DNA from: Bacteroides sp. ET71
Lineage (GTDB): Bacteria; Bacteroidota; Bacteroidia; Bacteroidales; Bacteroidaceae
Assembly: GCF_023336905.1 (NCBI RefSeq)
Contig: NZ_JAMBLS010000008.1
Span: 1-64,000 of the forward strand
DNA length: 64,000 bases
Direction: 5' to 3'
Made by a program: the position numbers and the translations under genes. The notes under the pieces were generated by a model. The model did not search any database. It saw nothing but the letters and a program-made list of their open reading frames with translations, and was not told the DNA's origin. Shown here piece by piece: positions 1-64,000 of the stretch (its first letter is position 1; each line of letters starts with the position of its first letter).

Positions 1-129
1 CTGTCATGTTGAGCATTGTTCTCCCCCGCCAAACGGGGGAGCAAAGAGGGGGTTGAAGCGTAGTCGAAACATCTCCCTAATACTTTTCAGGCGCGTAGTG
101 AGATCCCTCGACTGCGCTCGGGATGACAG
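1..129. repeat. Interrupted inverted repeat, MITE-like intergenic element
   Basis: The right arm (100-129) reads inverted as CTGTCATCCCGAGCGCAGTC followed by GAGGGATCTC. The left arm matches it in two pieces, 1-14 (CTGTCATGTTGAGC) and 58-75 (GCGTAGTCGAAACATCTC). Between them lies an insert with its own perfect hairpin, CTCCCCCG at 21-28 against CGGGGGAG at 34-41. Similar CTGTCAT...GATGACAG elements are common between genes in Bacteroidales genomes (recollection, not checked). No coding function is seen; the 69-codon frame across it looks spurious. Confidence 0.6.
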
Positions 130-448
130 GAAAATGAATTTTAAACAGGCTCTTACAATATATCGCAAAGAAAGTACGTTTTACACATATTTAATATCGG
201 AAAGCAGGATAAAAAAAGAAATTGAAAAAATTATTGTCCCATTTCTTGTCTTTCTACTTTAATAAGCATATATTTGCAATTGTTATCATTCTGAAGAAAG
301 AGTCCGCCACCGTCGGATACGGTTCAAACGACCGATTCAAAGCCGATAGCGCAGATATTTTTTGACAGAAGAAAACATGTCCAGAGAAAGAGATCTCAAA
401 CATATATTAACAATCAAATTAAGTACCATTTTTTAAAGTTTAATCAAC
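130..448. other. AT-rich intergenic region upstream of the BACON lipoprotein
   Basis: No gene is seen. The stretch is AT-rich up to about 300 and holds the promoter-like box at 269-276. The roughly 170 bases that follow would be the 5' leader of the lipoprotein gene. I could not assign the leader to any known riboswitch class. Confidence 0.5.
269..276 (+). promoter_or_regulatory. Promoter -7 box for the BACON lipoprotein
   Basis: TATATTTG fits the Bacteroidetes sigma-ABfr -7 consensus TAnnTTTG. No clear TTTG -33 box lies at the right distance; CTTG near 245 is the nearest candidate. The position implies a leader of about 165 bases. Confidence 0.5.
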
Positions 449-2131
449 ATGAAAACAAAACTTTATCTCTTGTTCTGGCTATTTGCCTTAGTGCCTTTAG
501 CATTCACTTCATGTGACGATGACGAAACGTTTGTAGATGAAACTACATTGAGTACATCACTGAGTTCCGTGACCTTTACCAAAGACGGCGGACAGCAGTC
601 CGTAAGCATTACGACCAGTGCTACGACATGGGTAGCAACCTCTCCACTGGAGTCTTCCTGGCTGACTCTGACGCAAAACGGTGCGCAACTGGACATCACA
701 GCAGCTCCCAATACAGAAGGCGTAGACCGTAAAGGTTATATCCTGGTCAACGCAGGCAGTGCGGCTGCCAAGATTAATGTGGTGCAGAGCGCAGGAGATG
801 TTGTGCTGAGCCTCTCGACCGAAAGCCTCTCCTTTGAGAAAGCTGGCGGTGAACAGCGCATTGATGTCATCTGCAACGAAAGCTTCACCGTGGAAGCTGA
901 CGAAGGAGCCGATTGGCTGAGCATCAGCTACGTGGAAGGAGCCGATTTCTTCAACCTCTCGGTCACTCCCAATGAAGGAACTGAAGCACGTAACACTAAA
1001 ATATTTGTCACAGCAGGTACTACCATCAAAGAATTGGCCGTGGTGCAAAACGGAGAAGAACTGATAGTTTTACCTCTCTTGGCCGAAGCAGGTTCCAATT
1101 CCATAGTAGATGTATTCCAGTTTGAGGAAGCTCGTGGTAATGTTGCCATTACATTCCCCGATGGTCTTTTCAACAATGCATTCTATTTCGCCAGCAAAAA
1201 CCCCAACTTCCCGCAAATAGCATACATGGGTGAAGCAAGTGGCGATTATTCACAAGCAATGACTGCTACTACAGACGAGTCTTTGCTTCCCGCCATTAAA
1301 GAAGCCTTGGTAGCCAAAGGCTTTACAGCTCCCGCACCGGCTGAAGGTCAGCAAGACGGAGAAGGCGATTATACACATACTTCTATCCCCTATATAGTAA
1401 ATGTAGCCATTGACGGCGGTGTGACGATTTATGCGACTTATTCGCCCATTCAGGAAGAACAACACCCCACATTCGACATAATGCCGCTGACCGAACAACT
1501 AAGTTGGATGGCTTGTGCCGAAAATGACCTACACGGTTATACTTTTGACGAGGTAAATGCTTGGGAACTTGAAGCCGGCTCTACGTTCGACGCTGTTTCC
1601 AGCACTTATCCTGCTACGGGCGACGCAGTCATGTACACTCCGTCTGCGGCAGAACAAGCCGAAGGCATGGGCATGCGTATTTATTGGTTCTATAACACTA
1701 TTAGTTCGAATCCCGTTGCAGCAGACGATCCATTCTTAGGCGAAGTACGTCAAGCACGTCTGGTTTGTCCAGACTTCGAGAAGGTTTATTGGACGTCTGA
1801 TGGTTCAAGCTTCTACATGACTAATGAGTTCCAGGCATTGCTTGAAGAAGCAGGATATGAGTATATAGGCCAAGCCGATAATTACCAAGGCTATAAAAAG
1901 GACGCTGGAGATGGAATGGTTGACATACTTATGTTTGGTTTAGTTCAATTCTCAGATCTGTTCGTTGGGGAAATTTGTGTTGACTTCCAAGCATACAAAG
2001 ATTTGGGCATCTATTACGAGACGGCATCCATCTATTCCGACAAGGATAAAACTATTGAACTCATCAACAGAATGAATGCACGCGTGAAGAAAGATGCAAC
2101 TCCTCTGTCATCCAATGCCATCGCTAAATAA
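449..2131 (+). CDS. Exported lipoprotein with two BACON domains
   Basis: The N-terminus is a lipoprotein signal peptide (hydrophobic core, then TSC at about residues 20-22), followed by an acidic DDDE stretch of the kind that favours surface export in Bacteroidetes. Two consecutive BACON-like beta-sandwich repeats follow (about 35-110 and 115-200), each with the pattern of SVTFTKDGGQQSVSI and a closing VVQ/VVQN strand. BACON domains are thought to bind carbohydrate or mucin-type glycans or act as spacers. The remaining 350 residues match no family I recognise and have no obvious catalytic motif. Base composition is more AT-rich than in the PUL genes. A terminator-like hairpin follows at 2161-2226. 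The substrate-binding role is inferred; the BACON assignment is fairly secure. Confidence 0.8.
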   Translation: MKTKLYLLFWLFALVPLAFTSCDDDETFVDETTLSTSLSSVTFTKDGGQQSVSITTSATTWVATSPLESSWLTLTQNGAQLDITAAPNTEGVDRKGYILVNAGSAAAKINVVQSAGDVVLSLSTESLSFEKAGGEQRIDVICNESFTVEADEGADWLSISYVEGADFFNLSVTPNEGTEARNTKIFVTAGTTIKELAVVQNGEELIVLPLLAEAGSNSIVDVFQFEEARGNVAITFPDGLFNNAFYFASKNPNFPQIAYMGEASGDYSQAMTATTDESLLPAIKEALVAKGFTAPAPAEGQQDGEGDYTHTSIPYIVNVAIDGGVTIYATYSPIQEEQHPTFDIMPLTEQLSWMACAENDLHGYTFDEVNAWELEAGSTFDAVSSTYPATGDAVMYTPSAAEQAEGMGMRIYWFYNTISSNPVAADDPFLGEVRQARLVCPDFEKVYWTSDGSSFYMTNEFQALLEEAGYEYIGQADNYQGYKKDAGDGMVDILMFGLVQFSDLFVGEICVDFQAYKDLGIYYETASIYSDKDKTIELINRMNARVKKDATPLSSNAIAK

Positions 2132-2160
2132 CAATAGCTAAAATAAACAGTAAACCAACA

Positions 2161-2226
2161 TCACACTCTCTTTTGAACAGTTTCTTGTATCAAGAAGCCC
2201 AACAAAGGAGAGTGTGACATTTTTTC
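2161..2226 (+). terminator. Terminator-like hairpin with nested stem
   Basis: TCACACTCTC (2161-2170) pairs with GAGAGTGTGA (2209-2218), followed by CATTTTTTCT. Inside lies a second small stem, TTCTTG against CAAGAA. It sits between the BACON lipoprotein stop and the next start only 24 bases further on, so it could end the first transcript or act as an attenuator for the protease. Confidence 0.7.
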
Positions 2227-2249
2227 TATTAACAACAACGAACATTTAT

Positions 2250-4961
2250 ATGAAAAAATATATCCTGTATTTACTCGGAGTTGCGGCTTTGGCTGGCGGA
2301 TGCACGCAAGACGAATTCAGCAACACGGACGCTACATCCAAAAGCACTGGAGTAACGCAAATGGATACACGCTGCCTGCCGGGTAAACTGCACGTAAAGG
2401 TGCAAGACGATGTACTTAGCGACATCAAGCTTGTCAATCCCGGCGGTGTCACCCTGCAAAGTGCGCCTTCGAAACTCTCCGCCACCTTGAACAGCGTTCG
2501 GGCCACAGCACTCTCCCCCCTGTTCAACATGGACCCGCGCTTCGAGAAACGTTTCCGCCGGGCAGAACTTGACCGCTGGTACGAAGTGCGTTTTGATGAG
2601 ACTCAAGATCTACAGCAAACTATCCACACCCTGACCCAAAGCAAGCAGTTCGCTATTGTGGAGCCGGTATATGCCGTCTCCATCCCTACCATCAAACCTT
2701 TCAACACCACCCCTTACGAAACCTCATCGACTAATGACGAGGAAATGCCTTTCGATGACCCCGAGCTGATTCGGCAATGGCACTACCACAACATCGGGAA
2801 ATATCCCGGATCGGTACCTGGTGCTGATGCCAACGTGTTCGAAGCTTGGGAAACTGAAACCGGAAAAAACAATGTAATCGTAGCCGTAGTGGACGGCGGC
2901 ATTGACGTGGAGCACGAAGACCTGGTGGATAACCTTTGGGTCAATCCGGGCGAAATCCCCGGCAACGGCATCGATGACGACGGCAACGGCTACATAGACG
3001 ACATACATGGCTGGAACTTTGTATCCGGCAACGGAAACATCACGCTCGACGGAGTGGGACACGGCACACACGTGGCCGGCACCGTGGCAGCCCGTAACAA
3101 CAACGGCATCGGTGTAGGAGGCGTGGCCGGAGGTGACGGAACGCCCGACAGTGGCGTGCGCCTGATGAGCTGCCAGAAATTTGAAGGCGACTATGACGGC
3201 GACAACACCGACGACCGCAGCGTGGGCGCCGAGGATGCCTACCGTTACAGTGCCGACAACGGCGCAGTCATCAGCCAGAACTCTTGGGGATACACCTACG
3301 CCGACGTATGGCCCGCTTCCATGCAAGCAGCCGTGGACTACTTCATCGAATACGCCGGATGCGACGACAACGGCGATCAACTGCCCGATTCGCCCATGAA
3401 AGGCGGCGTAGTCATCGTGGCAGCTGGGAACGACGATGCCGACGCTCTCTATTATCCCGGAGCCTACGAACCTACCATTGCCGTATCTGCCATGGCTCCC
3501 AACTGGGAACGTTCGTGGTATTCCAACTATAGCACCTGGGTAGACATCATGGCGCCCGGTGGCGACCATTACTTCAGCGGCGGATACGTGTTCAGCACCC
3601 TGCCGGGAAACACTTATGGCGAAATGGCCGGAACCTCTCAAGCATGTCCCCATGTGTCGGGCATCGCCGCGCTCATTGTCTCACATTTCGGCGGTCAAGG
3701 CTACACCAACGAAATGCTGAAAGAACGTCTGTTGGGCTCGCTGCGTCCGGAGAACATCGACTTGCACAATCCTGAATACGCAGGTCGTTTGGGCGTGGGC
3801 TACATCGACGCCGGGCAGGCTCTCGCCGAGGACCAGGGGAAACGTCCGGACAATGTGGCTGACATCGAGGTAGAAGCACAGTACACCAGCCTGACCCTGC
3901 AATGGGAAGCCGTGGAAGATGAAGATGACGGCATGGCTGTCAAGTATGAGGTTTACCTCGCCGACCAGCCCCTGACAGAAAGCAATTATCAAGACTTCAC
4001 TCCCTACTCCATCAATGCTTACGGCTACCAGCCTGGAGAGCTGATTACATATGCAGTGGACGGCCTGAAAGACGGCACGACTTACTACGTGGGCGTAGTT
4101 GCCATTGACCGCTGGGGATGGAAATCCGACCTCGTCACTAAAGAGGTACAGACCTTGAAGAACGACCCGCCTGTCATCAGCGGAGTTCCTGAAAGCACGG
4201 TGCGCGTCAGCGGCACGGAGAAACAGGAGTTTTCTCTCGCGCTGTCCGATCCCAACGGGCACAAGATATCTTACCAAGTGGGCGGAGAGACCCGTGGTGT
4301 GTCTGTCAGTGCCGATGGCGACAATCTGCACTTCACCATTCGTGCCATCGCCTCGCTGGGTACGCATAATATCGAGCTGACAGTTACTGATGAACTCGGT
4401 GCTTCTACATCGGTCAGCATACCTTTTGAGGTCTATGAATATCAATTGCCCTCTGTCACCAACAGCATACAAAACATGGTAATCGGCCAAAACGAAGGAA
4501 CGAACCAAATAGATTTGACACCTCACTTCAGTGGCAATGGTTTGACATATACAGCGCAATCGTCTGATGAAAATATTGCCACAGTTTCTATTGAAGGTTC
4601 GCAACTGACAGTGACAGCCCGTGGAAATGGCGAAGCCAATATCCGGGTGGAAGCTTCGGATGGCAGAGAAAGCGTACAGCTCAGTTTCTTGGTGCGTGTT
4701 GTGGAAAACAGTACAGACTTGGTCTATCAGATTTATCCGATACCCGTCACCAGTTACCTGAATATCTTAATGAATCCTGACATCACACGGATAAACGTCT
4801 CTATCCGCACAGTTACGGGTGAAGAGGTTTTGAACCGGCCGTATGCTGTAGCCTTGTTGCAAGCGGTAAGAGTAGATGTACGTCGACTCGCCGCCGGCGT
4901 CTATACGCTGATGGTAGAAACCAGCAAAGGTACTGTAAAGAAGACATTCGTTAAACAATAA
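2250..4961 (+). CDS. Subtilisin-like (S8) serine protease lipoprotein with T9SS-type C-terminal domain
   Basis: Secreted S8 peptidase of 903 residues. The start is placed at 2250 because it opens directly onto a lipoprotein signal peptide (MKKYILYLLGVAALAGGC); an in-frame start 36 bases earlier would bury it. The catalytic triad is visible: Asp215 in AVVDGGID, His271 in GHGTHVAG, Ser463 in AGTSQACPH. A fibronectin type III-like domain follows (about 540-640), then Ig/cadherin-like beta-domains. The last 75 residues have the form of a type A T9SS sorting domain (IYPIPVTSYLNI, AAGVYTLMV, GTVKKTFVK). A lipobox together with a sorting domain is unusual. The next gene, 12 bases on, is PorV/PorQ-like, so the two are probably one transcript. 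The substrate is unknown. Confidence 0.88.
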   Translation: MKKYILYLLGVAALAGGCTQDEFSNTDATSKSTGVTQMDTRCLPGKLHVKVQDDVLSDIKLVNPGGVTLQSAPSKLSATLNSVRATALSPLFNMDPRFEKRFRRAELDRWYEVRFDETQDLQQTIHTLTQSKQFAIVEPVYAVSIPTIKPFNTTPYETSSTNDEEMPFDDPELIRQWHYHNIGKYPGSVPGADANVFEAWETETGKNNVIVAVVDGGIDVEHEDLVDNLWVNPGEIPGNGIDDDGNGYIDDIHGWNFVSGNGNITLDGVGHGTHVAGTVAARNNNGIGVGGVAGGDGTPDSGVRLMSCQKFEGDYDGDNTDDRSVGAEDAYRYSADNGAVISQNSWGYTYADVWPASMQAAVDYFIEYAGCDDNGDQLPDSPMKGGVVIVAAGNDDADALYYPGAYEPTIAVSAMAPNWERSWYSNYSTWVDIMAPGGDHYFSGGYVFSTLPGNTYGEMAGTSQACPHVSGIAALIVSHFGGQGYTNEMLKERLLGSLRPENIDLHNPEYAGRLGVGYIDAGQALAEDQGKRPDNVADIEVEAQYTSLTLQWEAVEDEDDGMAVKYEVYLADQPLTESNYQDFTPYSINAYGYQPGELITYAVDGLKDGTTYYVGVVAIDRWGWKSDLVTKEVQTLKNDPPVISGVPESTVRVSGTEKQEFSLALSDPNGHKISYQVGGETRGVSVSADGDNLHFTIRAIASLGTHNIELTVTDELGASTSVSIPFEVYEYQLPSVTNSIQNMVIGQNEGTNQIDLTPHFSGNGLTYTAQSSDENIATVSIEGSQLTVTARGNGEANIRVEASDGRESVQLSFLVRVVENSTDLVYQIYPIPVTSYLNILMNPDITRINVSIRTVTGEEVLNRPYAVALLQAVRVDVRRLAAGVYTLMVETSKGTVKKTFVKQ

Positions 4962-4973
4962 ATACATTCGTAA

Positions 4974-5906
4974 ATGATGAAACTAAGAAACATACTGGCC
5001 AGTGTGTTGATTGGCCTGCCGTTGTTGGCCATCGGACAGAGCCGTTCACTTCCTATCCTGGAAATCAATCCTGACGCACGTGCCACGGCTATGGGCGGCA
5101 ATCAATATGGCGAGGCATCCAGCATGCTGATTTACGCCAATCCAACCACTTTGCTCTACGAAAACATGAATTGGGAAGTATCGGCTGCCACACAAATCTA
5201 TCCTAAAGCAGACGAAGATATCGGACGGTTGATGTTCTACGGCGTATCTGCAGGAAAACGTTTCGGGAATCACGGTGTACACGTAGGATTCCGCTACTTG
5301 GGCGGCTATGACATCCCTGCCGATGAAGGAAAGAACTTGAAACCTGCGGATTGGACTGTGGACGCAAACTATTCCATCCGATTCCTTGACCATTTTTCGG
5401 CTACAGCCGGAGTTTCACTTGTCCACAGCAAAGTGGTGGAAGAAGCCACTACCGTTGCTTTCAACGCAGCGGCTTATTACCGTAATGGGTTTGAAACAGG
5501 TGTCATCGGAAGCTACATCGTAGGCATCAATGTGGCAGGATTAGGACCCAAGCTGGATTATGGAGCACGCTACCGCAAAGCCAAACTGCCTGCACACTAT
5601 GGAGGGGGCGGAGAACTGGGACTCGACTTCAACGAACAGCACCGGTTGAGCGTATCGTTGGCCGCACAACATTACTGTTATCCGAAGAATGCTGACATGT
5701 TTACCGGAAACGTGGGCGCAGAATATACATTCCTCGGGTTGGTATCCGTACGCGGCGGCTATACTTATGCCGAACACGATTACAGCCGTTATAGCTTCGG
5801 TGCCGGCATCTCGTTCGGAAACATTCGATTCAACGTCGCACACCAACGCGGATTGGGCGACAACGAGGTGACGCAAACCATGCTCTCGCTGGGACTCTTG
5901 CTCTGA
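4974..5906 (+). CDS. PorV/PorQ-family outer membrane beta-barrel protein
   Basis: A signal peptide ending at AIGQS leads into NPDARATAMGGN, the N-terminal signature of the PorV/PorQ (FadL-related) family. The rest alternates short hydrophobic beta-strands ending in LGLLL, which fits a 310-residue outer membrane barrel. In type 9 secretion, PorV carries cargo with C-terminal sorting domains to the surface and PorQ helps attach it. The upstream protease carries such a domain, so a cargo and carrier pair is a reasonable inference. Other core T9SS genes are not in this window. The second Met (4977) is an equally possible start. A strong terminator follows. Confidence 0.75.
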   Translation: MMKLRNILASVLIGLPLLAIGQSRSLPILEINPDARATAMGGNQYGEASSMLIYANPTTLLYENMNWEVSAATQIYPKADEDIGRLMFYGVSAGKRFGNHGVHVGFRYLGGYDIPADEGKNLKPADWTVDANYSIRFLDHFSATAGVSLVHSKVVEEATTVAFNAAAYYRNGFETGVIGSYIVGINVAGLGPKLDYGARYRKAKLPAHYGGGGELGLDFNEQHRLSVSLAAQHYCYPKNADMFTGNVGAEYTFLGLVSVRGGYTYAEHDYSRYSFGAGISFGNIRFNVAHQRGLGDNEVTQTMLSLGLLL

Positions 5907-5930
5907 CTCCAGCATAAAGGCAACATACAA

Positions 5931-5993
5931 AACGCCGGCTTGTGTACGACACACGGATACGAACGTGTGAAACGCAAGCCGGCGTTTTTCTTT
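5931..5993 (+). terminator. Rho-independent terminator after the PorV-like gene
   Basis: AACGCCGGCTTG (5931-5942) pairs perfectly with CAAGCCGGCGTT (5975-5986), followed by a T-rich run. It closes the protease/PorV-like transcript and separates it from rnr. Confidence 0.85.
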
Positions 5994-6049
5994 TCAGAAC
6001 AATACACATTTTTTACCCTTCGAGTGAACGGATGAAGCCGATAATTTGT

Positions 6050-6057
6050 TTACTTTG
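6050..6057 (+). promoter_or_regulatory. Probable rnr promoter -7 box
   Basis: TTACTTTG differs from TAnnTTTG at one position and lies 23 bases before the rnr start. No convincing -33 box is seen. Confidence 0.4.
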
Positions 6058-6080
6058 CAAACATATAACACCACACAGCT

Positions 6081-8237
6081 ATGGGTAAGAAGAAAGAGAA
6101 AAGAGAAAAAAAAGCCGGCAAACGGATGACTAAAAAGCAATTGACAGCTCTGTTGATGGATTTCTTTCAAGAGAAAGGCAGTGAAAGCGTCTCACTGAAA
6201 CAGTTGTTCGAGCAGTTACGGCTTACCACACATCCACTGAAAATGCTTTGCATGGATATCTTGGCCGACCTGAAAGAAGACGATTATATCAACGAGCCTG
6301 AGCATCACACCTATCGCCTGCACCAGCGAGGCGTGGAAATGACAGGCCGCTTCGTACGTAAAAGCAACGGAAAGAATTCCTTTATCCCCGATGATGGAGG
6401 CGACCCCATTTTCATAGCAGAACGCAACTCGGCCCACGCCATGAACAACGACCGCGTCCGCATAGCCTACTACGCCCGCCGCAAAGGCAAAACAGCCGAA
6501 GGCGAAGTACTCGAAGTGCTGGAACGTGCCAACGACAGCTTCGTGGGCACGCTGGAAGTGACGCGCGGCTACGCCTTCCTGCTGACGGAAAACCGCACGC
6601 TGGCCAACGACATCTTCATCCCCAAGGACAAGCTGAAAGGCGGAAAAACAGGCGACAAGGCGGTGGTGAAAATCATCGAGTGGCCCGACAAGGCCAAAAA
6701 CCCCATCGGACAGGTCATCGACATACTGGGCCGTTCGGGCGAGAACAACACCGAGATGCACGCCATCCTGGCCGAGTTCGGACTGCCCTACTCCTACCCC
6801 AAGAACGTGGAGGCAGCGGCCGACAAGATTCCCGACGAAATCCCCGCCGAGGAAATAGCCCGTCGCGAGGACTTCCGCGACGTCACCACCTTCACCATCG
6901 ACCCCAAGGACGCCAAGGACTTCGACGACGCCCTGTCCATCCGCAGCCTGGGAGGCGGGCTGTGGGAAGTGGGCGTGCACATCGCCGACGTATCGCATTA
7001 CGTCAAGGAAGGCAGCATCATCGACAAGGAAGCCGAGAAGCGCGCCACGTCTGTCTACCTCGTAGACCGCACCATCCCCATGCTCCCCGAACGCCTCTGC
7101 AACCTTCTGTGCTCCCTCCGCCCCAACGAAGAGAAGCTGGCATACAGCGTCATCTTCACCCTCAACGACAAGGCCGAAGTGCTGAACCACCGCATCGTGC
7201 ACACCGTCATCAAGAGCGACCGGCGCTTCACCTACGAAGAGGCGCAGCAAGTCATCGAGACGGGCGAGGGCGACTACAAGTTCGAACTGCTGGAACTGGA
7301 CCGCCTGGCCAAGATACTGCGCGAGAAACGCTTCGCCAACGGCGCACTGGAGTTCGACCGGGTGGAAGTGAAGTTCGAGATAGACGACAAGGGAAAGCCG
7401 CTGCGCGTATACTTCAAGGAGTCGAAAGACGCCAACAAGCTGGTGGAGGAGTTCATGCTGCTGGCCAACCGCACCGTCGCCGAAGCCATCGGAAAAGTTC
7501 CCAAAGGCAAAAAAGCCAAGGTTTTCCCTTACCGCATACACGACCTGCCCGACCCCGCCAAGCTGGACAACCTGGCACAGTTCATCGGCCGCTTCGGATA
7601 CAAGCTGCGTACGGCAGGCAACCGCAACGACCTTTCGAAGTCCATCAACCGCCTGCTCAAGGACGTCAAGGGAAAGAAAGAAGAAAACCTCATCGAGACC
7701 GTCTCCATCCGCGCCATGCAGAAAGCCTGCTACTCCACACACAACATCGGCCATTACGGCCTGGGCTTCGACTATTACACACACTTCACCTCGCCCATAC
7801 GCCGCTACCCGGACACGATGGTGCACCGCCTGCTGACCAAATACCTGGACGAACACGGGCGTACGGTGAGCGAAAAGAAATACGAGGCGTTGTGCGAGCA
7901 TTGCAGCGCCATGGAGCAGCTGGCAGCCAGCGCCGAACGGGCCAGCATCAAATACAAACAGGTAGAGTTCATGCAAGAACACGTGGGGCAAATCTACGAC
8001 GGCGTCATCTCAGGGGTCACCGAGTGGGGCCTCTACGTGGAACTCAACGAGAACAAGTGCGAGGGCATGATTCCCATCCGCGACCTGGACGACGACTACT
8101 ACGAATACGACGAGAAGAACTATTGCCTGCGCGGACGGCGTAAGAAACACACATACAGCCTGGGAGATGCCATTACCGTACAAGTCGCACGCGCCAACCT
8201 CGAAAAGAAGCAGCTGGACTTCGCATTGCCCGACTGA
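6081..8237 (+). CDS. rnr: Ribonuclease R (RNase II/R family 3'-5' exoribonuclease)
   Basis: Cytoplasmic 3'-5' exoribonuclease that degrades structured RNA. The order of domains is typical: a Lys-rich N-terminal extension with a winged-helix-like region (1-80), cold-shock/OB domains (about 80-230), the RNB catalytic domain with TIDPKDAKDFDDALS near residue 273 whose Asp residues bind Mg2+, and a C-terminal S1 RNA-binding domain (about 638-718, GVISGVTEWGLYVEL). The length of 718 residues is normal for the family. It stands alone between a terminator and the convergent HTCS gene. Long overlapping frames on both strands are composition artefacts of this GC-rich gene. Confidence 0.95.
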   Translation: MGKKKEKREKKAGKRMTKKQLTALLMDFFQEKGSESVSLKQLFEQLRLTTHPLKMLCMDILADLKEDDYINEPEHHTYRLHQRGVEMTGRFVRKSNGKNSFIPDDGGDPIFIAERNSAHAMNNDRVRIAYYARRKGKTAEGEVLEVLERANDSFVGTLEVTRGYAFLLTENRTLANDIFIPKDKLKGGKTGDKAVVKIIEWPDKAKNPIGQVIDILGRSGENNTEMHAILAEFGLPYSYPKNVEAAADKIPDEIPAEEIARREDFRDVTTFTIDPKDAKDFDDALSIRSLGGGLWEVGVHIADVSHYVKEGSIIDKEAEKRATSVYLVDRTIPMLPERLCNLLCSLRPNEEKLAYSVIFTLNDKAEVLNHRIVHTVIKSDRRFTYEEAQQVIETGEGDYKFELLELDRLAKILREKRFANGALEFDRVEVKFEIDDKGKPLRVYFKESKDANKLVEEFMLLANRTVAEAIGKVPKGKKAKVFPYRIHDLPDPAKLDNLAQFIGRFGYKLRTAGNRNDLSKSINRLLKDVKGKKEENLIETVSIRAMQKACYSTHNIGHYGLGFDYYTHFTSPIRRYPDTMVHRLLTKYLDEHGRTVSEKKYEALCEHCSAMEQLAASAERASIKYKQVEFMQEHVGQIYDGVISGVTEWGLYVELNENKCEGMIPIRDLDDDYYEYDEKNYCLRGRRKKHTYSLGDAITVQVARANLEKKQLDFALPD

Positions 8238-8293
8238 GGCTGGCGGAAAACGGCATGACAGAACGGGAAACAACCGGGAACAACGGGAAGACG

Positions 8294-8330
8294 GCCGGGG
8301 TTACGCCGATGCATTCGGCGTAGCCCCGGC
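8294..8330 (-). terminator. Hairpin across the HTCS stop codon, possible bidirectional terminator
   Basis: GCCGGGG plus TACGCCGA (8294-8309) pairs almost perfectly with TTCGGCGTAGCCCCGGC (8314-8330). It lies between the convergent ends of rnr and the HTCS gene and contains the HTCS stop codon at 8301. No long T-run follows on either strand, so termination is uncertain. Confidence 0.45.
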
Positions 8331-11300
8331 TGTCTGTTGGCGCCGCAAATATTCCGACGGACTGACGCCGAACTCCTCCTTGAAGTGGCGGGAGAAGATA
8401 CGAGGCGAGTTGTAACCCAGCATATAAGCAATCTCCGACACCTGCAACTGGCTCTCTGTCAACAGCTGGCAGGCACGCTTCATGCGGATGGTGCGGATGA
8501 ACTCGATGGGTTTCTTACCTGTAATCTTCATCAGTTTCTTATAGAAATAACTGCGCGAGAGGTTCAGCCTGGATGCCAGTTCTTCAACGGAGAATTCCGA
8601 GTCGGCGATGTTCTCTTCCACTATGCGGATGGCTTTCTCCACCAGGCGCTGGTCCAAAGGAGTGATGGTGATACGGCTGGGTTCGATGCGGATGTCCCGG
8701 TTGAACGTCTCGCGGCGCTTGGCACTGGCTTCGATGATATTGCGTATGCGGGCTTTCAGCACCGGCATGTTGAAAGGCTTGGTGACATAGTCGTCCGCTC
8801 CCATGCTGAGTCCCTCCAGCTGATGCTCCTCACCCACCTTGGCCGTCAGCAGGATGACCGGTATGTGCGAGTAACGGATGTCGCTCTTGATGCGGCGGCA
8901 CAATTCCAGACCATCCATCTCGGGCATCATCACATCGCTCACCACCAAGTCCACGTCTTCCTGCTCCAGACGTGTCAAAGCCTGCTTGCCGTTCTGCGCC
9001 TTCACGACCCTGTATTCCTTGGAAAGGCTGTCGGCCAGGAAGTCCAGGAAATCATGATTATCGTCTACCAACAGGAGGCAGAAGCCCTCGTCCTGCAACG
9101 GCTGCTCAGCGGCAGCTCCTGGGGTGACAGCCTGGGCCGACTCGGCCGCCCCGGCCTCGGCTCCATTCTGATGCAGCGGGAGCGTCACCACAAAGATGGC
9201 ACCCGTGGGATGATTGTCCTTCACACAGATGGTGCCGTGATGCATCTTCACGTATTCCGACACGATGTGCAGCCCGATGCCGCTGCCCCCCGCATGAGAT
9301 GCATTCTTCTCCGACTGATAGAAACGGTTGAACACCTTCTCTTTCGATTCATCGTCCACGCCACAACCCGTGTCGGAGAAAGACAGTTCAAGGTTCCCGT
9401 CCTTCACCTCGACATGCAAAGTGATGCTTCCTTTTGCAGGAGTGAACTTAAAGGCGTTGGAAAGGATATTGGTCGTTATCTTGCGCACCTTGTCATAGTC
9501 AAAATCCATGAAGACAGACGCATGCGGACAGTCCATCGTATAGTGGATGTTCCGCTTCTGCGCAATGAGGTCAAAGGAGTGAAAGATTTCGCTCAAGATA
9601 ATCAGGATATTGTCGTGCCGGCAATGCAGGCTTTCAGCCTTCGCATCCAGGCGACGGAAGTCCAGCAACTGGTTGATGAGCTCCAGCAGGTAGCCGGCAT
9701 TCTTCTTGGCCAGTTCCAGCAGCCCTTTCCTATACTCAGGATGATTCTCCAGGAACTCGTCCAACGGATTGATGATAAGGGACAGCGGCGTACGCAGCTC
9801 GTGGCTGATATTGGCAAAAAACTGCAACTTCAGGTCGGAGAGCTTCCGTTGTTTCTCGTTTTCCTCCTCCACGGCCTGCTGGATAGCCTCCATCCGCTCA
9901 CGTGCCTTGATGTAGCGTATCACCTGCAACAAGATGAGTACCACCACCACGGCATAGCCCGTATAGGCCCACCAAGAGCGCCACCAAGGCGGCAGGATCC
10001 GGATGTCCAACTGCGTGATATGAGGGCTCCACACCCCCTGCGGCGTCCCAGCACGCACCTCCAGCGTATAGTTCCCGACAGGCAGCATGGAAAGGCTCAC
10101 CTTGTTTCCCTCGGCATTCATCCATTGCGACGAACGCCCTCCGATCCGATAGGCATATTTCACTTTGTCGGCCTCCGCCAGATCCAATGCCGAGAACGAC
10201 AGCACGAAACTGTTGTCCTTCTCCTTCAGCACCAGCCGGCTGATGCTTTCCGGCGACCGGTCGCCCAGCACCGTTGAAGACGACTTGCCCGATGCCAGCG
10301 ATATATCCGTCAGTACCACGTCGGCCTCGTAAGCGGCGGGAAGAGTCTCTTGCGGAATAATGCACTGCCACCCCTTCGGCGTACCTATCAGGATATTACC
10401 GTTGAAACGGCGCAAGATGGCGTGTACATTGGTATCGTTGCTGATAAGCCCGTCCGTCACCGAATAATTGACGACAGACAAGGCACCGTTTACCACTTGC
10501 AGGCAGGAGACTCCGTTTCCCGTACCTATCCATATCCGATGGTGGTTGTCTTCCACTATGGCCCGCACCAGGTTGGCGGCCAACCCTTGGTTCTGGTCGA
10601 TGAACCAGATGGAATCATTCTCCGGATTCCATACACTCAGGCCGTGCGAGTGTCCCAGCCAGACCGTCCCACGGCTGCTCTCGTACACGGTCTGCACATC
10701 TGTCTCGTGAAACCGCTTGCTCATGGACGACAAGTCATAGCTCTGGCTGTCTGTATCGATGAGCACCAGGCCGCCCAAGGTGGCGACGTAGAGCTGTTTC
10801 CCTCCGTCGTAATACATGTCCTGCACCGAGTATTCCCCCGGTCGGTTCAGGATGGTCTGGAACTCGCCCGTAGCGGGGTCCAACCGTTGGATAAGCCCAT
10901 TCATGGTGCCAATCCAGATGTATCCGTTGCGGTCAGCCTCCACGGCATAGACATTATCGTCCAGCAGGTTGCTGTTGTCCGTGGTGTACTGCCGGAGGCC
11001 TCCGGTCTTCGACCAGCAGAGCAAGCCCTTCTGATAGGTACCCATCCAAAGCCGATGATGCTTGTCCAACGTCAGGTCCACCACGATGTTTGCCGGGGTC
11101 GGCACACTCACGGGCAGGCTGCCATCCTGAAAACACAACAAACCGTTTCCGTCCGTGCCATAGTAGATGCAGCCACTTTCGGGGTCTTCGCAGAAGGTCA
11201 GGATGTCTTCGTTGTCAGGCGAGCGATAGGAATATATGATTTGCGAGAAAGGACTGTAATAGGAGACGCCATGCTTGAAATTACCAATCCACACCGTGCT

Positions 11301-12269
11301 GTACTTATCCTTGTATATGGCGCTGAGATTGTTGCTGGCGATGGTGTTCGGGTTGGTGGCGCTGTATCGCAGGTTGGTCAAGGACTTGTCGGAACTGTTA
11401 TAGATGAAGAGTCCCATGTGGCTGGTCAGAATCCACACGCGGCCGTCACCCACATCCAGAATCCGTTGGACCCGGTTATAGCGGTTATCTTCCACGGACG
11501 CCAGGTGGATGTTTTCCCATTGGTCAGAATCGGCCTCCTTGTGCAGCAGCAGACTGTTGCGGTAGGTATATACCCAGAGATCGTCCTTGCTTCCTATATA
11601 TAGGTCGGTCTCCCCGCGTGCCAACAGTCTTCTGTATACAGCGGGGATCATCACCTCATCCGCCTGCGAGGTCTGTTTGTCAATCGCAAAGAGACGGGCG
11701 TCGTTGTACATCACATAGATTTTCTGCGTCCCTATCTGTACATTGAAGACCCCTACGTTCCGCAGGGGAAAAGTCTTCACCCCGCTGAGGTCTGTCGCGC
11801 GGAGATAGAGTTTATCCTGGTCGCAGGCCCAAAACTCGCCGTCCTCCGCGCTGCCTACCCGCAGAATGTTCCGCCCGGGAATCTGCAAGCGTTCCAGCCG
11901 TTGCCTGTAATTGTTGTCGAAACGCCCGGTGACGTAATCATAGATGGCATAGCCCTCGGACAGGCGCACCCACACGTCCTTCTCCGGGTCTTCGAACACC
12001 TCCTGCACGGCATCACCCGGCAGGTTGGAATTGCTGCGATAATATGGGCGGAAAGCATAGCCGTCGTATTTGTTCAGTCCCGACTCGGTACCGATCCACA
12101 GGAAACCACGGCTGTCACGGAACAGACAGCGCACGCTGTTGTTGGACAGGCCGTCGGTCGTGTTCAACTGCTTGAACATGATGGCAGACGACATCTTCTC
12201 CCCCTCGGCGTCGACAGCGAAAAGCGGGAGGGAAAGCCAGAGGGCTAAAAGGAGCAGGCAATTCTTCAT
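8301..12269 (-). CDS. Hybrid two-component system (HTCS) sensor/regulator of the PUL
   Basis: Single protein of 1322 residues combining sensor kinase and response regulator, the usual PUL activator. The order is: signal peptide (MKNCLLLLALWLSLPLFA); periplasmic two-component-regulator propeller repeats (LNTTDGLSNNSVRCLFRDS, IWIGT and similar) with a Y_Y_Y domain near 690-760; one membrane segment (WWAYTGYAVVVVLILLQV); HisKA with phospho-acceptor His in NISHELRTPLS; HATPase with DTGCGVDDE and GGSGIGLHIV; receiver domain with Asp in SDVMMPEMDG (about 1065-1185); AraC-type HTH (about 1210-1322). I chose the Met at 12269 because it starts the signal peptide; the Met 45 bases upstream adds a charged leader. 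It is divergent from the GH31-SusCD operon it probably controls. Confidence 0.93.
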   Translation of the reverse strand: MKNCLLLLALWLSLPLFAVDAEGEKMSSAIMFKQLNTTDGLSNNSVRCLFRDSRGFLWIGTESGLNKYDGYAFRPYYRSNSNLPGDAVQEVFEDPEKDVWVRLSEGYAIYDYVTGRFDNNYRQRLERLQIPGRNILRVGSAEDGEFWACDQDKLYLRATDLSGVKTFPLRNVGVFNVQIGTQKIYVMYNDARLFAIDKQTSQADEVMIPAVYRRLLARGETDLYIGSKDDLWVYTYRNSLLLHKEADSDQWENIHLASVEDNRYNRVQRILDVGDGRVWILTSHMGLFIYNSSDKSLTNLRYSATNPNTIASNNLSAIYKDKYSTVWIGNFKHGVSYYSPFSQIIYSYRSPDNEDILTFCEDPESGCIYYGTDGNGLLCFQDGSLPVSVPTPANIVVDLTLDKHHRLWMGTYQKGLLCWSKTGGLRQYTTDNSNLLDDNVYAVEADRNGYIWIGTMNGLIQRLDPATGEFQTILNRPGEYSVQDMYYDGGKQLYVATLGGLVLIDTDSQSYDLSSMSKRFHETDVQTVYESSRGTVWLGHSHGLSVWNPENDSIWFIDQNQGLAANLVRAIVEDNHHRIWIGTGNGVSCLQVVNGALSVVNYSVTDGLISNDTNVHAILRRFNGNILIGTPKGWQCIIPQETLPAAYEADVVLTDISLASGKSSSTVLGDRSPESISRLVLKEKDNSFVLSFSALDLAEADKVKYAYRIGGRSSQWMNAEGNKVSLSMLPVGNYTLEVRAGTPQGVWSPHITQLDIRILPPWWRSWWAYTGYAVVVVLILLQVIRYIKARERMEAIQQAVEEENEKQRKLSDLKLQFFANISHELRTPLSLIINPLDEFLENHPEYRKGLLELAKKNAGYLLELINQLLDFRRLDAKAESLHCRHDNILIILSEIFHSFDLIAQKRNIHYTMDCPHASVFMDFDYDKVRKITTNILSNAFKFTPAKGSITLHVEVKDGNLELSFSDTGCGVDDESKEKVFNRFYQSEKNASHAGGSGIGLHIVSEYVKMHHGTICVKDNHPTGAIFVVTLPLHQNGAEAGAAESAQAVTPGAAAEQPLQDEGFCLLLVDDNHDFLDFLADSLSKEYRVVKAQNGKQALTRLEQEDVDLVVSDVMMPEMDGLELCRRIKSDIRYSHIPVILLTAKVGEEHQLEGLSMGADDYVTKPFNMPVLKARIRNIIEASAKRRETFNRDIRIEPSRITITPLDQRLVEKAIRIVEENIADSEFSVEELASRLNLSRSYFYKKLMKITGKKPIEFIRTIRMKRACQLLTESQLQVSEIAYMLGYNSPRIFSRHFKEEFGVSPSEYLRRQQTAGATPNASA

Positions 12270-12383
12270 GACTGTTTGTGTTCTCTTCCGGGCAATCCCG
12301 GGAGGCATCCTCATTTACGCATTTTTTCCGTCTTTTAACAGCGGGGAAAGGCCTCCTATTGAGAGGTAACCGGATTCGGGATG

Positions 12384-12415
12384 CAAACTTAAAAAGAATC
12401 GGCAGAAACTGCAAA
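12384..12415 (-). promoter_or_regulatory. HTCS gene promoter
   Basis: On the minus strand TAAGTTTG (12391-12384) is a full match to the -7 consensus, with TTTG (12415-12412) exactly 20 bases upstream as the -33 box. This is the best matched promoter in the window and gives a leader of roughly 110 bases. Confidence 0.7.
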
Positions 12416-12471
12416 TGCAACCTCCACGAATGCACCGGAGAGCAGTGTCGTTTTTGATTCCAAACAACGCC

Positions 12472-12527
12472 TCGTTTGTTTCCTATAAGGGTCTATATAG
12501 GCATTTCCCTGAAAAGGCAACAAACGA
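12472..12527. promoter_or_regulatory. Possible HTCS operator: inverted half-sites
   Basis: TCGTTTGTT (12472-12480) and its exact reverse complement AACAAACGA (12519-12527) lie 47 bases apart between the HTCS promoter and the -7 box of the GH31 operon. The arrangement suits a dimeric AraC-type regulator. Assignment to this HTCS is inference. Confidence 0.4.
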
Positions 12528-12575
12528 TACATCCATAAGAACAAAGCGATGCACACCAATTAACCTAAGAGCACC

Positions 12576-12583
12576 TACATTTG
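12576..12583 (+). promoter_or_regulatory. PUL operon promoter -7 box
   Basis: TACATTTG matches TAnnTTTG 24 bases before the GH31 start. No TTTG is found at the -33 position, which fits a promoter that needs an activator. Confidence 0.55.
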
Positions 12584-12607
12584 CGAAAAAAATTTCAATC
12601 GAATATC

Positions 12608-14989
12608 ATGAGAAAAAAGACCCTTGCTATTGCAGCGTTGCTGTGCACAATGTGCGGCGGCGCTTCGGCTCAGGCCCGGGTGGTAGACGGCACACCCTAT
12701 CTGCTGAACCAATCCGTGGATGTGAGCACCGATTTCCGAGACTTGAGCAACACCTTCTTTTATGCCGACCATCTGGCGTCGTTCGACGTCCAGTCGGGTG
12801 AGGGGCAGGTGAATTGGAAGCGCGGCCACCTGCGCCCGCGCCAGGCGTTCAACACCAACTGCGCCCAACCCGGCAAGCTGCGGATGCTGGATTTCCCTTT
12901 TACAGCTTATGAGAACGACCCCGACCTGAAGTTCAGCGTGGACTTCATCACGCCGCGCACCGTGCGCATCCGTATGCTGACCACGCCCGTTGAGCCCCGC
13001 CCCGAAGCCTCCCTCATGCTGGCCAGCGAACCCGGTACGGACAACAGCTGGCAGGCCCGCGAGACCGAGCAAAGCATCATCTATACGAGCGCCTACGGCA
13101 CGCTCCAGATTGACAAAAACCCGTGGCGCATCGTCCTGAAAGACAAATCGGGCCGCATCCTGAGCCAGACAGCCTCGATGGTGGACACCGACTCCACGCA
13201 GGTGAAATACACTCCCTTCTGCTTCATCAAGCGCGGCAGCGACAATGCCCGCCGCATCAACCCCGTCTTCACGCTGAAGGCCGACGAAATGATATTCGGT
13301 TGCGGCGAATCGGCCACCGGTCTGGACAAGGTCGGACAGAAGGTGAACCTCTTCGTCACCGACCCGCAAGGCCCCGAAACGGACCAGATGTACAAGCCTG
13401 TACCTTTCTTTATGAGCAATCGCGGCTACGGCATGTTCATGCACACGTCGGCACCCGTGACCTGCGACTTTGGCGCCACCTACGTGGGACTGAACAAGCT
13501 GTACATGGGCGATGAGAACCTCGACCTCTTCATCTTCTTCGGCGAGCCCAAGGAGATTCTGGACGAATACACCGACCTGGTGGGCAAACCCTCGATGCCG
13601 CCCCTGTGGTCGTTCGGCACATGGATGAGCCGCATCAGCTACGCTTCGCAACAGGAAGGCTATGACGTAGCCGCCAACATCCGCAAGGGCAAATACCCGT
13701 GCGACGTCATCCATTTCGACACCAACTGGTTCGAGGTGGACTGGCAATGCGACTACGAGTTCGCCAAGAGCCGTTTCGAGAACCCCGCCCAGATGCTGAA
13801 GGACTTCCGCGACCAGGGCTTCCACGTCTGCCTGTGGCAGCTGCCCTACTTCACGCCGAAGAACCGCTACTTCCCCGAACTGATTGAGAAAAACATGTAC
13901 GTGCGCAACGGCAACGGCCAGTTGCCCTACGAAGACGTCGTGCTCGACCTCTCCAACCCCGCCACCGAGAAGTGGTACCAGGACAAGCTGGCCGGCTTGC
14001 TGAAGCTGGGTGTGAGCGCCATCAAGGTAGACTTCGGCGAGGCTGCCCCGCTGAACGGCCAGTATGCATCGGGCAAGAGCGGCTGGTATGAGCACAACCT
14101 CTACCCCGTGCGCTATGATAAGGCCGTGAACGACATCGTCAAGCAAGTCACCAACGGCGACGGAGTCATTTGGGCACGTGCTGCCTGGGCCGGCTCGCAA
14201 CGCTACCCGCTGCACTGGGGAGGCGACGCCGCCACCACCAACACCGGCATGCTGGGCACCCTGCGTGCAGGCCTGTCCTTCGGCCTCTCCGGCTTCTCGT
14301 TCTGGAGCCACGACATGGGCGGCTTCGTGACGTCCACGCCCGAAGACCTCTATTGCCGCTGGCTGCCCTTCGGCTTCCTGACCTCCCACACCCGTGCCCA
14401 CGGAGCACCTCCCACCGAGCCGTGGCTGTATGACAGCAAGCGCGTGCAGGACATCTTCCGCAAGAGCGCCGAGATGAAGTACCGCCTGATGCCCTACGTC
14501 TATGCACAAGCCAAGCAGTGCGTCGAAAAAGGCCTGCCCATGGTACGCGCCCTCTTCGTGGAATTCCCCGACGACCCAGGTTCGTGGCGTGTGGAGACCG
14601 AATACATGTTCGGCTCGCAAATCCTCGTGGCACCCCTGATGGAACCGGGTATCAACGCCCGCCAGGTCTACCTGCCCGAAGGCAAATGGATTGACTACCA
14701 GACAGGCAAGGTCTATGCCGCCGGCTGGCACACCATCGAAGCCGGCGAACTGCCCATCGTCATGCTGGTGCGCGACGGCAGCCTGCTGCCCCACATCAAG
14801 CTGGCCCAGTGCACGGCCGACATGGATTGGAGCCGCCTCACGCTGAAAGCCTACTGCGCCGACAAGACCGAAGCCGAAGGCCTCCTCTGCCTGCCGTCGG
14901 ACAACCGCCTGCAGACTCTCCAGGCCGACTGCTCGCAAGGCAAGCCCCGGCTGACCACGGAGGTACAAGGCACGAAAGTCTCTTTCTAA
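12608..14989 (+). CDS. Secreted GH31 glycosidase, alpha-xylosidase (YicI)-like
   Basis: Retaining alpha-glycosidase of 793 residues with a signal peptide (MRKKTLAIAALLCTMCGGASAQ); the Met at 12608 is chosen for that reason over one 27 bases earlier. The catalytic barrel shows the nucleophile motif IKVDFGE (Asp475) and the acid/base region LHWGGDA (Asp540). Both regions, and GLSGFSFWSHDMGGF after them, closely follow E. coli alpha-xylosidase YicI, more than the WxDMNE form of alpha-glucosidases. It therefore probably removes alpha-xylosyl branches, for example from xyloglucan oligosaccharides, in the periplasm. It is the first gene of the PUL operon; a hairpin-rich spacer separates it from susC. 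The family is secure, the specificity is inferred. Confidence 0.9.
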   Translation: MRKKTLAIAALLCTMCGGASAQARVVDGTPYLLNQSVDVSTDFRDLSNTFFYADHLASFDVQSGEGQVNWKRGHLRPRQAFNTNCAQPGKLRMLDFPFTAYENDPDLKFSVDFITPRTVRIRMLTTPVEPRPEASLMLASEPGTDNSWQARETEQSIIYTSAYGTLQIDKNPWRIVLKDKSGRILSQTASMVDTDSTQVKYTPFCFIKRGSDNARRINPVFTLKADEMIFGCGESATGLDKVGQKVNLFVTDPQGPETDQMYKPVPFFMSNRGYGMFMHTSAPVTCDFGATYVGLNKLYMGDENLDLFIFFGEPKEILDEYTDLVGKPSMPPLWSFGTWMSRISYASQQEGYDVAANIRKGKYPCDVIHFDTNWFEVDWQCDYEFAKSRFENPAQMLKDFRDQGFHVCLWQLPYFTPKNRYFPELIEKNMYVRNGNGQLPYEDVVLDLSNPATEKWYQDKLAGLLKLGVSAIKVDFGEAAPLNGQYASGKSGWYEHNLYPVRYDKAVNDIVKQVTNGDGVIWARAAWAGSQRYPLHWGGDAATTNTGMLGTLRAGLSFGLSGFSFWSHDMGGFVTSTPEDLYCRWLPFGFLTSHTRAHGAPPTEPWLYDSKRVQDIFRKSAEMKYRLMPYVYAQAKQCVEKGLPMVRALFVEFPDDPGSWRVETEYMFGSQILVAPLMEPGINARQVYLPEGKWIDYQTGKVYAAGWHTIEAGELPIVMLVRDGSLLPHIKLAQCTADMDWSRLTLKAYCADKTEAEGLLCLPSDNRLQTLQADCSQGKPRLTTEVQGTKVSF

Positions 14990-15196
14990 GCCATGAACGG
15001 CCGGCCAACCTTCCGGCCCCCACACAGGCCCGTCCGGGAGGGGGTATACCCCCGCTCCCGAATGGGCATACCGACACTCGCCAGCCGCTGCCCGCGCGCT
15101 GCCAAGCCTGCGCCCGGCCGCTGGCATCCCCTTGAAACAACCCTTGTGAAATAATGTCTTTGAAAAGACTATTGTTAAACTTAAAAGTATCTATTT
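14990..15196 (+). other. GC-rich structured spacer between GH31 and susC
   Basis: No gene is seen. GGGAGGGGGTATACCCCC begins a perfect hairpin at 15036-15059, but without a T-run, so it may stabilise or process the transcript rather than end it. Around 15105-15116 lies AGCCTGCGCCCG, the inverse of a word also present in the spacer at 20226-20244. Confidence 0.5.
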
Positions 15197-18100
15197 ATGA
15201 AACATGTAGTGAAACTTTTGGGCGTGGCCTCGCTCTCACTGACGCTCGCCACACCCTTGTTCGCGGATGCCAGGCCGACCCCGTCGGAAGGCATTGCCGC
15301 TGTGCAACAAAACACGGTCACGGTGACCGGACAGGTCACCGACGAAGCCGGTGAACCCATCATCGGCGCAAACGTCCTCATCGAAGGCACCACCAACCAG
15401 GGTGCCATCACCGACATGGACGGCAACTTCTCCCTGAAAGCCTCCGTGGGACAAACACTGAAAGTAAGTTACATCGGCTATCTGTCACGCACCGTCCGCG
15501 TCACCGACACGAAAAAGCTGAACATCGTGCTGCGTGAAGATACCGAGACGCTGGACGAAGTCGTAGTAGTAGGTTACGGTACGATGAAGAAGTCCGACCT
15601 CACCGGTTCCGTTTCCTCCATCGACACCGAAGACATGATGAAACGCAACCCCATCACGCTGGGCCAAGGCTTACAGGGAGCCGCAGCCGGCGTGAACGTC
15701 ATCCGCTCCTCCGGTGACCCCGAAGGCGGATTCTCCATCCGCATCCGCGGCGTCGCCACGGTGAACGGCTCGGCCGACCCGCTCTACGTTGTGGACGGCG
15801 TGCAGGTGGGCACCTCCATCGACTTTCTGAACCCGGCTGACGTGGAGTCCATCGAGATTCTGAAGGACGCCTCGGCCACAGCCATCTACGGAACCCGCGG
15901 CGCCAACGGCGTCATCATGATCACCACGAAGAACGGCAACAAAGGCAAGGCCAAACTGGACTTCTCGGCCAACTTCGGACTCTCCTTCCGTGCCAACAAC
16001 CTGGAAGTGGCCGACGCCGACCTCTTTGCCTCGGCCGTACGCCGCGCCGTCGCTGCTGACGACATTTCCCTGCAGAACCTGGCATACAGCGAGCAGTACA
16101 TCGGCCGGCTGAACAACATCGACTGGCAGGATGCCATGTCGCAGACCGCCTTCCGCCAGAACTACAACCTCTCCGTCTCCGGCGGCAGCGAGAACACCCA
16201 GGCTACGCTCTCCCTCGGCTACCTGAACAACGAGGGTATCGTCATCAAGTCTGAGTTCGACCGCATCAATGCCCGCGCCAACATCATGCACACCGTCAAA
16301 GACTTCATCCACGTGGGAGCCAACCTCACCTACACCCACGCCGAGAAGCGCGGCGGCGGCAACCTGCGCACCTACGCGCAGACCGCGCCCACCATGGACT
16401 ACGTGCAGGACGGCGTATTCTACTCCATGCCCATCGTCCTGCCCGACGGCAGCTGGGGACATTTCTATAACGCCGGCGCCAACGGCGACATCGACGCCAG
16501 CCAGGACAACTGGGTGGCCGCCGCCTACGAAGACACGGGCGTCAACAAGTGGAACCGCCTGCTGGCCAGCGGAACCCTGCAGCTGGACCTCTACAAGGGC
16601 TTGACCTTCAGAACCATCGGCAGCTACAACTTCTATGCTTCCGATTCCAACGGATACATCCCCTACAACGGCCGTAAGTTTGCCTCCATAAACAATCCGG
16701 ACTCGTTCTACATCAACCAGTCGCAGTCCAACGAACTGGGCATCGAGTCGTTCCTCAACTACGACTGGAGCAACGAACACCACCGCGTGAGCGCCATGGC
16801 CGGTTTCTCCGCCAGCCACTACAAACGCTCGTGGGTGAACTCCAGTGCCAGCGACTTCCCCGCGCCCAATATCCGCGTCATCTCCCTGACCAACGACCCC
16901 TCCACCCGTGAGACGGACGGCGGCCTGGGCTTGGAAACAAAATACCTCTCCTACTTCGCCCGACTGAACTACTCACTGAACGACCGCTACATCATCACGG
17001 CCACGGTAAGACGCGACGGCTCGTCCAACTTCGGTCCCGGCAACCGCTGGGGTACGTTCCCCTCGGCTTCACTGGCCTACCGCCTTTCCGAGGAAGACTT
17101 CATCAAGAACCTCGACATCTTCAGCAACCTGAAGCTCCGCGTGGGTTGGGGACAGACCGGTAACGCAGGTCCCGGCACCAACCTGTACGTCAACCAGCTC
17201 TCCTCTGCCAACACCATGTACTGGTTCCTGGTGAACGGCGCCGTGCAGAACGCTCCCGGCGTAGCCCAGCAGCGCGAGGTAGACACCAACCTGAAATGGG
17301 AAACCAACGAGCAGACCAACATCGGCTTGGACCTGGGCTTCTTCAACAACGAGCTGAACATCTCGATGGACTACTTCATCCGCGATGCCAAAGACCTGCT
17401 GCTCTACCGCCAGGTACGTCCTTCCACAGGCTTCTCCAGCGTTTACACCAACGCCGGACACATCCGTAACAGAGGCTTCGAATTCATGATCAACTGGAAC
17501 AAGACCTTCGGCGACTGGTACGTGGGCGTCAGCTTCAACGGCTCCACGCTGAAGAACGAGGCCATCGAGGTGGGCGACGACATCTTCTCCAAGTCGGGCA
17601 ACGCCACGGCCGGTGACGAATGGGACAACCACTCCATCACCCGCAACGGCTACCCCGTAGGCTCGTACTACGGCTACAAAGTGGCCGGCATCTTCCAGAC
17701 CCAGGAAGAAATCGATGCCCTCAACGCGGCTTCCTCCACGGGAGTCTATCAGGATGCCAACACCAAGCCAGGTGACTACAAGTTCGTAGACCTGAACGGC
17801 GACGGACAGATTAACGACTCCGACCGCACCATCATCGGCAACGGCTATCCCAAGTTCACCTACGGCCTCAACCTGAATGCCTCGTGGAAGAACTTCGACT
17901 TCTCGATGAACCTCTACGGCGTGGCCGGCATGGACGTCCTGTCGTACTCGGCTGCCCGCCTGACCACCATCAACAGCGTAACGGGCGGTTACACCAACGT
18001 GCTGACGGACTACATCAACAACGCCTGGTCGGAAACGAACCCCGGCGGCACCTATCCGCGCATCACGAAGCAGAACTACAACAAGAACCACCGCGTGTCC

Positions 18101-18361
18101 GACGCGTACATCAAGAAAGGCGATTACCTGAAGATTTCCAACATCCAGCTGGGCTACACCTTCCCGAAGGAACTGCTGAAGCCGGTGAAGATGGAGCACG
18201 CCCGCGTATTCGTCAGCCTGGACAACGTCGCCACCATCTCGTCCTACAAGAAGTGGGGCGACCCGGAAATCGGCGACTCCAACGTGCTGTTCTCGGGCTT
18301 CGACGCCGGACGCTATCCGTTCCCGATGACCGTGACGTTCGGCCTGAACGTACAGTTCTGA
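15197..18361 (+). CDS. SusC-like TonB-dependent outer membrane transporter
   Basis: Outer membrane importer of oligosaccharides, 1054 residues. A signal peptide (about 1-25) is followed by a carboxypeptidase-regulatory-like domain (about 40-115, VTGQVTDEAGEPIIGANV), the TonB-box-like segment DEVVVVGYGTMKKSDLTGSV that typifies SusC proteins, the plug (RGVATVNGSADPLYVVDGV) and a long beta-barrel ending in VTFGLNVQF with a terminal Phe. It forms a pedal-bin complex with the SusD protein encoded 41 bases downstream. Energy comes from TonB/ExbBD, not present here. Confidence 0.95.
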   Translation: MKHVVKLLGVASLSLTLATPLFADARPTPSEGIAAVQQNTVTVTGQVTDEAGEPIIGANVLIEGTTNQGAITDMDGNFSLKASVGQTLKVSYIGYLSRTVRVTDTKKLNIVLREDTETLDEVVVVGYGTMKKSDLTGSVSSIDTEDMMKRNPITLGQGLQGAAAGVNVIRSSGDPEGGFSIRIRGVATVNGSADPLYVVDGVQVGTSIDFLNPADVESIEILKDASATAIYGTRGANGVIMITTKNGNKGKAKLDFSANFGLSFRANNLEVADADLFASAVRRAVAADDISLQNLAYSEQYIGRLNNIDWQDAMSQTAFRQNYNLSVSGGSENTQATLSLGYLNNEGIVIKSEFDRINARANIMHTVKDFIHVGANLTYTHAEKRGGGNLRTYAQTAPTMDYVQDGVFYSMPIVLPDGSWGHFYNAGANGDIDASQDNWVAAAYEDTGVNKWNRLLASGTLQLDLYKGLTFRTIGSYNFYASDSNGYIPYNGRKFASINNPDSFYINQSQSNELGIESFLNYDWSNEHHRVSAMAGFSASHYKRSWVNSSASDFPAPNIRVISLTNDPSTRETDGGLGLETKYLSYFARLNYSLNDRYIITATVRRDGSSNFGPGNRWGTFPSASLAYRLSEEDFIKNLDIFSNLKLRVGWGQTGNAGPGTNLYVNQLSSANTMYWFLVNGAVQNAPGVAQQREVDTNLKWETNEQTNIGLDLGFFNNELNISMDYFIRDAKDLLLYRQVRPSTGFSSVYTNAGHIRNRGFEFMINWNKTFGDWYVGVSFNGSTLKNEAIEVGDDIFSKSGNATAGDEWDNHSITRNGYPVGSYYGYKVAGIFQTQEEIDALNAASSTGVYQDANTKPGDYKFVDLNGDGQINDSDRTIIGNGYPKFTYGLNLNASWKNFDFSMNLYGVAGMDVLSYSAARLTTINSVTGGYTNVLTDYINNAWSETNPGGTYPRITKQNYNKNHRVSDAYIKKGDYLKISNIQLGYTFPKELLKPVKMEHARVFVSLDNVATISSYKKWGDPEIGDSNVLFSGFDAGRYPFPMTVTFGLNVQF

Positions 18362-18402
18362 TGCACTTAATTTCCGTTTAATCCAATAAAGAACATATCC
18401 TT

Positions 18403-20097
18403 ATGAAACGATATACAAACAACTGTTTGCTGCTGGCGGCCGCACTGACTCTGGGCGCAGCCACCACCGCGTGCAGCGACTTCCTGGAAGTGGACCACTA
18501 CGACATCCTGGAGGAAGACTACATCATCCAGAGTGAAGACAACCTGCTGGCCGGCCTGAACGGACTGTACGACACGTTCTACACCGACCAGTCCAGTACC
18601 TTGGGCGATGATCAAGTATGGGGATTCAAGCCGCAGCTTTTCGCCGCCTGCCACACCACGATGGACTGCCAGGCTTCCGGCTGGGACGCCGAATGGCAGC
18701 GCCATGCGTGGAGAGCCGACAAAGGCTCGCTGGAGACGGCCTGGCGCATGAGCTACCGCGCCATCGACCGCACCAACCGCTTCCTGGCCACGCTGGCCAA
18801 CGTGAACGACAACATCTTCGAGGATGTTTCCAGAAAGGAAATCTACGAGGCCGAAGCCCGCGCCATCCGCGGCTACAACTACCTCTACCTGGCCAAGCTG
18901 TTCGGACGGGTACCCTTGCTGATGACCGGTGAGACATACAGCACCACGCCCTCGAAACCGCGTGCCGAAACCATCGAGGAGATGTATGCCGCCATCGAGG
19001 AAGACCTGACCTATGCCCGCGACCGCCTGGACTGGCTACCCCTGAACGGACAGTACGGCCGCATCACCAAGGGTTTCTGCAAGGCCTACCTGGCCGAACT
19101 CTACATGTGGGAAAAGGACTTCACGGCCGCCAAGCAAGAGCTGCAAGACATCATCGACAGCGGCACCTATGCCTTGGAACCCTGCTACGGCAACCTGCAA
19201 AACTGGGACACGCACTGGACGAAAGAGTCGGTGTTTGAAATCATGTACCATCTGCAAGACTTTATGGGCTGGGGCGCCAACGCTTCATCCGATGCCATGA
19301 TGTGGACTGGATTCATGTGCGCATCACCCGAATACGGCGGCTGGGGCTCCATGTGCCTCTCGTGGGAGCTGTACAACAGCTTCGAGCCGGGCGACAAGCG
19401 CAAGCAATACTCCATGGTGGGCCTGGGCGACACGAACCCGTTCACAAACCAAAAGATTGGCGCAAACCAAACCTACTCAGGCCTGTTCCAAGGCACGGAG
19501 AACATGCCGCAAGTCTATTCGCTGAAATACTGGCGCTACGTACCGGGACAGGACAACTTCGTGTACAACCCCATCTCGCTGACCCTCAAGCGCTATGCCA
19601 GCGTCCTGCTGGACTATGCCGAATGCTGCTTCGAGACGGGCGACCCCACTACGGGCTGGGAGATGATACGCCAGATCCGCAACCGCGCCTGGGGTAACCT
19701 GGAGCCGGGGCAAAGCGTAGCCTACTGGCCGGAAGGCACGCTCAACACCACCACGGTGGAAGTGCCCGATGCACAGACTTACTACACGCAGTACAAGGCC
19801 GAGAAAGGATATACGTCGGACGTATGGAAAGTGGCCCTCATCATCGAACGCCGCCACGAGTTCAACGCCGAGTTCTCCCTCTACCACGACCTCTGCCGCA
19901 TGGACATGTGCGACGAATGGTTCCGCTGCGAATACCCGCACACCACCTCCAACTCCAGCGTCGAAGAGTGCCTGGAGAACGGCTGGTCGCTGCGCTACTT
20001 CGAACACCAGGAATACCAGGAACTGTTCCCCATCCCGACCAACGAGATTCTGACGAACCCCGCCATCGGACAGGAGAACCAGAACCCGGGATATTAA
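18403..20097 (+). CDS. SusD-like surface glycan-binding lipoprotein
   Basis: Lipoprotein of 564 residues; lipobox TTAC with Cys24 after a short signal peptide. It has the SusD/RagB features: an N-terminal SusD-like segment (EEDYIIQSEDNLLAGLNGLYD), helical TPR-like pairs, and a C-terminal part with PIPTNEILTNPAIGQENQNPGY, the usual end of the family. It caps the SusC channel and binds the incoming oligosaccharide. It is followed by a 236-base structured spacer before the enzyme genes, which may set a different mRNA level for the downstream part of the operon. Confidence 0.95.
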   Translation: MKRYTNNCLLLAAALTLGAATTACSDFLEVDHYDILEEDYIIQSEDNLLAGLNGLYDTFYTDQSSTLGDDQVWGFKPQLFAACHTTMDCQASGWDAEWQRHAWRADKGSLETAWRMSYRAIDRTNRFLATLANVNDNIFEDVSRKEIYEAEARAIRGYNYLYLAKLFGRVPLLMTGETYSTTPSKPRAETIEEMYAAIEEDLTYARDRLDWLPLNGQYGRITKGFCKAYLAELYMWEKDFTAAKQELQDIIDSGTYALEPCYGNLQNWDTHWTKESVFEIMYHLQDFMGWGANASSDAMMWTGFMCASPEYGGWGSMCLSWELYNSFEPGDKRKQYSMVGLGDTNPFTNQKIGANQTYSGLFQGTENMPQVYSLKYWRYVPGQDNFVYNPISLTLKRYASVLLDYAECCFETGDPTTGWEMIRQIRNRAWGNLEPGQSVAYWPEGTLNTTTVEVPDAQTYYTQYKAEKGYTSDVWKVALIIERRHEFNAEFSLYHDLCRMDMCDEWFRCEYPHTTSNSSVEECLENGWSLRYFEHQEYQELFPIPTNEILTNPAIGQENQNPGY

Positions 20098-20333
20098 TCC
20101 CATAGCCCTCGGAGGGCGTGTCAGAACGGCCATCCATCCCCCTTACGGGAGAACATGTGCGGGGGTATGCCTACGCTCGCAAGCCGGCGCACCGCCGCTT
20201 GCGAGCCCGGATACCCCCGCATACGAGCCGGCGGGCGCAGGCTCGCACCGCCGGAGAGTACGTTCCGGCACGCCCTCTTTTTTCTGAAGCGCGCTCACCG
20301 CGCTTGCCAACACTCACCCAAATACAACGAAAC
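20098..20333 (+). promoter_or_regulatory. Highly structured spacer between susD and the epimerase, terminator/attenuator-like
   Basis: An outer stem joins GAGGGCGTG (about 20112) to CACGCCCTC (about 20270), extended inwards by GAACG against CGTTC, and is followed by TTTTTT. Inside it TGCGGGGGTAT (about 20157) pairs with ATACCCCCGCA, flanking CTCGCAAGC against GCTTGCGAG. The whole could fold as one long branched hairpin ending in a U-run inside the operon. Effects could be partial termination or protection of the upstream susCD message. Confidence 0.55.
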
Positions 20334-21596
20334 ATGAACCGATTACGTTACCTTATCGCCGCCTGCTGCCTGCTGCTCACACTCAGCAGCTGCCAACATC
20401 GCAAGGATGCCCGGACAGAAGACCCGGCCGACCTCGCACGCGCCATCGTGGACGAGGTGCGCGGCTCCGTACTCCCCTTCTGGACCGACTACGCCCCGGC
20501 ACCCGACGGCGGATTCTACGGCACCCTGCAACGCGACGGCACACCCGAAACCGACGCACTGCGGAGCGGCGTCCTCAACGCCCGCATACTCTGGAGCTTC
20601 GCCGCAGCGGCACGCACGTGGAACGACACCCTCTGCCTGCGGCTCGCCAACCGCGCCCAACGCTACTTCATCGACACCTTCATCGACCCCGTGCACGGAG
20701 GCGTCTATTGGCTCGTGGCGCCAGATGGCACCGTCATGAACGGCTCCAAATACGCCTACGCCCTCACCTACGGCATCTACGGACTGGCCGAACACTACCT
20801 GGCCACCGGCAACACCGAAAGCCTGGACACGGCTTTCAGCCTCTTCCGCACCTTGGAAGAGAAAGGACGCGAACCCGTCTACGACGGCTACACCGAAACC
20901 TTCACCGAAGACTGGAAACCCCTGGAACAATACGACAAGAACGCACCCAAAACCATGAACGCACACCTCCATGTGCTCGAAGCCTACACCCTGCTCTACC
21001 AGTGCCGGCCGGACCAGACACTGAAAGAAAGGCTCGAACGCTGCACCCGGCTCTTCATGGACACCATCTACGATGCAAAACGCAAGCACTTCAACCAATA
21101 CTTTGACAACCAATGGCACAGCCTGATGGACATCGACTCCTACGGACACGACGTCGAAGCGGGCTGGCTGCTGTGCCGCGCCGCCGATGTGTTGGGCGAC
21201 CCGGAACTGAAACAACGCGCCGGACGCATCGCACTCGACGTGACACGCGCCTGCCTCGACCAGGGACTGGCGCCCGCCGGCTACCTCCGCTACGAACGCA
21301 ACGGCGACAAGATGGCCTCGCGCTGCTCCTGGTGGGGACAGGACGAGATGCTCATCGCCTGCATCAACGCCTGGCAAATCAGCGGCGACAAACGCTTCCT
21401 GCAGGACGCACGGCGCATCTGGAACTTTGTCATGCAAAACATGAAAGACCGCGAATTCGGCGAATGGTTCAGCGACTGCCAGAATGGCAAACCCATCGTC
21501 AATGCCCACAAAGCCGACATGTGGCGCTGCCCCTACCACACCACACGGCTCGCCACCGAAATGCAAAACCGCTTACTGACACACAAAAAAAACTAA
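20334..21596 (+). CDS. AGE-family sugar 2-epimerase, cellobiose/mannobiose 2-epimerase-like, predicted lipoprotein
   Basis: Member of the N-acylglucosamine/cellobiose 2-epimerase family: an (alpha/alpha)6 barrel that interconverts the reducing-end glucose and mannose of beta-1,4 disaccharides. Motifs typical of cellobiose 2-epimerases are present: HGGVYW, NAHLHVLEAYT, GHDVEAGWLL, WWGQDEML and KADMWRCPYHTTR, which supply the catalytic His residues. The length of 420 residues is normal. The start at 20334 gives MNRLRYLIAACCLLLTLSSC, a clear lipoprotein signal with Cys20. This predicts a periplasmic or surface location, whereas characterised members are cytoplasmic. It lies 11 bases before the GH9 gene in the operon. 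The epimerase fold is secure; the exact disaccharide is inferred. Confidence 0.87.
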   Translation: MNRLRYLIAACCLLLTLSSCQHRKDARTEDPADLARAIVDEVRGSVLPFWTDYAPAPDGGFYGTLQRDGTPETDALRSGVLNARILWSFAAAARTWNDTLCLRLANRAQRYFIDTFIDPVHGGVYWLVAPDGTVMNGSKYAYALTYGIYGLAEHYLATGNTESLDTAFSLFRTLEEKGREPVYDGYTETFTEDWKPLEQYDKNAPKTMNAHLHVLEAYTLLYQCRPDQTLKERLERCTRLFMDTIYDAKRKHFNQYFDNQWHSLMDIDSYGHDVEAGWLLCRAADVLGDPELKQRAGRIALDVTRACLDQGLAPAGYLRYERNGDKMASRCSWWGQDEMLIACINAWQISGDKRFLQDARRIWNFVMQNMKDREFGEWFSDCQNGKPIVNAHKADMWRCPYHTTRLATEMQNRLLTHKKN

Positions 21597-21607
21597 CAAC
21601 AAACACC

Positions 21608-24136
21608 ATGAGAAGATTCCTCTTTTGTGCCGCAGCCTCACTGCTGTGCAGCCTGGGCACCACCGCCCAAGACTTCAAACTGAACGAAGCCGACTACTTC
21701 GAAAACCAAGGCGCAGGCATCATGGTCTTCGACGACGTTTACCCGGAAGGACACCAGGGCGGCATCACCATCGCCACCCATGGCAACCGCCGCGCCGCCG
21801 TAGGCGACGTACGCTTCGAAATCTCGCAAGGACAATGGCAGGGCCTGCCCAAGATGCGCAGCCGTGTCGTAGACAAAGACGCCAACGAGATACGCGTCAC
21901 CCTGAGCTATCCCGACAGTGCCAAACACATGGCGGGCTTCAACCCCATGCTGTACCCTGACTTCGCCTTCAACTACACCATCCGCGTCAAAGGCGAAGGC
22001 GACCACCTCGTGGTCACCGTCGACCTGGACCGTCCCGTCCCCGAACGCTTCGCAGGCAAACTGGGCTTCAACCTCGAACTCGTGCCCCCCACCCTCCTGG
22101 GACAGCCCTGGATGATGGACGGCACCACAGGCATCTTCCCGCACCAACCGCTCGGCCCCACGCAACACCAGGTGTCGAACACCGAGCACATCGGCAACTT
22201 CAACCCCAAGGGAAAGGCCGACCTGGATCAACTCCTGCTGGACCGCAAGACGTACAACCCGATGATTGCCGACGACATCGTCTCCGCCCCCCTGGCTGTC
22301 GGACACACCTTCGTGCTCAACCCACACGACCCGCTGGGCAAAATCACCATCGAAAGCCGTCAAGGCGAGCTCAAGCTCTACGACGGCCGCATCAACCACA
22401 ACAACGGCTGGTTCGTGCTGCGCACGGAGTTCCCGGCCGGCACCTCGAAACACGCGGCCGAGTGGATCATCCGTCCCAACGTGGTCAAAGACTGGCACTA
22501 CGCTCCGGTTGTGCAGACTTCTCAGGTGGGGTACCACCCCGACCAGAAAAAGGTAGCCGTCATAGAGCTGGACAAGCGCGACACGAAGTTCCTGCAGCCG
22601 ACGCTCTATCGCATCACAGGCAACGGACGCACGGCAGTCAAACAGGCTGCCGCCAACGACTGGGGCAACTTCCTGCGCTACCACTACCTGCAGTTCGACT
22701 TCTCCGAGGTAAAAGACGAAGGCCTCTACCAGGTGCAATACGGCGATGCCCTCTCACCCGTCTTTCGCATCGCACGCGACATCTGGGATAAGGGTGTATG
22801 GCAAGCCGAGATAGAATACTTCCTGCCCGTACAGATGTGCCACATGCGCATCAACGACAAGTACCACGTCTGGCACGGTTACTGCCACCACGACGACGCC
22901 CGCATGGCCAAGACCGATATCAACCACATCGACGGTTACTCGCAAGGCCCCTCTACCCTCTGCAAGTACCAGCCGGGCGATGTCGTACCCGGACTGAATG
23001 TCGGCGGATGGCACGATGCAGGCGACTACGACCTGCGCGTGGAGTCGCAGGCCGGCGAAGCCTACATCCTGGCTATGGCCTGCGAGAACCTGGACGCTTA
23101 TTGGGACGAAACCACCATTGACTTCGCCAACAAGATTGTAGAGATACACCAGCCCGACGGGAAGAACGACTTCCTGCAGCAGGTGGAGAACGGCGCCCTG
23201 ACCGTCGTGGCCGGCTGGAAGGCCCTGGGACGCCTGTACCGCGGCATCCTTTGCCCCACCGTGCGCCAATACGTGCATCTGGGCGATGCCTGCACCCACA
23301 CGGACAACGTCATCGGTAACGCAGACGACCGTTGGGTGTTCACCGAGGACAACCCGGGACGTGAGCTGCAAGTAGCGGCCTGGATGGCAGGCGTGGCACG
23401 TGTGCTGAAGGGCTACAACGACAGCCTGGCCGACGATTGCCTGGACATCGCCCGCCAGCTGTATGACCGCACCCGCTGCGACAAGGACTACCTGCTCGGC
23501 ATCAAGCTGCACGCGGCCGTCGAGCTGTACCTGACCACCCGCGAGGACGGCTACCGTGACTTTGTGCTGGACAACCGCGACTACCTCTGCGACCATATCC
23601 TCCAGACCGGCTGGTTCATCGGCCGCTTCGACCAGGCAGTGGGCAACAAGAAATTCAGCCAGGCTATACGCAAGGCCCTGCCCAAGCTGCAGGCCATGTA
23701 CCGGGAGAACGCCGCCAAGACGCCTTATGGCGTGCCTCACGACCGGGGCAACCGCTCGTCCGGCTCCTGGGAACCGCAACACCTGGGCTACAACTACTGC
23801 TATCTGCACGCGGCATATCCCGACCTGTTCGGCCCGGACTATATCTTCGACTCCATGCAATACCTGCTGGGCATGCACCCGGGCCGCAACCAGTCGTCGT
23901 TCGTGACGGGCGTGGGGGCTGAGACCATGAAGCAGGCTTACGGTGCCAACCGCGCCGACTGGTCGTACATTCCCGGCGGCGTATCGCCGGGCACCAACCT
24001 CATCCGGCCCGACCTGCCCGAGCTGCTCCGCTTCCCCTTCCTGTGGCAGGAAGGCGAATACTGCCTGGGCGGACACGCCACGTGGTTCACTTACATGGTA
24101 CTGACATCCCGAAAAATACTGAACGGCCATGAATAA
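21608..24136 (+). CDS. Secreted GH9 endo-beta-glucanase-like enzyme
   Basis: Inverting beta-glucanase family of 842 residues. The Met at 21608 opens a signal peptide (MRRFLFCAAASLLCSLGTTA). The N-terminal 310 residues form beta-rich domains of unclear family, then a CelD_N-like Ig domain starts at TSQVGYHPDQKKVAVI (about 315-400), then the (alpha/alpha)6 barrel. The catalytic base motif is visible as GGWHDAGDYD (Asp470, Asp473); the C-terminal WQEGEYCLGGHA probably carries the general acid Glu. GMHPGRNQSSFVTG is another GH9 landmark. No cellulose-binding module is seen. The stop codon overlaps the next start by 8 bases, which suggests translational coupling. Confidence 0.88.
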   Translation: MRRFLFCAAASLLCSLGTTAQDFKLNEADYFENQGAGIMVFDDVYPEGHQGGITIATHGNRRAAVGDVRFEISQGQWQGLPKMRSRVVDKDANEIRVTLSYPDSAKHMAGFNPMLYPDFAFNYTIRVKGEGDHLVVTVDLDRPVPERFAGKLGFNLELVPPTLLGQPWMMDGTTGIFPHQPLGPTQHQVSNTEHIGNFNPKGKADLDQLLLDRKTYNPMIADDIVSAPLAVGHTFVLNPHDPLGKITIESRQGELKLYDGRINHNNGWFVLRTEFPAGTSKHAAEWIIRPNVVKDWHYAPVVQTSQVGYHPDQKKVAVIELDKRDTKFLQPTLYRITGNGRTAVKQAAANDWGNFLRYHYLQFDFSEVKDEGLYQVQYGDALSPVFRIARDIWDKGVWQAEIEYFLPVQMCHMRINDKYHVWHGYCHHDDARMAKTDINHIDGYSQGPSTLCKYQPGDVVPGLNVGGWHDAGDYDLRVESQAGEAYILAMACENLDAYWDETTIDFANKIVEIHQPDGKNDFLQQVENGALTVVAGWKALGRLYRGILCPTVRQYVHLGDACTHTDNVIGNADDRWVFTEDNPGRELQVAAWMAGVARVLKGYNDSLADDCLDIARQLYDRTRCDKDYLLGIKLHAAVELYLTTREDGYRDFVLDNRDYLCDHILQTGWFIGRFDQAVGNKKFSQAIRKALPKLQAMYRENAAKTPYGVPHDRGNRSSGSWEPQHLGYNYCYLHAAYPDLFGPDYIFDSMQYLLGMHPGRNQSSFVTGVGAETMKQAYGANRADWSYIPGGVSPGTNLIRPDLPELLRFPFLWQEGEYCLGGHATWFTYMVLTSRKILNGHE

Positions 24137-26027
24137 ACGATTCTTCACCCGACTGCTGGCTGCCGCCACCCTCTGCACTTGCGGGGCGGCAGCCCTGCCG
24201 GCCAAGCCGGCCTACAAGAACTTCAAAGTGTCTGTCTACGTGCGCGCCTACGAAGTGGACAAGATGAAAGACCCGCAATGGCTGGACTCCACCTGGACGG
24301 TCATCTCGCAGCAGCTGGACGTAGACAAGGTCTACCTAGAGACGCACCGCGACCTGCTGCTGGTGGATGACGCCACCATCGAGAACGCCAAGCGCTTCTT
24401 CCACGAGCGGGGTATCGAGACCGCCGGCGGCATCACGTACACCATCGACGAGTCCAACAACTTCGAGACATTCTGCTACTCCAACCCCGAACACCGCAAG
24501 AAGGTGCAGGGGATTGCCGAGTTCACCGCCCGCCACTTCGACGAGTTCATCCTGGATGACTTCTTCTTCACCAGCTGCAAGTCGCCCGAGGAAATCGCCG
24601 CCAAGGGCGACCGCAGCTGGACGGAGTATCGCCTGCAACTGATGACCGAAGCCGGGCGCGACCTGGTACTGGGGCCGGCCAAGCGGGTCAACCCGAAGGT
24701 GAAAGTCATCATCAAATACCCCAACTGGTACGACCACTTCCAAGGCCTGGGATTCAACCTGGAGGAAGGCCCGATGCTTTTCGACGGTATCTGGACGGGC
24801 ACCGAGACACGCAACCCGGCCGGCAACCAGCACTTGCAGAACTACCTGAGCTATAACATCATACGCTACTTCCACAACCTGCGACCGGGCTACAACGGCG
24901 GAGGCTGGGTGGACGCAGGTGGCCTGGAGATGGGCATGGACCGCTATGCCGAGCAGCTCCACCTCACGATGCTGGCCAAGGCCCCCGAGATTATCCTCTT
25001 CGCCTACCACCAGCTGCTGGGCGTCAAACTGACGCCCGCCCAACGCACCCCGTGGCAGGACGGCACCACCAGTTTCCGCTACGACAAGGTGACGGCACCC
25101 ATCCGGCTGAAGGACGGCTCCACCGTACAGCCCACCACCATGGCCCGCATCGCCGACGTGGTGCTGAAGCAGACCGACCGCCTGGTGGGCAAGCTGGGCA
25201 ACCCCCTCGGCATCAAGTCCTACAAGCCTTTCCACGCCGAGGGTGAGGACTTCCTGCAGAACTACCTGGGCATGGCCGGACTGCCGATGGACATGCATCC
25301 CTCCTTCCCCGACGACCAGCAGGTGGTCTTGCTCACGGCACAGGCCGCCAAGGACCCGCAAATCATGGAGCACATCAAGCACCAGCTGCTCGCGGGCCGC
25401 GACGTGGTCATCACCAGCGGCCTGCTGAAAGCCATCCCCGAACGCATCGCCGAAGTGGCCGAACTGCGCTGCACGGACCTGAAGGCGCTTGTAGACGACT
25501 TCGGCCGCCACGGCAAGCCGGGCCGCACGCTGCTGCTCATCCCGCAGGTGCTCTACTACACCAACGACGCCTGGGAGATGGTAAGTGCCGGACGCCCGCT
25601 GACGGGCGGCGTGTCGGGCTACCCCATCCTGCTGCGCGCCCTCTACGCCGGCGGCAACCTCTACGTGCTGACCATCCCCGACGACCCGGGCAACCTCTAC
25701 GACTATCCGGCCGAGGCGCTGAACGTCGTCCGCCGCATCTGCAGCCGCGACCTGGGCGTCTACTTCGAAGGCCCGTCCAAGGTATCGCTGTTTGTCTATG
25801 ACAACGGCACGCTGGTGGTGGAAAACTTCAATGACGAGCCTGTCGAGATAGACCTCGTCTTCAGCGACACACGCACCGCCCGCCTGGAAAACCTGGAAGA
25901 CGGCATCCTGACTTTGCCCGAAACGGACACACCGGCCGGACGCCGACGCGACGCTCCCACCGGCCCCCGCTTCCGCGTGAAGCTGCCGCCGCACTCCTAC
26001 AAGGGCTTCCGCACACACGTCAAATAA
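24129..26027 (+). CDS. Unrecognised secreted PUL protein, possible new glycoside hydrolase
   Basis: Protein of 632 residues with a signal peptide (ends about AAALPA). I do not recognise a named family. Residues about 30-300 look like a TIM barrel: strands KVSVYVRAYEV, KVYLETHRD, ETAGGITYTID, FDEFILDDFFFT, KVKVIIKYPNW, FDGIWTGTETR. Acidic residues at strand ends (LDDFFF and TETR) are placed as a catalytic pair would be. Residues about 380-540 resemble a Rossmann/glutamine-amidotransferase-like domain (QVVLLTAQAAKD, GRDVVITSGLL), and the last 90 form a beta-sandwich. That order resembles GH42-type beta-galactosidases. It overlaps the GH9 stop by 8 bases, so it belongs to this operon. Enzyme activity is a hypothesis. 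Confidence 0.65.
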   Translation: MNKRFFTRLLAAATLCTCGAAALPAKPAYKNFKVSVYVRAYEVDKMKDPQWLDSTWTVISQQLDVDKVYLETHRDLLLVDDATIENAKRFFHERGIETAGGITYTIDESNNFETFCYSNPEHRKKVQGIAEFTARHFDEFILDDFFFTSCKSPEEIAAKGDRSWTEYRLQLMTEAGRDLVLGPAKRVNPKVKVIIKYPNWYDHFQGLGFNLEEGPMLFDGIWTGTETRNPAGNQHLQNYLSYNIIRYFHNLRPGYNGGGWVDAGGLEMGMDRYAEQLHLTMLAKAPEIILFAYHQLLGVKLTPAQRTPWQDGTTSFRYDKVTAPIRLKDGSTVQPTTMARIADVVLKQTDRLVGKLGNPLGIKSYKPFHAEGEDFLQNYLGMAGLPMDMHPSFPDDQQVVLLTAQAAKDPQIMEHIKHQLLAGRDVVITSGLLKAIPERIAEVAELRCTDLKALVDDFGRHGKPGRTLLLIPQVLYYTNDAWEMVSAGRPLTGGVSGYPILLRALYAGGNLYVLTIPDDPGNLYDYPAEALNVVRRICSRDLGVYFEGPSKVSLFVYDNGTLVVENFNDEPVEIDLVFSDTRTARLENLEDGILTLPETDTPAGRRRDAPTGPRFRVKLPPHSYKGFRTHVK

Positions 26028-26131
26028 GCCCCTATCGCCCGTTGCCGGCGAAACAAGCCGGCGGGCGAAAGCTCAACACGCTGACTCTCAACACATCGTT
26101 TTATACAATTCTCTAAAAAAAAACAAACATC
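26028..26131 (+). other. Hairpin spacer with a repeat shared with the susD-epimerase spacer
   Basis: CGCCCG plus GCCGGC (from about 26037) pairs with GCCGGC plus GGGCG (to about 26067). AGCCGGCGGGCGAAAGCTC (26056-26074) matches AGCCGGCGGGCGCAGGCTC at 20226-20244 in 17 of 19 positions. Confidence 0.5.
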
Positions 26132-26293
26132 ATGAAGAAAACAACCCTTACCCTGGCGCTGCTGCTGACCCTCTGTGGCAGCAGCCGACTCTCCGCCCAA
26201 AGTGATTCCCGTCCGGCCCTGCTGACGGACGAGTCCCCGAAATTCACCACGGGAAATGCCAACCCGCTGCTGGACTTCGCACTCGTGGACTGA
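26132..26293 (+). pseudogene. Truncated GH43 remnant, signal peptide plus first motif only
   Basis: A 53-codon frame starts with a good signal peptide (MKKTTLTLALLLTLCGSSRLSAQ) and continues DESPKFTTGNANPLLDFALV, then stops at TGA. The intact GH43 downstream begins QESPKFTRGYHNPLLDFMFV, so this is the N-terminus of a paralogue whose catalytic body has been lost. A terminator follows 44 bases on. It is the last gene of the operon. It could still yield a small secreted peptide, but loss of function is the simpler reading. Confidence 0.75.
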
Positions 26294-26336
26294 CCCGGGG
26301 TTTTCTCAGCCAAACGGGCAGGAAATATGAACCTTC

Positions 26337-26369
26337 AAGGGGGATGAGCAACAAATCATCCCCTTTTTT
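26337..26369 (+). terminator. Rho-independent terminator ending the PUL operon
   Basis: GGGGATGA (26340-26347) pairs with TCATCCCC (26356-26363), followed by TTTTTT. It ends the long transcript just after the GH43 remnant. Confidence 0.8.
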
Positions 26370-26406
26370 GCACGTTTTCCATACCCTCGCGTCCGCCATA
26401 AGCTGC

Positions 26407-26414
26407 TATCTTTG
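26407..26414 (+). promoter_or_regulatory. Promoter -7 box of the GH43 gene
   Basis: TATCTTTG is an exact TAnnTTTG match 35 bases before the GH43 start and lies after a terminator, so this gene appears to have its own promoter. The -33 box is poor. Confidence 0.6.
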
Positions 26415-26448
26415 CAGCAACAGACATTCACTCTAAAACAACAACACC

Positions 26449-27948
26449 ATGAAAAGAACTGTATTATTGTTAGGCGCATTCGTCGCCGCATTGTCGGGCG
26501 GAACCCTGTCCGGCCAGGAAAACCATTCAGCGAAACTTAACTACCAAGAGTCTCCCAAGTTTACCAGGGGGTACCACAACCCGCTGCTGGATTTTATGTT
26601 TGTGGCCGACCCCACCTCGGTAGAACATGAAGGCAGATTGTACGTATATGGTACCAACGACACGCAACAATTGGACAGTGTCGGCCCAAAGGGGAAAAAC
26701 GGGTATCAGTACATCCATTCGCTCGCAATGTTGTCGACGGACGATATGGTGAACTGGACATATCACGGCCTCATCGACGTGGCACGCATCTCGCCTTGGG
26801 GCATGGCATCGTGGGCACCCACCGTTATCTCACGGAAGGAGGAAGACGGAAAGACTCATTTCTACATCTATTATTCCAACAGCGGAACGGGCGTGGGCGT
26901 ACTGACAGCCACCTCGCCCGTAGGCCCGTGGAGCGACCCGCTGGGACACGCCATTGTGTGGCAGCAGATGCCGGGTCTGGGCCACTGCCCCGCCCCGTTT
27001 GATCCGGGTGCCGTCATCGACGAACACGGCACGGGCTGGCTGGCCTTCGGCGGAGGCGGCAAGGGAGAGCATGGCAGCGAATACATGCCGGGCGTGGCCC
27101 GCATCGTGCGCCTGGGCAAGGATCTCATCAGCCTGGACAGTGAAATGGTAGAGATAAAAGCTCCTTACCACTTCGAGGCCAACGAACTGAACTACATCAA
27201 CGGAACCTGGATTTACACCTACAACACCAGTTGGGTGGACCGCACCGAATGGCCTTACAAAGAAATCGAAAAACCGTCGCAATGCTGCATGTCATACATG
27301 ACCAGCCGCACGCCGCTGGTGACGGACAGCTGGAAATACCAGAAGGAATATTTCAAGAACCCCGGCAACTACGGTTGGGACTTCTGCAACAACCATACCC
27401 ACCTGCAAAAATTCCAAGGGGAATACTACCTGCTCTACCACGGCATGCCCCTGCAGAAATATAAAGGCACCGAAGGCGGCTTCCGCAGCGTGTGCATCAA
27501 CAAACTGAAGGTGGACGAGCAGAAACCCGAACTGTTCATGGGACAGGCCACGCTGGAGGGGGTGGAGCAAATCAAACCGCTGAATCCCTACATTACCCAA
27601 CAGGCCGAAACGACAGCCGCCACGCTGGGCGTGGATTTCGAGGCTACAGACCAACCGGGCAATATGGTTGCGACGGGACGGACAGACGAGGCTTCGGCCA
27701 TCCTGGTGCGCGGGGTGGACTTCGGCCGCCGGGCCAAGACGTTTACCGCGCGGGCAAAAGGGGAAGGCACATTGGAAGTGCATCTGGACAAACCGGAAGG
27801 CACGCTGGTAGCCCGCATCAGCTTCGACAGCGAGACGATGACGGCGAACACCGTGCAAGTCTCATCCGAAACAAAAGGCGTGCACGACCTGTGCTTCGTC
27901 TTCGAAGGCAGTGCACTGAAGTTCGACGAGTGGTGCTTCGGCCGCTAA
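26449..27948 (+). CDS. Secreted GH43 glycosidase with C-terminal CBM6-like domain
   Basis: Five-bladed beta-propeller glycosidase of 499 residues with a signal peptide (ends about LSGQ). The inverting catalytic acids can be placed: base Asp in FVADPTSV, the pKa-modulating Asp in PFDPGAV, acid Glu in FEANEL. The last 110 residues (ILVRGVDFGRRAKTFTARA to KFDEWCFGR) look like a CBM6 beta-sandwich. Members of this group act on arabinose or xylose side chains. It shares the N-terminal motif of the adjacent remnant. Its TAA overlaps by four bases (CTAA) with the stop of the convergent ABC transporter gene. Confidence 0.9.
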   Translation: MKRTVLLLGAFVAALSGGTLSGQENHSAKLNYQESPKFTRGYHNPLLDFMFVADPTSVEHEGRLYVYGTNDTQQLDSVGPKGKNGYQYIHSLAMLSTDDMVNWTYHGLIDVARISPWGMASWAPTVISRKEEDGKTHFYIYYSNSGTGVGVLTATSPVGPWSDPLGHAIVWQQMPGLGHCPAPFDPGAVIDEHGTGWLAFGGGGKGEHGSEYMPGVARIVRLGKDLISLDSEMVEIKAPYHFEANELNYINGTWIYTYNTSWVDRTEWPYKEIEKPSQCCMSYMTSRTPLVTDSWKYQKEYFKNPGNYGWDFCNNHTHLQKFQGEYYLLYHGMPLQKYKGTEGGFRSVCINKLKVDEQKPELFMGQATLEGVEQIKPLNPYITQQAETTAATLGVDFEATDQPGNMVATGRTDEASAILVRGVDFGRRAKTFTARAKGEGTLEVHLDKPEGTLVARISFDSETMTANTVQVSSETKGVHDLCFVFEGSALKFDEWCFGR

Positions 27949-28715
27949 TCGTGCTTGTGCAAGCCCAGCACGCGGTGAGGCAACATGCCGTGTCCCAGCA
28001 GTTCGATGGGACACTGGAAGTTGCGCTCCAGCCATTCGGACGTAATGCCGGTATCGGGGTGATAGTCCAGCGTTTCGTTGACGCAGGCGATGGACTTAAC
28101 CTGCTGGAGCACGGTGCCGATGTCGTGGCTCACCAGGATGATGGCGCACTCGCGGTTCAGGTCGGACAGTAGCTCATAAAGACGGGCTTCGAAACGCCGG
28201 TCGATGTACGTGCTCGGCTCGTCAAGGATGACGACTTCGGGGTCAGAGACGACTGCCCGCCCCAGAAGCGCGCGTTGCAGTTGTCCCCCGCTCAGGGCAC
28301 CGATGGGCCGACGGTCCAGTCCTTCCAGCCCCATGCGGGCCATGACCTGCCGGGCTTTCTCGCGCTCGGCGGCGGTGAAGCGTGCCACGGGCGACTTGCG
28401 CCCTGCCAGGCCGGACAGCACCACTTCTTCGACGGTGATGGGAAACTTACGGTCGATGGCCGTGTATTGGGGCAGGTAGCCCATCGCCAGCTTGCCGTCT
28501 GCACCGCCCGGCCGGCACGAATGGTAGGCAATGGTGCCTCCGGCGGGTTTCAGCAGACCCAGTATGCACTTGATGAGCGTGGTCTTGCCGCCTCCGTTCG
28601 GGCCGATGATGCCCAGAAAGTCGCGGTCGTAGACAGTGAGGTCGACATCGTGCAACACCGTCTTCCCGTCGTATGCCGCGCGCAGGCTCTTGATTTCTAT
28701 CAGGGGGGCGTTCAT
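27945..28715 (-). CDS. Metal (zinc/manganese-type) ABC transporter ATPase
   Basis: ATP-binding subunit of 256 residues, similar to ZnuC/MntB. Walker A is GPNGGGKTT (38-46), the Q-loop segment is YLPQYT, the ABC signature LSGGQLQRALL, Walker B VVILDEPSTYID, and the switch His is in LVSHDIG. The gene starts one base after the stop of the binding-protein gene, so they are co-transcribed. The membrane permease expected as the third component is not next to them: the following gene is the convergent GH43. The metal is inferred from the partner protein. Confidence 0.88.
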   Translation of the reverse strand: MNAPLIEIKSLRAAYDGKTVLHDVDLTVYDRDFLGIIGPNGGGKTTLIKCILGLLKPAGGTIAYHSCRPGGADGKLAMGYLPQYTAIDRKFPITVEEVVLSGLAGRKSPVARFTAAEREKARQVMARMGLEGLDRRPIGALSGGQLQRALLGRAVVSDPEVVILDEPSTYIDRRFEARLYELLSDLNRECAIILVSHDIGTVLQQVKSIACVNETLDYHPDTGITSEWLERNFQCPIELLGHGMLPHRVLGLHKHD

Positions 28716-28716
28716 C

Positions 28717-29610
28717 TCATTTCTTTTGATTCAACGTATCGGCAGGCAAGCTCAAAGCCCTGGCCACGTGCAGCATCTCCTGCGGCCAGTCGTAAGACAG
28801 GGGATTGATGGGTTCCACGCGGGCGCCGGTCTGCTCCGCAATAAGCTCGGCATTGCGCCGGTCGAACTCGGGCTGCACGAAAATCACATGCACCGTCTCT
28901 TTCCGGCAGACGTCCACCAGCTCCTTCAGGTAAGCCGGCGAAGGTTCCTTACCCCCGGCCTCGATGGGAATCTGGCGCAGGCCGTAGTCGCGGGCGAAGT
29001 AAGAAAGCGCCGGATGATAGATGAGGAAAGTGCGGTCGGCACCGGGTTGTTCCAGCAGGACGCGGCACAGGCTGTCGGTGTGTAAGATGACGCGCGACAG
29101 GCTGTCGCAACGCTGGCGGTAGAGCGAGTCGCAAGCGGGGTCGATGGAGATAAGCGCATTGGTCAGGTTTCCGGCGATGCGCAAGGCGTTGCGGGCAGAG
29201 TTCCAGATGTGTGGTTCCACCCCGTGTCCGTCGTGGGCATGTTCACCGTCGCGAATCAGACGGATACCTTCCGAGAGGTCGAAAAAACGCAGGTGCGGTG
29301 CATTTTCGCCCAGGCGGTCCAGCCAAGCCTGCTCGAAACCGATGTAGCCGATGCACAAGTACGCAGCACTCTCCGACAAGTCCACCAATTGGTTCGGCGT
29401 CGGGTCGTACGTCTCGGGGCTGGCTCCTTTGGGCACCATGCTCACCACACGGAAGCGGTCGCCCGCCAGGGCTTCGGTGAAATAGCGCAAAGGCTCGATG
29501 GTGACAGTAATCAGCGGGCGTTCGTCGGCGTCCGCAGTCTTTCCCGGACGGGATGAACAGGCCGTCAGGAAGCATGCCAGCAGGGAAAGGATGAATAGAG
29601 ATTTTTTCAT
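28717..29610 (-). CDS. Metal ABC transporter solute-binding lipoprotein (ZnuA-like)
   Basis: Cluster A-1 (TroA/ZnuA) binding protein of 297 residues. The start at 29610 gives MKKSLFILSLLACFLTAC with Cys18 as lipid site; a longer frame upstream would lack a signal. Features include ITVTIEPLRYFTEALAG, GASPETYDPTPNQ, a short His-rich loop (EHAHDGHGVEPHIW) that supplies metal ligands and favours zinc, the long connecting helix, and HPALSYFARDYGLRQIPIE. It delivers metal from the periplasm to the ABC transporter encoded just downstream. Confidence 0.88.
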   Translation of the reverse strand: MKKSLFILSLLACFLTACSSRPGKTADADERPLITVTIEPLRYFTEALAGDRFRVVSMVPKGASPETYDPTPNQLVDLSESAAYLCIGYIGFEQAWLDRLGENAPHLRFFDLSEGIRLIRDGEHAHDGHGVEPHIWNSARNALRIAGNLTNALISIDPACDSLYRQRCDSLSRVILHTDSLCRVLLEQPGADRTFLIYHPALSYFARDYGLRQIPIEAGGKEPSPAYLKELVDVCRKETVHVIFVQPEFDRRNAELIAEQTGARVEPINPLSYDWPQEMLHVARALSLPADTLNQKK

Positions 29611-29707
29611 AAAGATTGCTTCGCTTATTGTGTCGCGAAGATACGGCTTTATTTCCAAAAAGCCGGAAACGAGAAGCGTTTTTTTAAGTGTCGGGACATA
29701 GGTTTGG

Positions 29708-29784
29708 CTGTTACGCACAGTGGGCACGGCTCTTGCCCGGCGGAAGCACGCTCCTTGTCCGCAGCGGGCGCGGCCGTTGTGCGG
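29708..29784 (-). repeat. 22-base periodic degenerate repeats (class A, inverted)
   Basis: On the plus strand CTCTTGCCCGG (29730), TCCTTGTCCGC (29752) and CCGTTGTGCGG (29774) start exactly 22 bases apart; a weaker CTGTTACGCAC lies at 29708. Read on the minus strand they match the core CCGGACAAGAG of the arrays at 38802 and 45625. They occupy the gap between mnmD and the ZnuA-like gene. Confidence 0.6.
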
Positions 29785-29803
29785 CTTGCCGACAGAAAGA
29801 GGC

Positions 29804-30457
29804 TCAGAGAGGCTTGGCGGCACGCAATATCTCGCGCTTGCCCCCCGGAGGGCCCGGCAGGCGCTCTACGGTGAAGCCGGCGCGCTGCAAACGTCGGCGC
29901 ACCTCGCCTTTGGCGCAATAGGTGGTCAGGATACCGCCCGGAGACAGGGCGGCAAAGAGAGTGGCGAAACGTTCCTCGCTCCACATGGCCGGCTGCTTGT
30001 CCGGAGCAAAGGCGTCGAAATAGACCAGGTCGAAAGCCGCGGCAGGCAAGGAACAAGTGGTGAAATCGGCACGGCATTTCCGCAAGGTGAAGTGCGGGGA
30101 CAGCTCCACAGGCATCTCCCACTCGGCTTCGTGCAAGGCGCGCAGACGCCCGGCGGCTCCTTCATAGCCCAGCGCCAGAGCCTCGTCGACAGACAAAGGG
30201 TACAGTTCGAGAGTGGTATAACGGACAGGCCGTCCCGTCCGCTCGGCCTCGTCCCACGTCAGCAAAGCATTCAGCCCCGTGCCAAAGCCTACCTCGAGCA
30301 CCCGGGGCGCCGGAAGCGGACAGGCCCGCAGGCCCATGTCGATGAAGATGTGGACTGATTCCGTGCGCGCGCCTTTCACCGAGTGATAGTGCTCGTCCAG
30401 CGCCGGCACAAACAGCGTGGGGCTGCCGTCGGCTGTCAGTTCGATAAGATGCTCCAT
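29804..30457 (-). CDS. mnmD: tRNA 5-methylaminomethyl-2-thiouridine methyltransferase, MnmD-type
   Basis: SAM-dependent methyltransferase of the stand-alone MnmD/DUF752 family, which makes the last methyl transfer in mnm5s2U at the tRNA wobble position. It shows SPTLFVPALDEHYHSVKGA at the start, the SAM loop LEVGFGTGLNALL, and the family motif YFDAFAPDKQPAMW. It lacks the FAD-dependent MnmC1 half found in E. coli, as is usual in Bacteroidetes. I start it at 30457 (MEHLIEL), preceded by a GGAGG-like run; a Met at 30472 is also possible. Last gene of the purD operon. Confidence 0.85.
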   Translation of the reverse strand: MEHLIELTADGSPTLFVPALDEHYHSVKGARTESVHIFIDMGLRACPLPAPRVLEVGFGTGLNALLTWDEAERTGRPVRYTTLELYPLSVDEALALGYEGAAGRLRALHEAEWEMPVELSPHFTLRKCRADFTTCSLPAAAFDLVYFDAFAPDKQPAMWSEERFATLFAALSPGGILTTYCAKGEVRRRLQRAGFTVERLPGPPGGKREILRAAKPL

Positions 30458-30473
30458 ACCTCCCTCCTCCATT

Positions 30474-30941
30474 CTACATGACACTCTGTATGGCCCACAG
30501 CATCGCGACATAACGGGCCAGCTTCCCGGCAAACATCGACACCGTCGTCAGCCACAAGTTACTGCGCATGAAGCCCAGCGCCACGGCAATGGCCTCGCCC
30601 ACAAAAGGCAGGAAAGCAAAGAAAGCCATCAGCGCGCCGCGCCCTTGCAGGAATCGCTGCACGCGCTCCACCTTCTCGCGCTTCACACCCAGGTATTTCT
30701 CTATCCAGTCAATCCGACCCAAACGCCCCAGCCAATAGCAGGTCAGTCCGCCTAACGTATTGCCCAACGTCGCGGCCAACACACACAGCCAAGGCTCCAG
30801 ACCCATCGCTACCAAGGCACCCATCACCAGCTCCGAACTGAAAGGGACAATGCTGCCTGCCAGCAGGGCCGAAATGAACAAGCCCAGATAGCCCCAGTCC
30901 GTAAGCAACTGCACCAGCGATTCTATCCAAGCTGCATCCAT
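30474..30941 (-). CDS. YqaA-like small membrane protein (VTT/SNARE-associated family)
   Basis: Protein of 155 residues with four to five hydrophobic segments and the glycine-rich features of YqaA/DedA-like proteins (GYLGLFISALLAGSIVPFSSE, ATLGNTLGGLTCYWLGR, FLPFVGEAIAVALG). It is an inner-membrane protein of poorly defined role; related DedA/VTT proteins act in lipid handling. The gene overlaps the end of the upstream membrane-protein gene by 19 bases and is followed closely by mnmD. Confidence 0.8.
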   Translation of the reverse strand: MDAAWIESLVQLLTDWGYLGLFISALLAGSIVPFSSELVMGALVAMGLEPWLCVLAATLGNTLGGLTCYWLGRLGRIDWIEKYLGVKREKVERVQRFLQGRGALMAFFAFLPFVGEAIAVALGFMRSNLWLTTVSMFAGKLARYVAMLWAIQSVM

Positions 30942-31921
30942 AGCTCAAACACATAAAGCCCCGCCGACACAAGCAGCGTGCTGATGAAAAACACGTTGGA
31001 AACGCGCCCGTGGGAAAGCACGAACAGGTGTCCGGCCAGGACACTGACGCAGGCCACCAGAAGGGGAACCAGACAAATGCCGCACTGTGGCTGGAGGAAA
31101 ATATAAAGAAACAGGCAGAAGGAAAGCAAGACGAAAAAGCGCAGGTGGCACCGTGTGCGAATCTTGTCTTCGTGGCCCCAACTGAGGAAGTGGCCGGCCG
31201 ACACGGCGAAGAGCACGAACAGACAGGCCAAAAGCACTGCCCGGCCACCGTCCAGCCCCTGAAACAGCGGGGCGAACCGGGACAGGTCGAGGAACGGAGC
31301 CACGAACAACGGCCAATCACCGTGCCAATAGGCGTGGCCGAACAAGAACCAGTAGGGAAGCATCACGCCCAGCAACGAACCGCAGAAACTCTTGACCGAG
31401 AGCGACTGGAACCAGTAGCCTCCCACCCAGTACAGGGGCAGGAAGAACAGCAACTGGGGCACCGCCAGGCTGCCCAGCCCCAGGCAAGAAGCCGCCAGGT
31501 AGTGGTCGACGGCAGCCGAAGGGGCACGGTAGCTGCGGAACAGGAAGAACAGCGAGGCCACCACCGCAGCCGCAGCCGCATCGCCGGGATGAAGCGGGTA
31601 GAAGGCCGGCCCGACGACAGCCGTCAGCAGCAGGAAGACGGCCGACTGAAAGGAGGCACGCACGCGGATGAGGACGAAGGCATTGTTCAGCATAATCAGC
31701 AGCCAGCCCACCAGCAACTGGCACAGGAAGCCGCCCCACCAGGACGGGAGTTCCGCCAGTCCGCCCACGAACTGTGTCCACAACGCACTGCCACCCCCAA
31801 GGACGGGCCGGACAGGCAGCACGGCCAAGGCCACGGCCCGGCAGGCCACAGCTATGACCAGGGCGGCCGGCAGCGTGTAACGCCACGAGACCACCCTGCT
31901 TTGGAAACGCTTCGTTCGCAT
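30923..31921 (-). CDS. Polytopic membrane protein of unknown function
   Basis: Protein of 332 residues with roughly eight to nine hydrophobic helices (for example LVGWLLIMLNNAFVLIRV, LLACLFVLFAVSAGHFL, ISTLLVSAGLYVFELW). It resembles the Bacteroidetes-specific DUF6427-type proteins often found near purine or nucleotide genes, but I am not sure of that assignment. It starts 30 bases after purD and overlaps the yqaA-like gene. No enzymatic motif was seen. Confidence 0.65.
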   Translation of the reverse strand: MRTKRFQSRVVSWRYTLPAALVIAVACRAVALAVLPVRPVLGGGSALWTQFVGGLAELPSWWGGFLCQLLVGWLLIMLNNAFVLIRVRASFQSAVFLLLTAVVGPAFYPLHPGDAAAAAVVASLFFLFRSYRAPSAAVDHYLAASCLGLGSLAVPQLLFFLPLYWVGGYWFQSLSVKSFCGSLLGVMLPYWFLFGHAYWHGDWPLFVAPFLDLSRFAPLFQGLDGGRAVLLACLFVLFAVSAGHFLSWGHEDKIRTRCHLRFFVLLSFCLFLYIFLQPQCGICLVPLLVACVSVLAGHLFVLSHGRVSNVFFISTLLVSAGLYVFELWMQLG

Positions 31922-31951
31922 ATCGGCTGACGCGGGCTGCGGGTGAAGGGG

Positions 31952-33226
31952 TCAGAGGTCGAAGCCGATGTCGCGACGGAAATACTTGCGGTCGAACTGC
32001 ACCAGGCGGGCGGCGCGATAGCTCTGCTCCAGGGCCTCTTCCTTGGTGGCGCCGTAGGAGCAGACAGCCAGCACGCGGCCTCCGTTGGTCAGGACTTGGC
32101 CGTCTTTCTCCGTCGTACCCGCATGGAACAGGATACTGCCCGTGGCCTCGGCTTCGTCCAGCCCGGCGATGGGCTTGCCCTTCTCGTAAGCCTCGGGATA
32201 TCCGCCGCTGACCAGCATGACGCAGGCGGCTGCGCGCGGGTCTTCTTCCACCGGATGTTGGTCCAGGTTACCGTCGCGCACGCCTTCGAGCAGGTCTACC
32301 AGGTCAGACTTCAGGCGGAGCATGACGCTCTCCGTCTCGGGGTCGCCCATGCGTACGTTGTACTCGATGACGTAAGGCTCGCCGCCCACATTCATCAGTC
32401 CCAGGAAGATGAAACCTTTGTAGAGGATGCCTTCGTCGTGCAAGCCGTTGACGGTAGGTTCGATGATGCGGGTGCGCACCTTTTGCATGAACGCGTCGTC
32501 GGCAAAGGGTACGGGCGTCACGCTGCCCATGCCCCCGGTGTTCAATCCGGTGTCGCCTTCGCCCACGCGCTTGTAGTCTTTGGCCACAGGCAGGACTTGG
32601 TAATGAGTGCCGTCGGTCAGGACGAAGACGCTGCACTCGATGCCGCTCAAGTACTCTTCAATCAATACCGTAGCGCTGGCGTCGCCGAACATGCCGCCCA
32701 GCATGGCTTCCAGCTCGCGGCGTGCCTCATCCAACGTGGGGAGTATCAGGACGCCTTTGCCGGCGCAGAGACCATCGGCCTTCAGCACGTAAGGAGCCGG
32801 CAGAGTGGCGAGAAAGTCCAGTCCGGCGGCCAGCGTGTCGCGTGTCACGCTGAGATGGCGCGCTGTGGGGATGCCGTGGCGCAGCATGAACGCCTTGGCG
32901 AAGTCCTTGCTGCCTTCCAGCCGTGCGCCCGAACGGGTGGGGCCGATGACGGCAATGTGGCGCGTGGCTTCGTCTTCCTGGAAAGCGTCGTAAATGCCCT
33001 GCACCAGCGGGTCTTCCGGACCGACGACCACCATATCGATGCCGCGCTCCAGGGCGAAGGCTTTCAGGCGAGGGAAGTCGGTCGCCCGGATGTCGACATT
33101 CTCGCCCACGCGGCCTGTTCCGGCATTGCCCGGGGCGATGTAGAGTTTCTCCACTTTGTTGCTTTGGGCTATCTTCCACGCCAGTGCGTGTTCGCGGCCG
33201 CCCGAGCCGAGTAGTAAGATGTTCAT
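31952..33226 (-). CDS. purD: Phosphoribosylamine-glycine ligase
   Basis: GAR synthetase, second step of purine synthesis: ATP-dependent joining of glycine to phosphoribosylamine in the cytoplasm. The 424-residue protein shows the N-domain [18 protein letters not shown], the ATP-grasp region ([47 protein letters not shown]) and the C-domain ([13 protein letters not shown]). The start at 33226 matches the family; a Met two codons earlier is possible. It is the first gene of the operon with two membrane proteins and mnmD. Confidence 0.96.
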
Positions 33227-33232
33227 ATCCAA

Positions 33233-33545
33233 TCAGTTTAGTTCTGTTCGTAATCAAGGTTGAAACGCCGATACTGTCTTGACGTTTCCGCCGATACTGT
33301 CTCGGCGCTGCCATCGATGCTGTCTTGATGCTGTCGTCCATACAGCCTTGACAGAGTCGTCACAGGTGCGGCGTTTCGGGGGTCACACCGGTCTCCCCTT
33401 CCGGTTCACTACTGTCAGCACAGCTCGTTCACTACTGTGAACAGGCCGTGTTCACTCCTGTCTTCCGAGCCTGTTCACTACTGTCTCCGGGACGTGTCCG
33501 CTACTGTCTTCCGGCTACCCCTTCAGGGACGGCCCGTCGTGGGGC
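33233..33545. repeat. Array of eleven degenerate 23-base repeats
   Basis: From 33269 to 33521 a core resembling CACTACTGTC recurs with an exact 23-base step. Starts are at 33269, 33292, 33315, 33338, 33361, 33384, 33407, 33430, 33453, 33476 and 33499. The left units read CGATACTGTC, the right ones CACTACTGTC; three in the middle are more decayed. The 13 bases between cores are largely unrelated. The array fills the gap between the dipeptidyl peptidase stop and purD. No open reading frame is likely. Confidence 0.8.
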
Positions 33546-35765
33546 TCAGCGCAGGTAGTCGTCGAAGTAGCGGGTTATCTTCTCGTGGAGGTGTACGCGG
33601 TCGCGCCCCATGACGTTGTGCTTGTGGCACGGGTAGATGAAGAGGTCCGGATAGGTGCGGGCGTCGATGCAGGCCTTGAGGAACGAGAGCGTGTGCTGCG
33701 GCACACAGGTGTCGTCGTGGTCATCGTGAATCAGCAACAGTTTGCCCCGCAACTGCCCGGCCAGGGTCTTGAGGTCGCACGCTTCGTATCCGTCGGGATT
33801 GGTCTGCGGCATGTCCATGTAGCGCTCGCCGTACATCACCTCGTAGTATCTCCAGTCGATGACCGGCCCGCCTGCCACGCCGACCTTGTACAGCTCCGGA
33901 TAGCGCAGCATCAAGGCCGTAGTCATGTGTCCCCCGAAGCTCCACCCGTGCACGCCGATACGGTCGCCGTCCACGTAAGGCAAGGTCTTGAGCCACTCGG
34001 CCGCCTTGGCCTGGTCTTTGCCCTCCTCCATGCCGAGGCGACGGAACGTGCAGTTCTCGAAAGCCAAGCCCCTGTTAGCACTGCCCCGGTTGTCAATGGT
34101 GAAGAGAATGTAACCCCGGTTCGCCATGTAGAGATCCCAGCCGCGGGCGGCGTACATCCAGTTGGCAGCCAGCATCTGTGCGTGCGGCCCGCCGTAGACG
34201 TAAACGATGACAGGGTACTTCTTCTCCGGGTCGAAGTCTGCCGGTTTCAACATGCGCCAGTAGAGTGTCGTCGTATCATCGGCCGCCTTCATCGTGCCCA
34301 CCTCCACCGTCGGCATGACCAGCCCACGGAAGGGGTCGGGAGCAGTGAAGAGGCGGTGCGCACCGGCCACACCCGTCTTGGTAGACAGCAGGTCGATGGC
34401 ACGGGGAACGTCCGGCGTGGAGTAGTTGTCTATCACATACGTGCCCGAAGCCGAGAGCCGGGCGTTGTGCACACCCTCCCCCTTGTCCAGCAAGACGGGG
34501 TCTCCTCCTCGCGCGCGTACCTTATATATATTGCTCTGCATAGGTGACTCCTTCGTGGCCGTGAAGTATATATCCTTCTTCTTCTCATTGAATCCAAGAA
34601 GCGACTGAACCAACCACTCTCCCCGGGTGAGCTGCACGCACTCATACGAAGCGACGAACTTGCCTCCTAACACCGTAGCAAAGCTTTCCAGTGCTTTCTT
34701 CTTCTTCAAGTCAAAGAGGTAGAGGTGGTTCCACCCATCCTGCTGGCTCTGAAGCAAGAACTTCGTGTCGTCCCACGGCAGAAAGACGATGGGCGTCTGG
34801 GGTTCCACATACTTCGGATGTTCTTCCTCATAAAGCACCTCCAGCATACGGCCGGTGCCTGCATCGTAACGGCACAGCTTGGCATGGTTCTGGTCGCGGT
34901 TCAGCTCGATGAGGAAGAGGCTGCGTTCGTCCGGACTCCAACTGATGTTGGTGAAGTAACGGTCCGTAGGGTCTCCGGTCTCCAGATAGAGGGTCTGCCC
35001 AGTAGAGGGATTGTAGATGCCCACCTGCACCCGGTGGCTGGTCATGCCCGCCATCGGATAGCGCACGGGGTCGACCTGTCCCACACGGGCGGTGATGTCC
35101 ACCAGCGGGTACTCCGTCACCATGCGCTCGTCCATGCGGTAGAAAGCCAACAGGTTGCCCGTCGGGCTCCAGAAGGTGCCCTTCGAGATGCCGAACTCGT
35201 TGCGGTGAACTGTCTGCCCGCACACCACGCCTGCCGGCTCGCGGGTCACGGCCTGCCCGTCTACGTAGAGATTGTTCTCCAACGTATAGGCTACGTGGCC
35301 GCTCGTGCTGTTGTAGTCGACATTGGCTGCCTTCGGGTCGGTGTCGCGCACCGAGACGATGGTCTGTGCCGTCCAGTCGTAGGTGATAAACTTACCGTGC
35401 AGGGGGAACAAAGCCTGCGTCTTGTCCGCCCACGGAAAGCTGAGGACGTACAACTGCGCGAGCTTGCCCAGCCCCTTGGCTTCGAGCACCCGGTTGACAT
35501 CGTCGCGGGTAAAGAGCAGCGACTCTCTGCCGTCTGTCGGCCGGATGGCCACCAGCGAGTCTATCCCGGGCTTCACGGCAGTGTCTCCCCACCATTGCAG
35601 GCCGTAGAGGTTTTCCGTATAGCGATAGGTTTCCCCCCCGGGAATGAGGTCTTCCAAGGTAGGCATCTTCAGGGCGGATGCCGGGGAAGCAGTGTTTGAT
35701 TGTGCCATAAGCAAAGCGGGCGCCCCCAGAAGCAGGGCGCACAAGGTTTTAGTCAGTAGTTTCAT
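33546..35765 (-). CDS. Dipeptidyl peptidase IV-like S9 serine peptidase
   Basis: Exported S9B prolyl dipeptidyl peptidase of 739 residues, cleaving X-Pro/X-Ala dipeptides from peptide N-termini in the periplasm. The start at 35765 gives MKLLTKTLCALLLGAPALLMAQ as signal peptide. The first 480 residues form the DPPIV beta-propeller (WSPTGNLLAFYRMDE), the rest the alpha/beta hydrolase with nucleophile Ser in GVHGWSFGGHM, Asp in HDDHDDTCVP and His in CHKHNVMG. The gene start overlaps the end of the methyltransferase gene by 17 bases. Confidence 0.92.
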   Translation of the reverse strand: MKLLTKTLCALLLGAPALLMAQSNTASPASALKMPTLEDLIPGGETYRYTENLYGLQWWGDTAVKPGIDSLVAIRPTDGRESLLFTRDDVNRVLEAKGLGKLAQLYVLSFPWADKTQALFPLHGKFITYDWTAQTIVSVRDTDPKAANVDYNSTSGHVAYTLENNLYVDGQAVTREPAGVVCGQTVHRNEFGISKGTFWSPTGNLLAFYRMDERMVTEYPLVDITARVGQVDPVRYPMAGMTSHRVQVGIYNPSTGQTLYLETGDPTDRYFTNISWSPDERSLFLIELNRDQNHAKLCRYDAGTGRMLEVLYEEEHPKYVEPQTPIVFLPWDDTKFLLQSQQDGWNHLYLFDLKKKKALESFATVLGGKFVASYECVQLTRGEWLVQSLLGFNEKKKDIYFTATKESPMQSNIYKVRARGGDPVLLDKGEGVHNARLSASGTYVIDNYSTPDVPRAIDLLSTKTGVAGAHRLFTAPDPFRGLVMPTVEVGTMKAADDTTTLYWRMLKPADFDPEKKYPVIVYVYGGPHAQMLAANWMYAARGWDLYMANRGYILFTIDNRGSANRGLAFENCTFRRLGMEEGKDQAKAAEWLKTLPYVDGDRIGVHGWSFGGHMTTALMLRYPELYKVGVAGGPVIDWRYYEVMYGERYMDMPQTNPDGYEACDLKTLAGQLRGKLLLIHDDHDDTCVPQHTLSFLKACIDARTYPDLFIYPCHKHNVMGRDRVHLHEKITRYFDDYLR

Positions 35766-37179
35766 AAGAGGTATTGTCAGTCTTCGGTTTCTTTTGCAGT
35801 TCTCTTTCAAGGCGTTTGCGCTCGGTGTACGAGCTGCCCGAGCGGGGTTTGCGCTCCGCCGGACGGTCGTCGCGACGGCCGGGGCGGTTGTCACGGTGTT
35901 CGAAACGTGCCGGACGGTCGGAGCGTCGGCGGTCGGCCCCTCCTTCCGTGCGGAACGGCCGACGCGAAGAAGAGGCCGGGCGTTCCCGGCGTTCAGCAGC
36001 CTCGAAAGGCTTGTCCAGCGCCTCGCCCCCTTCGCGGAAGTCGCGGTACTTCCCGTCGAAAATCTCATACTTGCGGAACTCGCACTCCAACCCGCCGTTC
36101 ATCAAAGGAATACGCTGGCTCGCCTTCAGCCCAATCTGGTCGAAACACTCGTCGCGGTAGGACAAGACCCAGGCCGTGTTTCCCGTAAAGGCGTGTTTCA
36201 GCCGCTCGCCTATCATCTGGTAAAGTCCCAGGAGGTCGCTGCTGGAGATGCGCTCGCCGTAGGGCGGGTTGGTGATGATGATGGATTTCTCTTTCGGCTG
36301 CTCGAACTGCTGGAAAGGCTGTAGCTTCAGCACCACGTCGCGGCTGACGCCGGCGGCCTTCACGTTGCGCTGGGCCACGGCATTGGCCTTGATGGAGTTG
36401 TCGTAGCCGTATATCTTGTGCTCGAAGGGGCGTTCCTGGCTGTCGTCGTTGTAGATACGTTCGAACAGGTCGGGGTCGAAGTCGGGCCACTGTTCGAAAG
36501 CATAACTCTGCCGGAAGACACCGGGGGCGATGTTGCGTGCAATGAGAGCCGCTTCGATGGGAATGGTGCCCGAGCCGCACATGGGGTCGATGAGGTCGCA
36601 CTCGCCCTTCCATCCGGCCAGCAGAATCATACCGGCGGCCAGCACCTCGTTGAGCGGGGCTTCGAGAGTCTCCTGGCGGTATCCGCGACGGTGCAGCGAC
36701 TCGCCGCTGCTGTCCAACGACAAGGTGCAGTCGGTGCCGGCAATGTGGATGTTGAGCTGCACATCAGGCTTGGTGACACTGACACCGGGACGCTTGCCCG
36801 TCTTCTCGCGGAAATAGTCGGCCACGGCATCTTTCACCCGATAGGCTACGAACTTGCTGTGGCGAAACTCTTCGCTGAACACCGTGGCATCCACGGCGAA
36901 AGTCTTGTCGGGCGAAAGATAGTTTTCCCACGGAAGTGCTTTCACCTCTTCGTAGACGGCATCCGGGTCGACTGCACTGAAATGCTTGATGGGCTTCAGG
37001 ATGCGCAGAGCAGTACGCAGGCCGAAGTTGGCCCGGTAGAGCAGTTCTTTGTCACCCCGGAACGACACCATCCGCCGCCCCAATTGCACGTCATCGGCCC
37101 CCATCGCAATCAGTTCAGAGGCCAGCACTTCTTCCAAGCCTTGGAAGGTCTTGGCTATCATTTCAAAGGTCTGTTCCAT
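35749..37179 (-). CDS. THUMP-domain class I SAM-dependent RNA methyltransferase with Arg-rich tail
   Basis: Protein of 476 residues like the N-terminal half of RlmL / the YpsC family, which methylates N2 of a guanine in 23S rRNA. A THUMP RNA-binding domain (about 40-160) is followed by the methyltransferase fold with DPMCGSGTIPIEAALIA (SAM site) and the catalytic TNPPYGERI motif. The start at 37179 is supported by MEQTFEMIAKTFQGLEEVLA, typical of the family. The last 85 residues are low-complexity and rich in Arg, Pro, Asp and Ser (for example RRPFRTEGGADRRRSDRPAR), probably a disordered RNA-binding extension. Confidence 0.88.
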   Translation of the reverse strand: MEQTFEMIAKTFQGLEEVLASELIAMGADDVQLGRRMVSFRGDKELLYRANFGLRTALRILKPIKHFSAVDPDAVYEEVKALPWENYLSPDKTFAVDATVFSEEFRHSKFVAYRVKDAVADYFREKTGKRPGVSVTKPDVQLNIHIAGTDCTLSLDSSGESLHRRGYRQETLEAPLNEVLAAGMILLAGWKGECDLIDPMCGSGTIPIEAALIARNIAPGVFRQSYAFEQWPDFDPDLFERIYNDDSQERPFEHKIYGYDNSIKANAVAQRNVKAAGVSRDVVLKLQPFQQFEQPKEKSIIITNPPYGERISSSDLLGLYQMIGERLKHAFTGNTAWVLSYRDECFDQIGLKASQRIPLMNGGLECEFRKYEIFDGKYRDFREGGEALDKPFEAAERRERPASSSRRPFRTEGGADRRRSDRPARFEHRDNRPGRRDDRPAERKPRSGSSYTERKRLERELQKKPKTDNTSYETTD

Positions 37180-37278
37180 ATATGTTGTTATTAGGAGACG
37201 AGGAAACAAGGCTGCGGACACGAGGGAAACGAGTCTTTTCCTTCCTTGTCCACCGGTGTGCCTGTTCACTCGTTCGCT

Positions 37279-38172
37279 TCATTTTCTCTGTACGATGCGC
37301 GCCCCTGCCGGCACGTCTTCGGTCACCCAGATGTTTCCGCCCACCGTTGCCCCGCGTCCCACGGTGATGCGCCCCAGGATAGTGGCGTTGGAATAGACTA
37401 TCACGTCGTCCTCCAGGATGGGGTGGCGGGGGATGCCCTTAATGGGGTTGCCGTCGGCGTCCAAGGGGAAGCTTCTGGCCCCGAGGGTGACGCCCTGGTA
37501 GAGCTTCACACGAGAGCCGATGATGCACGTCTCGCCGATGACCACGCCCGTGCCGTGGTCGATGGTGAAGTGTTCGCCAATTTGGGCGCCGGGATGGATG
37601 TCGATGCCCGTCTCGCTGTGTGCCATCTCGGTGATGAACCTGGGCAGGAGAGGCACGCCCAGCACATGCAGCTCGTGGGCGATGCGGTAGTTGCTCAGGG
37701 CGCGTATGGCGGGATAGCAACTGATGACCTCGCCAAAGGAACGCGCGGCAGGGTCGCCGTTGTAGGCCGCTTCGACATCGGTGGCCAGCAGGCGGCGCAG
37801 GCGCGGCAGCGTGCTGACAAAGCGGGCGGCCAGGTCGGCGGCACGACCGCGTTGCTCGTCAGTGCAGGCCGCGCAATCTCCCTCTTTGCCGTCCAGGCAG
37901 AGGGCGGCCAGGATTTGCCCGGTCAGCAGTTCGAACAACTGTTCGATGTTGACGCCGATGTGGTAGGGCAGCGTACGGCTGTTGACGGTAGAGTTTCCGA
38001 AATAACCCGGGAAGATGACGGCACGCGCCAGGTCTACGATGCGGCGCAGGTCGCGGCCCGAAGGGAGCGGGTTCCCTTCCGTGTGCCGCAAGAAGAGGCC
38101 TTCGTAGCTCTCGGGTGCAGACAGTTGGTCGACGGCCTGCGTCAAAATGTGTGTGAAGTTAAGTGGGCTCAT
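37279..38172 (-). CDS. cysE: Serine O-acetyltransferase
   Basis: Makes O-acetylserine for cysteine synthesis. The 297-residue protein has a long helical N-terminal half and a C-terminal left-handed beta-helix of hexapeptide repeats, with the signature GIDIHPGAQIGEHFTIDHGTGVVIGETCIIG that carries the acetyl-CoA site and catalytic His. The start at 38172 (MSPLNFTHIL) is used because the frame upstream overlaps the neighbouring PNPOx gene. The length matches the EpsC-type SAT common in Bacteroidales. Confidence 0.92.
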   Translation of the reverse strand: MSPLNFTHILTQAVDQLSAPESYEGLFLRHTEGNPLPSGRDLRRIVDLARAVIFPGYFGNSTVNSRTLPYHIGVNIEQLFELLTGQILAALCLDGKEGDCAACTDEQRGRAADLAARFVSTLPRLRRLLATDVEAAYNGDPAARSFGEVISCYPAIRALSNYRIAHELHVLGVPLLPRFITEMAHSETGIDIHPGAQIGEHFTIDHGTGVVIGETCIIGSRVKLYQGVTLGARSFPLDADGNPIKGIPRHPILEDDVIVYSNATILGRITVGRGATVGGNIWVTEDVPAGARIVQRK

Positions 38173-38202
38173 CGGGCGTGTCTTAATCTTGATAAACAGC
38201 GA

Positions 38203-38210
38203 CAAAAGTA
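38203..38210 (-). promoter_or_regulatory. cysE promoter -7 box
   Basis: TACTTTTG on the minus strand fits TAnnTTTG, 30 bases before the cysE start; a TTTG at 38238-38235 lies 24 bases upstream. Confidence 0.5.
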
Positions 38211-38246
38211 CGAAGTATTCGGCAAATAACCTAACAAACGGGCCAT

Positions 38247-38723
38247 TTACAATTCGGAAGGCAGCAATCCGAAGGATTTGCCCGTCATTTCCTCCACCTT
38301 CACCTGCCAGATGAGCACGTGGCGCACGGCCGGGTCGGAGTATCCGCAGGGCGTGTCGGTGTAGTGCTTCATCATCAAGTCCAGCGCCCGGCGCTTCTCC
38401 GCCAGGTCTTCGACAAAGGCAACGCTGCCGCGGCACATCACGCTTCGCGCCTTCATGCTGTAACTGCACGCCATCTGCGCGTGCATCCACACCAGGTCGT
38501 GCCCTTCGCAGAAGGTCAGGCAGACACGGGGACGCTCCGTCGCAAAGCGCACCTTGCTGCCTCCGGGACCGGAATGTAGATAGACCACACCGTCGGCATA
38601 GGCAAAGTTCATGGGCACGACGTAAGGCTCGCCCCGGTCGTCCGTCAGCCCTACCAGACAGTAAGGGCACTTGGCTATGACGGCCTCCATCTCGGCACGG
38701 TCGGTCAGGATTTTTGTCTTCAT
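38247..38723 (-). CDS. Pyridoxamine 5'-phosphate oxidase-related flavoprotein (NimA-like)
   Basis: Small split-barrel flavin-binding protein of 158 residues. The fold is indicated by CPYCLVGLTDDRGEPYVVPMNFAYADGVVYLHSG and RPRVCLTFCEG. The family includes FMN/haem-binding proteins and the 5-nitroimidazole reductases of the Nim group; sequence alone does not show which this is. The start at 38723 is preceded at 8 bases by AGGAGG, an unusually strong Shine-Dalgarno sequence for this phylum. It is transcribed alone, ahead of cysE. Confidence 0.82.
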   Translation of the reverse strand: MKTKILTDRAEMEAVIAKCPYCLVGLTDDRGEPYVVPMNFAYADGVVYLHSGPGGSKVRFATERPRVCLTFCEGHDLVWMHAQMACSYSMKARSVMCRGSVAFVEDLAEKRRALDLMMKHYTDTPCGYSDPAVRHVLIWQVKVEEMTGKSFGLLPSEL

Positions 38724-38750
38724 CGGTAATCCTCCTATGTTAATCACCGA

Positions 38751-38758
38751 CAAAGATA
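38751..38758 (-). promoter_or_regulatory. Promoter -7 box of the PNPOx-like gene
   Basis: TATCTTTG on the minus strand is an exact TAnnTTTG match 28 bases upstream of the start. Confidence 0.55.
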
Positions 38759-38801
38759 CACAATATCCCCGGAAAACCAGCGGCGCGCCGGGTCTTTGCT
38801 T

Positions 38802-38859
38802 CGTCCGGACAAGAGCCGCGCCCCGTCCGAACAAGAGCGGCGGCCCGTCCGAACAAGAG
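38802..38859. repeat. Three 22-base repeats, core CGTCCGGACAAGAG
   Basis: CGTCCGGACAAGAG (38802), CGTCCGAACAAGAG (38824) and CGTCCGAACAAGAG (38846) are exactly 22 bases apart; the 8-base spacers are GC-rich and differ. They lie in the 466-base gap between divergent genes; the rest of the gap, to 39098, shows no gene. The same core and step recur at 45625-45682. Confidence 0.75.
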
Positions 38860-39098
38860 GCCAGGCTCTTCCGAAGAGGAAGCGGAGGACTCATTGACAG
38901 GGACTTGCGAAACACCTTAAGAGAAGTGTCGCCACACAGAGAAACCCTCTCGGCGTTTGCCCGCAAACGGCCTTGCCCGTTCCGCCGGAGAACACCTGCC
39001 AGCAGAAACAGGACCGGATGCTACATTCCAAACAGACAAAAACAGGCAGGCAACCAAGTTTTTATGAAAAGAAAAAACACAGACGTGCATATTTTTCT

Positions 39099-39106
39099 TA
39101 AATTTG
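39099..39106 (+). promoter_or_regulatory. Promoter -7 box of the TlpA-like lipoprotein
   Basis: TAAATTTG fits TAnnTTTG; the leader would be about 75 bases. No -33 box is obvious. Confidence 0.5.
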
Positions 39107-39189
39107 CCCCCGGTTAACAAGCCACGACATCCCCCTTCACAGGGAATGCGCCTATTTTTAACACAAACCCAACATTCAGTTTTACAGTT

Positions 39190-40215
39190 ATGAAGAAATG
39201 GCTAATATGGGCTGCTGCCGCACTTCTGGCAAGCTGTGGCCACAAAGCGAACTATTCAGGCAAAGACACGTATGTCATCCAAGGTGAATCCTCGGCATTT
39301 GTAGACGGACAGTACATGTTCGTGGCAGACGCTACGAACTGGAGCTACTTGGACTCCGCCAAGATTGAAGGCCACGCTTTCTATCTGGAAAGCAGAAATA
39401 CCGGAACAGGCATCGCTATGCTTTACATGGGCGAAAACTCCGCTTCGAGGTCTCTTCAGCAAATAAGCAATTATTTCTTCCCGGAAACGGGATATGCCTT
39501 GGTCTGCGACGGCTTATTCGTAGAAGGAAGCCCCTGGAACGAGACCTACAACCGCCTTCTGAAACTTCACCGGAAAGACCCGGAAGCCTGGAAAGCGCAA
39601 ACAACGGAACTGGTAAAGACAAACCTGAACGTACTGGGTTGCCATTACTTAGATGAATTGAGGGGCGTGCTGGCCTGGGACGAACTGAAAGAACTGACGG
39701 CTCGCTTCGCACCCGAAATGGGCAACCATCCCTTGTTCTTATACGTGAAAGACAAGATCGACGCCATCCGGGCCGACGTCGGAACGACTTACTATGACTT
39801 GGCGAGCGAAGGCGCGGACGGAGACACGCTTGCCTTGCACCGGGTGGTAGACCAGGACGGGACGAAGTACGTCCTGCTGGATTTCTGGTCAACATGGTGC
39901 GCCCCTTGCCGAAAAGAACTGCCCTACGTGAAAGCCGCCTACGGCAAGTATAAAGACAAAGGATTCGACATCTATGGCGTGGCCTTCGACAACAACCGGG
40001 AAAACTGGAAAAAGACTTTGGCGCAAGAAGGCATGGAGTGGCACAACGTCATTGCCCCTTTTGACCGCCCCTTTGCCCAACATCCTTTCTGGAGAGCCTA
40101 CGGCCTGCGAGGAATACCGGACAACCTTCTGATAAACACCTCCGACGGTAAAATCATCGCACGGAATTTGCGGGGCGAAGCCTTGGCCGAGAAACTGGCT
40201 GAACTGCTGGATTAA
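39190..40215 (+). CDS. TlpA/ResA-like thioredoxin-fold lipoprotein
   Basis: Lipoprotein of 341 residues: signal MKKWLIWAAAALLASC with Cys16. The N-terminal half resembles the DUF4369-type domain seen in Bacteroidetes thiol-disulfide oxidoreductases. The C-terminal thioredoxin domain (about 215-341) has the active site FWSTWCAPCRKELPYV (Cys237, Cys240) and the cis-Pro loop in RGIPDNLLI. It probably reduces or isomerises periplasmic disulfides, possibly on surface proteins or cytochromes. The Crp/Fnr gene follows after 19 bases and may share the transcript. Confidence 0.85.
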   Translation: MKKWLIWAAAALLASCGHKANYSGKDTYVIQGESSAFVDGQYMFVADATNWSYLDSAKIEGHAFYLESRNTGTGIAMLYMGENSASRSLQQISNYFFPETGYALVCDGLFVEGSPWNETYNRLLKLHRKDPEAWKAQTTELVKTNLNVLGCHYLDELRGVLAWDELKELTARFAPEMGNHPLFLYVKDKIDAIRADVGTTYYDLASEGADGDTLALHRVVDQDGTKYVLLDFWSTWCAPCRKELPYVKAAYGKYKDKGFDIYGVAFDNNRENWKKTLAQEGMEWHNVIAPFDRPFAQHPFWRAYGLRGIPDNLLINTSDGKIIARNLRGEALAEKLAELLD

Positions 40216-40234
40216 CCTGACCGGACATCGCGCC

Positions 40235-40798
40235 ATGGAACATACTTTGCAGACCATCCGCTCCCTCGTCCCCCTGTCGGCCGCCACGGAGCGCGCCCTG
40301 CGCGACTGCCTCGCGCCGTGCCGCTTCGCCAAGAGGCATCTCTTGGTGGAGGAAGGGCGACGGGCGGGCGCGGCCTACTTCATCGAGCGGGGCATCACGC
40401 GCTCCTATTGGTTGGTGAACGGCGAGGAAATCACTACGTCGTTCATGGCCGAAGGAGGCATGGTGTTCAGCATGGACGAGCTGTACTACGACCGCCCCAG
40501 CGAGGAGTATGTGGAGACGCTGGAAGAGACCACCGCCTGCCGCATCGACCTGAATGACCTGCGCCGCCTGTTCGAGACGAACCTGGAACTGGCCAACTGG
40601 GGACGCATCATCCACCAGAACGAGTACCGCCGCCTGCACCGCTCGCACAAGGAACGGCTGACACTCTCCGCCGCCGAGCGCTACGAGGCTTTCTGCCATC
40701 AGTTCCCCCAGGTGGTGCAGCGCGTGCAACTGGGCTACATCGCCTCTTACCTGGGCATTACACTGCCTACGCTGAGCCGCCTGCGCGGCAGGAGATGA
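40235..40798 (+). CDS. Crp/Fnr-family transcription regulator
   Basis: Protein of 187 residues: a cyclic-nucleotide-binding-type beta-roll (about 20-120, CRFAKRHLLVEEGRRAGAAYFIERGITRSYWL) and a short C-terminal HTH (YIASYLGITLPTLSRLRGRR). This compact form, with no Cys cluster of true FNR, is common in Bacteroidetes; the ligand is unknown. It is downstream of the thioredoxin-like lipoprotein and upstream of an acyltransferase gene whose promoter overlaps a GGACAA/TTGTCC dyad. Confidence 0.85.
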   Translation: MEHTLQTIRSLVPLSAATERALRDCLAPCRFAKRHLLVEEGRRAGAAYFIERGITRSYWLVNGEEITTSFMAEGGMVFSMDELYYDRPSEEYVETLEETTACRIDLNDLRRLFETNLELANWGRIIHQNEYRRLHRSHKERLTLSAAERYEAFCHQFPQVVQRVQLGYIASYLGITLPTLSRLRGRR

Positions 40799-40813
40799 GT
40801 TTTTTTGTCGCAG

Positions 40814-40850
40814 GACAAATGTTTGTTGTCCGAAAGATGCCTATCTTTGT
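40814..40850 (+). promoter_or_regulatory. Acyltransferase promoter with overlapping dyad
   Basis: The -33 TTTG (40823-40826) and -7 TATCTTTG (40843-40850) are 16 bases apart. The dyad GGACAA (40814-40819) / TTGTCC (40827-40832) spans the -33 box and may be an operator; the regulator is unknown, with the adjacent Crp/Fnr protein the obvious candidate. Confidence 0.55.
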
Positions 40851-40880
40851 GTCGTTTTAACCACAACATTCACACACATC

Positions 40881-42035
40881 ATGTCGAGACCTTCATCAGC
40901 CGCATACGTGGACTCCAAACCCCATTACGAAATCCTGGACGGCCTGCGCGGGGTGGCCGCCCTGTTGGTAGTGTTTTACCACATCTTCGAAGGACTGTCG
41001 TTCGCAGCTGGCGGCACCGTCATCACAACGATTAACCACGGCTACCTGGCCGTAGACTTCTTCTTCATCCTCTCCGGTTTCGTCATCGGCTATGCCTACG
41101 ACGACCGCTGGGGCCGCTCGCTGACGCTGGGCAACTTCTTCAAGCGGCGCCTCATCCGCCTGCACCCCATGATTGTGATGGGTGCGGTGCTGGGCGTGGT
41201 GTTCTACGTGCTGCAAGGTTCCGTCATGTGGGACGGCACGCGCGTGGCCACGTCGATGGTGATGCTGGCCCTGCTCTGCGCCCTGTTCTTCATCCCCGCC
41301 GCCCCCGGCTCGTGTTATGACATACGGGGCAACGCAGAGATGTTTCCCCTCAACGGCCCGAGCTGGTCGCTCTTCTTCGAGTATATCGGGAACTTGCTCT
41401 ATGCCCTGTTCATCCACCGCCTCGGCAACAAGACGCTGGCCGCCCTCGTAGTCCTGACAGGCGCGGGCTTGGCCTGGTTCATGCTGTTCGACGTAGTGGG
41501 CTACGGCATGATAGGCGTGGGCTGGACGCTGGACGGGCTGAACTTCTTCGGCGGACTGCTGCGGATGCTCTTCCCCTTCTCGCTGGGCATGTTGCTGGCG
41601 CGCAAATTCCAACCCGTCAGGGTTCGGGGAGCGTTCTGGATTTGCTCGGCAGTGCTGCTCGTGCTGTTCTGCGTGCCCTACATCGAAGGGCAGGCCGTGG
41701 TCAGCCTCAACGGACTGTACGAATCGGTGTGCATCTTCCTCATCTTCCCCGCCCTGGTGTGGCTGGGTGCTTCGGGCAAGACGACCGACCGGCGCTCTAC
41801 GCAGATATGCAAGTTTTCGGGGGACATCTCCTTCCCGCTCTACGCGGTGCACTATCCGGTGATGTACCTCTTCTATTCGTGGCTGATAGAGAACAAGTAT
41901 TATACCTTCGGTGAAATCTGGCCGATGGCCCTCGTGGTCTACGTGGGCAGTGTGCTGCTGGCCTACGCCGCCCTGAAACTCTACGACGAGCCCGTGCGCA
42001 AGTGGCTGACAAAACGCTTTCTGAAAAAGAAATAG
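40881..42035 (+). CDS. Acyltransferase 3 family membrane protein
   Basis: Integral membrane acyltransferase (OafA/NodX type) of 384 residues and about ten helices, which adds acetyl or similar groups to carbohydrate on the periplasmic side. The family N-terminus is clear: YEILDGLRGVAALLVVFYHIFEG with the catalytic His, followed by FFILSGFVIGYAY. The substrate cannot be told; a surface glycan is likely. It is transcribed from its own promoter and closed by a strong bidirectional terminator. Confidence 0.9.
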   Translation: MSRPSSAAYVDSKPHYEILDGLRGVAALLVVFYHIFEGLSFAAGGTVITTINHGYLAVDFFFILSGFVIGYAYDDRWGRSLTLGNFFKRRLIRLHPMIVMGAVLGVVFYVLQGSVMWDGTRVATSMVMLALLCALFFIPAAPGSCYDIRGNAEMFPLNGPSWSLFFEYIGNLLYALFIHRLGNKTLAALVVLTGAGLAWFMLFDVVGYGMIGVGWTLDGLNFFGGLLRMLFPFSLGMLLARKFQPVRVRGAFWICSAVLLVLFCVPYIEGQAVVSLNGLYESVCIFLIFPALVWLGASGKTTDRRSTQICKFSGDISFPLYAVHYPVMYLFYSWLIENKYYTFGEIWPMALVVYVGSVLLAYAALKLYDEPVRKWLTKRFLKKK

Positions 42036-42060
42036 CTCCCCGCCCGACAGGCAGAGACAC

Positions 42061-42096
42061 AAAAAAAGCGGAACCCGGCGGTTCCGCTTTTTTTAT
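42061..42096. terminator. Bidirectional terminator
   Basis: AAAAAAAGCGGAACC pairs with GGTTCCGCTTTTTTT around a four-base loop, with A- and T-runs on both sides. It serves the convergent acyltransferase and GH9 genes. Confidence 0.9.
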
Positions 42097-42112
42097 GCTG
42101 TCCGTTCGAAAG

Positions 42113-43870
42113 TTACTTTTCGGCCGACGGCTGGCTCAGCGCATCCAGTGCCGAAGAGGCAGCTACCAGCGCCGCGCTCCAGTTGATGGCAATCTCGTTG
42201 GAAGCGTACGACTCTTCGGCATCCACATACGACTCGTCAGGCAAAGACGACGGGTAGGCCACCCCGTCTTGCTGCCCCGGATTGGGACCGCCCACCAGCA
42301 AGCCCGGTATGGGAGCGTCTACGCCGTCCGTGGCCGACAAGCGGTGGTGGGGATGCAGCGGGCTCTTCGTACCAAGTCCGGTGACGAAACAGTAGCCCAG
42401 CGGGTTGCGTCCCAAGAGGTAGTCCATGTCGCGGTAAGCGTTCGTCAGGTAGTTGTTCTTACCGCTCAGCAAGTAAGCATAGACCAGCGTCGTAGCCTGA
42501 TTGGCACCCTGTTCGCCCAGGCAGCCCCAGCCGAAGTCGCTCTCGCTGTCGCCGTACGGAGCGTGGAACGCTGCCTCGTTGGCGTCTTTCACCGCATCGG
42601 TGGCGTATGCCAGGAGATAGCTCTTCAGCGAGCCTACGAGCCCGGAAGCCACCACGTCCTTCAACTGCTTCTCGCGTTCGGGAACCAGCCAGGCAAACAT
42701 GCCTAAAGCTGACGTGTTGGCCCACGACGGCAACGTGTAGGAACGGGGCGACGACTTGACGGCTTTAATAAGATAGGATTGCTTGCCCGTGGTGTAATAC
42801 AACTCGGAAGCGGCCCAGAAGAACTCATCGCTCGCATCCTTGTCGCCATACGCACCCGTCGTCACGTCCGGATCATACTGCTGGTTCAAAGCATCCTGGT
42901 CGTAGTAGGCCTCGGGATGTTTCTCTGCCCACGCATACGCACGCTCTGCGGCCCGCAGCGCTTTAGCGGAGAAGCCCGGGTAATCCTTCTGGAAAGCCTT
43001 GTATATCTGGGAAGCTTGCGCCATGACCGCAGCAAAGTCGAGCGTGGCTGTCACGCTTTTCTGCACCACGTAGCGCGGTTGCTGGCAGTCGGCCGGCTTA
43101 ATGAAGGCTTCGAACGACGGGGTTGTCAGCTTGTGATACACGCCACCGTCGGCCGGGTCTTGCATCGTCAGCATCCAGCTCAAGTTGTAATACAGCTCAT
43201 CCAGCAGGTCGGGAGTTGCATTGTTGCTTTCCGGTATGTTCACCTTTTGCTGGGCAAAGTAGTCGGGGAAGAGCCGGTAAACGGCTTGCATCAGTCCTAT
43301 GCTGTAAGCCGAGTTGACGATGTATTTGTTATAGTCGCCTGCGTCATACCAGCCTTTGGGCGAGGAGATGACGTCACCCGCCTTGCGCGAAGGGCCTGCT
43401 GCACTGGGATGAATCTGCACCTGCGTGTCCGGATGTCCGGCGGGACGGTTCCACTGCCCGGCATACTGCTCTTCGATGGGCATGCCTGTGCGCTGGTAGT
43501 AAAAAGATTTCAAGGCGGCGTCGGCCACGACTTGCAAGGGGCGCTCCTTCACTTCGAAGACGGCTGTGTCGCCACCTGCCAGGAGCCAGTACTGCCCGGG
43601 CTCGCTGACGGAGCTGAAGTCCATCGTCGTGCGGGTCTTGCTGCTCCAGGGATTGGGCACGGTGGCCTGCGTGCTGCCTTTCAGCACTTCTGCCCCGGTG
43701 GCTGCATTGAGCACGGTAAATTCTGTCACTCCCACGGTGTCCGCCACGGCCACTTTTTCCTGTTGCGGGAAGTAGCCCACCTGGTTCAAGCGGATGATGT
43801 CAGGGTTAGACTGGCCGCATGCTGCCAGTCCGCCTGCAATGATTCCGAAACAAATCAGTTTGTTGTTCAT
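42113..43870 (-). CDS. GH9 endoglucanase-like lipoprotein
   Basis: Second GH9 of the window, 585 residues. The start at 43870 gives MNNKLICFGIIAGGLAAC, a lipoprotein signal with Cys18. An Ig-like CelD_N domain (IRLNQVGYFPQQEKVAVA, about 25-110) precedes the (alpha/alpha)6 barrel with GWYDAGDYNKY (Asp176, Asp179), HPHHRLS and the C-terminal acid in ESYASNEIAINW (Glu near 559). All landmark residues are present, so it should be active on beta-1,4-glucans. It resembles the periplasmic GH9 enzymes of Bacteroides xyloglucan loci. It is followed by the terminator at 42061 and lies downstream of the acetylesterase gene. Confidence 0.92.
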   Translation of the reverse strand: MNNKLICFGIIAGGLAACGQSNPDIIRLNQVGYFPQQEKVAVADTVGVTEFTVLNAATGAEVLKGSTQATVPNPWSSKTRTTMDFSSVSEPGQYWLLAGGDTAVFEVKERPLQVVADAALKSFYYQRTGMPIEEQYAGQWNRPAGHPDTQVQIHPSAAGPSRKAGDVISSPKGWYDAGDYNKYIVNSAYSIGLMQAVYRLFPDYFAQQKVNIPESNNATPDLLDELYYNLSWMLTMQDPADGGVYHKLTTPSFEAFIKPADCQQPRYVVQKSVTATLDFAAVMAQASQIYKAFQKDYPGFSAKALRAAERAYAWAEKHPEAYYDQDALNQQYDPDVTTGAYGDKDASDEFFWAASELYYTTGKQSYLIKAVKSSPRSYTLPSWANTSALGMFAWLVPEREKQLKDVVASGLVGSLKSYLLAYATDAVKDANEAAFHAPYGDSESDFGWGCLGEQGANQATTLVYAYLLSGKNNYLTNAYRDMDYLLGRNPLGYCFVTGLGTKSPLHPHHRLSATDGVDAPIPGLLVGGPNPGQQDGVAYPSSLPDESYVDAEESYASNEIAINWSAALVAASSALDALSQPSAEK

Positions 43871-43923
43871 AGATGAATGATGTATAAATAAAATAATAGT
43901 CTGTGTGCCGGTTGCCACGGGCC

Positions 43924-43981
43924 GCTTCCGGTGCGCCGGAAGCAAAAGGCCGGTGTGCTGCAACAATGGTCGGCAAAGTAA
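43924..43981 (-). promoter_or_regulatory. GH9 promoter region with hairpin leader
   Basis: TTACTTTG on the minus strand (43981-43974) is a near -7 match. Downstream, in the leader, GCTTCCGG (43924-43931) and CCGGAAGC (43936-43943) form a perfect hairpin with a four-base loop. Confidence 0.4.
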
Positions 43982-44028
43982 CGATTTTTTTCCGGATTCT
44001 CCGCACCGAATGTCTTAAATATTGATAA

Positions 44029-45459
44029 TCACTGCCAATTGTCCGTGCGGAAAGGGACGGCAGGCAGCTCGTTGCCACCTATCAACGTGCCGGGCAGGAA
44101 GTCGCGGAAGGCGTAGCGCACGGCCACGGGGTGGGCGACGGCTTTCGACGAGACGACCAGTTCGTTGGTCTGCCAATGGAGCCAGACGTTGTCGGCGGGG
44201 TGGAAGACATGGTCTTCGCCGGCCACTTCGAAGCCCCGGATGTCGTAGTTACGGCAGATGCCCATCTGGAGGTTGTCGAAGCTAACCCAGGCTTCGTTTC
44301 CTTTCGCCGTCCACGACTTGTACTGCGGCCCCCAGCAGTTGATTTGTTTCATGCCATAGGTGAGGTTGAGCGCCAGGTACGAGAGACGGCGGCCCACCGT
44401 GCGCTTGTTGCGCGGATGGATGTTGAAGAGTTCGTAGGGTTCGACCAGGTCGTTGGTGGAGACCATGGCGCTGTTGGGTATAAGGCTCTGGGCGCGGAAC
44501 TGGGCTTCGCGCAGATAAGCTCCCTGCAGGCCTTGGCCGTTGTCGCCGTAGGCATAGGGAGCTATTTCGACATAGTAAAAAGGAATGTCGCCCAGGCGGA
44601 AGTCGCTGCGCCACAGGCGTACCATGTCGGCCAGGCGTTGGGCATAGGTCTGGTGGGCGCCCACGTTGCCCTCGCCCTGATACCAGATGATGCCTTTGAA
44701 GGTATAGTTGCGGACGGGCACCTGCATCGCATTGTACATCAGCATGGGGCGCATGTAGGCCGGCTCGTACGCATCGATTGCTTCCCTCTGCAGGTTGACG
44801 TCGGGATAGCCTTGCAGCACCTCACGGCTGAGCCAGCTCTCGACACGGGTGCCCCCGAAGGCCGACACGACCATGCCCACGGGGACGCGCAAGGCTTTCT
44901 CCAAGGAAGTGGCGAAAAACCAGGCGGTGGCGCTGAACCCGGCGGCCGTGTGGACGGAAGGCACCTGCCAGGCAGCGGCGCAGTCGTATTCCAACTCATG
45001 AGACATGTTGAGCGGCACGGTAAAGAAGCGGACATAGGGATGGTCGGCGGCGGCAATGACTTCGTCCACCCCGTCCTGCACGCAGCAGCCGCCGAAGCCG
45101 CGCAGGGGCATCTCCATGTTGCTCTGTCCGGAAGCCAGCCAGACTTCGCCCACGAGGACGCCCCGCAGGGTGACAAGCTCGCCGTCGTCGAAGGTGATTT
45201 CATAAGGGGTATAACTGCCGGCGGGAGTCTTGACCGTCAGCAACCAACGCCCGTCGCTGCCGGCGCGACACGTGTGCGTCTGTCCGTCCCACGACGTGCT
45301 CACCCGGACGGTAGCTCCGGCGTCGGCCCAGCCCCACAGGCGCGCGTCGGTCTGTTGCTGGAGCACCATATTGTCGCCCATCAGTGCGGGCAGTTTCACC
45401 TTGGCGCCCGCCGTCAGGGCACCGCACAGAAGAAGGATAGCAAGGATTTTCTTTTTCAT
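44029..45459 (-). CDS. Secreted SASA-domain acetylesterase (sialate O-acetylesterase / CE20-like)
   Basis: SGNH-type carbohydrate esterase of 476 residues with a signal peptide (ends about TAGA). Ser113 in LASGQSNMEMPL is the nucleophile; IIWYQGEGN is the oxyanion block and NIHPRNK the His-containing block. Family members remove acetyl groups from sialic acid or, in CE20-type enzymes, from xyloglucan and other plant glycans. The neighbour downstream is a GH9 glucanase, which favours a plant polysaccharide over sialic acid (inference). The 158-base gap to GH9 has a separate promoter-like box. Confidence 0.88.
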   Translation of the reverse strand: MKKKILAILLLCGALTAGAKVKLPALMGDNMVLQQQTDARLWGWADAGATVRVSTSWDGQTHTCRAGSDGRWLLTVKTPAGSYTPYEITFDDGELVTLRGVLVGEVWLASGQSNMEMPLRGFGGCCVQDGVDEVIAAADHPYVRFFTVPLNMSHELEYDCAAAWQVPSVHTAAGFSATAWFFATSLEKALRVPVGMVVSAFGGTRVESWLSREVLQGYPDVNLQREAIDAYEPAYMRPMLMYNAMQVPVRNYTFKGIIWYQGEGNVGAHQTYAQRLADMVRLWRSDFRLGDIPFYYVEIAPYAYGDNGQGLQGAYLREAQFRAQSLIPNSAMVSTNDLVEPYELFNIHPRNKRTVGRRLSYLALNLTYGMKQINCWGPQYKSWTAKGNEAWVSFDNLQMGICRNYDIRGFEVAGEDHVFHPADNVWLHWQTNELVVSSKAVAHPVAVRYAFRDFLPGTLIGGNELPAVPFRTDNWQ

Positions 45460-45496
45460 AACGGTATCGATTGATTAAACAGACATATGTTTCCCA

Positions 45497-45504
45497 CAAA
45501 AGTA
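45497..45504 (-). promoter_or_regulatory. Acetylesterase promoter -7 box
   Basis: TACTTTTG on the minus strand fits TAnnTTTG 37 bases upstream of the start. Confidence 0.45.
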
Positions 45505-45624
45505 AAGCTCCGCCCTCGAAAAAGCAATGCGCGGAAGTTCTTTTTTCGGAAAAGACAACATCCGAACCAGAAGAAAAACACAAATGATACCCGTCCCCCG
45601 CACCGCCACGCAACAAGCATACTT

Positions 45625-45682
45625 CGTCCGGACAAGAGGCACGCCCGCCCCGAACAACAGCCGTCCTCCGTCCGGACAAGAG
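45625..45682. repeat. Three 22-base repeats, core CGTCCGGACAAGAG
   Basis: CGTCCGGACAAGAG occurs at 45625 and again, identical, at 45669. Exactly halfway, at 45647, lies a decayed copy GCCCCGAACAACAG. The step is 22 bases and the core equals that at 38802. The array lies in the 414-base gap between the divergent acetylesterase and DUF2723 genes; otherwise this gap holds only the two promoters. Confidence 0.75.
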
Positions 45683-45763
45683 CCACGGCCGCAACGCACG
45701 GCAACCATCCCCACAAGGCATCGAAAGCGGAAACTTCCTTAAGCAATACTAATTATCAGACGA

Positions 45764-45798
45764 TTTGCCACGCTTTTCGCAGTAAATCGCTATCTTTG
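45764..45798 (+). promoter_or_regulatory. DUF2723 gene promoter
   Basis: TATCTTTG (45791-45798) with TTTG (45764-45767) 23 bases upstream. The leader would be about 70 bases. Confidence 0.6.
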
Positions 45799-45873
45799 CC
45801 GCGCATATGCCCCGCCGTGCCCGAAAAACACGGGAACAGGGACCAGAAAAAAAGCAACAATCGACGAATCCGA

Positions 45874-48800
45874 ATGAAAAAGTACAGTACCGTAAACAAC
45901 CTGATGGGTTGGATTACTTTCCTCATTGCGGCCACGGTCTATTGCATGACCATCGAACCGACCGCAAGCTTTTGGGATTGCCCTGAGTTCATCACCACCG
46001 GCTATAAGCTGGAAGTGGGCCACCCGCCTGGAGCACCTTTCTTCATGCTCGTGGCCAACCTGTTTTCACAGTTTGCTGCCGATGCCTCGGAAGTGGCCAA
46101 GATGGTCAACTACATGAGTGCGCTGATGAGCGCCGCGTGCATCCTGTTCCTCTTCTGGACCATCACACACTTGGTACGCAAGCTGATAGTGTCGGACGAA
46201 ACGCACATCACCGCCGGACAGACCGTGGCCATCATGGGCAGCGGACTGGTGGGCGCCTTGGCCTATACGTTCAGCGACACGTTCTGGTTCTCGGCCGTCG
46301 AAGGCGAAGTCTACGCTTTTTCATCGCTCTTCACGGCAGTTGTCTTCTGGCTCATCCTGAAGTGGGAAGACGTGGCCGACCAGCCGCACAGCGACCGCTG
46401 GCTGGTGCTCATCGCCTACCTGACGGGGCTCTCCATCGGCGTGCACCTGCTCAACCTGCTCTGCCTGCCTGCCATCGTCCTTATCTATTATTATAAGAAA
46501 GTGCCCCATGCCAACGCCAAGGGCTCTCTGCTGGCACTGCTGGGTTCGGCCGTACTGGTGGCCGTGGTGCTCTACGGCATCGTGCCGGGCATCGTGAAGG
46601 TGGGCGGATGGTTTGAGCTGCTGTTCGTCAACACGCTGGGCATGCCCTTCAACACGGGCGTCTTGGTGTACGTCGTCCTGCTGGCCGCTGCACTTATCTG
46701 GGGCGTGTACGAGACATATATGCAACACAGCCCGTTGCGCATGGCCCTGTCCTTCATCCTGACCATCGCTATGCTGGGCATCCCCTTCTACGGACACGGA
46801 GCCGGCTCGGTGGTCATCGGCCTCATCGTCATTGCCCTGATGTGGTTCTACCTCCGCCCGCAGACGCAAGCCGCCCTTAAGGAGAAGTGGCGCGTCAGTG
46901 CCCGTGCCCTCAACACGGCCTTGCTGTGCACGCTGCTCATCGTGGTGGGATACTCTTCATACGCCCTTATCGTGATACGCTCGACGGCCAACACGCCGAT
47001 GGACCAGAACTCGCCGGAAGACATCTTCACGCTGGGCGAATACCTGGGCCGTGAACAGTACGGCACACGCCCCCTGTTCTACGGGCAGACGTTCTCCTCA
47101 CAAGTAGCCCTCGACGTGAAAGACGGTTACTGCGAGCCACGCGTCAATAGCGAAGACACCAAGTTCATCCGCAAGGAGAAGGCCACGCCCGACGAGAAAG
47201 ACAGCTACATCGAAATCCCCGGACGCATCGAATATGAGTATGCGCAGAACATGCTCTTCCCACGCATGTACAGCTCGGCACACGCGCAGTACTACAAAGC
47301 GTGGATGAACATCAAGGGCCGCGACGTCCCGTTCGACCGTTGTGGCGAAATGATAATGGTCAACGTCCCCACCCAATGGGAGAACATCAAGTTCTTCTTC
47401 TCCTACCAGCTCAACTGGATGTACTGGCGATACTTCATGTGGAACTTCGCCGGACGGCAAAACGACATCCAGGGCAACGGAGAGATTGAACACGGCAACT
47501 GGATTACGGGTATCTCTTTCATAGACAACTGGCTGATAGGAGACCAGGAATACCTGCCCACCGAACTCAAGGAAAACAAGGGGCACAACGTGTTCTACTG
47601 CCTGCCGCTGCTGCTGGGCATCATCGGCCTCATCTGGCAGGCCTACCGCGGACGCCGGGGCATCCAACAGTTCTGGGTAGTATTCTTCCTGTTCTTCATG
47701 ACGGGCATCGCCATCGTACTTTACCTGAACCAGACCCCCATGCAGCCCCGCGAACGCGACTATGCCTACGCCGGCTCGTTCTACGCCTTTGCCATCTGGA
47801 TAGGCTTGGGCGTGATGGGAATCACCCAGCTCATCGCCAACCTGACGCACAAGCGTAAGGAAGAGTGGACAACCGAACAGATGGCCGCCTGGAACGAAGG
47901 CACATGGATGCCCGACATCCGCCCCTCGCTGCCTGTCGCCCTGCTGGTGTCACTGGCTTGTCTGCTGGTACCCATACAGATGGCGAGCCAGACATGGGAC
48001 GACCACGACCGCAGCGACCGCTACATGGCCCGCGACTTCGGCTACAACTACCTGATGTCGCTCCAGGAAAGCGGCAACCCCATCATCTACACCAACGGCG
48101 ATAATGACACCTTCCCGCTGTGGTACGGACAAGAGACGGAAGGCTACCGGCCCGACGCACGCACCTGCAACCTGTCTTACCTGCAAACCGACTGGTACAT
48201 CGACCAGATGAAGCGCCCGGCCTACGACAGTCCGTCGCTGCCCATCACGTGGGACCGCATGGAGTATGTGGAAGGCACCAACGAATACATCCCCGTGCAA
48301 CCCGAAGTGGCCAAGAGCCTCGACCAACTCTATGCACAGGCCAAGAAAGAGGCCCTGGCCGGAAACCCCGAGGTGCTGGTGAACATCCAGAAGGAGTTTG
48401 GCGACAACCCCTACGAGCTGAAAAACATCCTGAAATACTGGGTAAGGAATCCCAGCAACAAGGACCTCAACATCATACCGACCGACAGCATCGTCATCAA
48501 GGTAGACAAAGAGGCCGTGCGCCGCAGCGGCATGATGATTCCGGGCGACAGCATACCGGACTACATGCACATCTCACTGAAAGGAAAACGCGCCCTCTAC
48601 AAGAGCGAACTGATGATGCTCGAGATGCTGGCCGAGGCCAACTGGGAACGACCCATCTACATTGCCATCAGCGTGGGCACGGACAACCAACTGGGCATGG
48701 CCAACCACTTCATACAGGAGGGACTGGCCTATCGGTTCACGCCGTTTGACAACACGAAGACGGGCGTCAGCCTTGACTCGGAGAAGATGTACGACAACCT

Positions 48801-49299
48801 GATGCACAAGTTCCGCTACGGGGGCATCGACAAGCCGGGCATCTACATCGACGAAAATGCCCTGCGCATGTGCTACTCGCACCGCCGCATCTTCGCGCAA
48901 CTGGTGCAGCAACTGATGAAGGAGGGTAAGCGCGACAAGGCGAAAGCGGCACTGGACTATGCGGAGAAGATGATTCCTGCCGTCAACGTGCCCTACGACT
49001 ACCAGAACGGCGCCCTGCAAATGGCCGAGGCCTATTACCAACTGGGTGAAACGGAGGCGGGCGACCGCATAGCTGGGGCACTGGCCGACAAGTCGATGGA
49101 ATATCTGACGTGGTACCTCAGCCTGGACGAAACACGCCTGGCCATCTCCGTGCAGGAGTGCGAATACCACCTCTCGCTGCTCAACTCGGAAATCAGCCTG
49201 ATGAAGAAATACGGCTCGACGATGACGGAACAGTATGAGGAGAAATTCGGCGAACTGTACCACCAGTATGTCACGGCCATGGGATATAAAGCAGAATAA
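45874..49299 (+). CDS. DUF2723 multi-pass membrane protein, GT-C-type glycosyltransferase-like
   Basis: Large inner-membrane protein of 1141 residues. About the first 460 and a block near 580-690 hold many hydrophobic helices; the C-terminal 400 residues are soluble, with TPR-like helices at the end (GALQMAEAYYQLGETEAG). The N-terminal loop ASFWDCPEFITTGYKLEVGH followed by PPGAP is the hallmark of DUF2723, whose acidic residue fits a GT-C catalytic site. The family includes human TMEM260, an O-mannosyltransferase, so a role in protein or lipid glycosylation at the periplasmic face is plausible. The start at 45874 removes a non-conserved 129-codon leader. The deacetylase gene follows after 5 bases. 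Confidence 0.85.
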   Translation: MKKYSTVNNLMGWITFLIAATVYCMTIEPTASFWDCPEFITTGYKLEVGHPPGAPFFMLVANLFSQFAADASEVAKMVNYMSALMSAACILFLFWTITHLVRKLIVSDETHITAGQTVAIMGSGLVGALAYTFSDTFWFSAVEGEVYAFSSLFTAVVFWLILKWEDVADQPHSDRWLVLIAYLTGLSIGVHLLNLLCLPAIVLIYYYKKVPHANAKGSLLALLGSAVLVAVVLYGIVPGIVKVGGWFELLFVNTLGMPFNTGVLVYVVLLAAALIWGVYETYMQHSPLRMALSFILTIAMLGIPFYGHGAGSVVIGLIVIALMWFYLRPQTQAALKEKWRVSARALNTALLCTLLIVVGYSSYALIVIRSTANTPMDQNSPEDIFTLGEYLGREQYGTRPLFYGQTFSSQVALDVKDGYCEPRVNSEDTKFIRKEKATPDEKDSYIEIPGRIEYEYAQNMLFPRMYSSAHAQYYKAWMNIKGRDVPFDRCGEMIMVNVPTQWENIKFFFSYQLNWMYWRYFMWNFAGRQNDIQGNGEIEHGNWITGISFIDNWLIGDQEYLPTELKENKGHNVFYCLPLLLGIIGLIWQAYRGRRGIQQFWVVFFLFFMTGIAIVLYLNQTPMQPRERDYAYAGSFYAFAIWIGLGVMGITQLIANLTHKRKEEWTTEQMAAWNEGTWMPDIRPSLPVALLVSLACLLVPIQMASQTWDDHDRSDRYMARDFGYNYLMSLQESGNPIIYTNGDNDTFPLWYGQETEGYRPDARTCNLSYLQTDWYIDQMKRPAYDSPSLPITWDRMEYVEGTNEYIPVQPEVAKSLDQLYAQAKKEALAGNPEVLVNIQKEFGDNPYELKNILKYWVRNPSNKDLNIIPTDSIVIKVDKEAVRRSGMMIPGDSIPDYMHISLKGKRALYKSELMMLEMLAEANWERPIYIAISVGTDNQLGMANHFIQEGLAYRFTPFDNTKTGVSLDSEKMYDNLMHKFRYGGIDKPGIYIDENALRMCYSHRRIFAQLVQQLMKEGKRDKAKAALDYAEKMIPAVNVPYDYQNGALQMAEAYYQLGETEAGDRIAGALADKSMEYLTWYLSLDETRLAISVQECEYHLSLLNSEISLMKKYGSTMTEQYEEKFGELYHQYVTAMGYKAE

Positions 49300-49304
49300 A
49301 ACCC

Positions 49305-49967
49305 ATGTTTATCGAACAACCTCCTGAAATAGTCCGCAAGCTCTACCCCAGCGCACTGTGGCGGACGGACCCGACGGCGAAGACTGTCTGCCTGACCTTC
49401 GACGACGGGCCCATCCCCGAGGTGACGCCGTGGGTGCTCGACGTGCTGGCACGGCACGGCGTCAAGGCCACGTTCTTCATGGTGGGCGACAACATCCGCA
49501 AGCACCCAGACGTCTTCCGCCAGGTCGTCGAGCAGGGGCACCGCATCGGCAACCACACGTTCCACCACCTGCGAGGCTTCGAGAACAGCTCCAACCAATA
49601 CCTCGAAGACGTCCGCCGGGCGCACGACTTCATGCTCGAAGCCTGCCACGACCTGCCTCCCGAGCAGGTCGAAGCTGCCCTGCACCCCATCCTCTTCCGC
49701 CCGCCCCACGGGCACATGACCTGGGGGCAGTACATGGTGTTGCGCCACCATTGCCGCATCGTCATGTGGGACCTCGTCACGCGCGACTACTCGAAGAAGC
49801 TGCGCCCGCCGCAGGTGCTGGCCAACGTCATGCGCTACGCCCGCAACGGCTCCATCATCACCTTCCACGACTCGCTGAAGTCGTGGACCAACGGCAACCT
49901 GCCCTATGCCCTGCCCCGCGCCCTGGATTTCCTCCGCGAAGAGGGCTACACCTTCTGCCTGCTCTGA
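49305..49967 (+). CDS. Polysaccharide deacetylase (NodB/CE4 family)
   Basis: Zn-dependent deacetylase of 220 residues. All NodB motifs are present: TFDDGP (31-36), the metal-binding HTFHH (84-88), RPPHGH, the motif around WDLVTRDYS, and ITFHDS with the last His. No signal peptide is visible, so it may act on cytoplasmic or membrane-bound precursors. It is 5 bases downstream of the DUF2723 gene and so probably in the same operon, suggesting a shared glycan pathway. Confidence 0.92.
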   Translation: MFIEQPPEIVRKLYPSALWRTDPTAKTVCLTFDDGPIPEVTPWVLDVLARHGVKATFFMVGDNIRKHPDVFRQVVEQGHRIGNHTFHHLRGFENSSNQYLEDVRRAHDFMLEACHDLPPEQVEAALHPILFRPPHGHMTWGQYMVLRHHCRIVMWDLVTRDYSKKLRPPQVLANVMRYARNGSIITFHDSLKSWTNGNLPYALPRALDFLREEGYTFCLL

Positions 49968-50332
49968 CCCCCTCTCCTCCCCCGCCGCCTCTGGACACAC
50001 CTGTTCCAAGGCTACTGCCGCAGTGACCCTTCGCCACACGCCCTATTCAGCCACAGGGACAGGCAGTAGTGACCCTTTGCGAATAGGCCTATGGTGGCTG
50101 CATATTCCACGTGGAATAAACTGCATATCCCACGTGAGATAAGTTTCATATCCCATGTGGAATAAACTTCTTATCTCATGTGGAATAAGTTTTCTATCTC
50201 ACGTGGAATAAGAATCCTATCCCACTACAGATAATAAGGGTGAAAAGGCCTATTGACACAGCCTGCATAGCGGTATACAGGCAGCGTCAATAGGAGTGAT
50301 GGCGGAGGGTGAAAGGGAGGGGCAGCGGAGGG
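49968..50332. repeat. Gap with two 23-base repeat arrays, one of perfect dyads
   Basis: Units starting at 50101, 50124, 50147, 50170, 50193 and 50216 step by exactly 23 bases. Each carries a version of TATCCCACGTGGAATAA; in the first the core ATTCCACGTGGAAT is a perfect palindrome. Upstream, AGTGACCCTTCG (50022) and AGTGACCCTTTG (50068) are 46 bases, two 23-base steps, apart, in a different phase. The gap lies between the convergent deacetylase and exonuclease III genes and holds no gene. Confidence 0.8.
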
Positions 50333-51088
50333 TCAAAGGTCCAGCACCACCTCGACGGGGCAATGGTCGGAGCCATAGATGTCCGTGTGGATGTCGGCAC
50401 TGACCAGGCGGTCGTCCAGGCGCTTGGAGGTGAGGAAGTAGTCAATGCGCCAGCCCGCATTCTTCTCCCGCGCCCGGAAACGGTAGGACCACCAGGAATA
50501 GATGTCCGTGCGGTCAGGGTAGAAATAACGGTAAGTGTCGGTGAAGCCCGCGCCGAGCAGCTCGGTGAACTTGGCACGCTCCTCGTCCGTGAAGCCCGCG
50601 TTTCGGCGATTGGTCTTCGGGTTCTTCAAGTCAATCTCCTGATGCGCCACGTTCAGGTCGCCGCAGACGATGACCGGCTTGCGCGCGTCCAGTGCCAGGA
50701 GATAGCGGCGGAAGTCATCCTCCCACGTCATGCGGTAGTCCAGACGTCGCAACCCATCCTGCGAGTTGGGCGTGTAGACCGTCACCAGGAAGAACGCAGG
50801 CATCTCCAGCGTAATGACGCGCCCCTCGCGGTCGTGGTGCTCCACGTCGATGCCATAGGTGACACTCAGGGGCTGGTGCCGCGTGTAGATGGCCGTGCCC
50901 GAATAACCCTTCTTCTCGGCATAGTTCCAATACGACTCATAGCCCTCGAAGGACAAATCCAACTGTCCCGCCTGCATCTTGGTCTCTTGCAGACAGAAGA
51001 AATCAGCGTCCAACTGCTTGAACGCCTCCACAAAGCCCTTGTCCTTGCACGCACGCAGGCCGTTCACATTCCACGAGATAAACTTCAT
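50333..51088 (-). CDS. xth: Exodeoxyribonuclease III
   Basis: AP endonuclease/3'-5' exonuclease of base-excision repair, 251 residues. Family motifs run in order: MKFISWNVNGLRA with the metal-binding Asn, FCLQETK with Glu, GDLNVAHQ, and SDHCPVEVVLDL with the catalytic Asp-His pair at the end. Length and motif spacing are normal. It is the last gene of a minus-strand group, separated from the dehydrogenase by an AT-rich simple repeat. Confidence 0.95.
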   Translation of the reverse strand: MKFISWNVNGLRACKDKGFVEAFKQLDADFFCLQETKMQAGQLDLSFEGYESYWNYAEKKGYSGTAIYTRHQPLSVTYGIDVEHHDREGRVITLEMPAFFLVTVYTPNSQDGLRRLDYRMTWEDDFRRYLLALDARKPVIVCGDLNVAHQEIDLKNPKTNRRNAGFTDEERAKFTELLGAGFTDTYRYFYPDRTDIYSWWSYRFRAREKNAGWRIDYFLTSKRLDDRLVSADIHTDIYGSDHCPVEVVLDL

Positions 51089-51091
51089 AAA

Positions 51092-51136
51092 TGGAGAATT
51101 GAGAATTGAAAATTAAGAAATAAGAATTGGGAATTA
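51092..51136. repeat. AT-rich simple repeat (GAATTGAGAATTGAAAATTA)
   Basis: Imperfect tandem copies of GAATT/AATTG at roughly 9-base steps fill the gap between xth and the dehydrogenase. The composition is quite unlike the flanking GC-rich genes. Confidence 0.6.
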
Positions 51137-52165
51137 AAAAATCGCTATCTTCATCACCCCGTCGGCTTTCTGCTCGAACAGGCGGTAGGCCTCGTCGATA
51201 CGGGCCAGGGGGAAACGGTGGGTAATAAGCGGCGTCGTATCAATCTGCCCCCCGGCAATCAGGCGGAGAATCTCGGCACAATCGCATCCGTCCACACCCC
51301 CCGTCTTGAACGTCAGGTTCTTGCCATACATCTGGGGCAAGGGGAGCACCTGCGGACGGTCGTAGAGGGCCACGATGGTAACCACAGCATTGGGCCGCGC
51401 ACACTGCCACGCCAGCCGGAACGAATCGTCCGTGCCCGCCACCTCCAACACCACGTCGGCCCCGCCATGCTCGCTGTGCGACAGCACGAAGGCCTTGCAC
51501 TCCTCGGGCGTGGTGACCAGCACATCGGGATAATGCTCCCTCACAAACCGGATGCGCTCGGCCGACTGCTCGCACACGATGATGCGCCGGGGCTGCTTCA
51601 GCATCGCACAGAGCAGCGTACAGATGCCCGTCGGCCCCGCCCCGATGACAAGCACCGTATCGTCCGGCGTAATGTCTGAAATACGTGTCGCCCAAAAGCC
51701 TGTGGCCAGCACATCGCCCACGAACAAGGCCTGCTCGTCGCTCACCCCGCTGGGAATACGGTTCAATCCCTGGTCGGCATAAGGCACGCGCACATATTCC
51801 GCCTGCCCCCCGTCGATGCGGCATCCCAATGCCCAGCCCCCATCAGGATCCGTGCAGTTGTTCACAAAGCCATGCCGGCAGAAGAAACACTCGCCGCAGA
51901 AGGTCTCCACGTTGACCGTCACCCTGTCGCCGGGGCACACCGCAGTGACAGCGCTGCCCACTTCTTCCACCACGCCCACCATCTCATGGCCTACGGTGAT
52001 GCCCGGCACCGCACGCGGCACACTGCCATGCTTGATGTGCAAGTCACTCGTACAGATACTTCCCAGCGTCACCCGTACAATGGCATCGCGCGCATCCAGC
52101 AACTGCGGCCGGGGCTTCTCGCGCAACTCGAACCTTCCCTGTTCTACATACGTATATGCAAGCAT
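51134..52165 (-). CDS. Zinc-dependent alcohol dehydrogenase (MDR family)
   Basis: Medium-chain dehydrogenase of 343 residues. Catalytic zinc ligands are Cys in GSICTSDLH and GHE in TVGHEMVGVV. The structural zinc lobe is ETFCGECFFCRHGFVNNC. The Rossmann motif VLVIGAGPTGIC binds NAD(P). The sequence resembles the group of sorbitol/threonine/2,3-butanediol-type dehydrogenases; the substrate is not clear. It lies in a minus-strand row with the EamA transporter (24 bases upstream), which may be co-transcribed. Confidence 0.9.
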   Translation of the reverse strand: MLAYTYVEQGRFELREKPRPQLLDARDAIVRVTLGSICTSDLHIKHGSVPRAVPGITVGHEMVGVVEEVGSAVTAVCPGDRVTVNVETFCGECFFCRHGFVNNCTDPDGGWALGCRIDGGQAEYVRVPYADQGLNRIPSGVSDEQALFVGDVLATGFWATRISDITPDDTVLVIGAGPTGICTLLCAMLKQPRRIIVCEQSAERIRFVREHYPDVLVTTPEECKAFVLSHSEHGGADVVLEVAGTDDSFRLAWQCARPNAVVTIVALYDRPQVLPLPQMYGKNLTFKTGGVDGCDCAEILRLIAGGQIDTTPLITHRFPLARIDEAYRLFEQKADGVMKIAIF

Positions 52166-52189
52166 ACTCTTCTCCTCTTTTATAATAAG

Positions 52190-53107
52190 TTATACAGATT
52201 CTTTCTTTTTCCTTCCGGCCCAATAGACCCCGCCCAGAATCAGCGCCATGCCCGCCCACGCCATCGGCGTCAACCGCTCGCCCAGCACAATGGCCGAACC
52301 CGTCAGCGTGAACACAGGGTTGAGGTAGATGTAATTGGAAGCACGCACCGTGCCCAACCGCTTCAGCACGACATTCCACACGGCGAAACAGGCCAGCGAC
52401 GCCAGCACGCCCAGAAAGAGCAAATGGAAAAGGACGGAAGGTTCCAACAGACGGGACACCTCGAACTGCCAGGGCCGGAAGGCAAATACCGGCAATATGG
52501 TCAGCACCCCGTAGAAAAATATCTTGCGCGTGACGAACACCGCCTCATAGCGGTCGGCCATGCGCCGCATAATCAAACTGTAAACAGCCCAGGAAAAAGA
52601 AGCCAACAGCGAAAGCAAATCACCCGCAGGAGAAAGGCGCAACACGAAATGGCCGTTGCACACCACCAGCGCCACCCCGGCCAATGCCGTCAGCGAACCG
52701 CCTATCAGCGCCTTCGTGGCCCGCTCCTTCTTGTAGAGCAGCAAAGACAGCAACGTGGTGACCAACGGCGTGGTACACACCAGAAACGACACGTTCGTGG
52801 CCAACGTATACTCCAAAGCCATGTTCTCCGTCAGGAAATAAAAAGACCCGCCGGTCACGCCACCCGCCAGCAACCAAAGCTCGTCCTGCCACCTGTCGGC
52901 CCACAACTTGCCCTTGGACAAAAACCAAATGCCTATGTATGCCATCAGGAAACGAAGCAGAAAAATCTCTTGCGGCGTCATGCCTGCCTCTATCAACAAC
53001 TTGGTGGAAATGAACGTCAGGCCCCATATCCCTACGATGACCACCGCCACCGCATGAAAAGCCGCCACGCCCCGAGTCCTATGTAGATGTAACCGATGCA
53101 TATCCAT
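52190..53107 (-). CDS. EamA/DMT-family transporter
   Basis: Drug/metabolite transporter of about 305 residues with ten membrane segments in two EamA repeats (VAVVIVGIWGLTFISTKLLI and FSWAVYSLIMRRMADRYEAV). Typical substrates are amino acids or other metabolites; none can be named here. The Met at 53107 is only 7 bases from a -7 box, so the message may be nearly leaderless; a Met at 53101 is the alternative. A frame extending further upstream would start before the promoter and is rejected. Confidence 0.87.
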   Translation of the reverse strand: MDMHRLHLHRTRGVAAFHAVAVVIVGIWGLTFISTKLLIEAGMTPQEIFLLRFLMAYIGIWFLSKGKLWADRWQDELWLLAGGVTGGSFYFLTENMALEYTLATNVSFLVCTTPLVTTLLSLLLYKKERATKALIGGSLTALAGVALVVCNGHFVLRLSPAGDLLSLLASFSWAVYSLIMRRMADRYEAVFVTRKIFFYGVLTILPVFAFRPWQFEVSRLLEPSVLFHLLFLGVLASLACFAVWNVVLKRLGTVRASNYIYLNPVFTLTGSAIVLGERLTPMAWAGMALILGGVYWAGRKKKESV

Positions 53108-53114
53108 AACCGTG

Positions 53115-53122
53115 CAAAGATA
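53115..53122 (-). promoter_or_regulatory. EamA gene promoter -7 box
   Basis: TATCTTTG on the minus strand matches TAnnTTTG exactly and lies 7 bases from the start codon. Confidence 0.55.
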
Positions 53123-53197
53123 AACATATATTAATCGCACCGGACGAAACAAGGCCGAAAAAAATACCCTACACCGGAAAAAAAAGCCGGAGACGCA

Positions 53198-53953
53198 CTA
53201 TAACTCTAACACATCCCCTTCGCAAGCGATGTCCCAAAAGCCGATGCCCTGCGCATCGGTAAACTCCTTCATCCGCCAGGCCGATTCGAATCCGCCAACC
53301 ACAAAGTGCATGGGGACAAACATCCCCACCCGGAACTGCCCGATGAACTGCCGGGCCCCGCGTGTATAGCCGTTGCCCACACGACTGTCCACGGGAAACA
53401 TCACCAGGTCGAACGAGTCCGCCACCTTGCGGATATCCTTCAACTCACCCAGATAGCGTTTCTCCTCCCTGCCCGGGTCAACTTCCATGCCAAACTCCGG
53501 GCTGTATATCGTACCGCCCCGATAATCGTCGGTCAGGAAACGCGCATACCAGTTATTCAAATCACCGGCATGGAAAAAACGCCTTCCACCCGTTTCTATC
53601 ACCCACGAGACACCACTGTCCGTGCTCCCCGTAGCCGTCACGCGCAAGTTATCGTCCTGCCAACTGCCTCCTTTGGCCAACCAGACGTCAGCCTCCTCAC
53701 GCCGTGCACGGCGGTGCTTCCAGATATCTTTCGAGAGAATATAAAAAGTGTTGGCCTGCCGTCCCTCTTTCCACGAGAAAATTTCCCGATTGAAATGATC
53801 TTCATGAAAATGGCTGGCAAAGACATACATAGGTTTGTCCGACGGCAACAATCGGGAAACGACGGCCGCCGGGTCCATCCAATAATCGAAAAGCAAGATA
53901 CATGTGCCGGTGTCAAGGGCAAAGGAACTGTGGAAGATATAGGTGAGGGTCAT
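53198..53953 (-). CDS. Metallo-beta-lactamase-fold hydrolase
   Basis: Protein of 251 residues with the MBL-fold metal motif SHFHEDHF (His48, His50, Asp52, His53), a further ligand region FFHAGDLNNWY, and VPMHFVVG near the C-terminus. It resembles UlaG-like/UPF0173-type MBL hydrolases; the substrate is unknown. It begins a minus-strand row (MBL, EamA, dehydrogenase, xth). A weak CCGG/CCGG hairpin follows its stop. Confidence 0.87.
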   Translation of the reverse strand: MTLTYIFHSSFALDTGTCILLFDYWMDPAAVVSRLLPSDKPMYVFASHFHEDHFNREIFSWKEGRQANTFYILSKDIWKHRRARREEADVWLAKGGSWQDDNLRVTATGSTDSGVSWVIETGGRRFFHAGDLNNWYARFLTDDYRGGTIYSPEFGMEVDPGREEKRYLGELKDIRKVADSFDLVMFPVDSRVGNGYTRGARQFIGQFRVGMFVPMHFVVGGFESAWRMKEFTDAQGIGFWDIACEGDVLEL

Positions 53954-54207
53954 AAGCGTTTATTTTTCTTTGGCAACTAACTAACGTGATATAAGAGACG
54001 ACATTATTTATCTGAAAATTAACAACATAACGATAAAAGCCTTAAATTTATAGTGAGCAATTATGCCATTTAAGCAATTACCACTCTATTCTCAGAGGCT
54101 AAAGTTACGGAGATTTAAGGTATGGTGGACGATTTTTGCAAGAAATTTGTCCAAGTAGAGAAAATATTTTACTTTCCATAAAGAGACCAGATCATCCCTT
54201 CTTCTTG
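53954..54207. other. AT-rich intergenic stretch
   Basis: No gene, repeat or clear promoter is seen. The composition is much more AT-rich than the flanking dehydrogenase/transporter genes and continues to about 55590. Confidence 0.4.
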
Positions 54208-54587
54208 CTACGTTTCAGAGATCTCCCACAAGAATTCCTCGAGAGTGGCTTTCTGCATTTCTTGAATTTGCAGCAGGTTGGCGATGCGGCTTTTGAATGT
54301 GCGGTAAGCGGCATGCCCAGACCGAGAATATGTTTAATTTCATCGCTACCCTTATGGAGACGAATAAGAATGCAAAAGATAATGCCACGGGGAGACAAGC
54401 ATTTGATTTGATTTCGCTTCAGCCAAAGGAAAAAGTCCGGGTCGAGATGCTGCCGACATTCCTCGATGAGCGACAAGAGTTGGTCGTGGGACAATTGGCA
54501 AACACACTCGTTCGTCAGTAGTCTCCGGTAGAGTGTTTCTTGACTTGGCGGTTCCGATTGCTGGATAATCTTATGGAGTGTCTTCAT
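54208..54587 (-). pseudogene. Small HTH regulator gene broken by a single-base frameshift
   Basis: One minus-strand frame reads MKTLHKIIQQSEPPSQ to DEIKHILGLGM, then turns into unlikely sequence. Skipping one reading-frame position just after that Met (near 54313, consistent with one lost base) gives AYRTFKSRIANLLQIQEMQK and then ATLEEFLWEISET and a stop at 54208. The joined sequence reads LSPRGIIFCILIRLHKGSDE, then IKHILGLGM-(x)-AYRTFKSRI, which is the pattern of a LuxR/sigma-70-region-4-like helix-turn-helix of Bacteroidetes regulators. The repaired product would be about 126 residues. The alternatives are a sequencing error or programmed frameshifting. Confidence 0.65.
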
Positions 54588-54599
54588 GTTTCTATTCAT

Positions 54600-55587
54600 T
54601 CTTTTTATTGTTTAGGGTTATGTTCTGTATTGACGGCTTTTCCGCAAAGAATTGCCTGTCACAAAATTAGGCAATGTCCGTTATTGGTTACTAAACACTA
54701 TCTGGTCAAAAACTAGCACAATCTGTTCAAAATACGTGTTTGTAGGAGATGTTTTATGGTTTTCCGGATGGTTCGGACAAGGGCCATTGTTACATTTTTG
54801 GGGTATTTCCGGTTTTTTTTGGAAAGTTAATTACTTGACAAACAAATGTTTACTTTCGTAAACGACTCAGCCCGAATCCCGATAATGACGCAGCAGTTTG
54901 CAAGGATGACAACACACCATCGTAGACAAGCCTTCGACTCCGTTCGCTCCCTTAGAGGACAGAGAAAGCGATTTTTAAGCGATAATTTTCAATTAAAACC
55001 CTTCTTTTTCGTTATTTTTTACCATGCAAAAACACAAGTCAAGTGAATTATAGATCACTACCTAAGCCGTCTATTTATCCATAGACCAACCAATAACTGT
55101 TTATTCAGGGAGTGATTAACTAACCACCAGACAAGCCGCTTACCAATCCCGAAGAAGTCAGGAAGCCACACCCGAAATAGGCTAAGTATCAATCCGAAAA
55201 CATACTAATTTTCAATCATTTGCATTCCTTCCCAAACAAATAATCTTCTGCCATTCAGAAATTGTACAAGCATGACGACAAAAAGAAGGCTCCCCAATCG
55301 CGCTATTTCCAACTGCTTCATTTGTATGGATTTTTCAACAGTATGTACTAAACAAATTCCAGTCAACTACCTACCAAAGTCGTTACTCGCTCTTACCTCG
55401 CTCTTGTGTATAGACGAAAGCGAGACAGGTCTTTGGTAGCTTGCCCAAGCAGAGTCGACTAAAAAGACTTGAAAAAACAACGTCTATGCAAGCAATAAGC
55501 CGAATAAAATGCGTACATTTGCTCCTGAGTCTTTTCTAAATCATTTAAACAAACCTCTAAAACCAAAATCTTATGTATTGCCACGGT
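54600..55587. other. Nearly 1 kb of AT-rich DNA without a gene
   Basis: Only short, unconvincing frames are present. CCTTCGACTCCGTTCGCTCC (54930-54949) resembles an arm of the repeat at 1-129. A single GGTTCGGACAAGGG (54770) recalls the class A core. At 55371-55439 CTACCAAAG pairs with CTTTGGTAG. The promoter of the downstream GH43 is at 55514. Confidence 0.5.
55514..55521 (+). promoter_or_regulatory. GH43 promoter -7 box
   Basis: TACATTTG fits TAnnTTTG, 67 bases before the start. A hairpin (55371-55439) lies about 75 bases upstream and could be a regulatory site. Confidence 0.5.
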
Positions 55588-57687
55588 ATGAAACGAAGTC
55601 TGGCCGCATGGATGGCATGTTGCCTGATGGCCCTGAACAGCGTGTGGGGACAATCGTCCTCCTGGACAGCCGACAATGGAAACGGCACTTATACCAATCC
55701 CTTGTTTTATGACGAATTCTCCGACCCGGACATTATCCGGGTAGACGACACTTTCTACTTGGTGGGGACGACCATGCACTGCAATCCGGGACTGGCCGTG
55801 CTGACCTCTAAAGATTTGGTCAACTGGGACTTCTGTAGCTATGCCTTCGACCGCATCGACATCGATGATCCCCGCTTCCGCTTAGAAGACGGGAAAGAGG
55901 CTTACGGACAAGGCATATGGGCGCCCTGCATCCGATACCACGACGGAAAATTCCATATATTCTCCAACATCAACGGCATAGGGATGCAGGTGTATGTGTC
56001 GGACAACCCGAAAGGCCCGTGGAAACACTACAACATGGGCGGCTCCATCCATGACGTCTCCGTATTGTTCGACAACGGGAAAATCTATGCCGTCTACGGT
56101 TACGACGAGGTGCATTGCATTGAAATCAAACCAGACTTCAGCGGATATGTCGAGGGCAGCGACCGGTGCATCATCCCACGGGGAAACGCCATGGGTGAAG
56201 GACACCACATCTACAAAATAGACGGGAGATATTACCTCATCAGCGCCGACTACGCGCCTATGGGACGCATGATGTGCGCCCGGGCCGATAAATTGGAGGG
56301 ACCTTACGAGACACGGGTCATCAGTTGCCGGGAGACCTTGGGCACAGCACATGCCACTTGGGCAAGCGACATCCCGATGGATGGGAAAATGCCGGAAAAA
56401 GGCCAATGGAGGCTGAAAACCTACAAACCGCAGGCCGACAATATGGGTTGTGCCACCCTGCACCAAGGAGGCATCGTACAGTTGGAAAACGGAGACTGGT
56501 GGGGATTCTCCATGCTGGACTTCTTAGCCGTGGGACGCACCACCTGCCTCTCGCCCGTCACCTGGAAAGACGGATGGCCTTACTTCGGATTGGAAAACAA
56601 CTTGGGGCGTTCGCCAAGGACCTGGACGAAACCGCAAGTGGACGCCAAGGTCGTTTCTCATGCTCCTTACGTGCGCAGCGATGATTTCGACAACAAAAGC
56701 CTGTTGCCTGTCTGGCAATGGAACCACCTACCTGACGACCGCCAATGGGCATTGAAGAACGGTAAACTCCGCCTGCACACCCTGCCTGCCAAAGATTTGT
56801 ACTGGGCCAGAAACACGTTGACCCAAAGGGGAATAGGACCGGTGTCGATAGCCACGGTGGTGCTCGACCCCTCGCACCTGAAGGAAGGGGACATTGCCGG
56901 ATTGGGATTGCTGAACATTCCTTACGAATGGGTAGGCATTACCGTCAGAAACAAGCAGATCCTGCTGAGTTATTATGACTTGGGGACAGACACGACCCTT
57001 GAACAGCCGTGGGACAAATCGCCCATCTACCTGCGCGTCACGGGTGACTTTGAACACGAATGGGCGCAATTCAGCTTCAGCAAAGATGGGGTAAACTATC
57101 AGGACATAGGGGAAAAATTGGTCGTGCCCTACCAAACCAAGATTTTCCAAGGCGCACGGTATGCCTTGTTCGCCTTCAACCAACAACACCGGGAGGGGGG
57201 CTATGCGGAATTCGACGACTTCACGGTGGAAGAGCCTTTGGCCGACCGCAGCAAGAACATCCCCTTCGGAAAAACGGTCAGCCTTACGAACATAGGAAAT
57301 CAACAACGTATGCAGGCCAATCCCAGAAAAATGATTTATTCGGTACCTGATTGGGCGAAAGAATACAACACGCCCGACTGCTTCTTCAAAATCTTGGACA
57401 GAGGAAATGGGAAAGTGGTCTTGCAAGCCATGAACGGCACGGGGTATGTGACGGTGGCCGGCTTGGGCCTGTCCGGAGACGTGCGGTTGTCTGCCGAAGA
57501 GACCGAAGATTGCCTGTTCATGTGGCAAGACATGCTGCACGGGCAATGTATGTTGCTGTCGTTGAAAACAAACCGGTACTTAGGCCTTGACCCCGCTTCG
57601 GGAGAAGCGTATGCGGCCGATTGGGCGGGCACCTCGGCCAGCCGGCTGAACGGGACCGTTTTCCAATGGGAACAAGCCCCTTACTGA
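55588..57687 (+). CDS. Secreted GH43 glycosidase with C-terminal beta-sandwich and trefoil-like domain
   Basis: Protein of 699 residues. The Met at 55588 opens the signal peptide (MKRSLAAWMACCLMALNSVWG); one five codons earlier is less likely. The propeller has the base Asp in EFSDPDIIRV, a further Asp in SIHDVSVLF and the acid Glu in MGEGHHIYK. A beta-sandwich of the kind found in large GH43 beta-xylosidases/arabinofuranosidases covers about 350-555. The last 140 residues (KTVSLTNIGNQQRMQANP onward, with repeated GRYLGLD-like turns such as NRYLGLDPASG) may be a beta-trefoil or fascin-like binding domain. It is transcribed alone, next to the AT-rich gap. Confidence 0.87.
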   Translation: MKRSLAAWMACCLMALNSVWGQSSSWTADNGNGTYTNPLFYDEFSDPDIIRVDDTFYLVGTTMHCNPGLAVLTSKDLVNWDFCSYAFDRIDIDDPRFRLEDGKEAYGQGIWAPCIRYHDGKFHIFSNINGIGMQVYVSDNPKGPWKHYNMGGSIHDVSVLFDNGKIYAVYGYDEVHCIEIKPDFSGYVEGSDRCIIPRGNAMGEGHHIYKIDGRYYLISADYAPMGRMMCARADKLEGPYETRVISCRETLGTAHATWASDIPMDGKMPEKGQWRLKTYKPQADNMGCATLHQGGIVQLENGDWWGFSMLDFLAVGRTTCLSPVTWKDGWPYFGLENNLGRSPRTWTKPQVDAKVVSHAPYVRSDDFDNKSLLPVWQWNHLPDDRQWALKNGKLRLHTLPAKDLYWARNTLTQRGIGPVSIATVVLDPSHLKEGDIAGLGLLNIPYEWVGITVRNKQILLSYYDLGTDTTLEQPWDKSPIYLRVTGDFEHEWAQFSFSKDGVNYQDIGEKLVVPYQTKIFQGARYALFAFNQQHREGGYAEFDDFTVEEPLADRSKNIPFGKTVSLTNIGNQQRMQANPRKMIYSVPDWAKEYNTPDCFFKILDRGNGKVVLQAMNGTGYVTVAGLGLSGDVRLSAEETEDCLFMWQDMLHGQCMLLSLKTNRYLGLDPASGEAYAADWAGTSASRLNGTVFQWEQAPY

Positions 57688-57742
57688 GCCCTTTCAGCAG
57701 CGTTTTTTCGCACCTGTCGCATTAAATCTGGAAATAAACCCG

Positions 57743-57750
57743 TAAATTTG
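57743..57750 (+). promoter_or_regulatory. leuS promoter -7 box
   Basis: TAAATTTG fits TAnnTTTG 52 bases before the leuS start. Confidence 0.55.
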
Positions 57751-57801
57751 CACCGTTTATGACAACCAACCAAGTATTTAACCCTATTACTACAAGACGA
57801 C

Positions 57802-60639
57802 ATGGAATATAATTTCAGGGATATCGAGAAAAAATGGCAACAGCGGTGGGTGGACAACCAGACCTACCGCGTGAAGGAAGACGAGAGCAAACCGAAGTAT
57901 TATGTGCTCAACATGTTCCCCTACCCCAGCGGAGCGGGGCTGCACGTGGGACATCCGTTAGGATACATCGCGTCGGACATCTACGCCAGATATAAACGGC
58001 TCTGCGGGTTCAACGTGCTCAACCCGATGGGGTATGACGCTTACGGATTGCCCGCCGAACAGTATGCCATCCAAACCGGACAACACCCTGCAATTACAAC
58101 CGTCAACAATATCAACCGCTACCGCGAACAGTTAGACAAGATAGGCTTCTCGTTCGACTGGAGCCGCGAAATCCGCACCTGCGACCCGCAATATTATCAC
58201 TGGACACAATGGGCTTTCCAAAAAATGTTCAACAGCTACTACGACAACGACAAGCAACAGGCACGCCCCATAGACGAGCTGACGGAAAGGTTCGGGAAGA
58301 CGGGCACAAAAGGCCTCGATGTGGCTTGCTCCGAAGAACTTTGCTTCACGGCCGACGAATGGAAGGCGAAGAGCGAGAAGGAGAAGCAGGAGACGCTGAT
58401 GAACTATCGCATCGCCTACTTGGGCGAAACGATGGTGAACTGGTGCCCGCAATTGGGCACGGTGCTAGCCAACGACGAGGTGGTGGACGGCGTGTCGGAA
58501 CGCGGAGGCTACCCGGTGGTACAAAAGAAGATGAAGCAATGGTGCCTGCGCGTATCGGCCTACGCGCAACGCCTGCTGGACGGATTGGAAACCATCCAGT
58601 GGACCGATTCGTTGAAAGAGACCCAACGCAACTGGATAGGCCGGAGCGAAGGCACGGAAGTGCGCTTCAAGGTGAAAGACAGCGATTTGGAATTCACGAT
58701 ATTTACCACCCGCGCCGACACGATGTTCGGGGTCACTTTCATGGTATTGGCTCCGGAAAGCGAACTGGTGTCCCAACTGACCACTGAAGCACAGAAAGTC
58801 GAAGTGGACGCTTACCTGGACCGCACAAAGAAACGCACAGAACGTGAACGCATCAGCGACCGGAGTGTGACGGGCGTCTTCTCCGGTTCGTATGCCATCA
58901 ATCCTTTCACGGGCGAAGCAGTGCCCATCTGGATAAGCGACTATGTGCTGGCCGGATATGGCACGGGAGCCATCATGGCCGTGCCTGCGCACGACAGCCG
59001 CGACTATGCTTTCGCCAAACATTTCGGATTGGAAATCCGTCCGTTGGTGGAAGGATGCGATGTAAGTGAAGAGAGCTTCGATGCCAAAGAAGGTATTGTA
59101 TGCAACTCACCCCGCAAGGATGCCACGCCCTACTGCGACTTGAACCTGAACGGATTGACTATCAAAGAAGCCATTGCCGCCACCAAGAAATATGTGAAAG
59201 ACCATAACCTGGGACGCGTGAAGGTGAACTACCGTCTGCGCGACGCCATCTTCAGCCGTCAGCGTTATTGGGGCGAACCGTTCCCCGTGTATTACAAAGA
59301 CGGGATGCCCTACATGATTCCCGAAAGCTGCCTTCCGTTGGAATTGCCCGAAGTGAGCAAATTCCAACCCACAGAAACGGGCGAACCTCCTCTGGGACAT
59401 GCCACCAAGTGGGCTTGGGACACAGTGAACAATTGCGTGGTCGAAAACGAAAAGATAGACAACACGACCATCTTCCCCCTCGAACTGAACACCATGCCGG
59501 GCTTTGCAGGCTCCAGCGCCTACTACCTGCGCTACATGGACCCGCACAACAATCAGGCTCTGGTGGACAAGAAGGTGGACGAATACTGGCGCAACGTAGA
59601 CCTCTACGTAGGGGGCACGGAACACGCTACGGGACACTTGATTTACTCGCGTTTCTGGAACAAGTTCCTGCACGACTTGGGCATTTCGGTAGTGGAAGAA
59701 CCCTTCCAGAAGCTGGTGAACCAAGGCATGATTCAAGGACGAAGCAACTTCGTTTACCGCATCAAGGACACCAATACCTTCGTATCTCTGGGATTGAAAG
59801 AACAGTACGACACTACCCCACTCCATGTGGATGTGAACATCGTGCAGAACGACGTATTGGACATCGAAGCCTTCAAAGCCTGGCGTCCGGAGTATAATAC
59901 GGCCGAGTTTATCCTGGAAGACGGCAAATATATCTGCGGATGGGCGGTGGAAAAGATGTCGAAATCCATGTACAACGTAGTGAATCCCGACATGATTGTC
60001 GAGAAATATGGTGCCGACACACTCCGCATGTATGAGATGTTCCTCGGTCCCGTAGAGCAATCCAAGCCTTGGGACACGAACGGCATTGACGGCGTGCACC
60101 GCTTCCTGAAGAAATTCTGGTCACTCTTCTATGACCGCACGGGCAATTGGCAAGTGACAGACGGAGAGGCTACGCCGGAAGAACTGAAGTCCCTGCACAA
60201 ACTCATCAAGAAAGTGACGGGTGACATCGAAGCCTTCTCCTACAATACGTCCGTCAGCGCCTTCATGATATGCGTCAACGAATTGGCAGCCTTGAAATGC
60301 AGCAAGCGCAAAGTACTGATGCCGCTGGTCGTTACCCTGGCGCCTTTTGCCCCGCATGTCTGCGAAGAACTGTGGGAGCAACTGGGTGGACAAGGTTCGG
60401 TATGTGATGCCCAATGGCCTGCCTGGAACGAAGAATATCTGGTGGAAAACACAGTGAACTACACCGTCTCCTTCAACGGAAAGGCACGTTTCAACCAGAC
60501 CTTCCCTGCCGACGCACAGGCCGATGACATACAAGCCGCCGTCCTGGCCGACGAACGCTCTGCCAAGTGGATGGAAGGCAAGCAGGTGGTCAAGGTGATT
60601 GTCGTGCCGAAGAAGATAATCAACATCGTATTAAAATAA
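57802..60639 (+). CDS. leuS: Leucyl-tRNA synthetase
   Basis: Class I aminoacyl-tRNA synthetase of 945 residues that charges tRNA-Leu. The HIGH-type motif is in [15 protein letters not shown] (about 38-52), and the KMSKS loop is [10 protein letters not shown] near residue 718. The CP1 editing domain with its threonine-rich and DSRDY regions ([12 protein letters not shown]) is present, followed by the anticodon-binding helical domain. Length and order are normal for bacteria. The YitT gene follows after 4 bases. Confidence 0.97.
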
Positions 60640-60643
60640 ACCT

Positions 60644-61546
60644 ATGCGCTTAAAGAAACCAACAAGAGCCGAAATTTTACGAGAGAGCCGGGACTATCTT
60701 TTCATAGCCCTGGGTCTCTTCAGTTATGCGTTGGCCTGGGCAGTGTTCATGATTCCATATCAGATCACGACAGGTGGAACTACCGGTATCGGAGCCATCA
60801 TTTATTATTCGACCGGTTTCCCCATCCAATACACGTATTTCCTGATTAATGCGGTACTGATGACACTGGCCATTAAAGTCTTGGGACCAAAGTTCAGCAT
60901 TAAGACCACGTATGCCATCATCGTGCTGACGCTGATGCTGGAGTTCACCCAATGGCTGGTGAAGAATCCGGACGGCACCTTCCCGCTGCTGCTGGGCCCG
61001 GGACAAGACACCATGGCGTGCCTGATTGGGTCGGTAATGTGTGGCGCAGGATTGGGCATAGCGTTCAATTGCGGAGGCAGTACGGGCGGCACGGACATTA
61101 TTGCTGCCGTAGTGCATAAGTATAAAGATGTAGCCCTGGGGCGCATGGTGATGCTGGTAGACTGTCTTATCATCAGTTCCTGCTACTTTGTGTTCCACGA
61201 TTGGCGGCGCGTTATTTTCGGCTTTGTGACGCTGTTTGTCATGGGTTTCGTTATTGATTACATTGTAAACAGTGCCCGCCAGTCGGTGCAGTTTCTTATT
61301 TTCAGCCATAAATACGAAGAAATAGCCGACCGCATCACCCGCGAGACGCACCGCGGTGTGACGGTATTGGATGGTACTGGCTGGTATAGCCAGAATCATG
61401 TCAAAGTATTGGTGGTACTGGCTTACAAGCGTCAGTCCAATGAAATCTTCCAACTGGTGAAAGAGGTAGACCCCAATGCATTTGTGTCTCAAAGCTCGGT
61501 CATCGGTGTCTATGGCGAAGGTTTCGACCGGCTGAAAGCCAAATGA
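60644..61546 (+). CDS. YitT-family membrane protein (DUF2179 C-terminal domain)
   Basis: Protein of 300 residues with five to six membrane helices in the first 200 (for example LGLFSYALAWAVFMIPYQIT, GLGIAFNCGGSTGGTDIIAA), followed by a cytoplasmic DUF2179 domain (EIADRITRETHRGVTVLDGTG to VDPNAFVSQSS). The family is widespread and its transport role is undefined. It is probably co-transcribed with leuS. Confidence 0.9.
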   Translation: MRLKKPTRAEILRESRDYLFIALGLFSYALAWAVFMIPYQITTGGTTGIGAIIYYSTGFPIQYTYFLINAVLMTLAIKVLGPKFSIKTTYAIIVLTLMLEFTQWLVKNPDGTFPLLLGPGQDTMACLIGSVMCGAGLGIAFNCGGSTGGTDIIAAVVHKYKDVALGRMVMLVDCLIISSCYFVFHDWRRVIFGFVTLFVMGFVIDYIVNSARQSVQFLIFSHKYEEIADRITRETHRGVTVLDGTGWYSQNHVKVLVVLAYKRQSNEIFQLVKEVDPNAFVSQSSVIGVYGEGFDRLKAK

Positions 61547-61692
61547 ACAGGGGCGGATGCGAAATGACATCACCTCTGAAATGGCATGACAGAAGTGACC
61601 GTCGTCCGCAGGCTGTTATATGGCAACGAACTGATGCCCTCGTATAGATTAAGGTTTACCAATAGCACATTAACTGAAAACATCGTCTACAT

Positions 61693-62274
61693 ATGAAAAA
61701 GTTTGTATTTGCCACCAACAACATCCACAAGCTGGAGGAAGTAGAAGCTATCATAGGAAAAAAGATTGAAATCTTCAGCTTGAAAGATATCGGTTGCGTG
61801 ACCGACATTCCCGAGACATCTGACACGTTGGAGGGGAACGCTTTGCAGAAAGCAAGGTTTATCTACGAGAAATATCATAAGGACTGTTTTGCCGACGACA
61901 CGGGACTGGAAGTGGAGGCATTGGGAGGAGCACCCGGTGTGTATTCGGCCCGTTATGCCGGCGAAGCGCACAATTCGGAGGCCAACATGCGCAAGCTGTT
62001 GCTGGAATTGGAAGGTGTGGAGAACCGGAAAGCGCGTTTCCGCACGGTGTTTGCCCTTATCCTGAACGGGAAAGAGCATCTTTTCGAGGGCATCGTGAAC
62101 GGAGAAATCACCAAGACGCGGCGCGGTATGTCGGGATTCGGTTATGACCCCATCTTTGTGCCGGACGGCTACACGCAGACTTTTGCCGAGATGGGCGATG
62201 CGCTGAAGAACAAGATAAGCCACCGTGCCATCGGAGTGCAAAAGCTTTGCAAGTTTCTCAACACGCTGCAATAA
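61693..62274 (+). CDS. rdgB: Non-canonical purine NTP pyrophosphatase (RdgB/HAM1)
   Basis: House-cleaning enzyme of 193 residues that hydrolyses dITP/XTP to the monophosphate. Signature segments are [56 protein letters not shown] with catalytic Asp residues, and [21 protein letters not shown]. It follows the YitT gene after 146 bases and ends before a terminator shared with nadA. Confidence 0.95.
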
Positions 62275-62316
62275 ACTTTAAAACGGGGCGTCACAGTCGC
62301 GTTCCGTACTTATAAA

Positions 62317-62362
62317 GAAAAAGGCCTGACGGTGCTTTAAAACGCCGCCAGGCCTTTTTTAT
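62317..62362. terminator. Bidirectional terminator between rdgB and nadA
   Basis: AAAAAGGCCTG (from 62319) pairs with CAGGCCTTTTTT, extended inwards by CGG against GCCG-type bases, with A- and T-runs on both sides. Confidence 0.88.
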
Positions 62363-62378
62363 GGAGCCGGCTTAGGGT

Positions 62379-63317
62379 TTACAGCCCCAGCCGGGCAGAA
62401 ATCTCCAGCATCCGCTCAATAGGGCGGACGGCACGTGCGGCGATGGCGGGGTCGACGGTGATTTCGGGCGATTCGTCGCGCAGGCAGTCGCGCAGTTTCT
62501 CCAGTGTATTGAGGCGCATGTAGCTACATTCGTTGCAGGCACAGGTACTGTCCGACGGAGGAGCGGGGATAAAGGTAGTCTGGGGACATTGCTTGCGCAT
62601 CTCGTGCAGGATGCCTGCCTCGGTGGCTACGATGTAGGTATGTTCGGGATGACGGACGGCATACTTCAGCAAGGCGGCTGTGGAGCCTACGACATCTGCC
62701 AGCTTCAAGACCGAGCCTTTGCACTCCGGGTGTGCCAGAACAAGCGCGTCGGGGTGCAGGCGTTTGGTTTCAACTATCTTTTCCACCGAGAACTGCTCAT
62801 GGACGTGGCACGCTCCGTCCCACACCAGCATTTGGCGGCCTGTGACGGCGTTGATGTAGTTACCCAGGTTACGGTCCGGGCCGAAGATGATTTTCTCGTC
62901 CTGCGGGAAGCTTTCGACAATCTGGCGGGCATTGGTGGAGGTGACCACGACGTCGGTCAGTGCCTTGACGGCGGCCGTGGTGTTGACGTAAGAGATGACC
63001 GTGTAGCCCGGATGCTCGCGGACGAAGCGTTCGAAGGCGTCGGCGGGACAACTGTCGGCCAGTGAGCAGCCGGCTGCCAGGTCGGGCACGAGGACTTTCT
63101 TCTGGGGACAGAGCACCTTGGCAGTCTCCCCCATGAAATGCACGCCGCACATCACAATAATGTCTGCTTCCGTCCGTGCGGCCCATTGTGCCAGGGCCAG
63201 ACTGTCGCCCACGAAGTCGGCCAGGTCTTGCACTTCGCCCCGCTGGTAGTAGTGTCCCAGGATGACGGCGTTTTTCTCTCGCTTCAGTTTTTCGATTTCT
63301 TCTCTGATGTCAGTCAT
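62379..63317 (-). CDS. nadA: Quinolinate synthase
   Basis: Makes quinolinate from iminoaspartate and dihydroxyacetone phosphate for NAD synthesis. The 312-residue protein keeps the three Cys that hold the [4Fe-4S] cluster, in CGVHFMGE, GCSLADSCPAD and near CACNECSYM, plus HYYQRGEVQDLADF and GHP-type loops. Genes nadB and nadC are not in this window. It is transcribed away from the TrmH-type gene across a 477-base gap. Confidence 0.95.
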   Translation of the reverse strand: MTDIREEIEKLKREKNAVILGHYYQRGEVQDLADFVGDSLALAQWAARTEADIIVMCGVHFMGETAKVLCPQKKVLVPDLAAGCSLADSCPADAFERFVREHPGYTVISYVNTTAAVKALTDVVVTSTNARQIVESFPQDEKIIFGPDRNLGNYINAVTGRQMLVWDGACHVHEQFSVEKIVETKRLHPDALVLAHPECKGSVLKLADVVGSTAALLKYAVRHPEHTYIVATEAGILHEMRKQCPQTTFIPAPPSDSTCACNECSYMRLNTLEKLRDCLRDESPEITVDPAIAARAVRPIERMLEISARLGL

Positions 63318-63794
63318 AATCCATTATATTTATTTCTTTTTATTTCTTTAAATGAAAATCTCTATGCTGATGATGATGGGCTGTTAATTCGGTAAATAAC
63401 TTGTCGGGCTTTTTCTTGCGCAAGAAGTTATTGTGTCGGGGGGATGTTGTTTTCCCTTTGTTACTAACACGGTGCAGTATGTACAACGTGTTGGATAAGA
63501 AGCAGGAAAGTGGCTTTGTCCCGGTGCTATTAACTGCCTGTCAACAACCGACAAAGTTAATAACTTTCGAAGGATAAAGCTGCATTGGGCGGCGGAAAAA
63601 TCTGTTTAATACGCTGTCAAAACTTGGGTTTCTTTTTTTTGGAATGTTCATAGGGGTGTTTGTATGGCGGTAGTTATGAGATATGCAAGCGGAATCTTTT
63701 AAAATCTTTCCTCGCAGTATTGACAGGTTTTCCCCGGTTATTAACACAGATGTGAACAGAATGGAGTATCTTTGCGGCCGTAATGCTGAAGAAT
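63318..63794. other. Gap between nadA and the TrmH-family gene
   Basis: No gene is seen. AATAACTT (63395-63402) pairs with AAGTTATT (63425-63432), enclosing a CTTGCGCAAG dyad; a third copy lies at 63559-63566. TAACTTTG on the minus strand (63559-63552) could be a nadA -7 box, though far from the start. Confidence 0.4.
63767..63774 (+). promoter_or_regulatory. TrmH-family gene promoter -7 box
   Basis: TATCTTTG matches TAnnTTTG 20 bases before the chosen start. Confidence 0.55.
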
Positions 63795-64000
63795 ATGCGT
63801 AAGCTTAAGATAACAGAGTTGAACCGCATCAGTGCGGAAGAGTTTAAGGCGGCGGAGAAGTTGCCCTTGGCCGTGGTGTTGGACAACGTGCGTTCCTTGC
63901 ACAACATCGGTTCGGTGTTTCGCACGTCGGACGCTTTCCGCGTAGAGTGCATTTATTTGTGCGGCATTACGGCTGTTCCGCCTCATCCCGAGATGCACAA
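63795..64000 (+). CDS. SpoU/TrmH-family RNA 2'-O-methyltransferase, N-terminus only
   Basis: The frame runs off the right edge of the window. Visible residues are MRKLKITELNRISAEEFKAA, then KLPLAVVLDNVRSLHNIGSV, FRTSDAFRVECIYLCGITAV and PPHPEMHK. LDNVRSLHNIGSVFRTSDAF is the SpoU/TrmH motif 1 with the catalytic Asn and Arg. The enzyme methylates a ribose 2'-OH in tRNA or rRNA; the target cannot be told from this part. A Met at 63783 is an alternative start. Confidence 0.85.
   Translation, partial: MRKLKITELNRISAEEFKAAEKLPLAVVLDNVRSLHNIGSVFRTSDAFRVECIYLCGITAVPPHPEMH

Follow-up and report, generated by a model that had tools for sequence, protein, structure and literature searches.

Tandem repeat arrays with a 22–23 bp step in intergenic regions of Bacteroides sp. 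ET71 and other Bacteroidaceae

Intergenic regions of Bacteroides sp. ET71 carry tandem arrays whose units repeat with a step of 22 or 23 bp. The arrays are of two kinds: locus-specific arrays near gene 3' ends (at 33.3 and 50.1 kb in the window) and one dispersed family (at 29.7, 38.8, and 45.6 kb). As a tentative explanation, to which we give a little less than an even chance, we propose that a putative dimeric or oligomeric DNA-binding protein uses the arrays as a DNA lattice with a phase of about 11 bp per half-site. The window is a stretch of 64 kb, positions 1–64,000 of NZ_JAMBLS010000008.1 (assembly GCF_023336905.1). Periodic repeats of 22–23 bases had been reported at these five places by a reading of the sequence only. 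They are real, the one at 29.7 kb marginally so, and the phenomenon is larger than was stated.

Arrays in the window

All seven arrays in the window are intergenic (Table 1). Their units vary in the arms as well as in the spacers, unlike CRISPR, where identical repeats alternate with unique spacers. No Rfam family reaches its gathering score in the window. The dyad symmetry of the units, the weak array at 20.2 kb, and the family-wide occurrence of the arrays were missed by the sequence-only reading.

Table 1. Arrays and associated boxes in the 64-kb window
Position	Strand	Feature	Remarks
20164..20239	.	Weak 22-bp array, three units	
29703..29790	+	Weak 22-bp array, three units, dispersed own-species family	Profile match; flanked by a ZnuA-like gene (-) and a methyltransferase gene (-)
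33257..33362	.	23-bp array, GATACTGTCT core, in the purD/DPPIV gap	Dyad z 3.0
33391..33521	.	23-bp array, GTTCACTACTGTC core	Dyad z 1.8; shares the register of 33257–33362; 24 bp from its end to the 3' end of the DPPIV gene
38751..38758	-	TATCTTTG	Between the 38.8-kb array and the gene start
38787..38891	-	22-bp array, dispersed own-species family	Dyad z -1.6, i.e., no dyad by the test; upstream of a hexapeptide-transferase-like gene (-)
45600..45709	-	22-bp array, alternate units strong and degenerate, same family as 29.7 and 38.8 kb	In the divergent gap preceding a TMEM260-like gene
45791..45798	+	TATCTTTG	Downstream of the 45.6-kb array
50090..50238	.	23-bp array, six palindromic units of TATTCCACGTGGAATA type	Dyad z 2.5; between convergent genes

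The cores of the two arrays at 33 kb are 138 bp apart, i.e., 6 × 23, which places them in a single 23-bp register. At 45.6 kb every second unit is degenerate and lag 44 is stronger than lag 22. The three units at 29.7 kb are barely at the detector threshold (0.62), and a separate repeat search found none there; we accept them as real because the profile of the 38.8- and 45.6-kb units matches them, in the opposite orientation. Both copies of TATCTTTG resemble the Bacteroides -7 box. The CCACGTGGAATA core of the 50.1-kb array occurs at two more places in the genome, and a control with the reversed pattern gave one match.

Step length and register

A mechanical scan of 464 kb of the genome yielded 28 arrays at lag 22, nine at lag 23, five at lag 21, and two at lag 24, with zero arrays at lag 25 or at lags 27–32. 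Two runs of an order-1 Markov control yielded zero arrays at lags 18–35, versus 44 real ones at lags 20–25. The excess at lags 22 and 23 is present genome-wide; its absence had been named in the sequence-only reading as the outcome that would refute it. The lag pattern was reproduced in a second sample of the same genome (400 kb). The signal is strong in the Bacteroidaceae samples and near absent in the sampled other families, orders, and classes and in E. coli. Six of the 44 arrays of the first sample lie inside predicted genes (four at lag 21, two at lag 22) and were retained in the lag spectrum and in the dyad count; one of the two at lag 22 belongs to the dispersed family and lies where a stretch ends.

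Units beyond each three-unit core are mostly in register: 102 fall exactly in it, 11 are shifted by 1–4 bp where chance would give about 4, and 14 have other offsets. The cores were detected without gaps, which biases this count towards register. The sequence-only reading had argued that drift could not keep the step. This overstated the case, as the step also survives drift by substitutions alone; conserved arm blocks and the rarity of shifted units are a better argument.

Structure of the units and their position between genes

Dyad symmetry is significant in 39 of the 81 arrays tested, i.e., in about half, and in these the arms are better conserved than the loop and the spacer. Several arrays of the dispersed family, including that at 38.8 kb, have a dyad z near or below zero; about half of the arrays fit a dyad together with the register. 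Within-unit covariation appeared positive at first, but arrays with z < 1 gave the same difference, and we treat that result as selection bias. An unbiased test, the power of which may be low, was negative.

The analyses of intergenic position and pairing used 127 of 156 arrays; 21 of the 127, with a dyad z of 1–2, are in neither tabulation. Arrays with a dyad z of at least 2 lie near gene 3' ends, 13 of 63 being in convergent gaps versus 4 of 63 in divergent gaps. Arrays with a low dyad z in tandem gaps also lie towards the 3' end of the upstream gene (mean position 0.25 versus 0.19), and therefore this measure does not split the two kinds of array cleanly.

The dispersed family

Across 864 kb there are about 45 loci of the dispersed family. 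Most of them lie upstream of genes, and comparison with the families of relatives shows the family to be nearly confined to its own genome. Of its 42 intergenic loci, 14 are between divergent genes, versus 64 of 330 among gaps of at least 100 bp. The earlier suggestion of a partition or termination factor is unsupported by this distribution. The statement of the sequence-only reading that each locus has its own core and some cores are shared was right, since one large species-specific family coexists with many small ones; sharing was confirmed for 29.7, 38.8, and 45.6 kb.

Loci of the family keep a distance from each other: only one of 37 intervals in the 864 kb is shorter than 3 kb versus 7.2 expected, in a set that includes the loci that suggested the spacing, with 60–240 kb of contig C3 as new data. 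Spacing of all arrays was similarly wide in the first sample of this genome (1 of 27 intervals below 3 kb versus 7.2 expected) and was not reproduced in the second (5 of 28 versus 5.1 expected). The effect was weaker in the pooled relatives (10 of 44 versus 16.4 expected with a minimum gap of 60, p = 0.012). By group, p was about 0.03–0.07 for G015 and about 0.08–0.11 for G007, and the result was clearly not significant for G016 and the Prevotella-type group. The density of the family varies among contigs C1–C8 (p = 0.00035, 55 typed loci). We do not claim macrodomains, as the family is sparse where GC is low in C1 and C3.

Arrays in related genomes

Relatives bear families of their own. That of G015 shares some gaps with the ET71 family; those of G016 and G007 rarely do: among conserved gene pairs, gaps with the own family hold the G016 family in one of four cases and the G007 family in none of three. 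The association of array positions with G015 has p = 0.012 over all gaps, 0.078 for gaps of at least 60 bp, 0.049 for at least 100 bp, and 0.5 for at least 150 bp; it is not significant for G016 or G007. The pooled association likewise weakens with gap length (p = 0.021, 0.095, 0.078, and 0.30). In one gap ET71, G015, and G016 each carry their own family 15–60 bp after a conserved TTTTAACCG (distances by eye). The purD/DPPIV gap measures 13–44 bp in five relatives and has no array there, and the deacetylase/endonuclease gap in L046 is 2 bp long. Individual arrays used as queries had no match among E. coli genomes, plasmids, or phages.

Discussion

Binding of a protein on one face of the DNA, as proposed in the sequence-only reading, fits best with the two-turn step, the dyad arms in about half of the arrays, the register, and the lack of any sign of RNA-level constraint. 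Such a protein and its binding are putative, as is any influence on promoters or on the structure of the chromosome. Each half-site would span one helical turn, about 11 bp, with orientations that often alternate; together the half-sites would make a lattice that repeats every 22–23 bp, and a dimeric or oligomerizing Bacteroidaceae protein would line up along it on one helix face. The dispersed family would be the main version of the species, its recognition sequence differing from species to species and some of the array positions being kept. Near gene 3' ends, the smaller dyad families may represent this architecture on a local scale and with fast turnover. The many families of one genome differ in sequence, and therefore one sequence-specific protein cannot bind them all. 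Also against a lattice are the gain and loss of locus-specific arrays from species to species, which is how non-functional repeats would behave, the association of array positions being significant for G015 only, the wide spacing of all arrays that was not reproduced, and the low dyad z of several dispersed-family arrays.

A serious rival, for which a good deal can be said and which may prove correct, is the expansion of such non-functional repeats. Replication or repair specific to Bacteroidaceae, e.g., iterated fold-back or slippage, would copy a 22-bp seed in tandem, and copies would persist where they break no gene or promoter; the machinery and not a function would set the length of 22 bp. 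This would account for arrays that fill most of a gap in one species and are absent from a related one, for the many small families, for the negative covariation test, and for the position near the 3' end of the upstream gene in tandem gaps, which is expected if promoters are avoided. Expansion is at odds with the better conservation of arms in dyad arrays, the rarity of shifted units, and the distance that dispersed-family loci keep from each other. Also against it are the gaps that the dispersed family shares with that of G015 though the sequence differs, and the gap in which three genomes each have their own family after TTTTAACCG.

Tandem RNA hairpins, acting after transcription as terminators, 3' stabilizers, or attenuators, seem improbable to us. 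The arm-loop-arm units and the location of the dyad arrays near 3' ends, more often in convergent than in divergent gaps, suit them, but G·U pairs are not in excess over A·C on the sense strand (72 versus 115), covariation and Rfam gave nothing, and the dispersed family is mostly upstream of genes, often between divergent ones. Least credible of all are repeats mobilized by a transposase, whether REP/RAYT-like or a MITE, which the dispersed, nearly species-specific, intergenic occurrence superficially recalls, in view of the flanks and transposase searches described below and of the 38.8-kb array having no match in plasmid and phage collections.

Several named systems are similar in part. Operator and iteron arrays of dimeric DNA-binding proteins have dyad half-sites at helical phase, as do the arrays described here, which differ in occupying dozens of loci, in a sequence that varies by locus and species, and in having a binding partner that is putative. 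REP/BIME elements with RAYT are short, palindromic, species-specific, and intergenic, often near gene 3' ends. Our units are likewise short, dispersed, intergenic, and, in the arrays with a significant dyad, palindromic; unlike REP/BIME they have a 22–23 bp tandem step, many sequence-unrelated families, and no Y1 transposase match. We rejected REP/RAYT since Y1_Tnp had no match in the own genome (G000), G015, G016, G007, and G013 (G015 is 84% and G013 89% complete), while five of the 12 genomes searched had matches.

Among named elements, the closest that we found is BrickBuilt, from Porphyromonas gingivalis. It has 23-nt tandem units with conserved and non-conserved positions and many dispersed, intergenic, species-limited copies, and it is one family inside a MITE with a leader, a tail, and IS5-type terminal inverted repeats (PMC4596501). 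Our arrays share the tandem 22–23 bp units with their conserved and variable positions and the dispersed, intergenic, species-limited occurrence, and they differ in their many families, species turnover, presence across Bacteroidaceae, and, for the dispersed family, lack of generally shared flanks or terminal repeats. A MITE was rejected for the dispersed family: the 90 flanks of 45 loci gave six non-self pairs, and inverted matches across the arrays were not longer than those of mismatched pairs (6.4 versus 6.2). One locus, at 172.9 kb of C3, does have a 33-bp inverted flank match.

A broader version of the lattice explanation is possible but doubtful. Two-turn-phased lattices would extend chromosome-wide in Bacteroidaceae and function by geometry rather than by a fixed sequence. 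Each species would have one dominant family in upstream gaps, its loci seldom closer to each other than 3 kb. With the divergence of species the recognition sequence would be replaced in concert at many loci, which would imply a fast-evolving DNA-binding partner that organizes promoters or topological domains.

If expansion is the true cause, a lineage-specific process makes tandem copies of fixed length. If the lattice is real, gut Bacteroides and Prevotella would have a large layer of intergenic organization, of which our literature search (narrow term combinations, most subscription journals being outside its coverage) found no description in Bacteroidaceae. DNA-binding specificity would then be rewritten between species at many sites together, with some positions kept, and the arrays would provide an example, in bacteria, of co-evolution at dispersed sites.

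Periodic arrays in the window and the genome

The sequence-only reading had proposed that five intergenic gaps of the window hold degenerate tandem units at a strict step of 22-23 bp. With each gap laid out at its own step and scanned for repeats, the arrays at 33.3, 38.8 and 50.1 kb proved strong. The 45.6-kb array is present; its strong units alternate with degenerate ones. The 29.7-kb array is borderline by itself, and a profile match places it in the 38.8/45.6-kb family.

The excess of lags 22 and 23 expected beyond the window was seen in both samples of the genome (464 and 400 kb) and was absent from the control. The first sample comprised the window and a further twenty stretches of 20 kb each from this genome; some of them, on contigs C19 and C22, were picked for carrying the shared core. 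A scan of lags 12-60 matched this sample only at 12, 21-24, 33 and the doubled lags 44/46/48, and a Markov control gave no matches. A detector working on units, which required three of them with a mean pairwise identity of 0.62 or more and covered lags 15-35, counted 5, 28, 9, 2, 1 and 1 matches at lags 21, 22, 23, 24, 26 and 33, the others falling only at lags 15 (12), 16 (3) and 18 (4). Two runs of the Markov control with this detector matched at lags 15-17 only. The second sample gave 4, 26, 3, 1 and 1 matches at lags 21, 22, 23, 24 and 33, and the rest only at 15, 16 and 18.

Coordinates of the arrays and of other elements
Position	Sequence	Feature
29.7 kb	window	array, dispersed family
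33.3 kb	window	array, locus-specific
38.8 kb	window	array, dispersed family; TATCTTTG box between array and gene
45.6 kb	window	array, dispersed family; TATCTTTG box between array and gene
45747-45759	window	TACTAATTATCAG-like element and TATCTTTG-like box before TMEM260-like gene
50.1 kb	window	array, locus-specific
51090-51142	window	AATTGAG-type tandem repeat
22.4 kb	contig C22	own-family locus, no counterpart in G015
26.5 kb	contig C22	gap holding own, G015 or G016 family, each in its species
155.6-184.8 kb	contig C3 (95573-124765 of joined L235-L243)	crowded tandem elements
1073-1428	L007	24-bp array
8833-9062	L017	24-bp array

The 24-bp arrays differ from the degenerate 22-bp arrays; one of them consists of 14 units and has two near-identical sub-blocks. 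The AATTGAG-type repeat is part of a short dispersed repeat, which has numerous matches in the compared genomes G007, G008, G015 and G016.

Structure of the units

The pooled set includes 156 arrays at 121 loci; 127 arrays are intergenic with both flanks. Dyad symmetry relative to shuffled columns was significant (p < 0.05) in 39 of 81 arrays, and was found in 9 of 34 in the second 400-kb sample. Several arrays of the dispersed family have no significant dyad. In arrays with dyad z ≥ 2 the pairing maximum lies 5-8 bp off centre, and the arms are more conserved than the centre and the unit border, a pattern absent from the shuffled control. Conserved columns are clustered across all 127 intergenic arrays (autocorrelation 0.07 vs -0.05). 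Outside the cores, 102 units keep the register, against 11 that are shifted by 1-4 bp (about 4 by chance). Neither within-unit covariation of the arms nor a G.U excess was found in the arrays. Taken together, the step, the dyad arms of about half of the arrays, the register and these two negative results point to the level of double-stranded DNA and to a dimeric or oligomeric binder.

Placement and spacing

Intergenic arrays with dyad z ≥ 2 (n = 63) number 46 in tandem, 13 in convergent and 4 in divergent gaps; for z < 1 (n = 43) the numbers are 26, 4 and 13. In tandem gaps the two groups have mean relative positions of 0.19 and 0.25, respectively, both on the side of the upstream gene's 3' end.

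The dispersed own-species family, whose consensus is about CGCGGCTCTTGTCCGGAAGAGC, numbers 45 loci over 864 kb of the genome: 16 between flanks oriented ++, 10 --, 14 -+ and 2 +-, with two more within predicted genes and one lacking two flanks. Its median distance to flanking gene starts is 164 bp (54 distances). The TATCTTTG box resembles the Bacteroides -7 box. The TACTAATTATCAG-like element and TATCTTTG-like box are kept in the orthologous gaps of several relatives; the array beside them is not. Two Phocaeicola loci (L059, L060) carry a long hairpin with an A-tract and a T-tract upstream of the TMEM260-like gene, which looks like a two-way terminator.

The dispersed family is spaced more widely than by chance: in 864 kb, 1 of 37 intervals is shorter than 3 kb (about 7 expected), as are 0 of 47 among the at least 55 loci listed in a whole-genome model search. 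Wide spacing claimed for all arrays failed to replicate. In the C3 region a run of other tandem elements breaks the spacing rule; these elements (GACGAG/GTTAAC-like, ATGAGTAAATGG-like and three CATGTTACCCcAC block copies about 175 bp apart) have no significant dyad.

Lineage distribution

The genome is placed in Bacteroides by its TMEM260-like protein, whose closest named relatives are of that genus. At threshold 0.64, lags 21-23 occur at 4.2 to 8.4 per 100 kb in this genome, close relatives, other members of the genus, named Bacteroides and Phocaeicola/Prevotella-type loci. The samples from the remaining families of the order, from other orders and classes and from E. coli have 0.4 to 1.0 per 100 kb, none of it at lag 22. 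Every named locus comes from around a single gene, and each outgroup sample spans 100-223 kb, so these values are too coarse for minor differences between groups to be interpreted. We assume a wide sense of Bacteroidaceae, Prevotella included.

Differences between species

Profiles were built from the dominant family of each species. The own-family profile found 22 loci in 464 kb of its genome and none in five other samples. The G015, G016 and G007 profiles found 5 loci in 177 kb, 12 in 198 kb and 2 in 227 kb of their respective genomes, with one further place for G016 in each of the single loci L046 and L047; the L047 profile found 3 in L047 and 4 in G016. By these profiles each dominant family is nearly confined to its species. 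Among 150 candidates per genome in the whole-genome search, 110 matched in the own genome and a single one across nine others (in G002).

Arrays of any family in conserved gene pairs coincide between the own genome and G015 more often than expected (shared in 4 pairs, confined to the own genome in 2 and to G015 in 4; p = 0.012), but the result depends on gap length (p = 0.078 at a minimum gap of 60 bp, 0.049 at 100 bp and 0.5 at 150 bp). Such coincidence was not significant for G016 and G007. Each of the five loci of the G015 family falls in a gap that holds the own family, four clearly and one at an own score of 11.3, under the threshold of 18 (scores of at least 10 occur in only 13 of 85 own gaps ≥ 200 bp); the 38.8-kb case is based on one common flanking gene. 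Seven further G015 stretches held none of its family; G015 stretches were mostly picked for synteny with array-rich own stretches. Against shared positions stand the own-family locus at C22 22.4 kb, which lacks a G015 counterpart, and the other relatives: with conserved neighbours, the G016 family occupies 1 of 4 own-family gaps, besides one gap lacking the own family, and the G007 family 0 of 3. Different 22-bp arrays lie upstream of the TMEM260-like gene in L047 and G007, where the window has the 45.6-kb array.

In the own genome the purD/DPPIV gap measures 319 bp and holds arrays. It shrinks to 156 bp in G015, which carries a different 23-bp dyad array there, and to 13-44 bp in G007, G013, L050, L051 and L055, where it holds no array. 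The counterpart of the 50.1-kb gap in L046 is 2 bp.

Discussion

The data show the arrays themselves, the phase they keep, the lineage that carries them and how they differ from species to species. The strongest rival to a binding function is a lineage-specific process that makes repeats without function. The REP/RAYT and MITE readings each failed their own test. Narrow term combinations in the open-access literature returned no description of such arrays in Bacteroidaceae. BrickBuilt (PMC4596501) is the nearest known system found.

We infer a binding protein and a function for the arrays, which may be double-stranded DNA sites for a putative dimeric or oligomeric DNA-binding protein. Since the dispersed family lies mostly upstream of genes, at positions partly common with G015, its placement suggests a promoter- or domain-related role.
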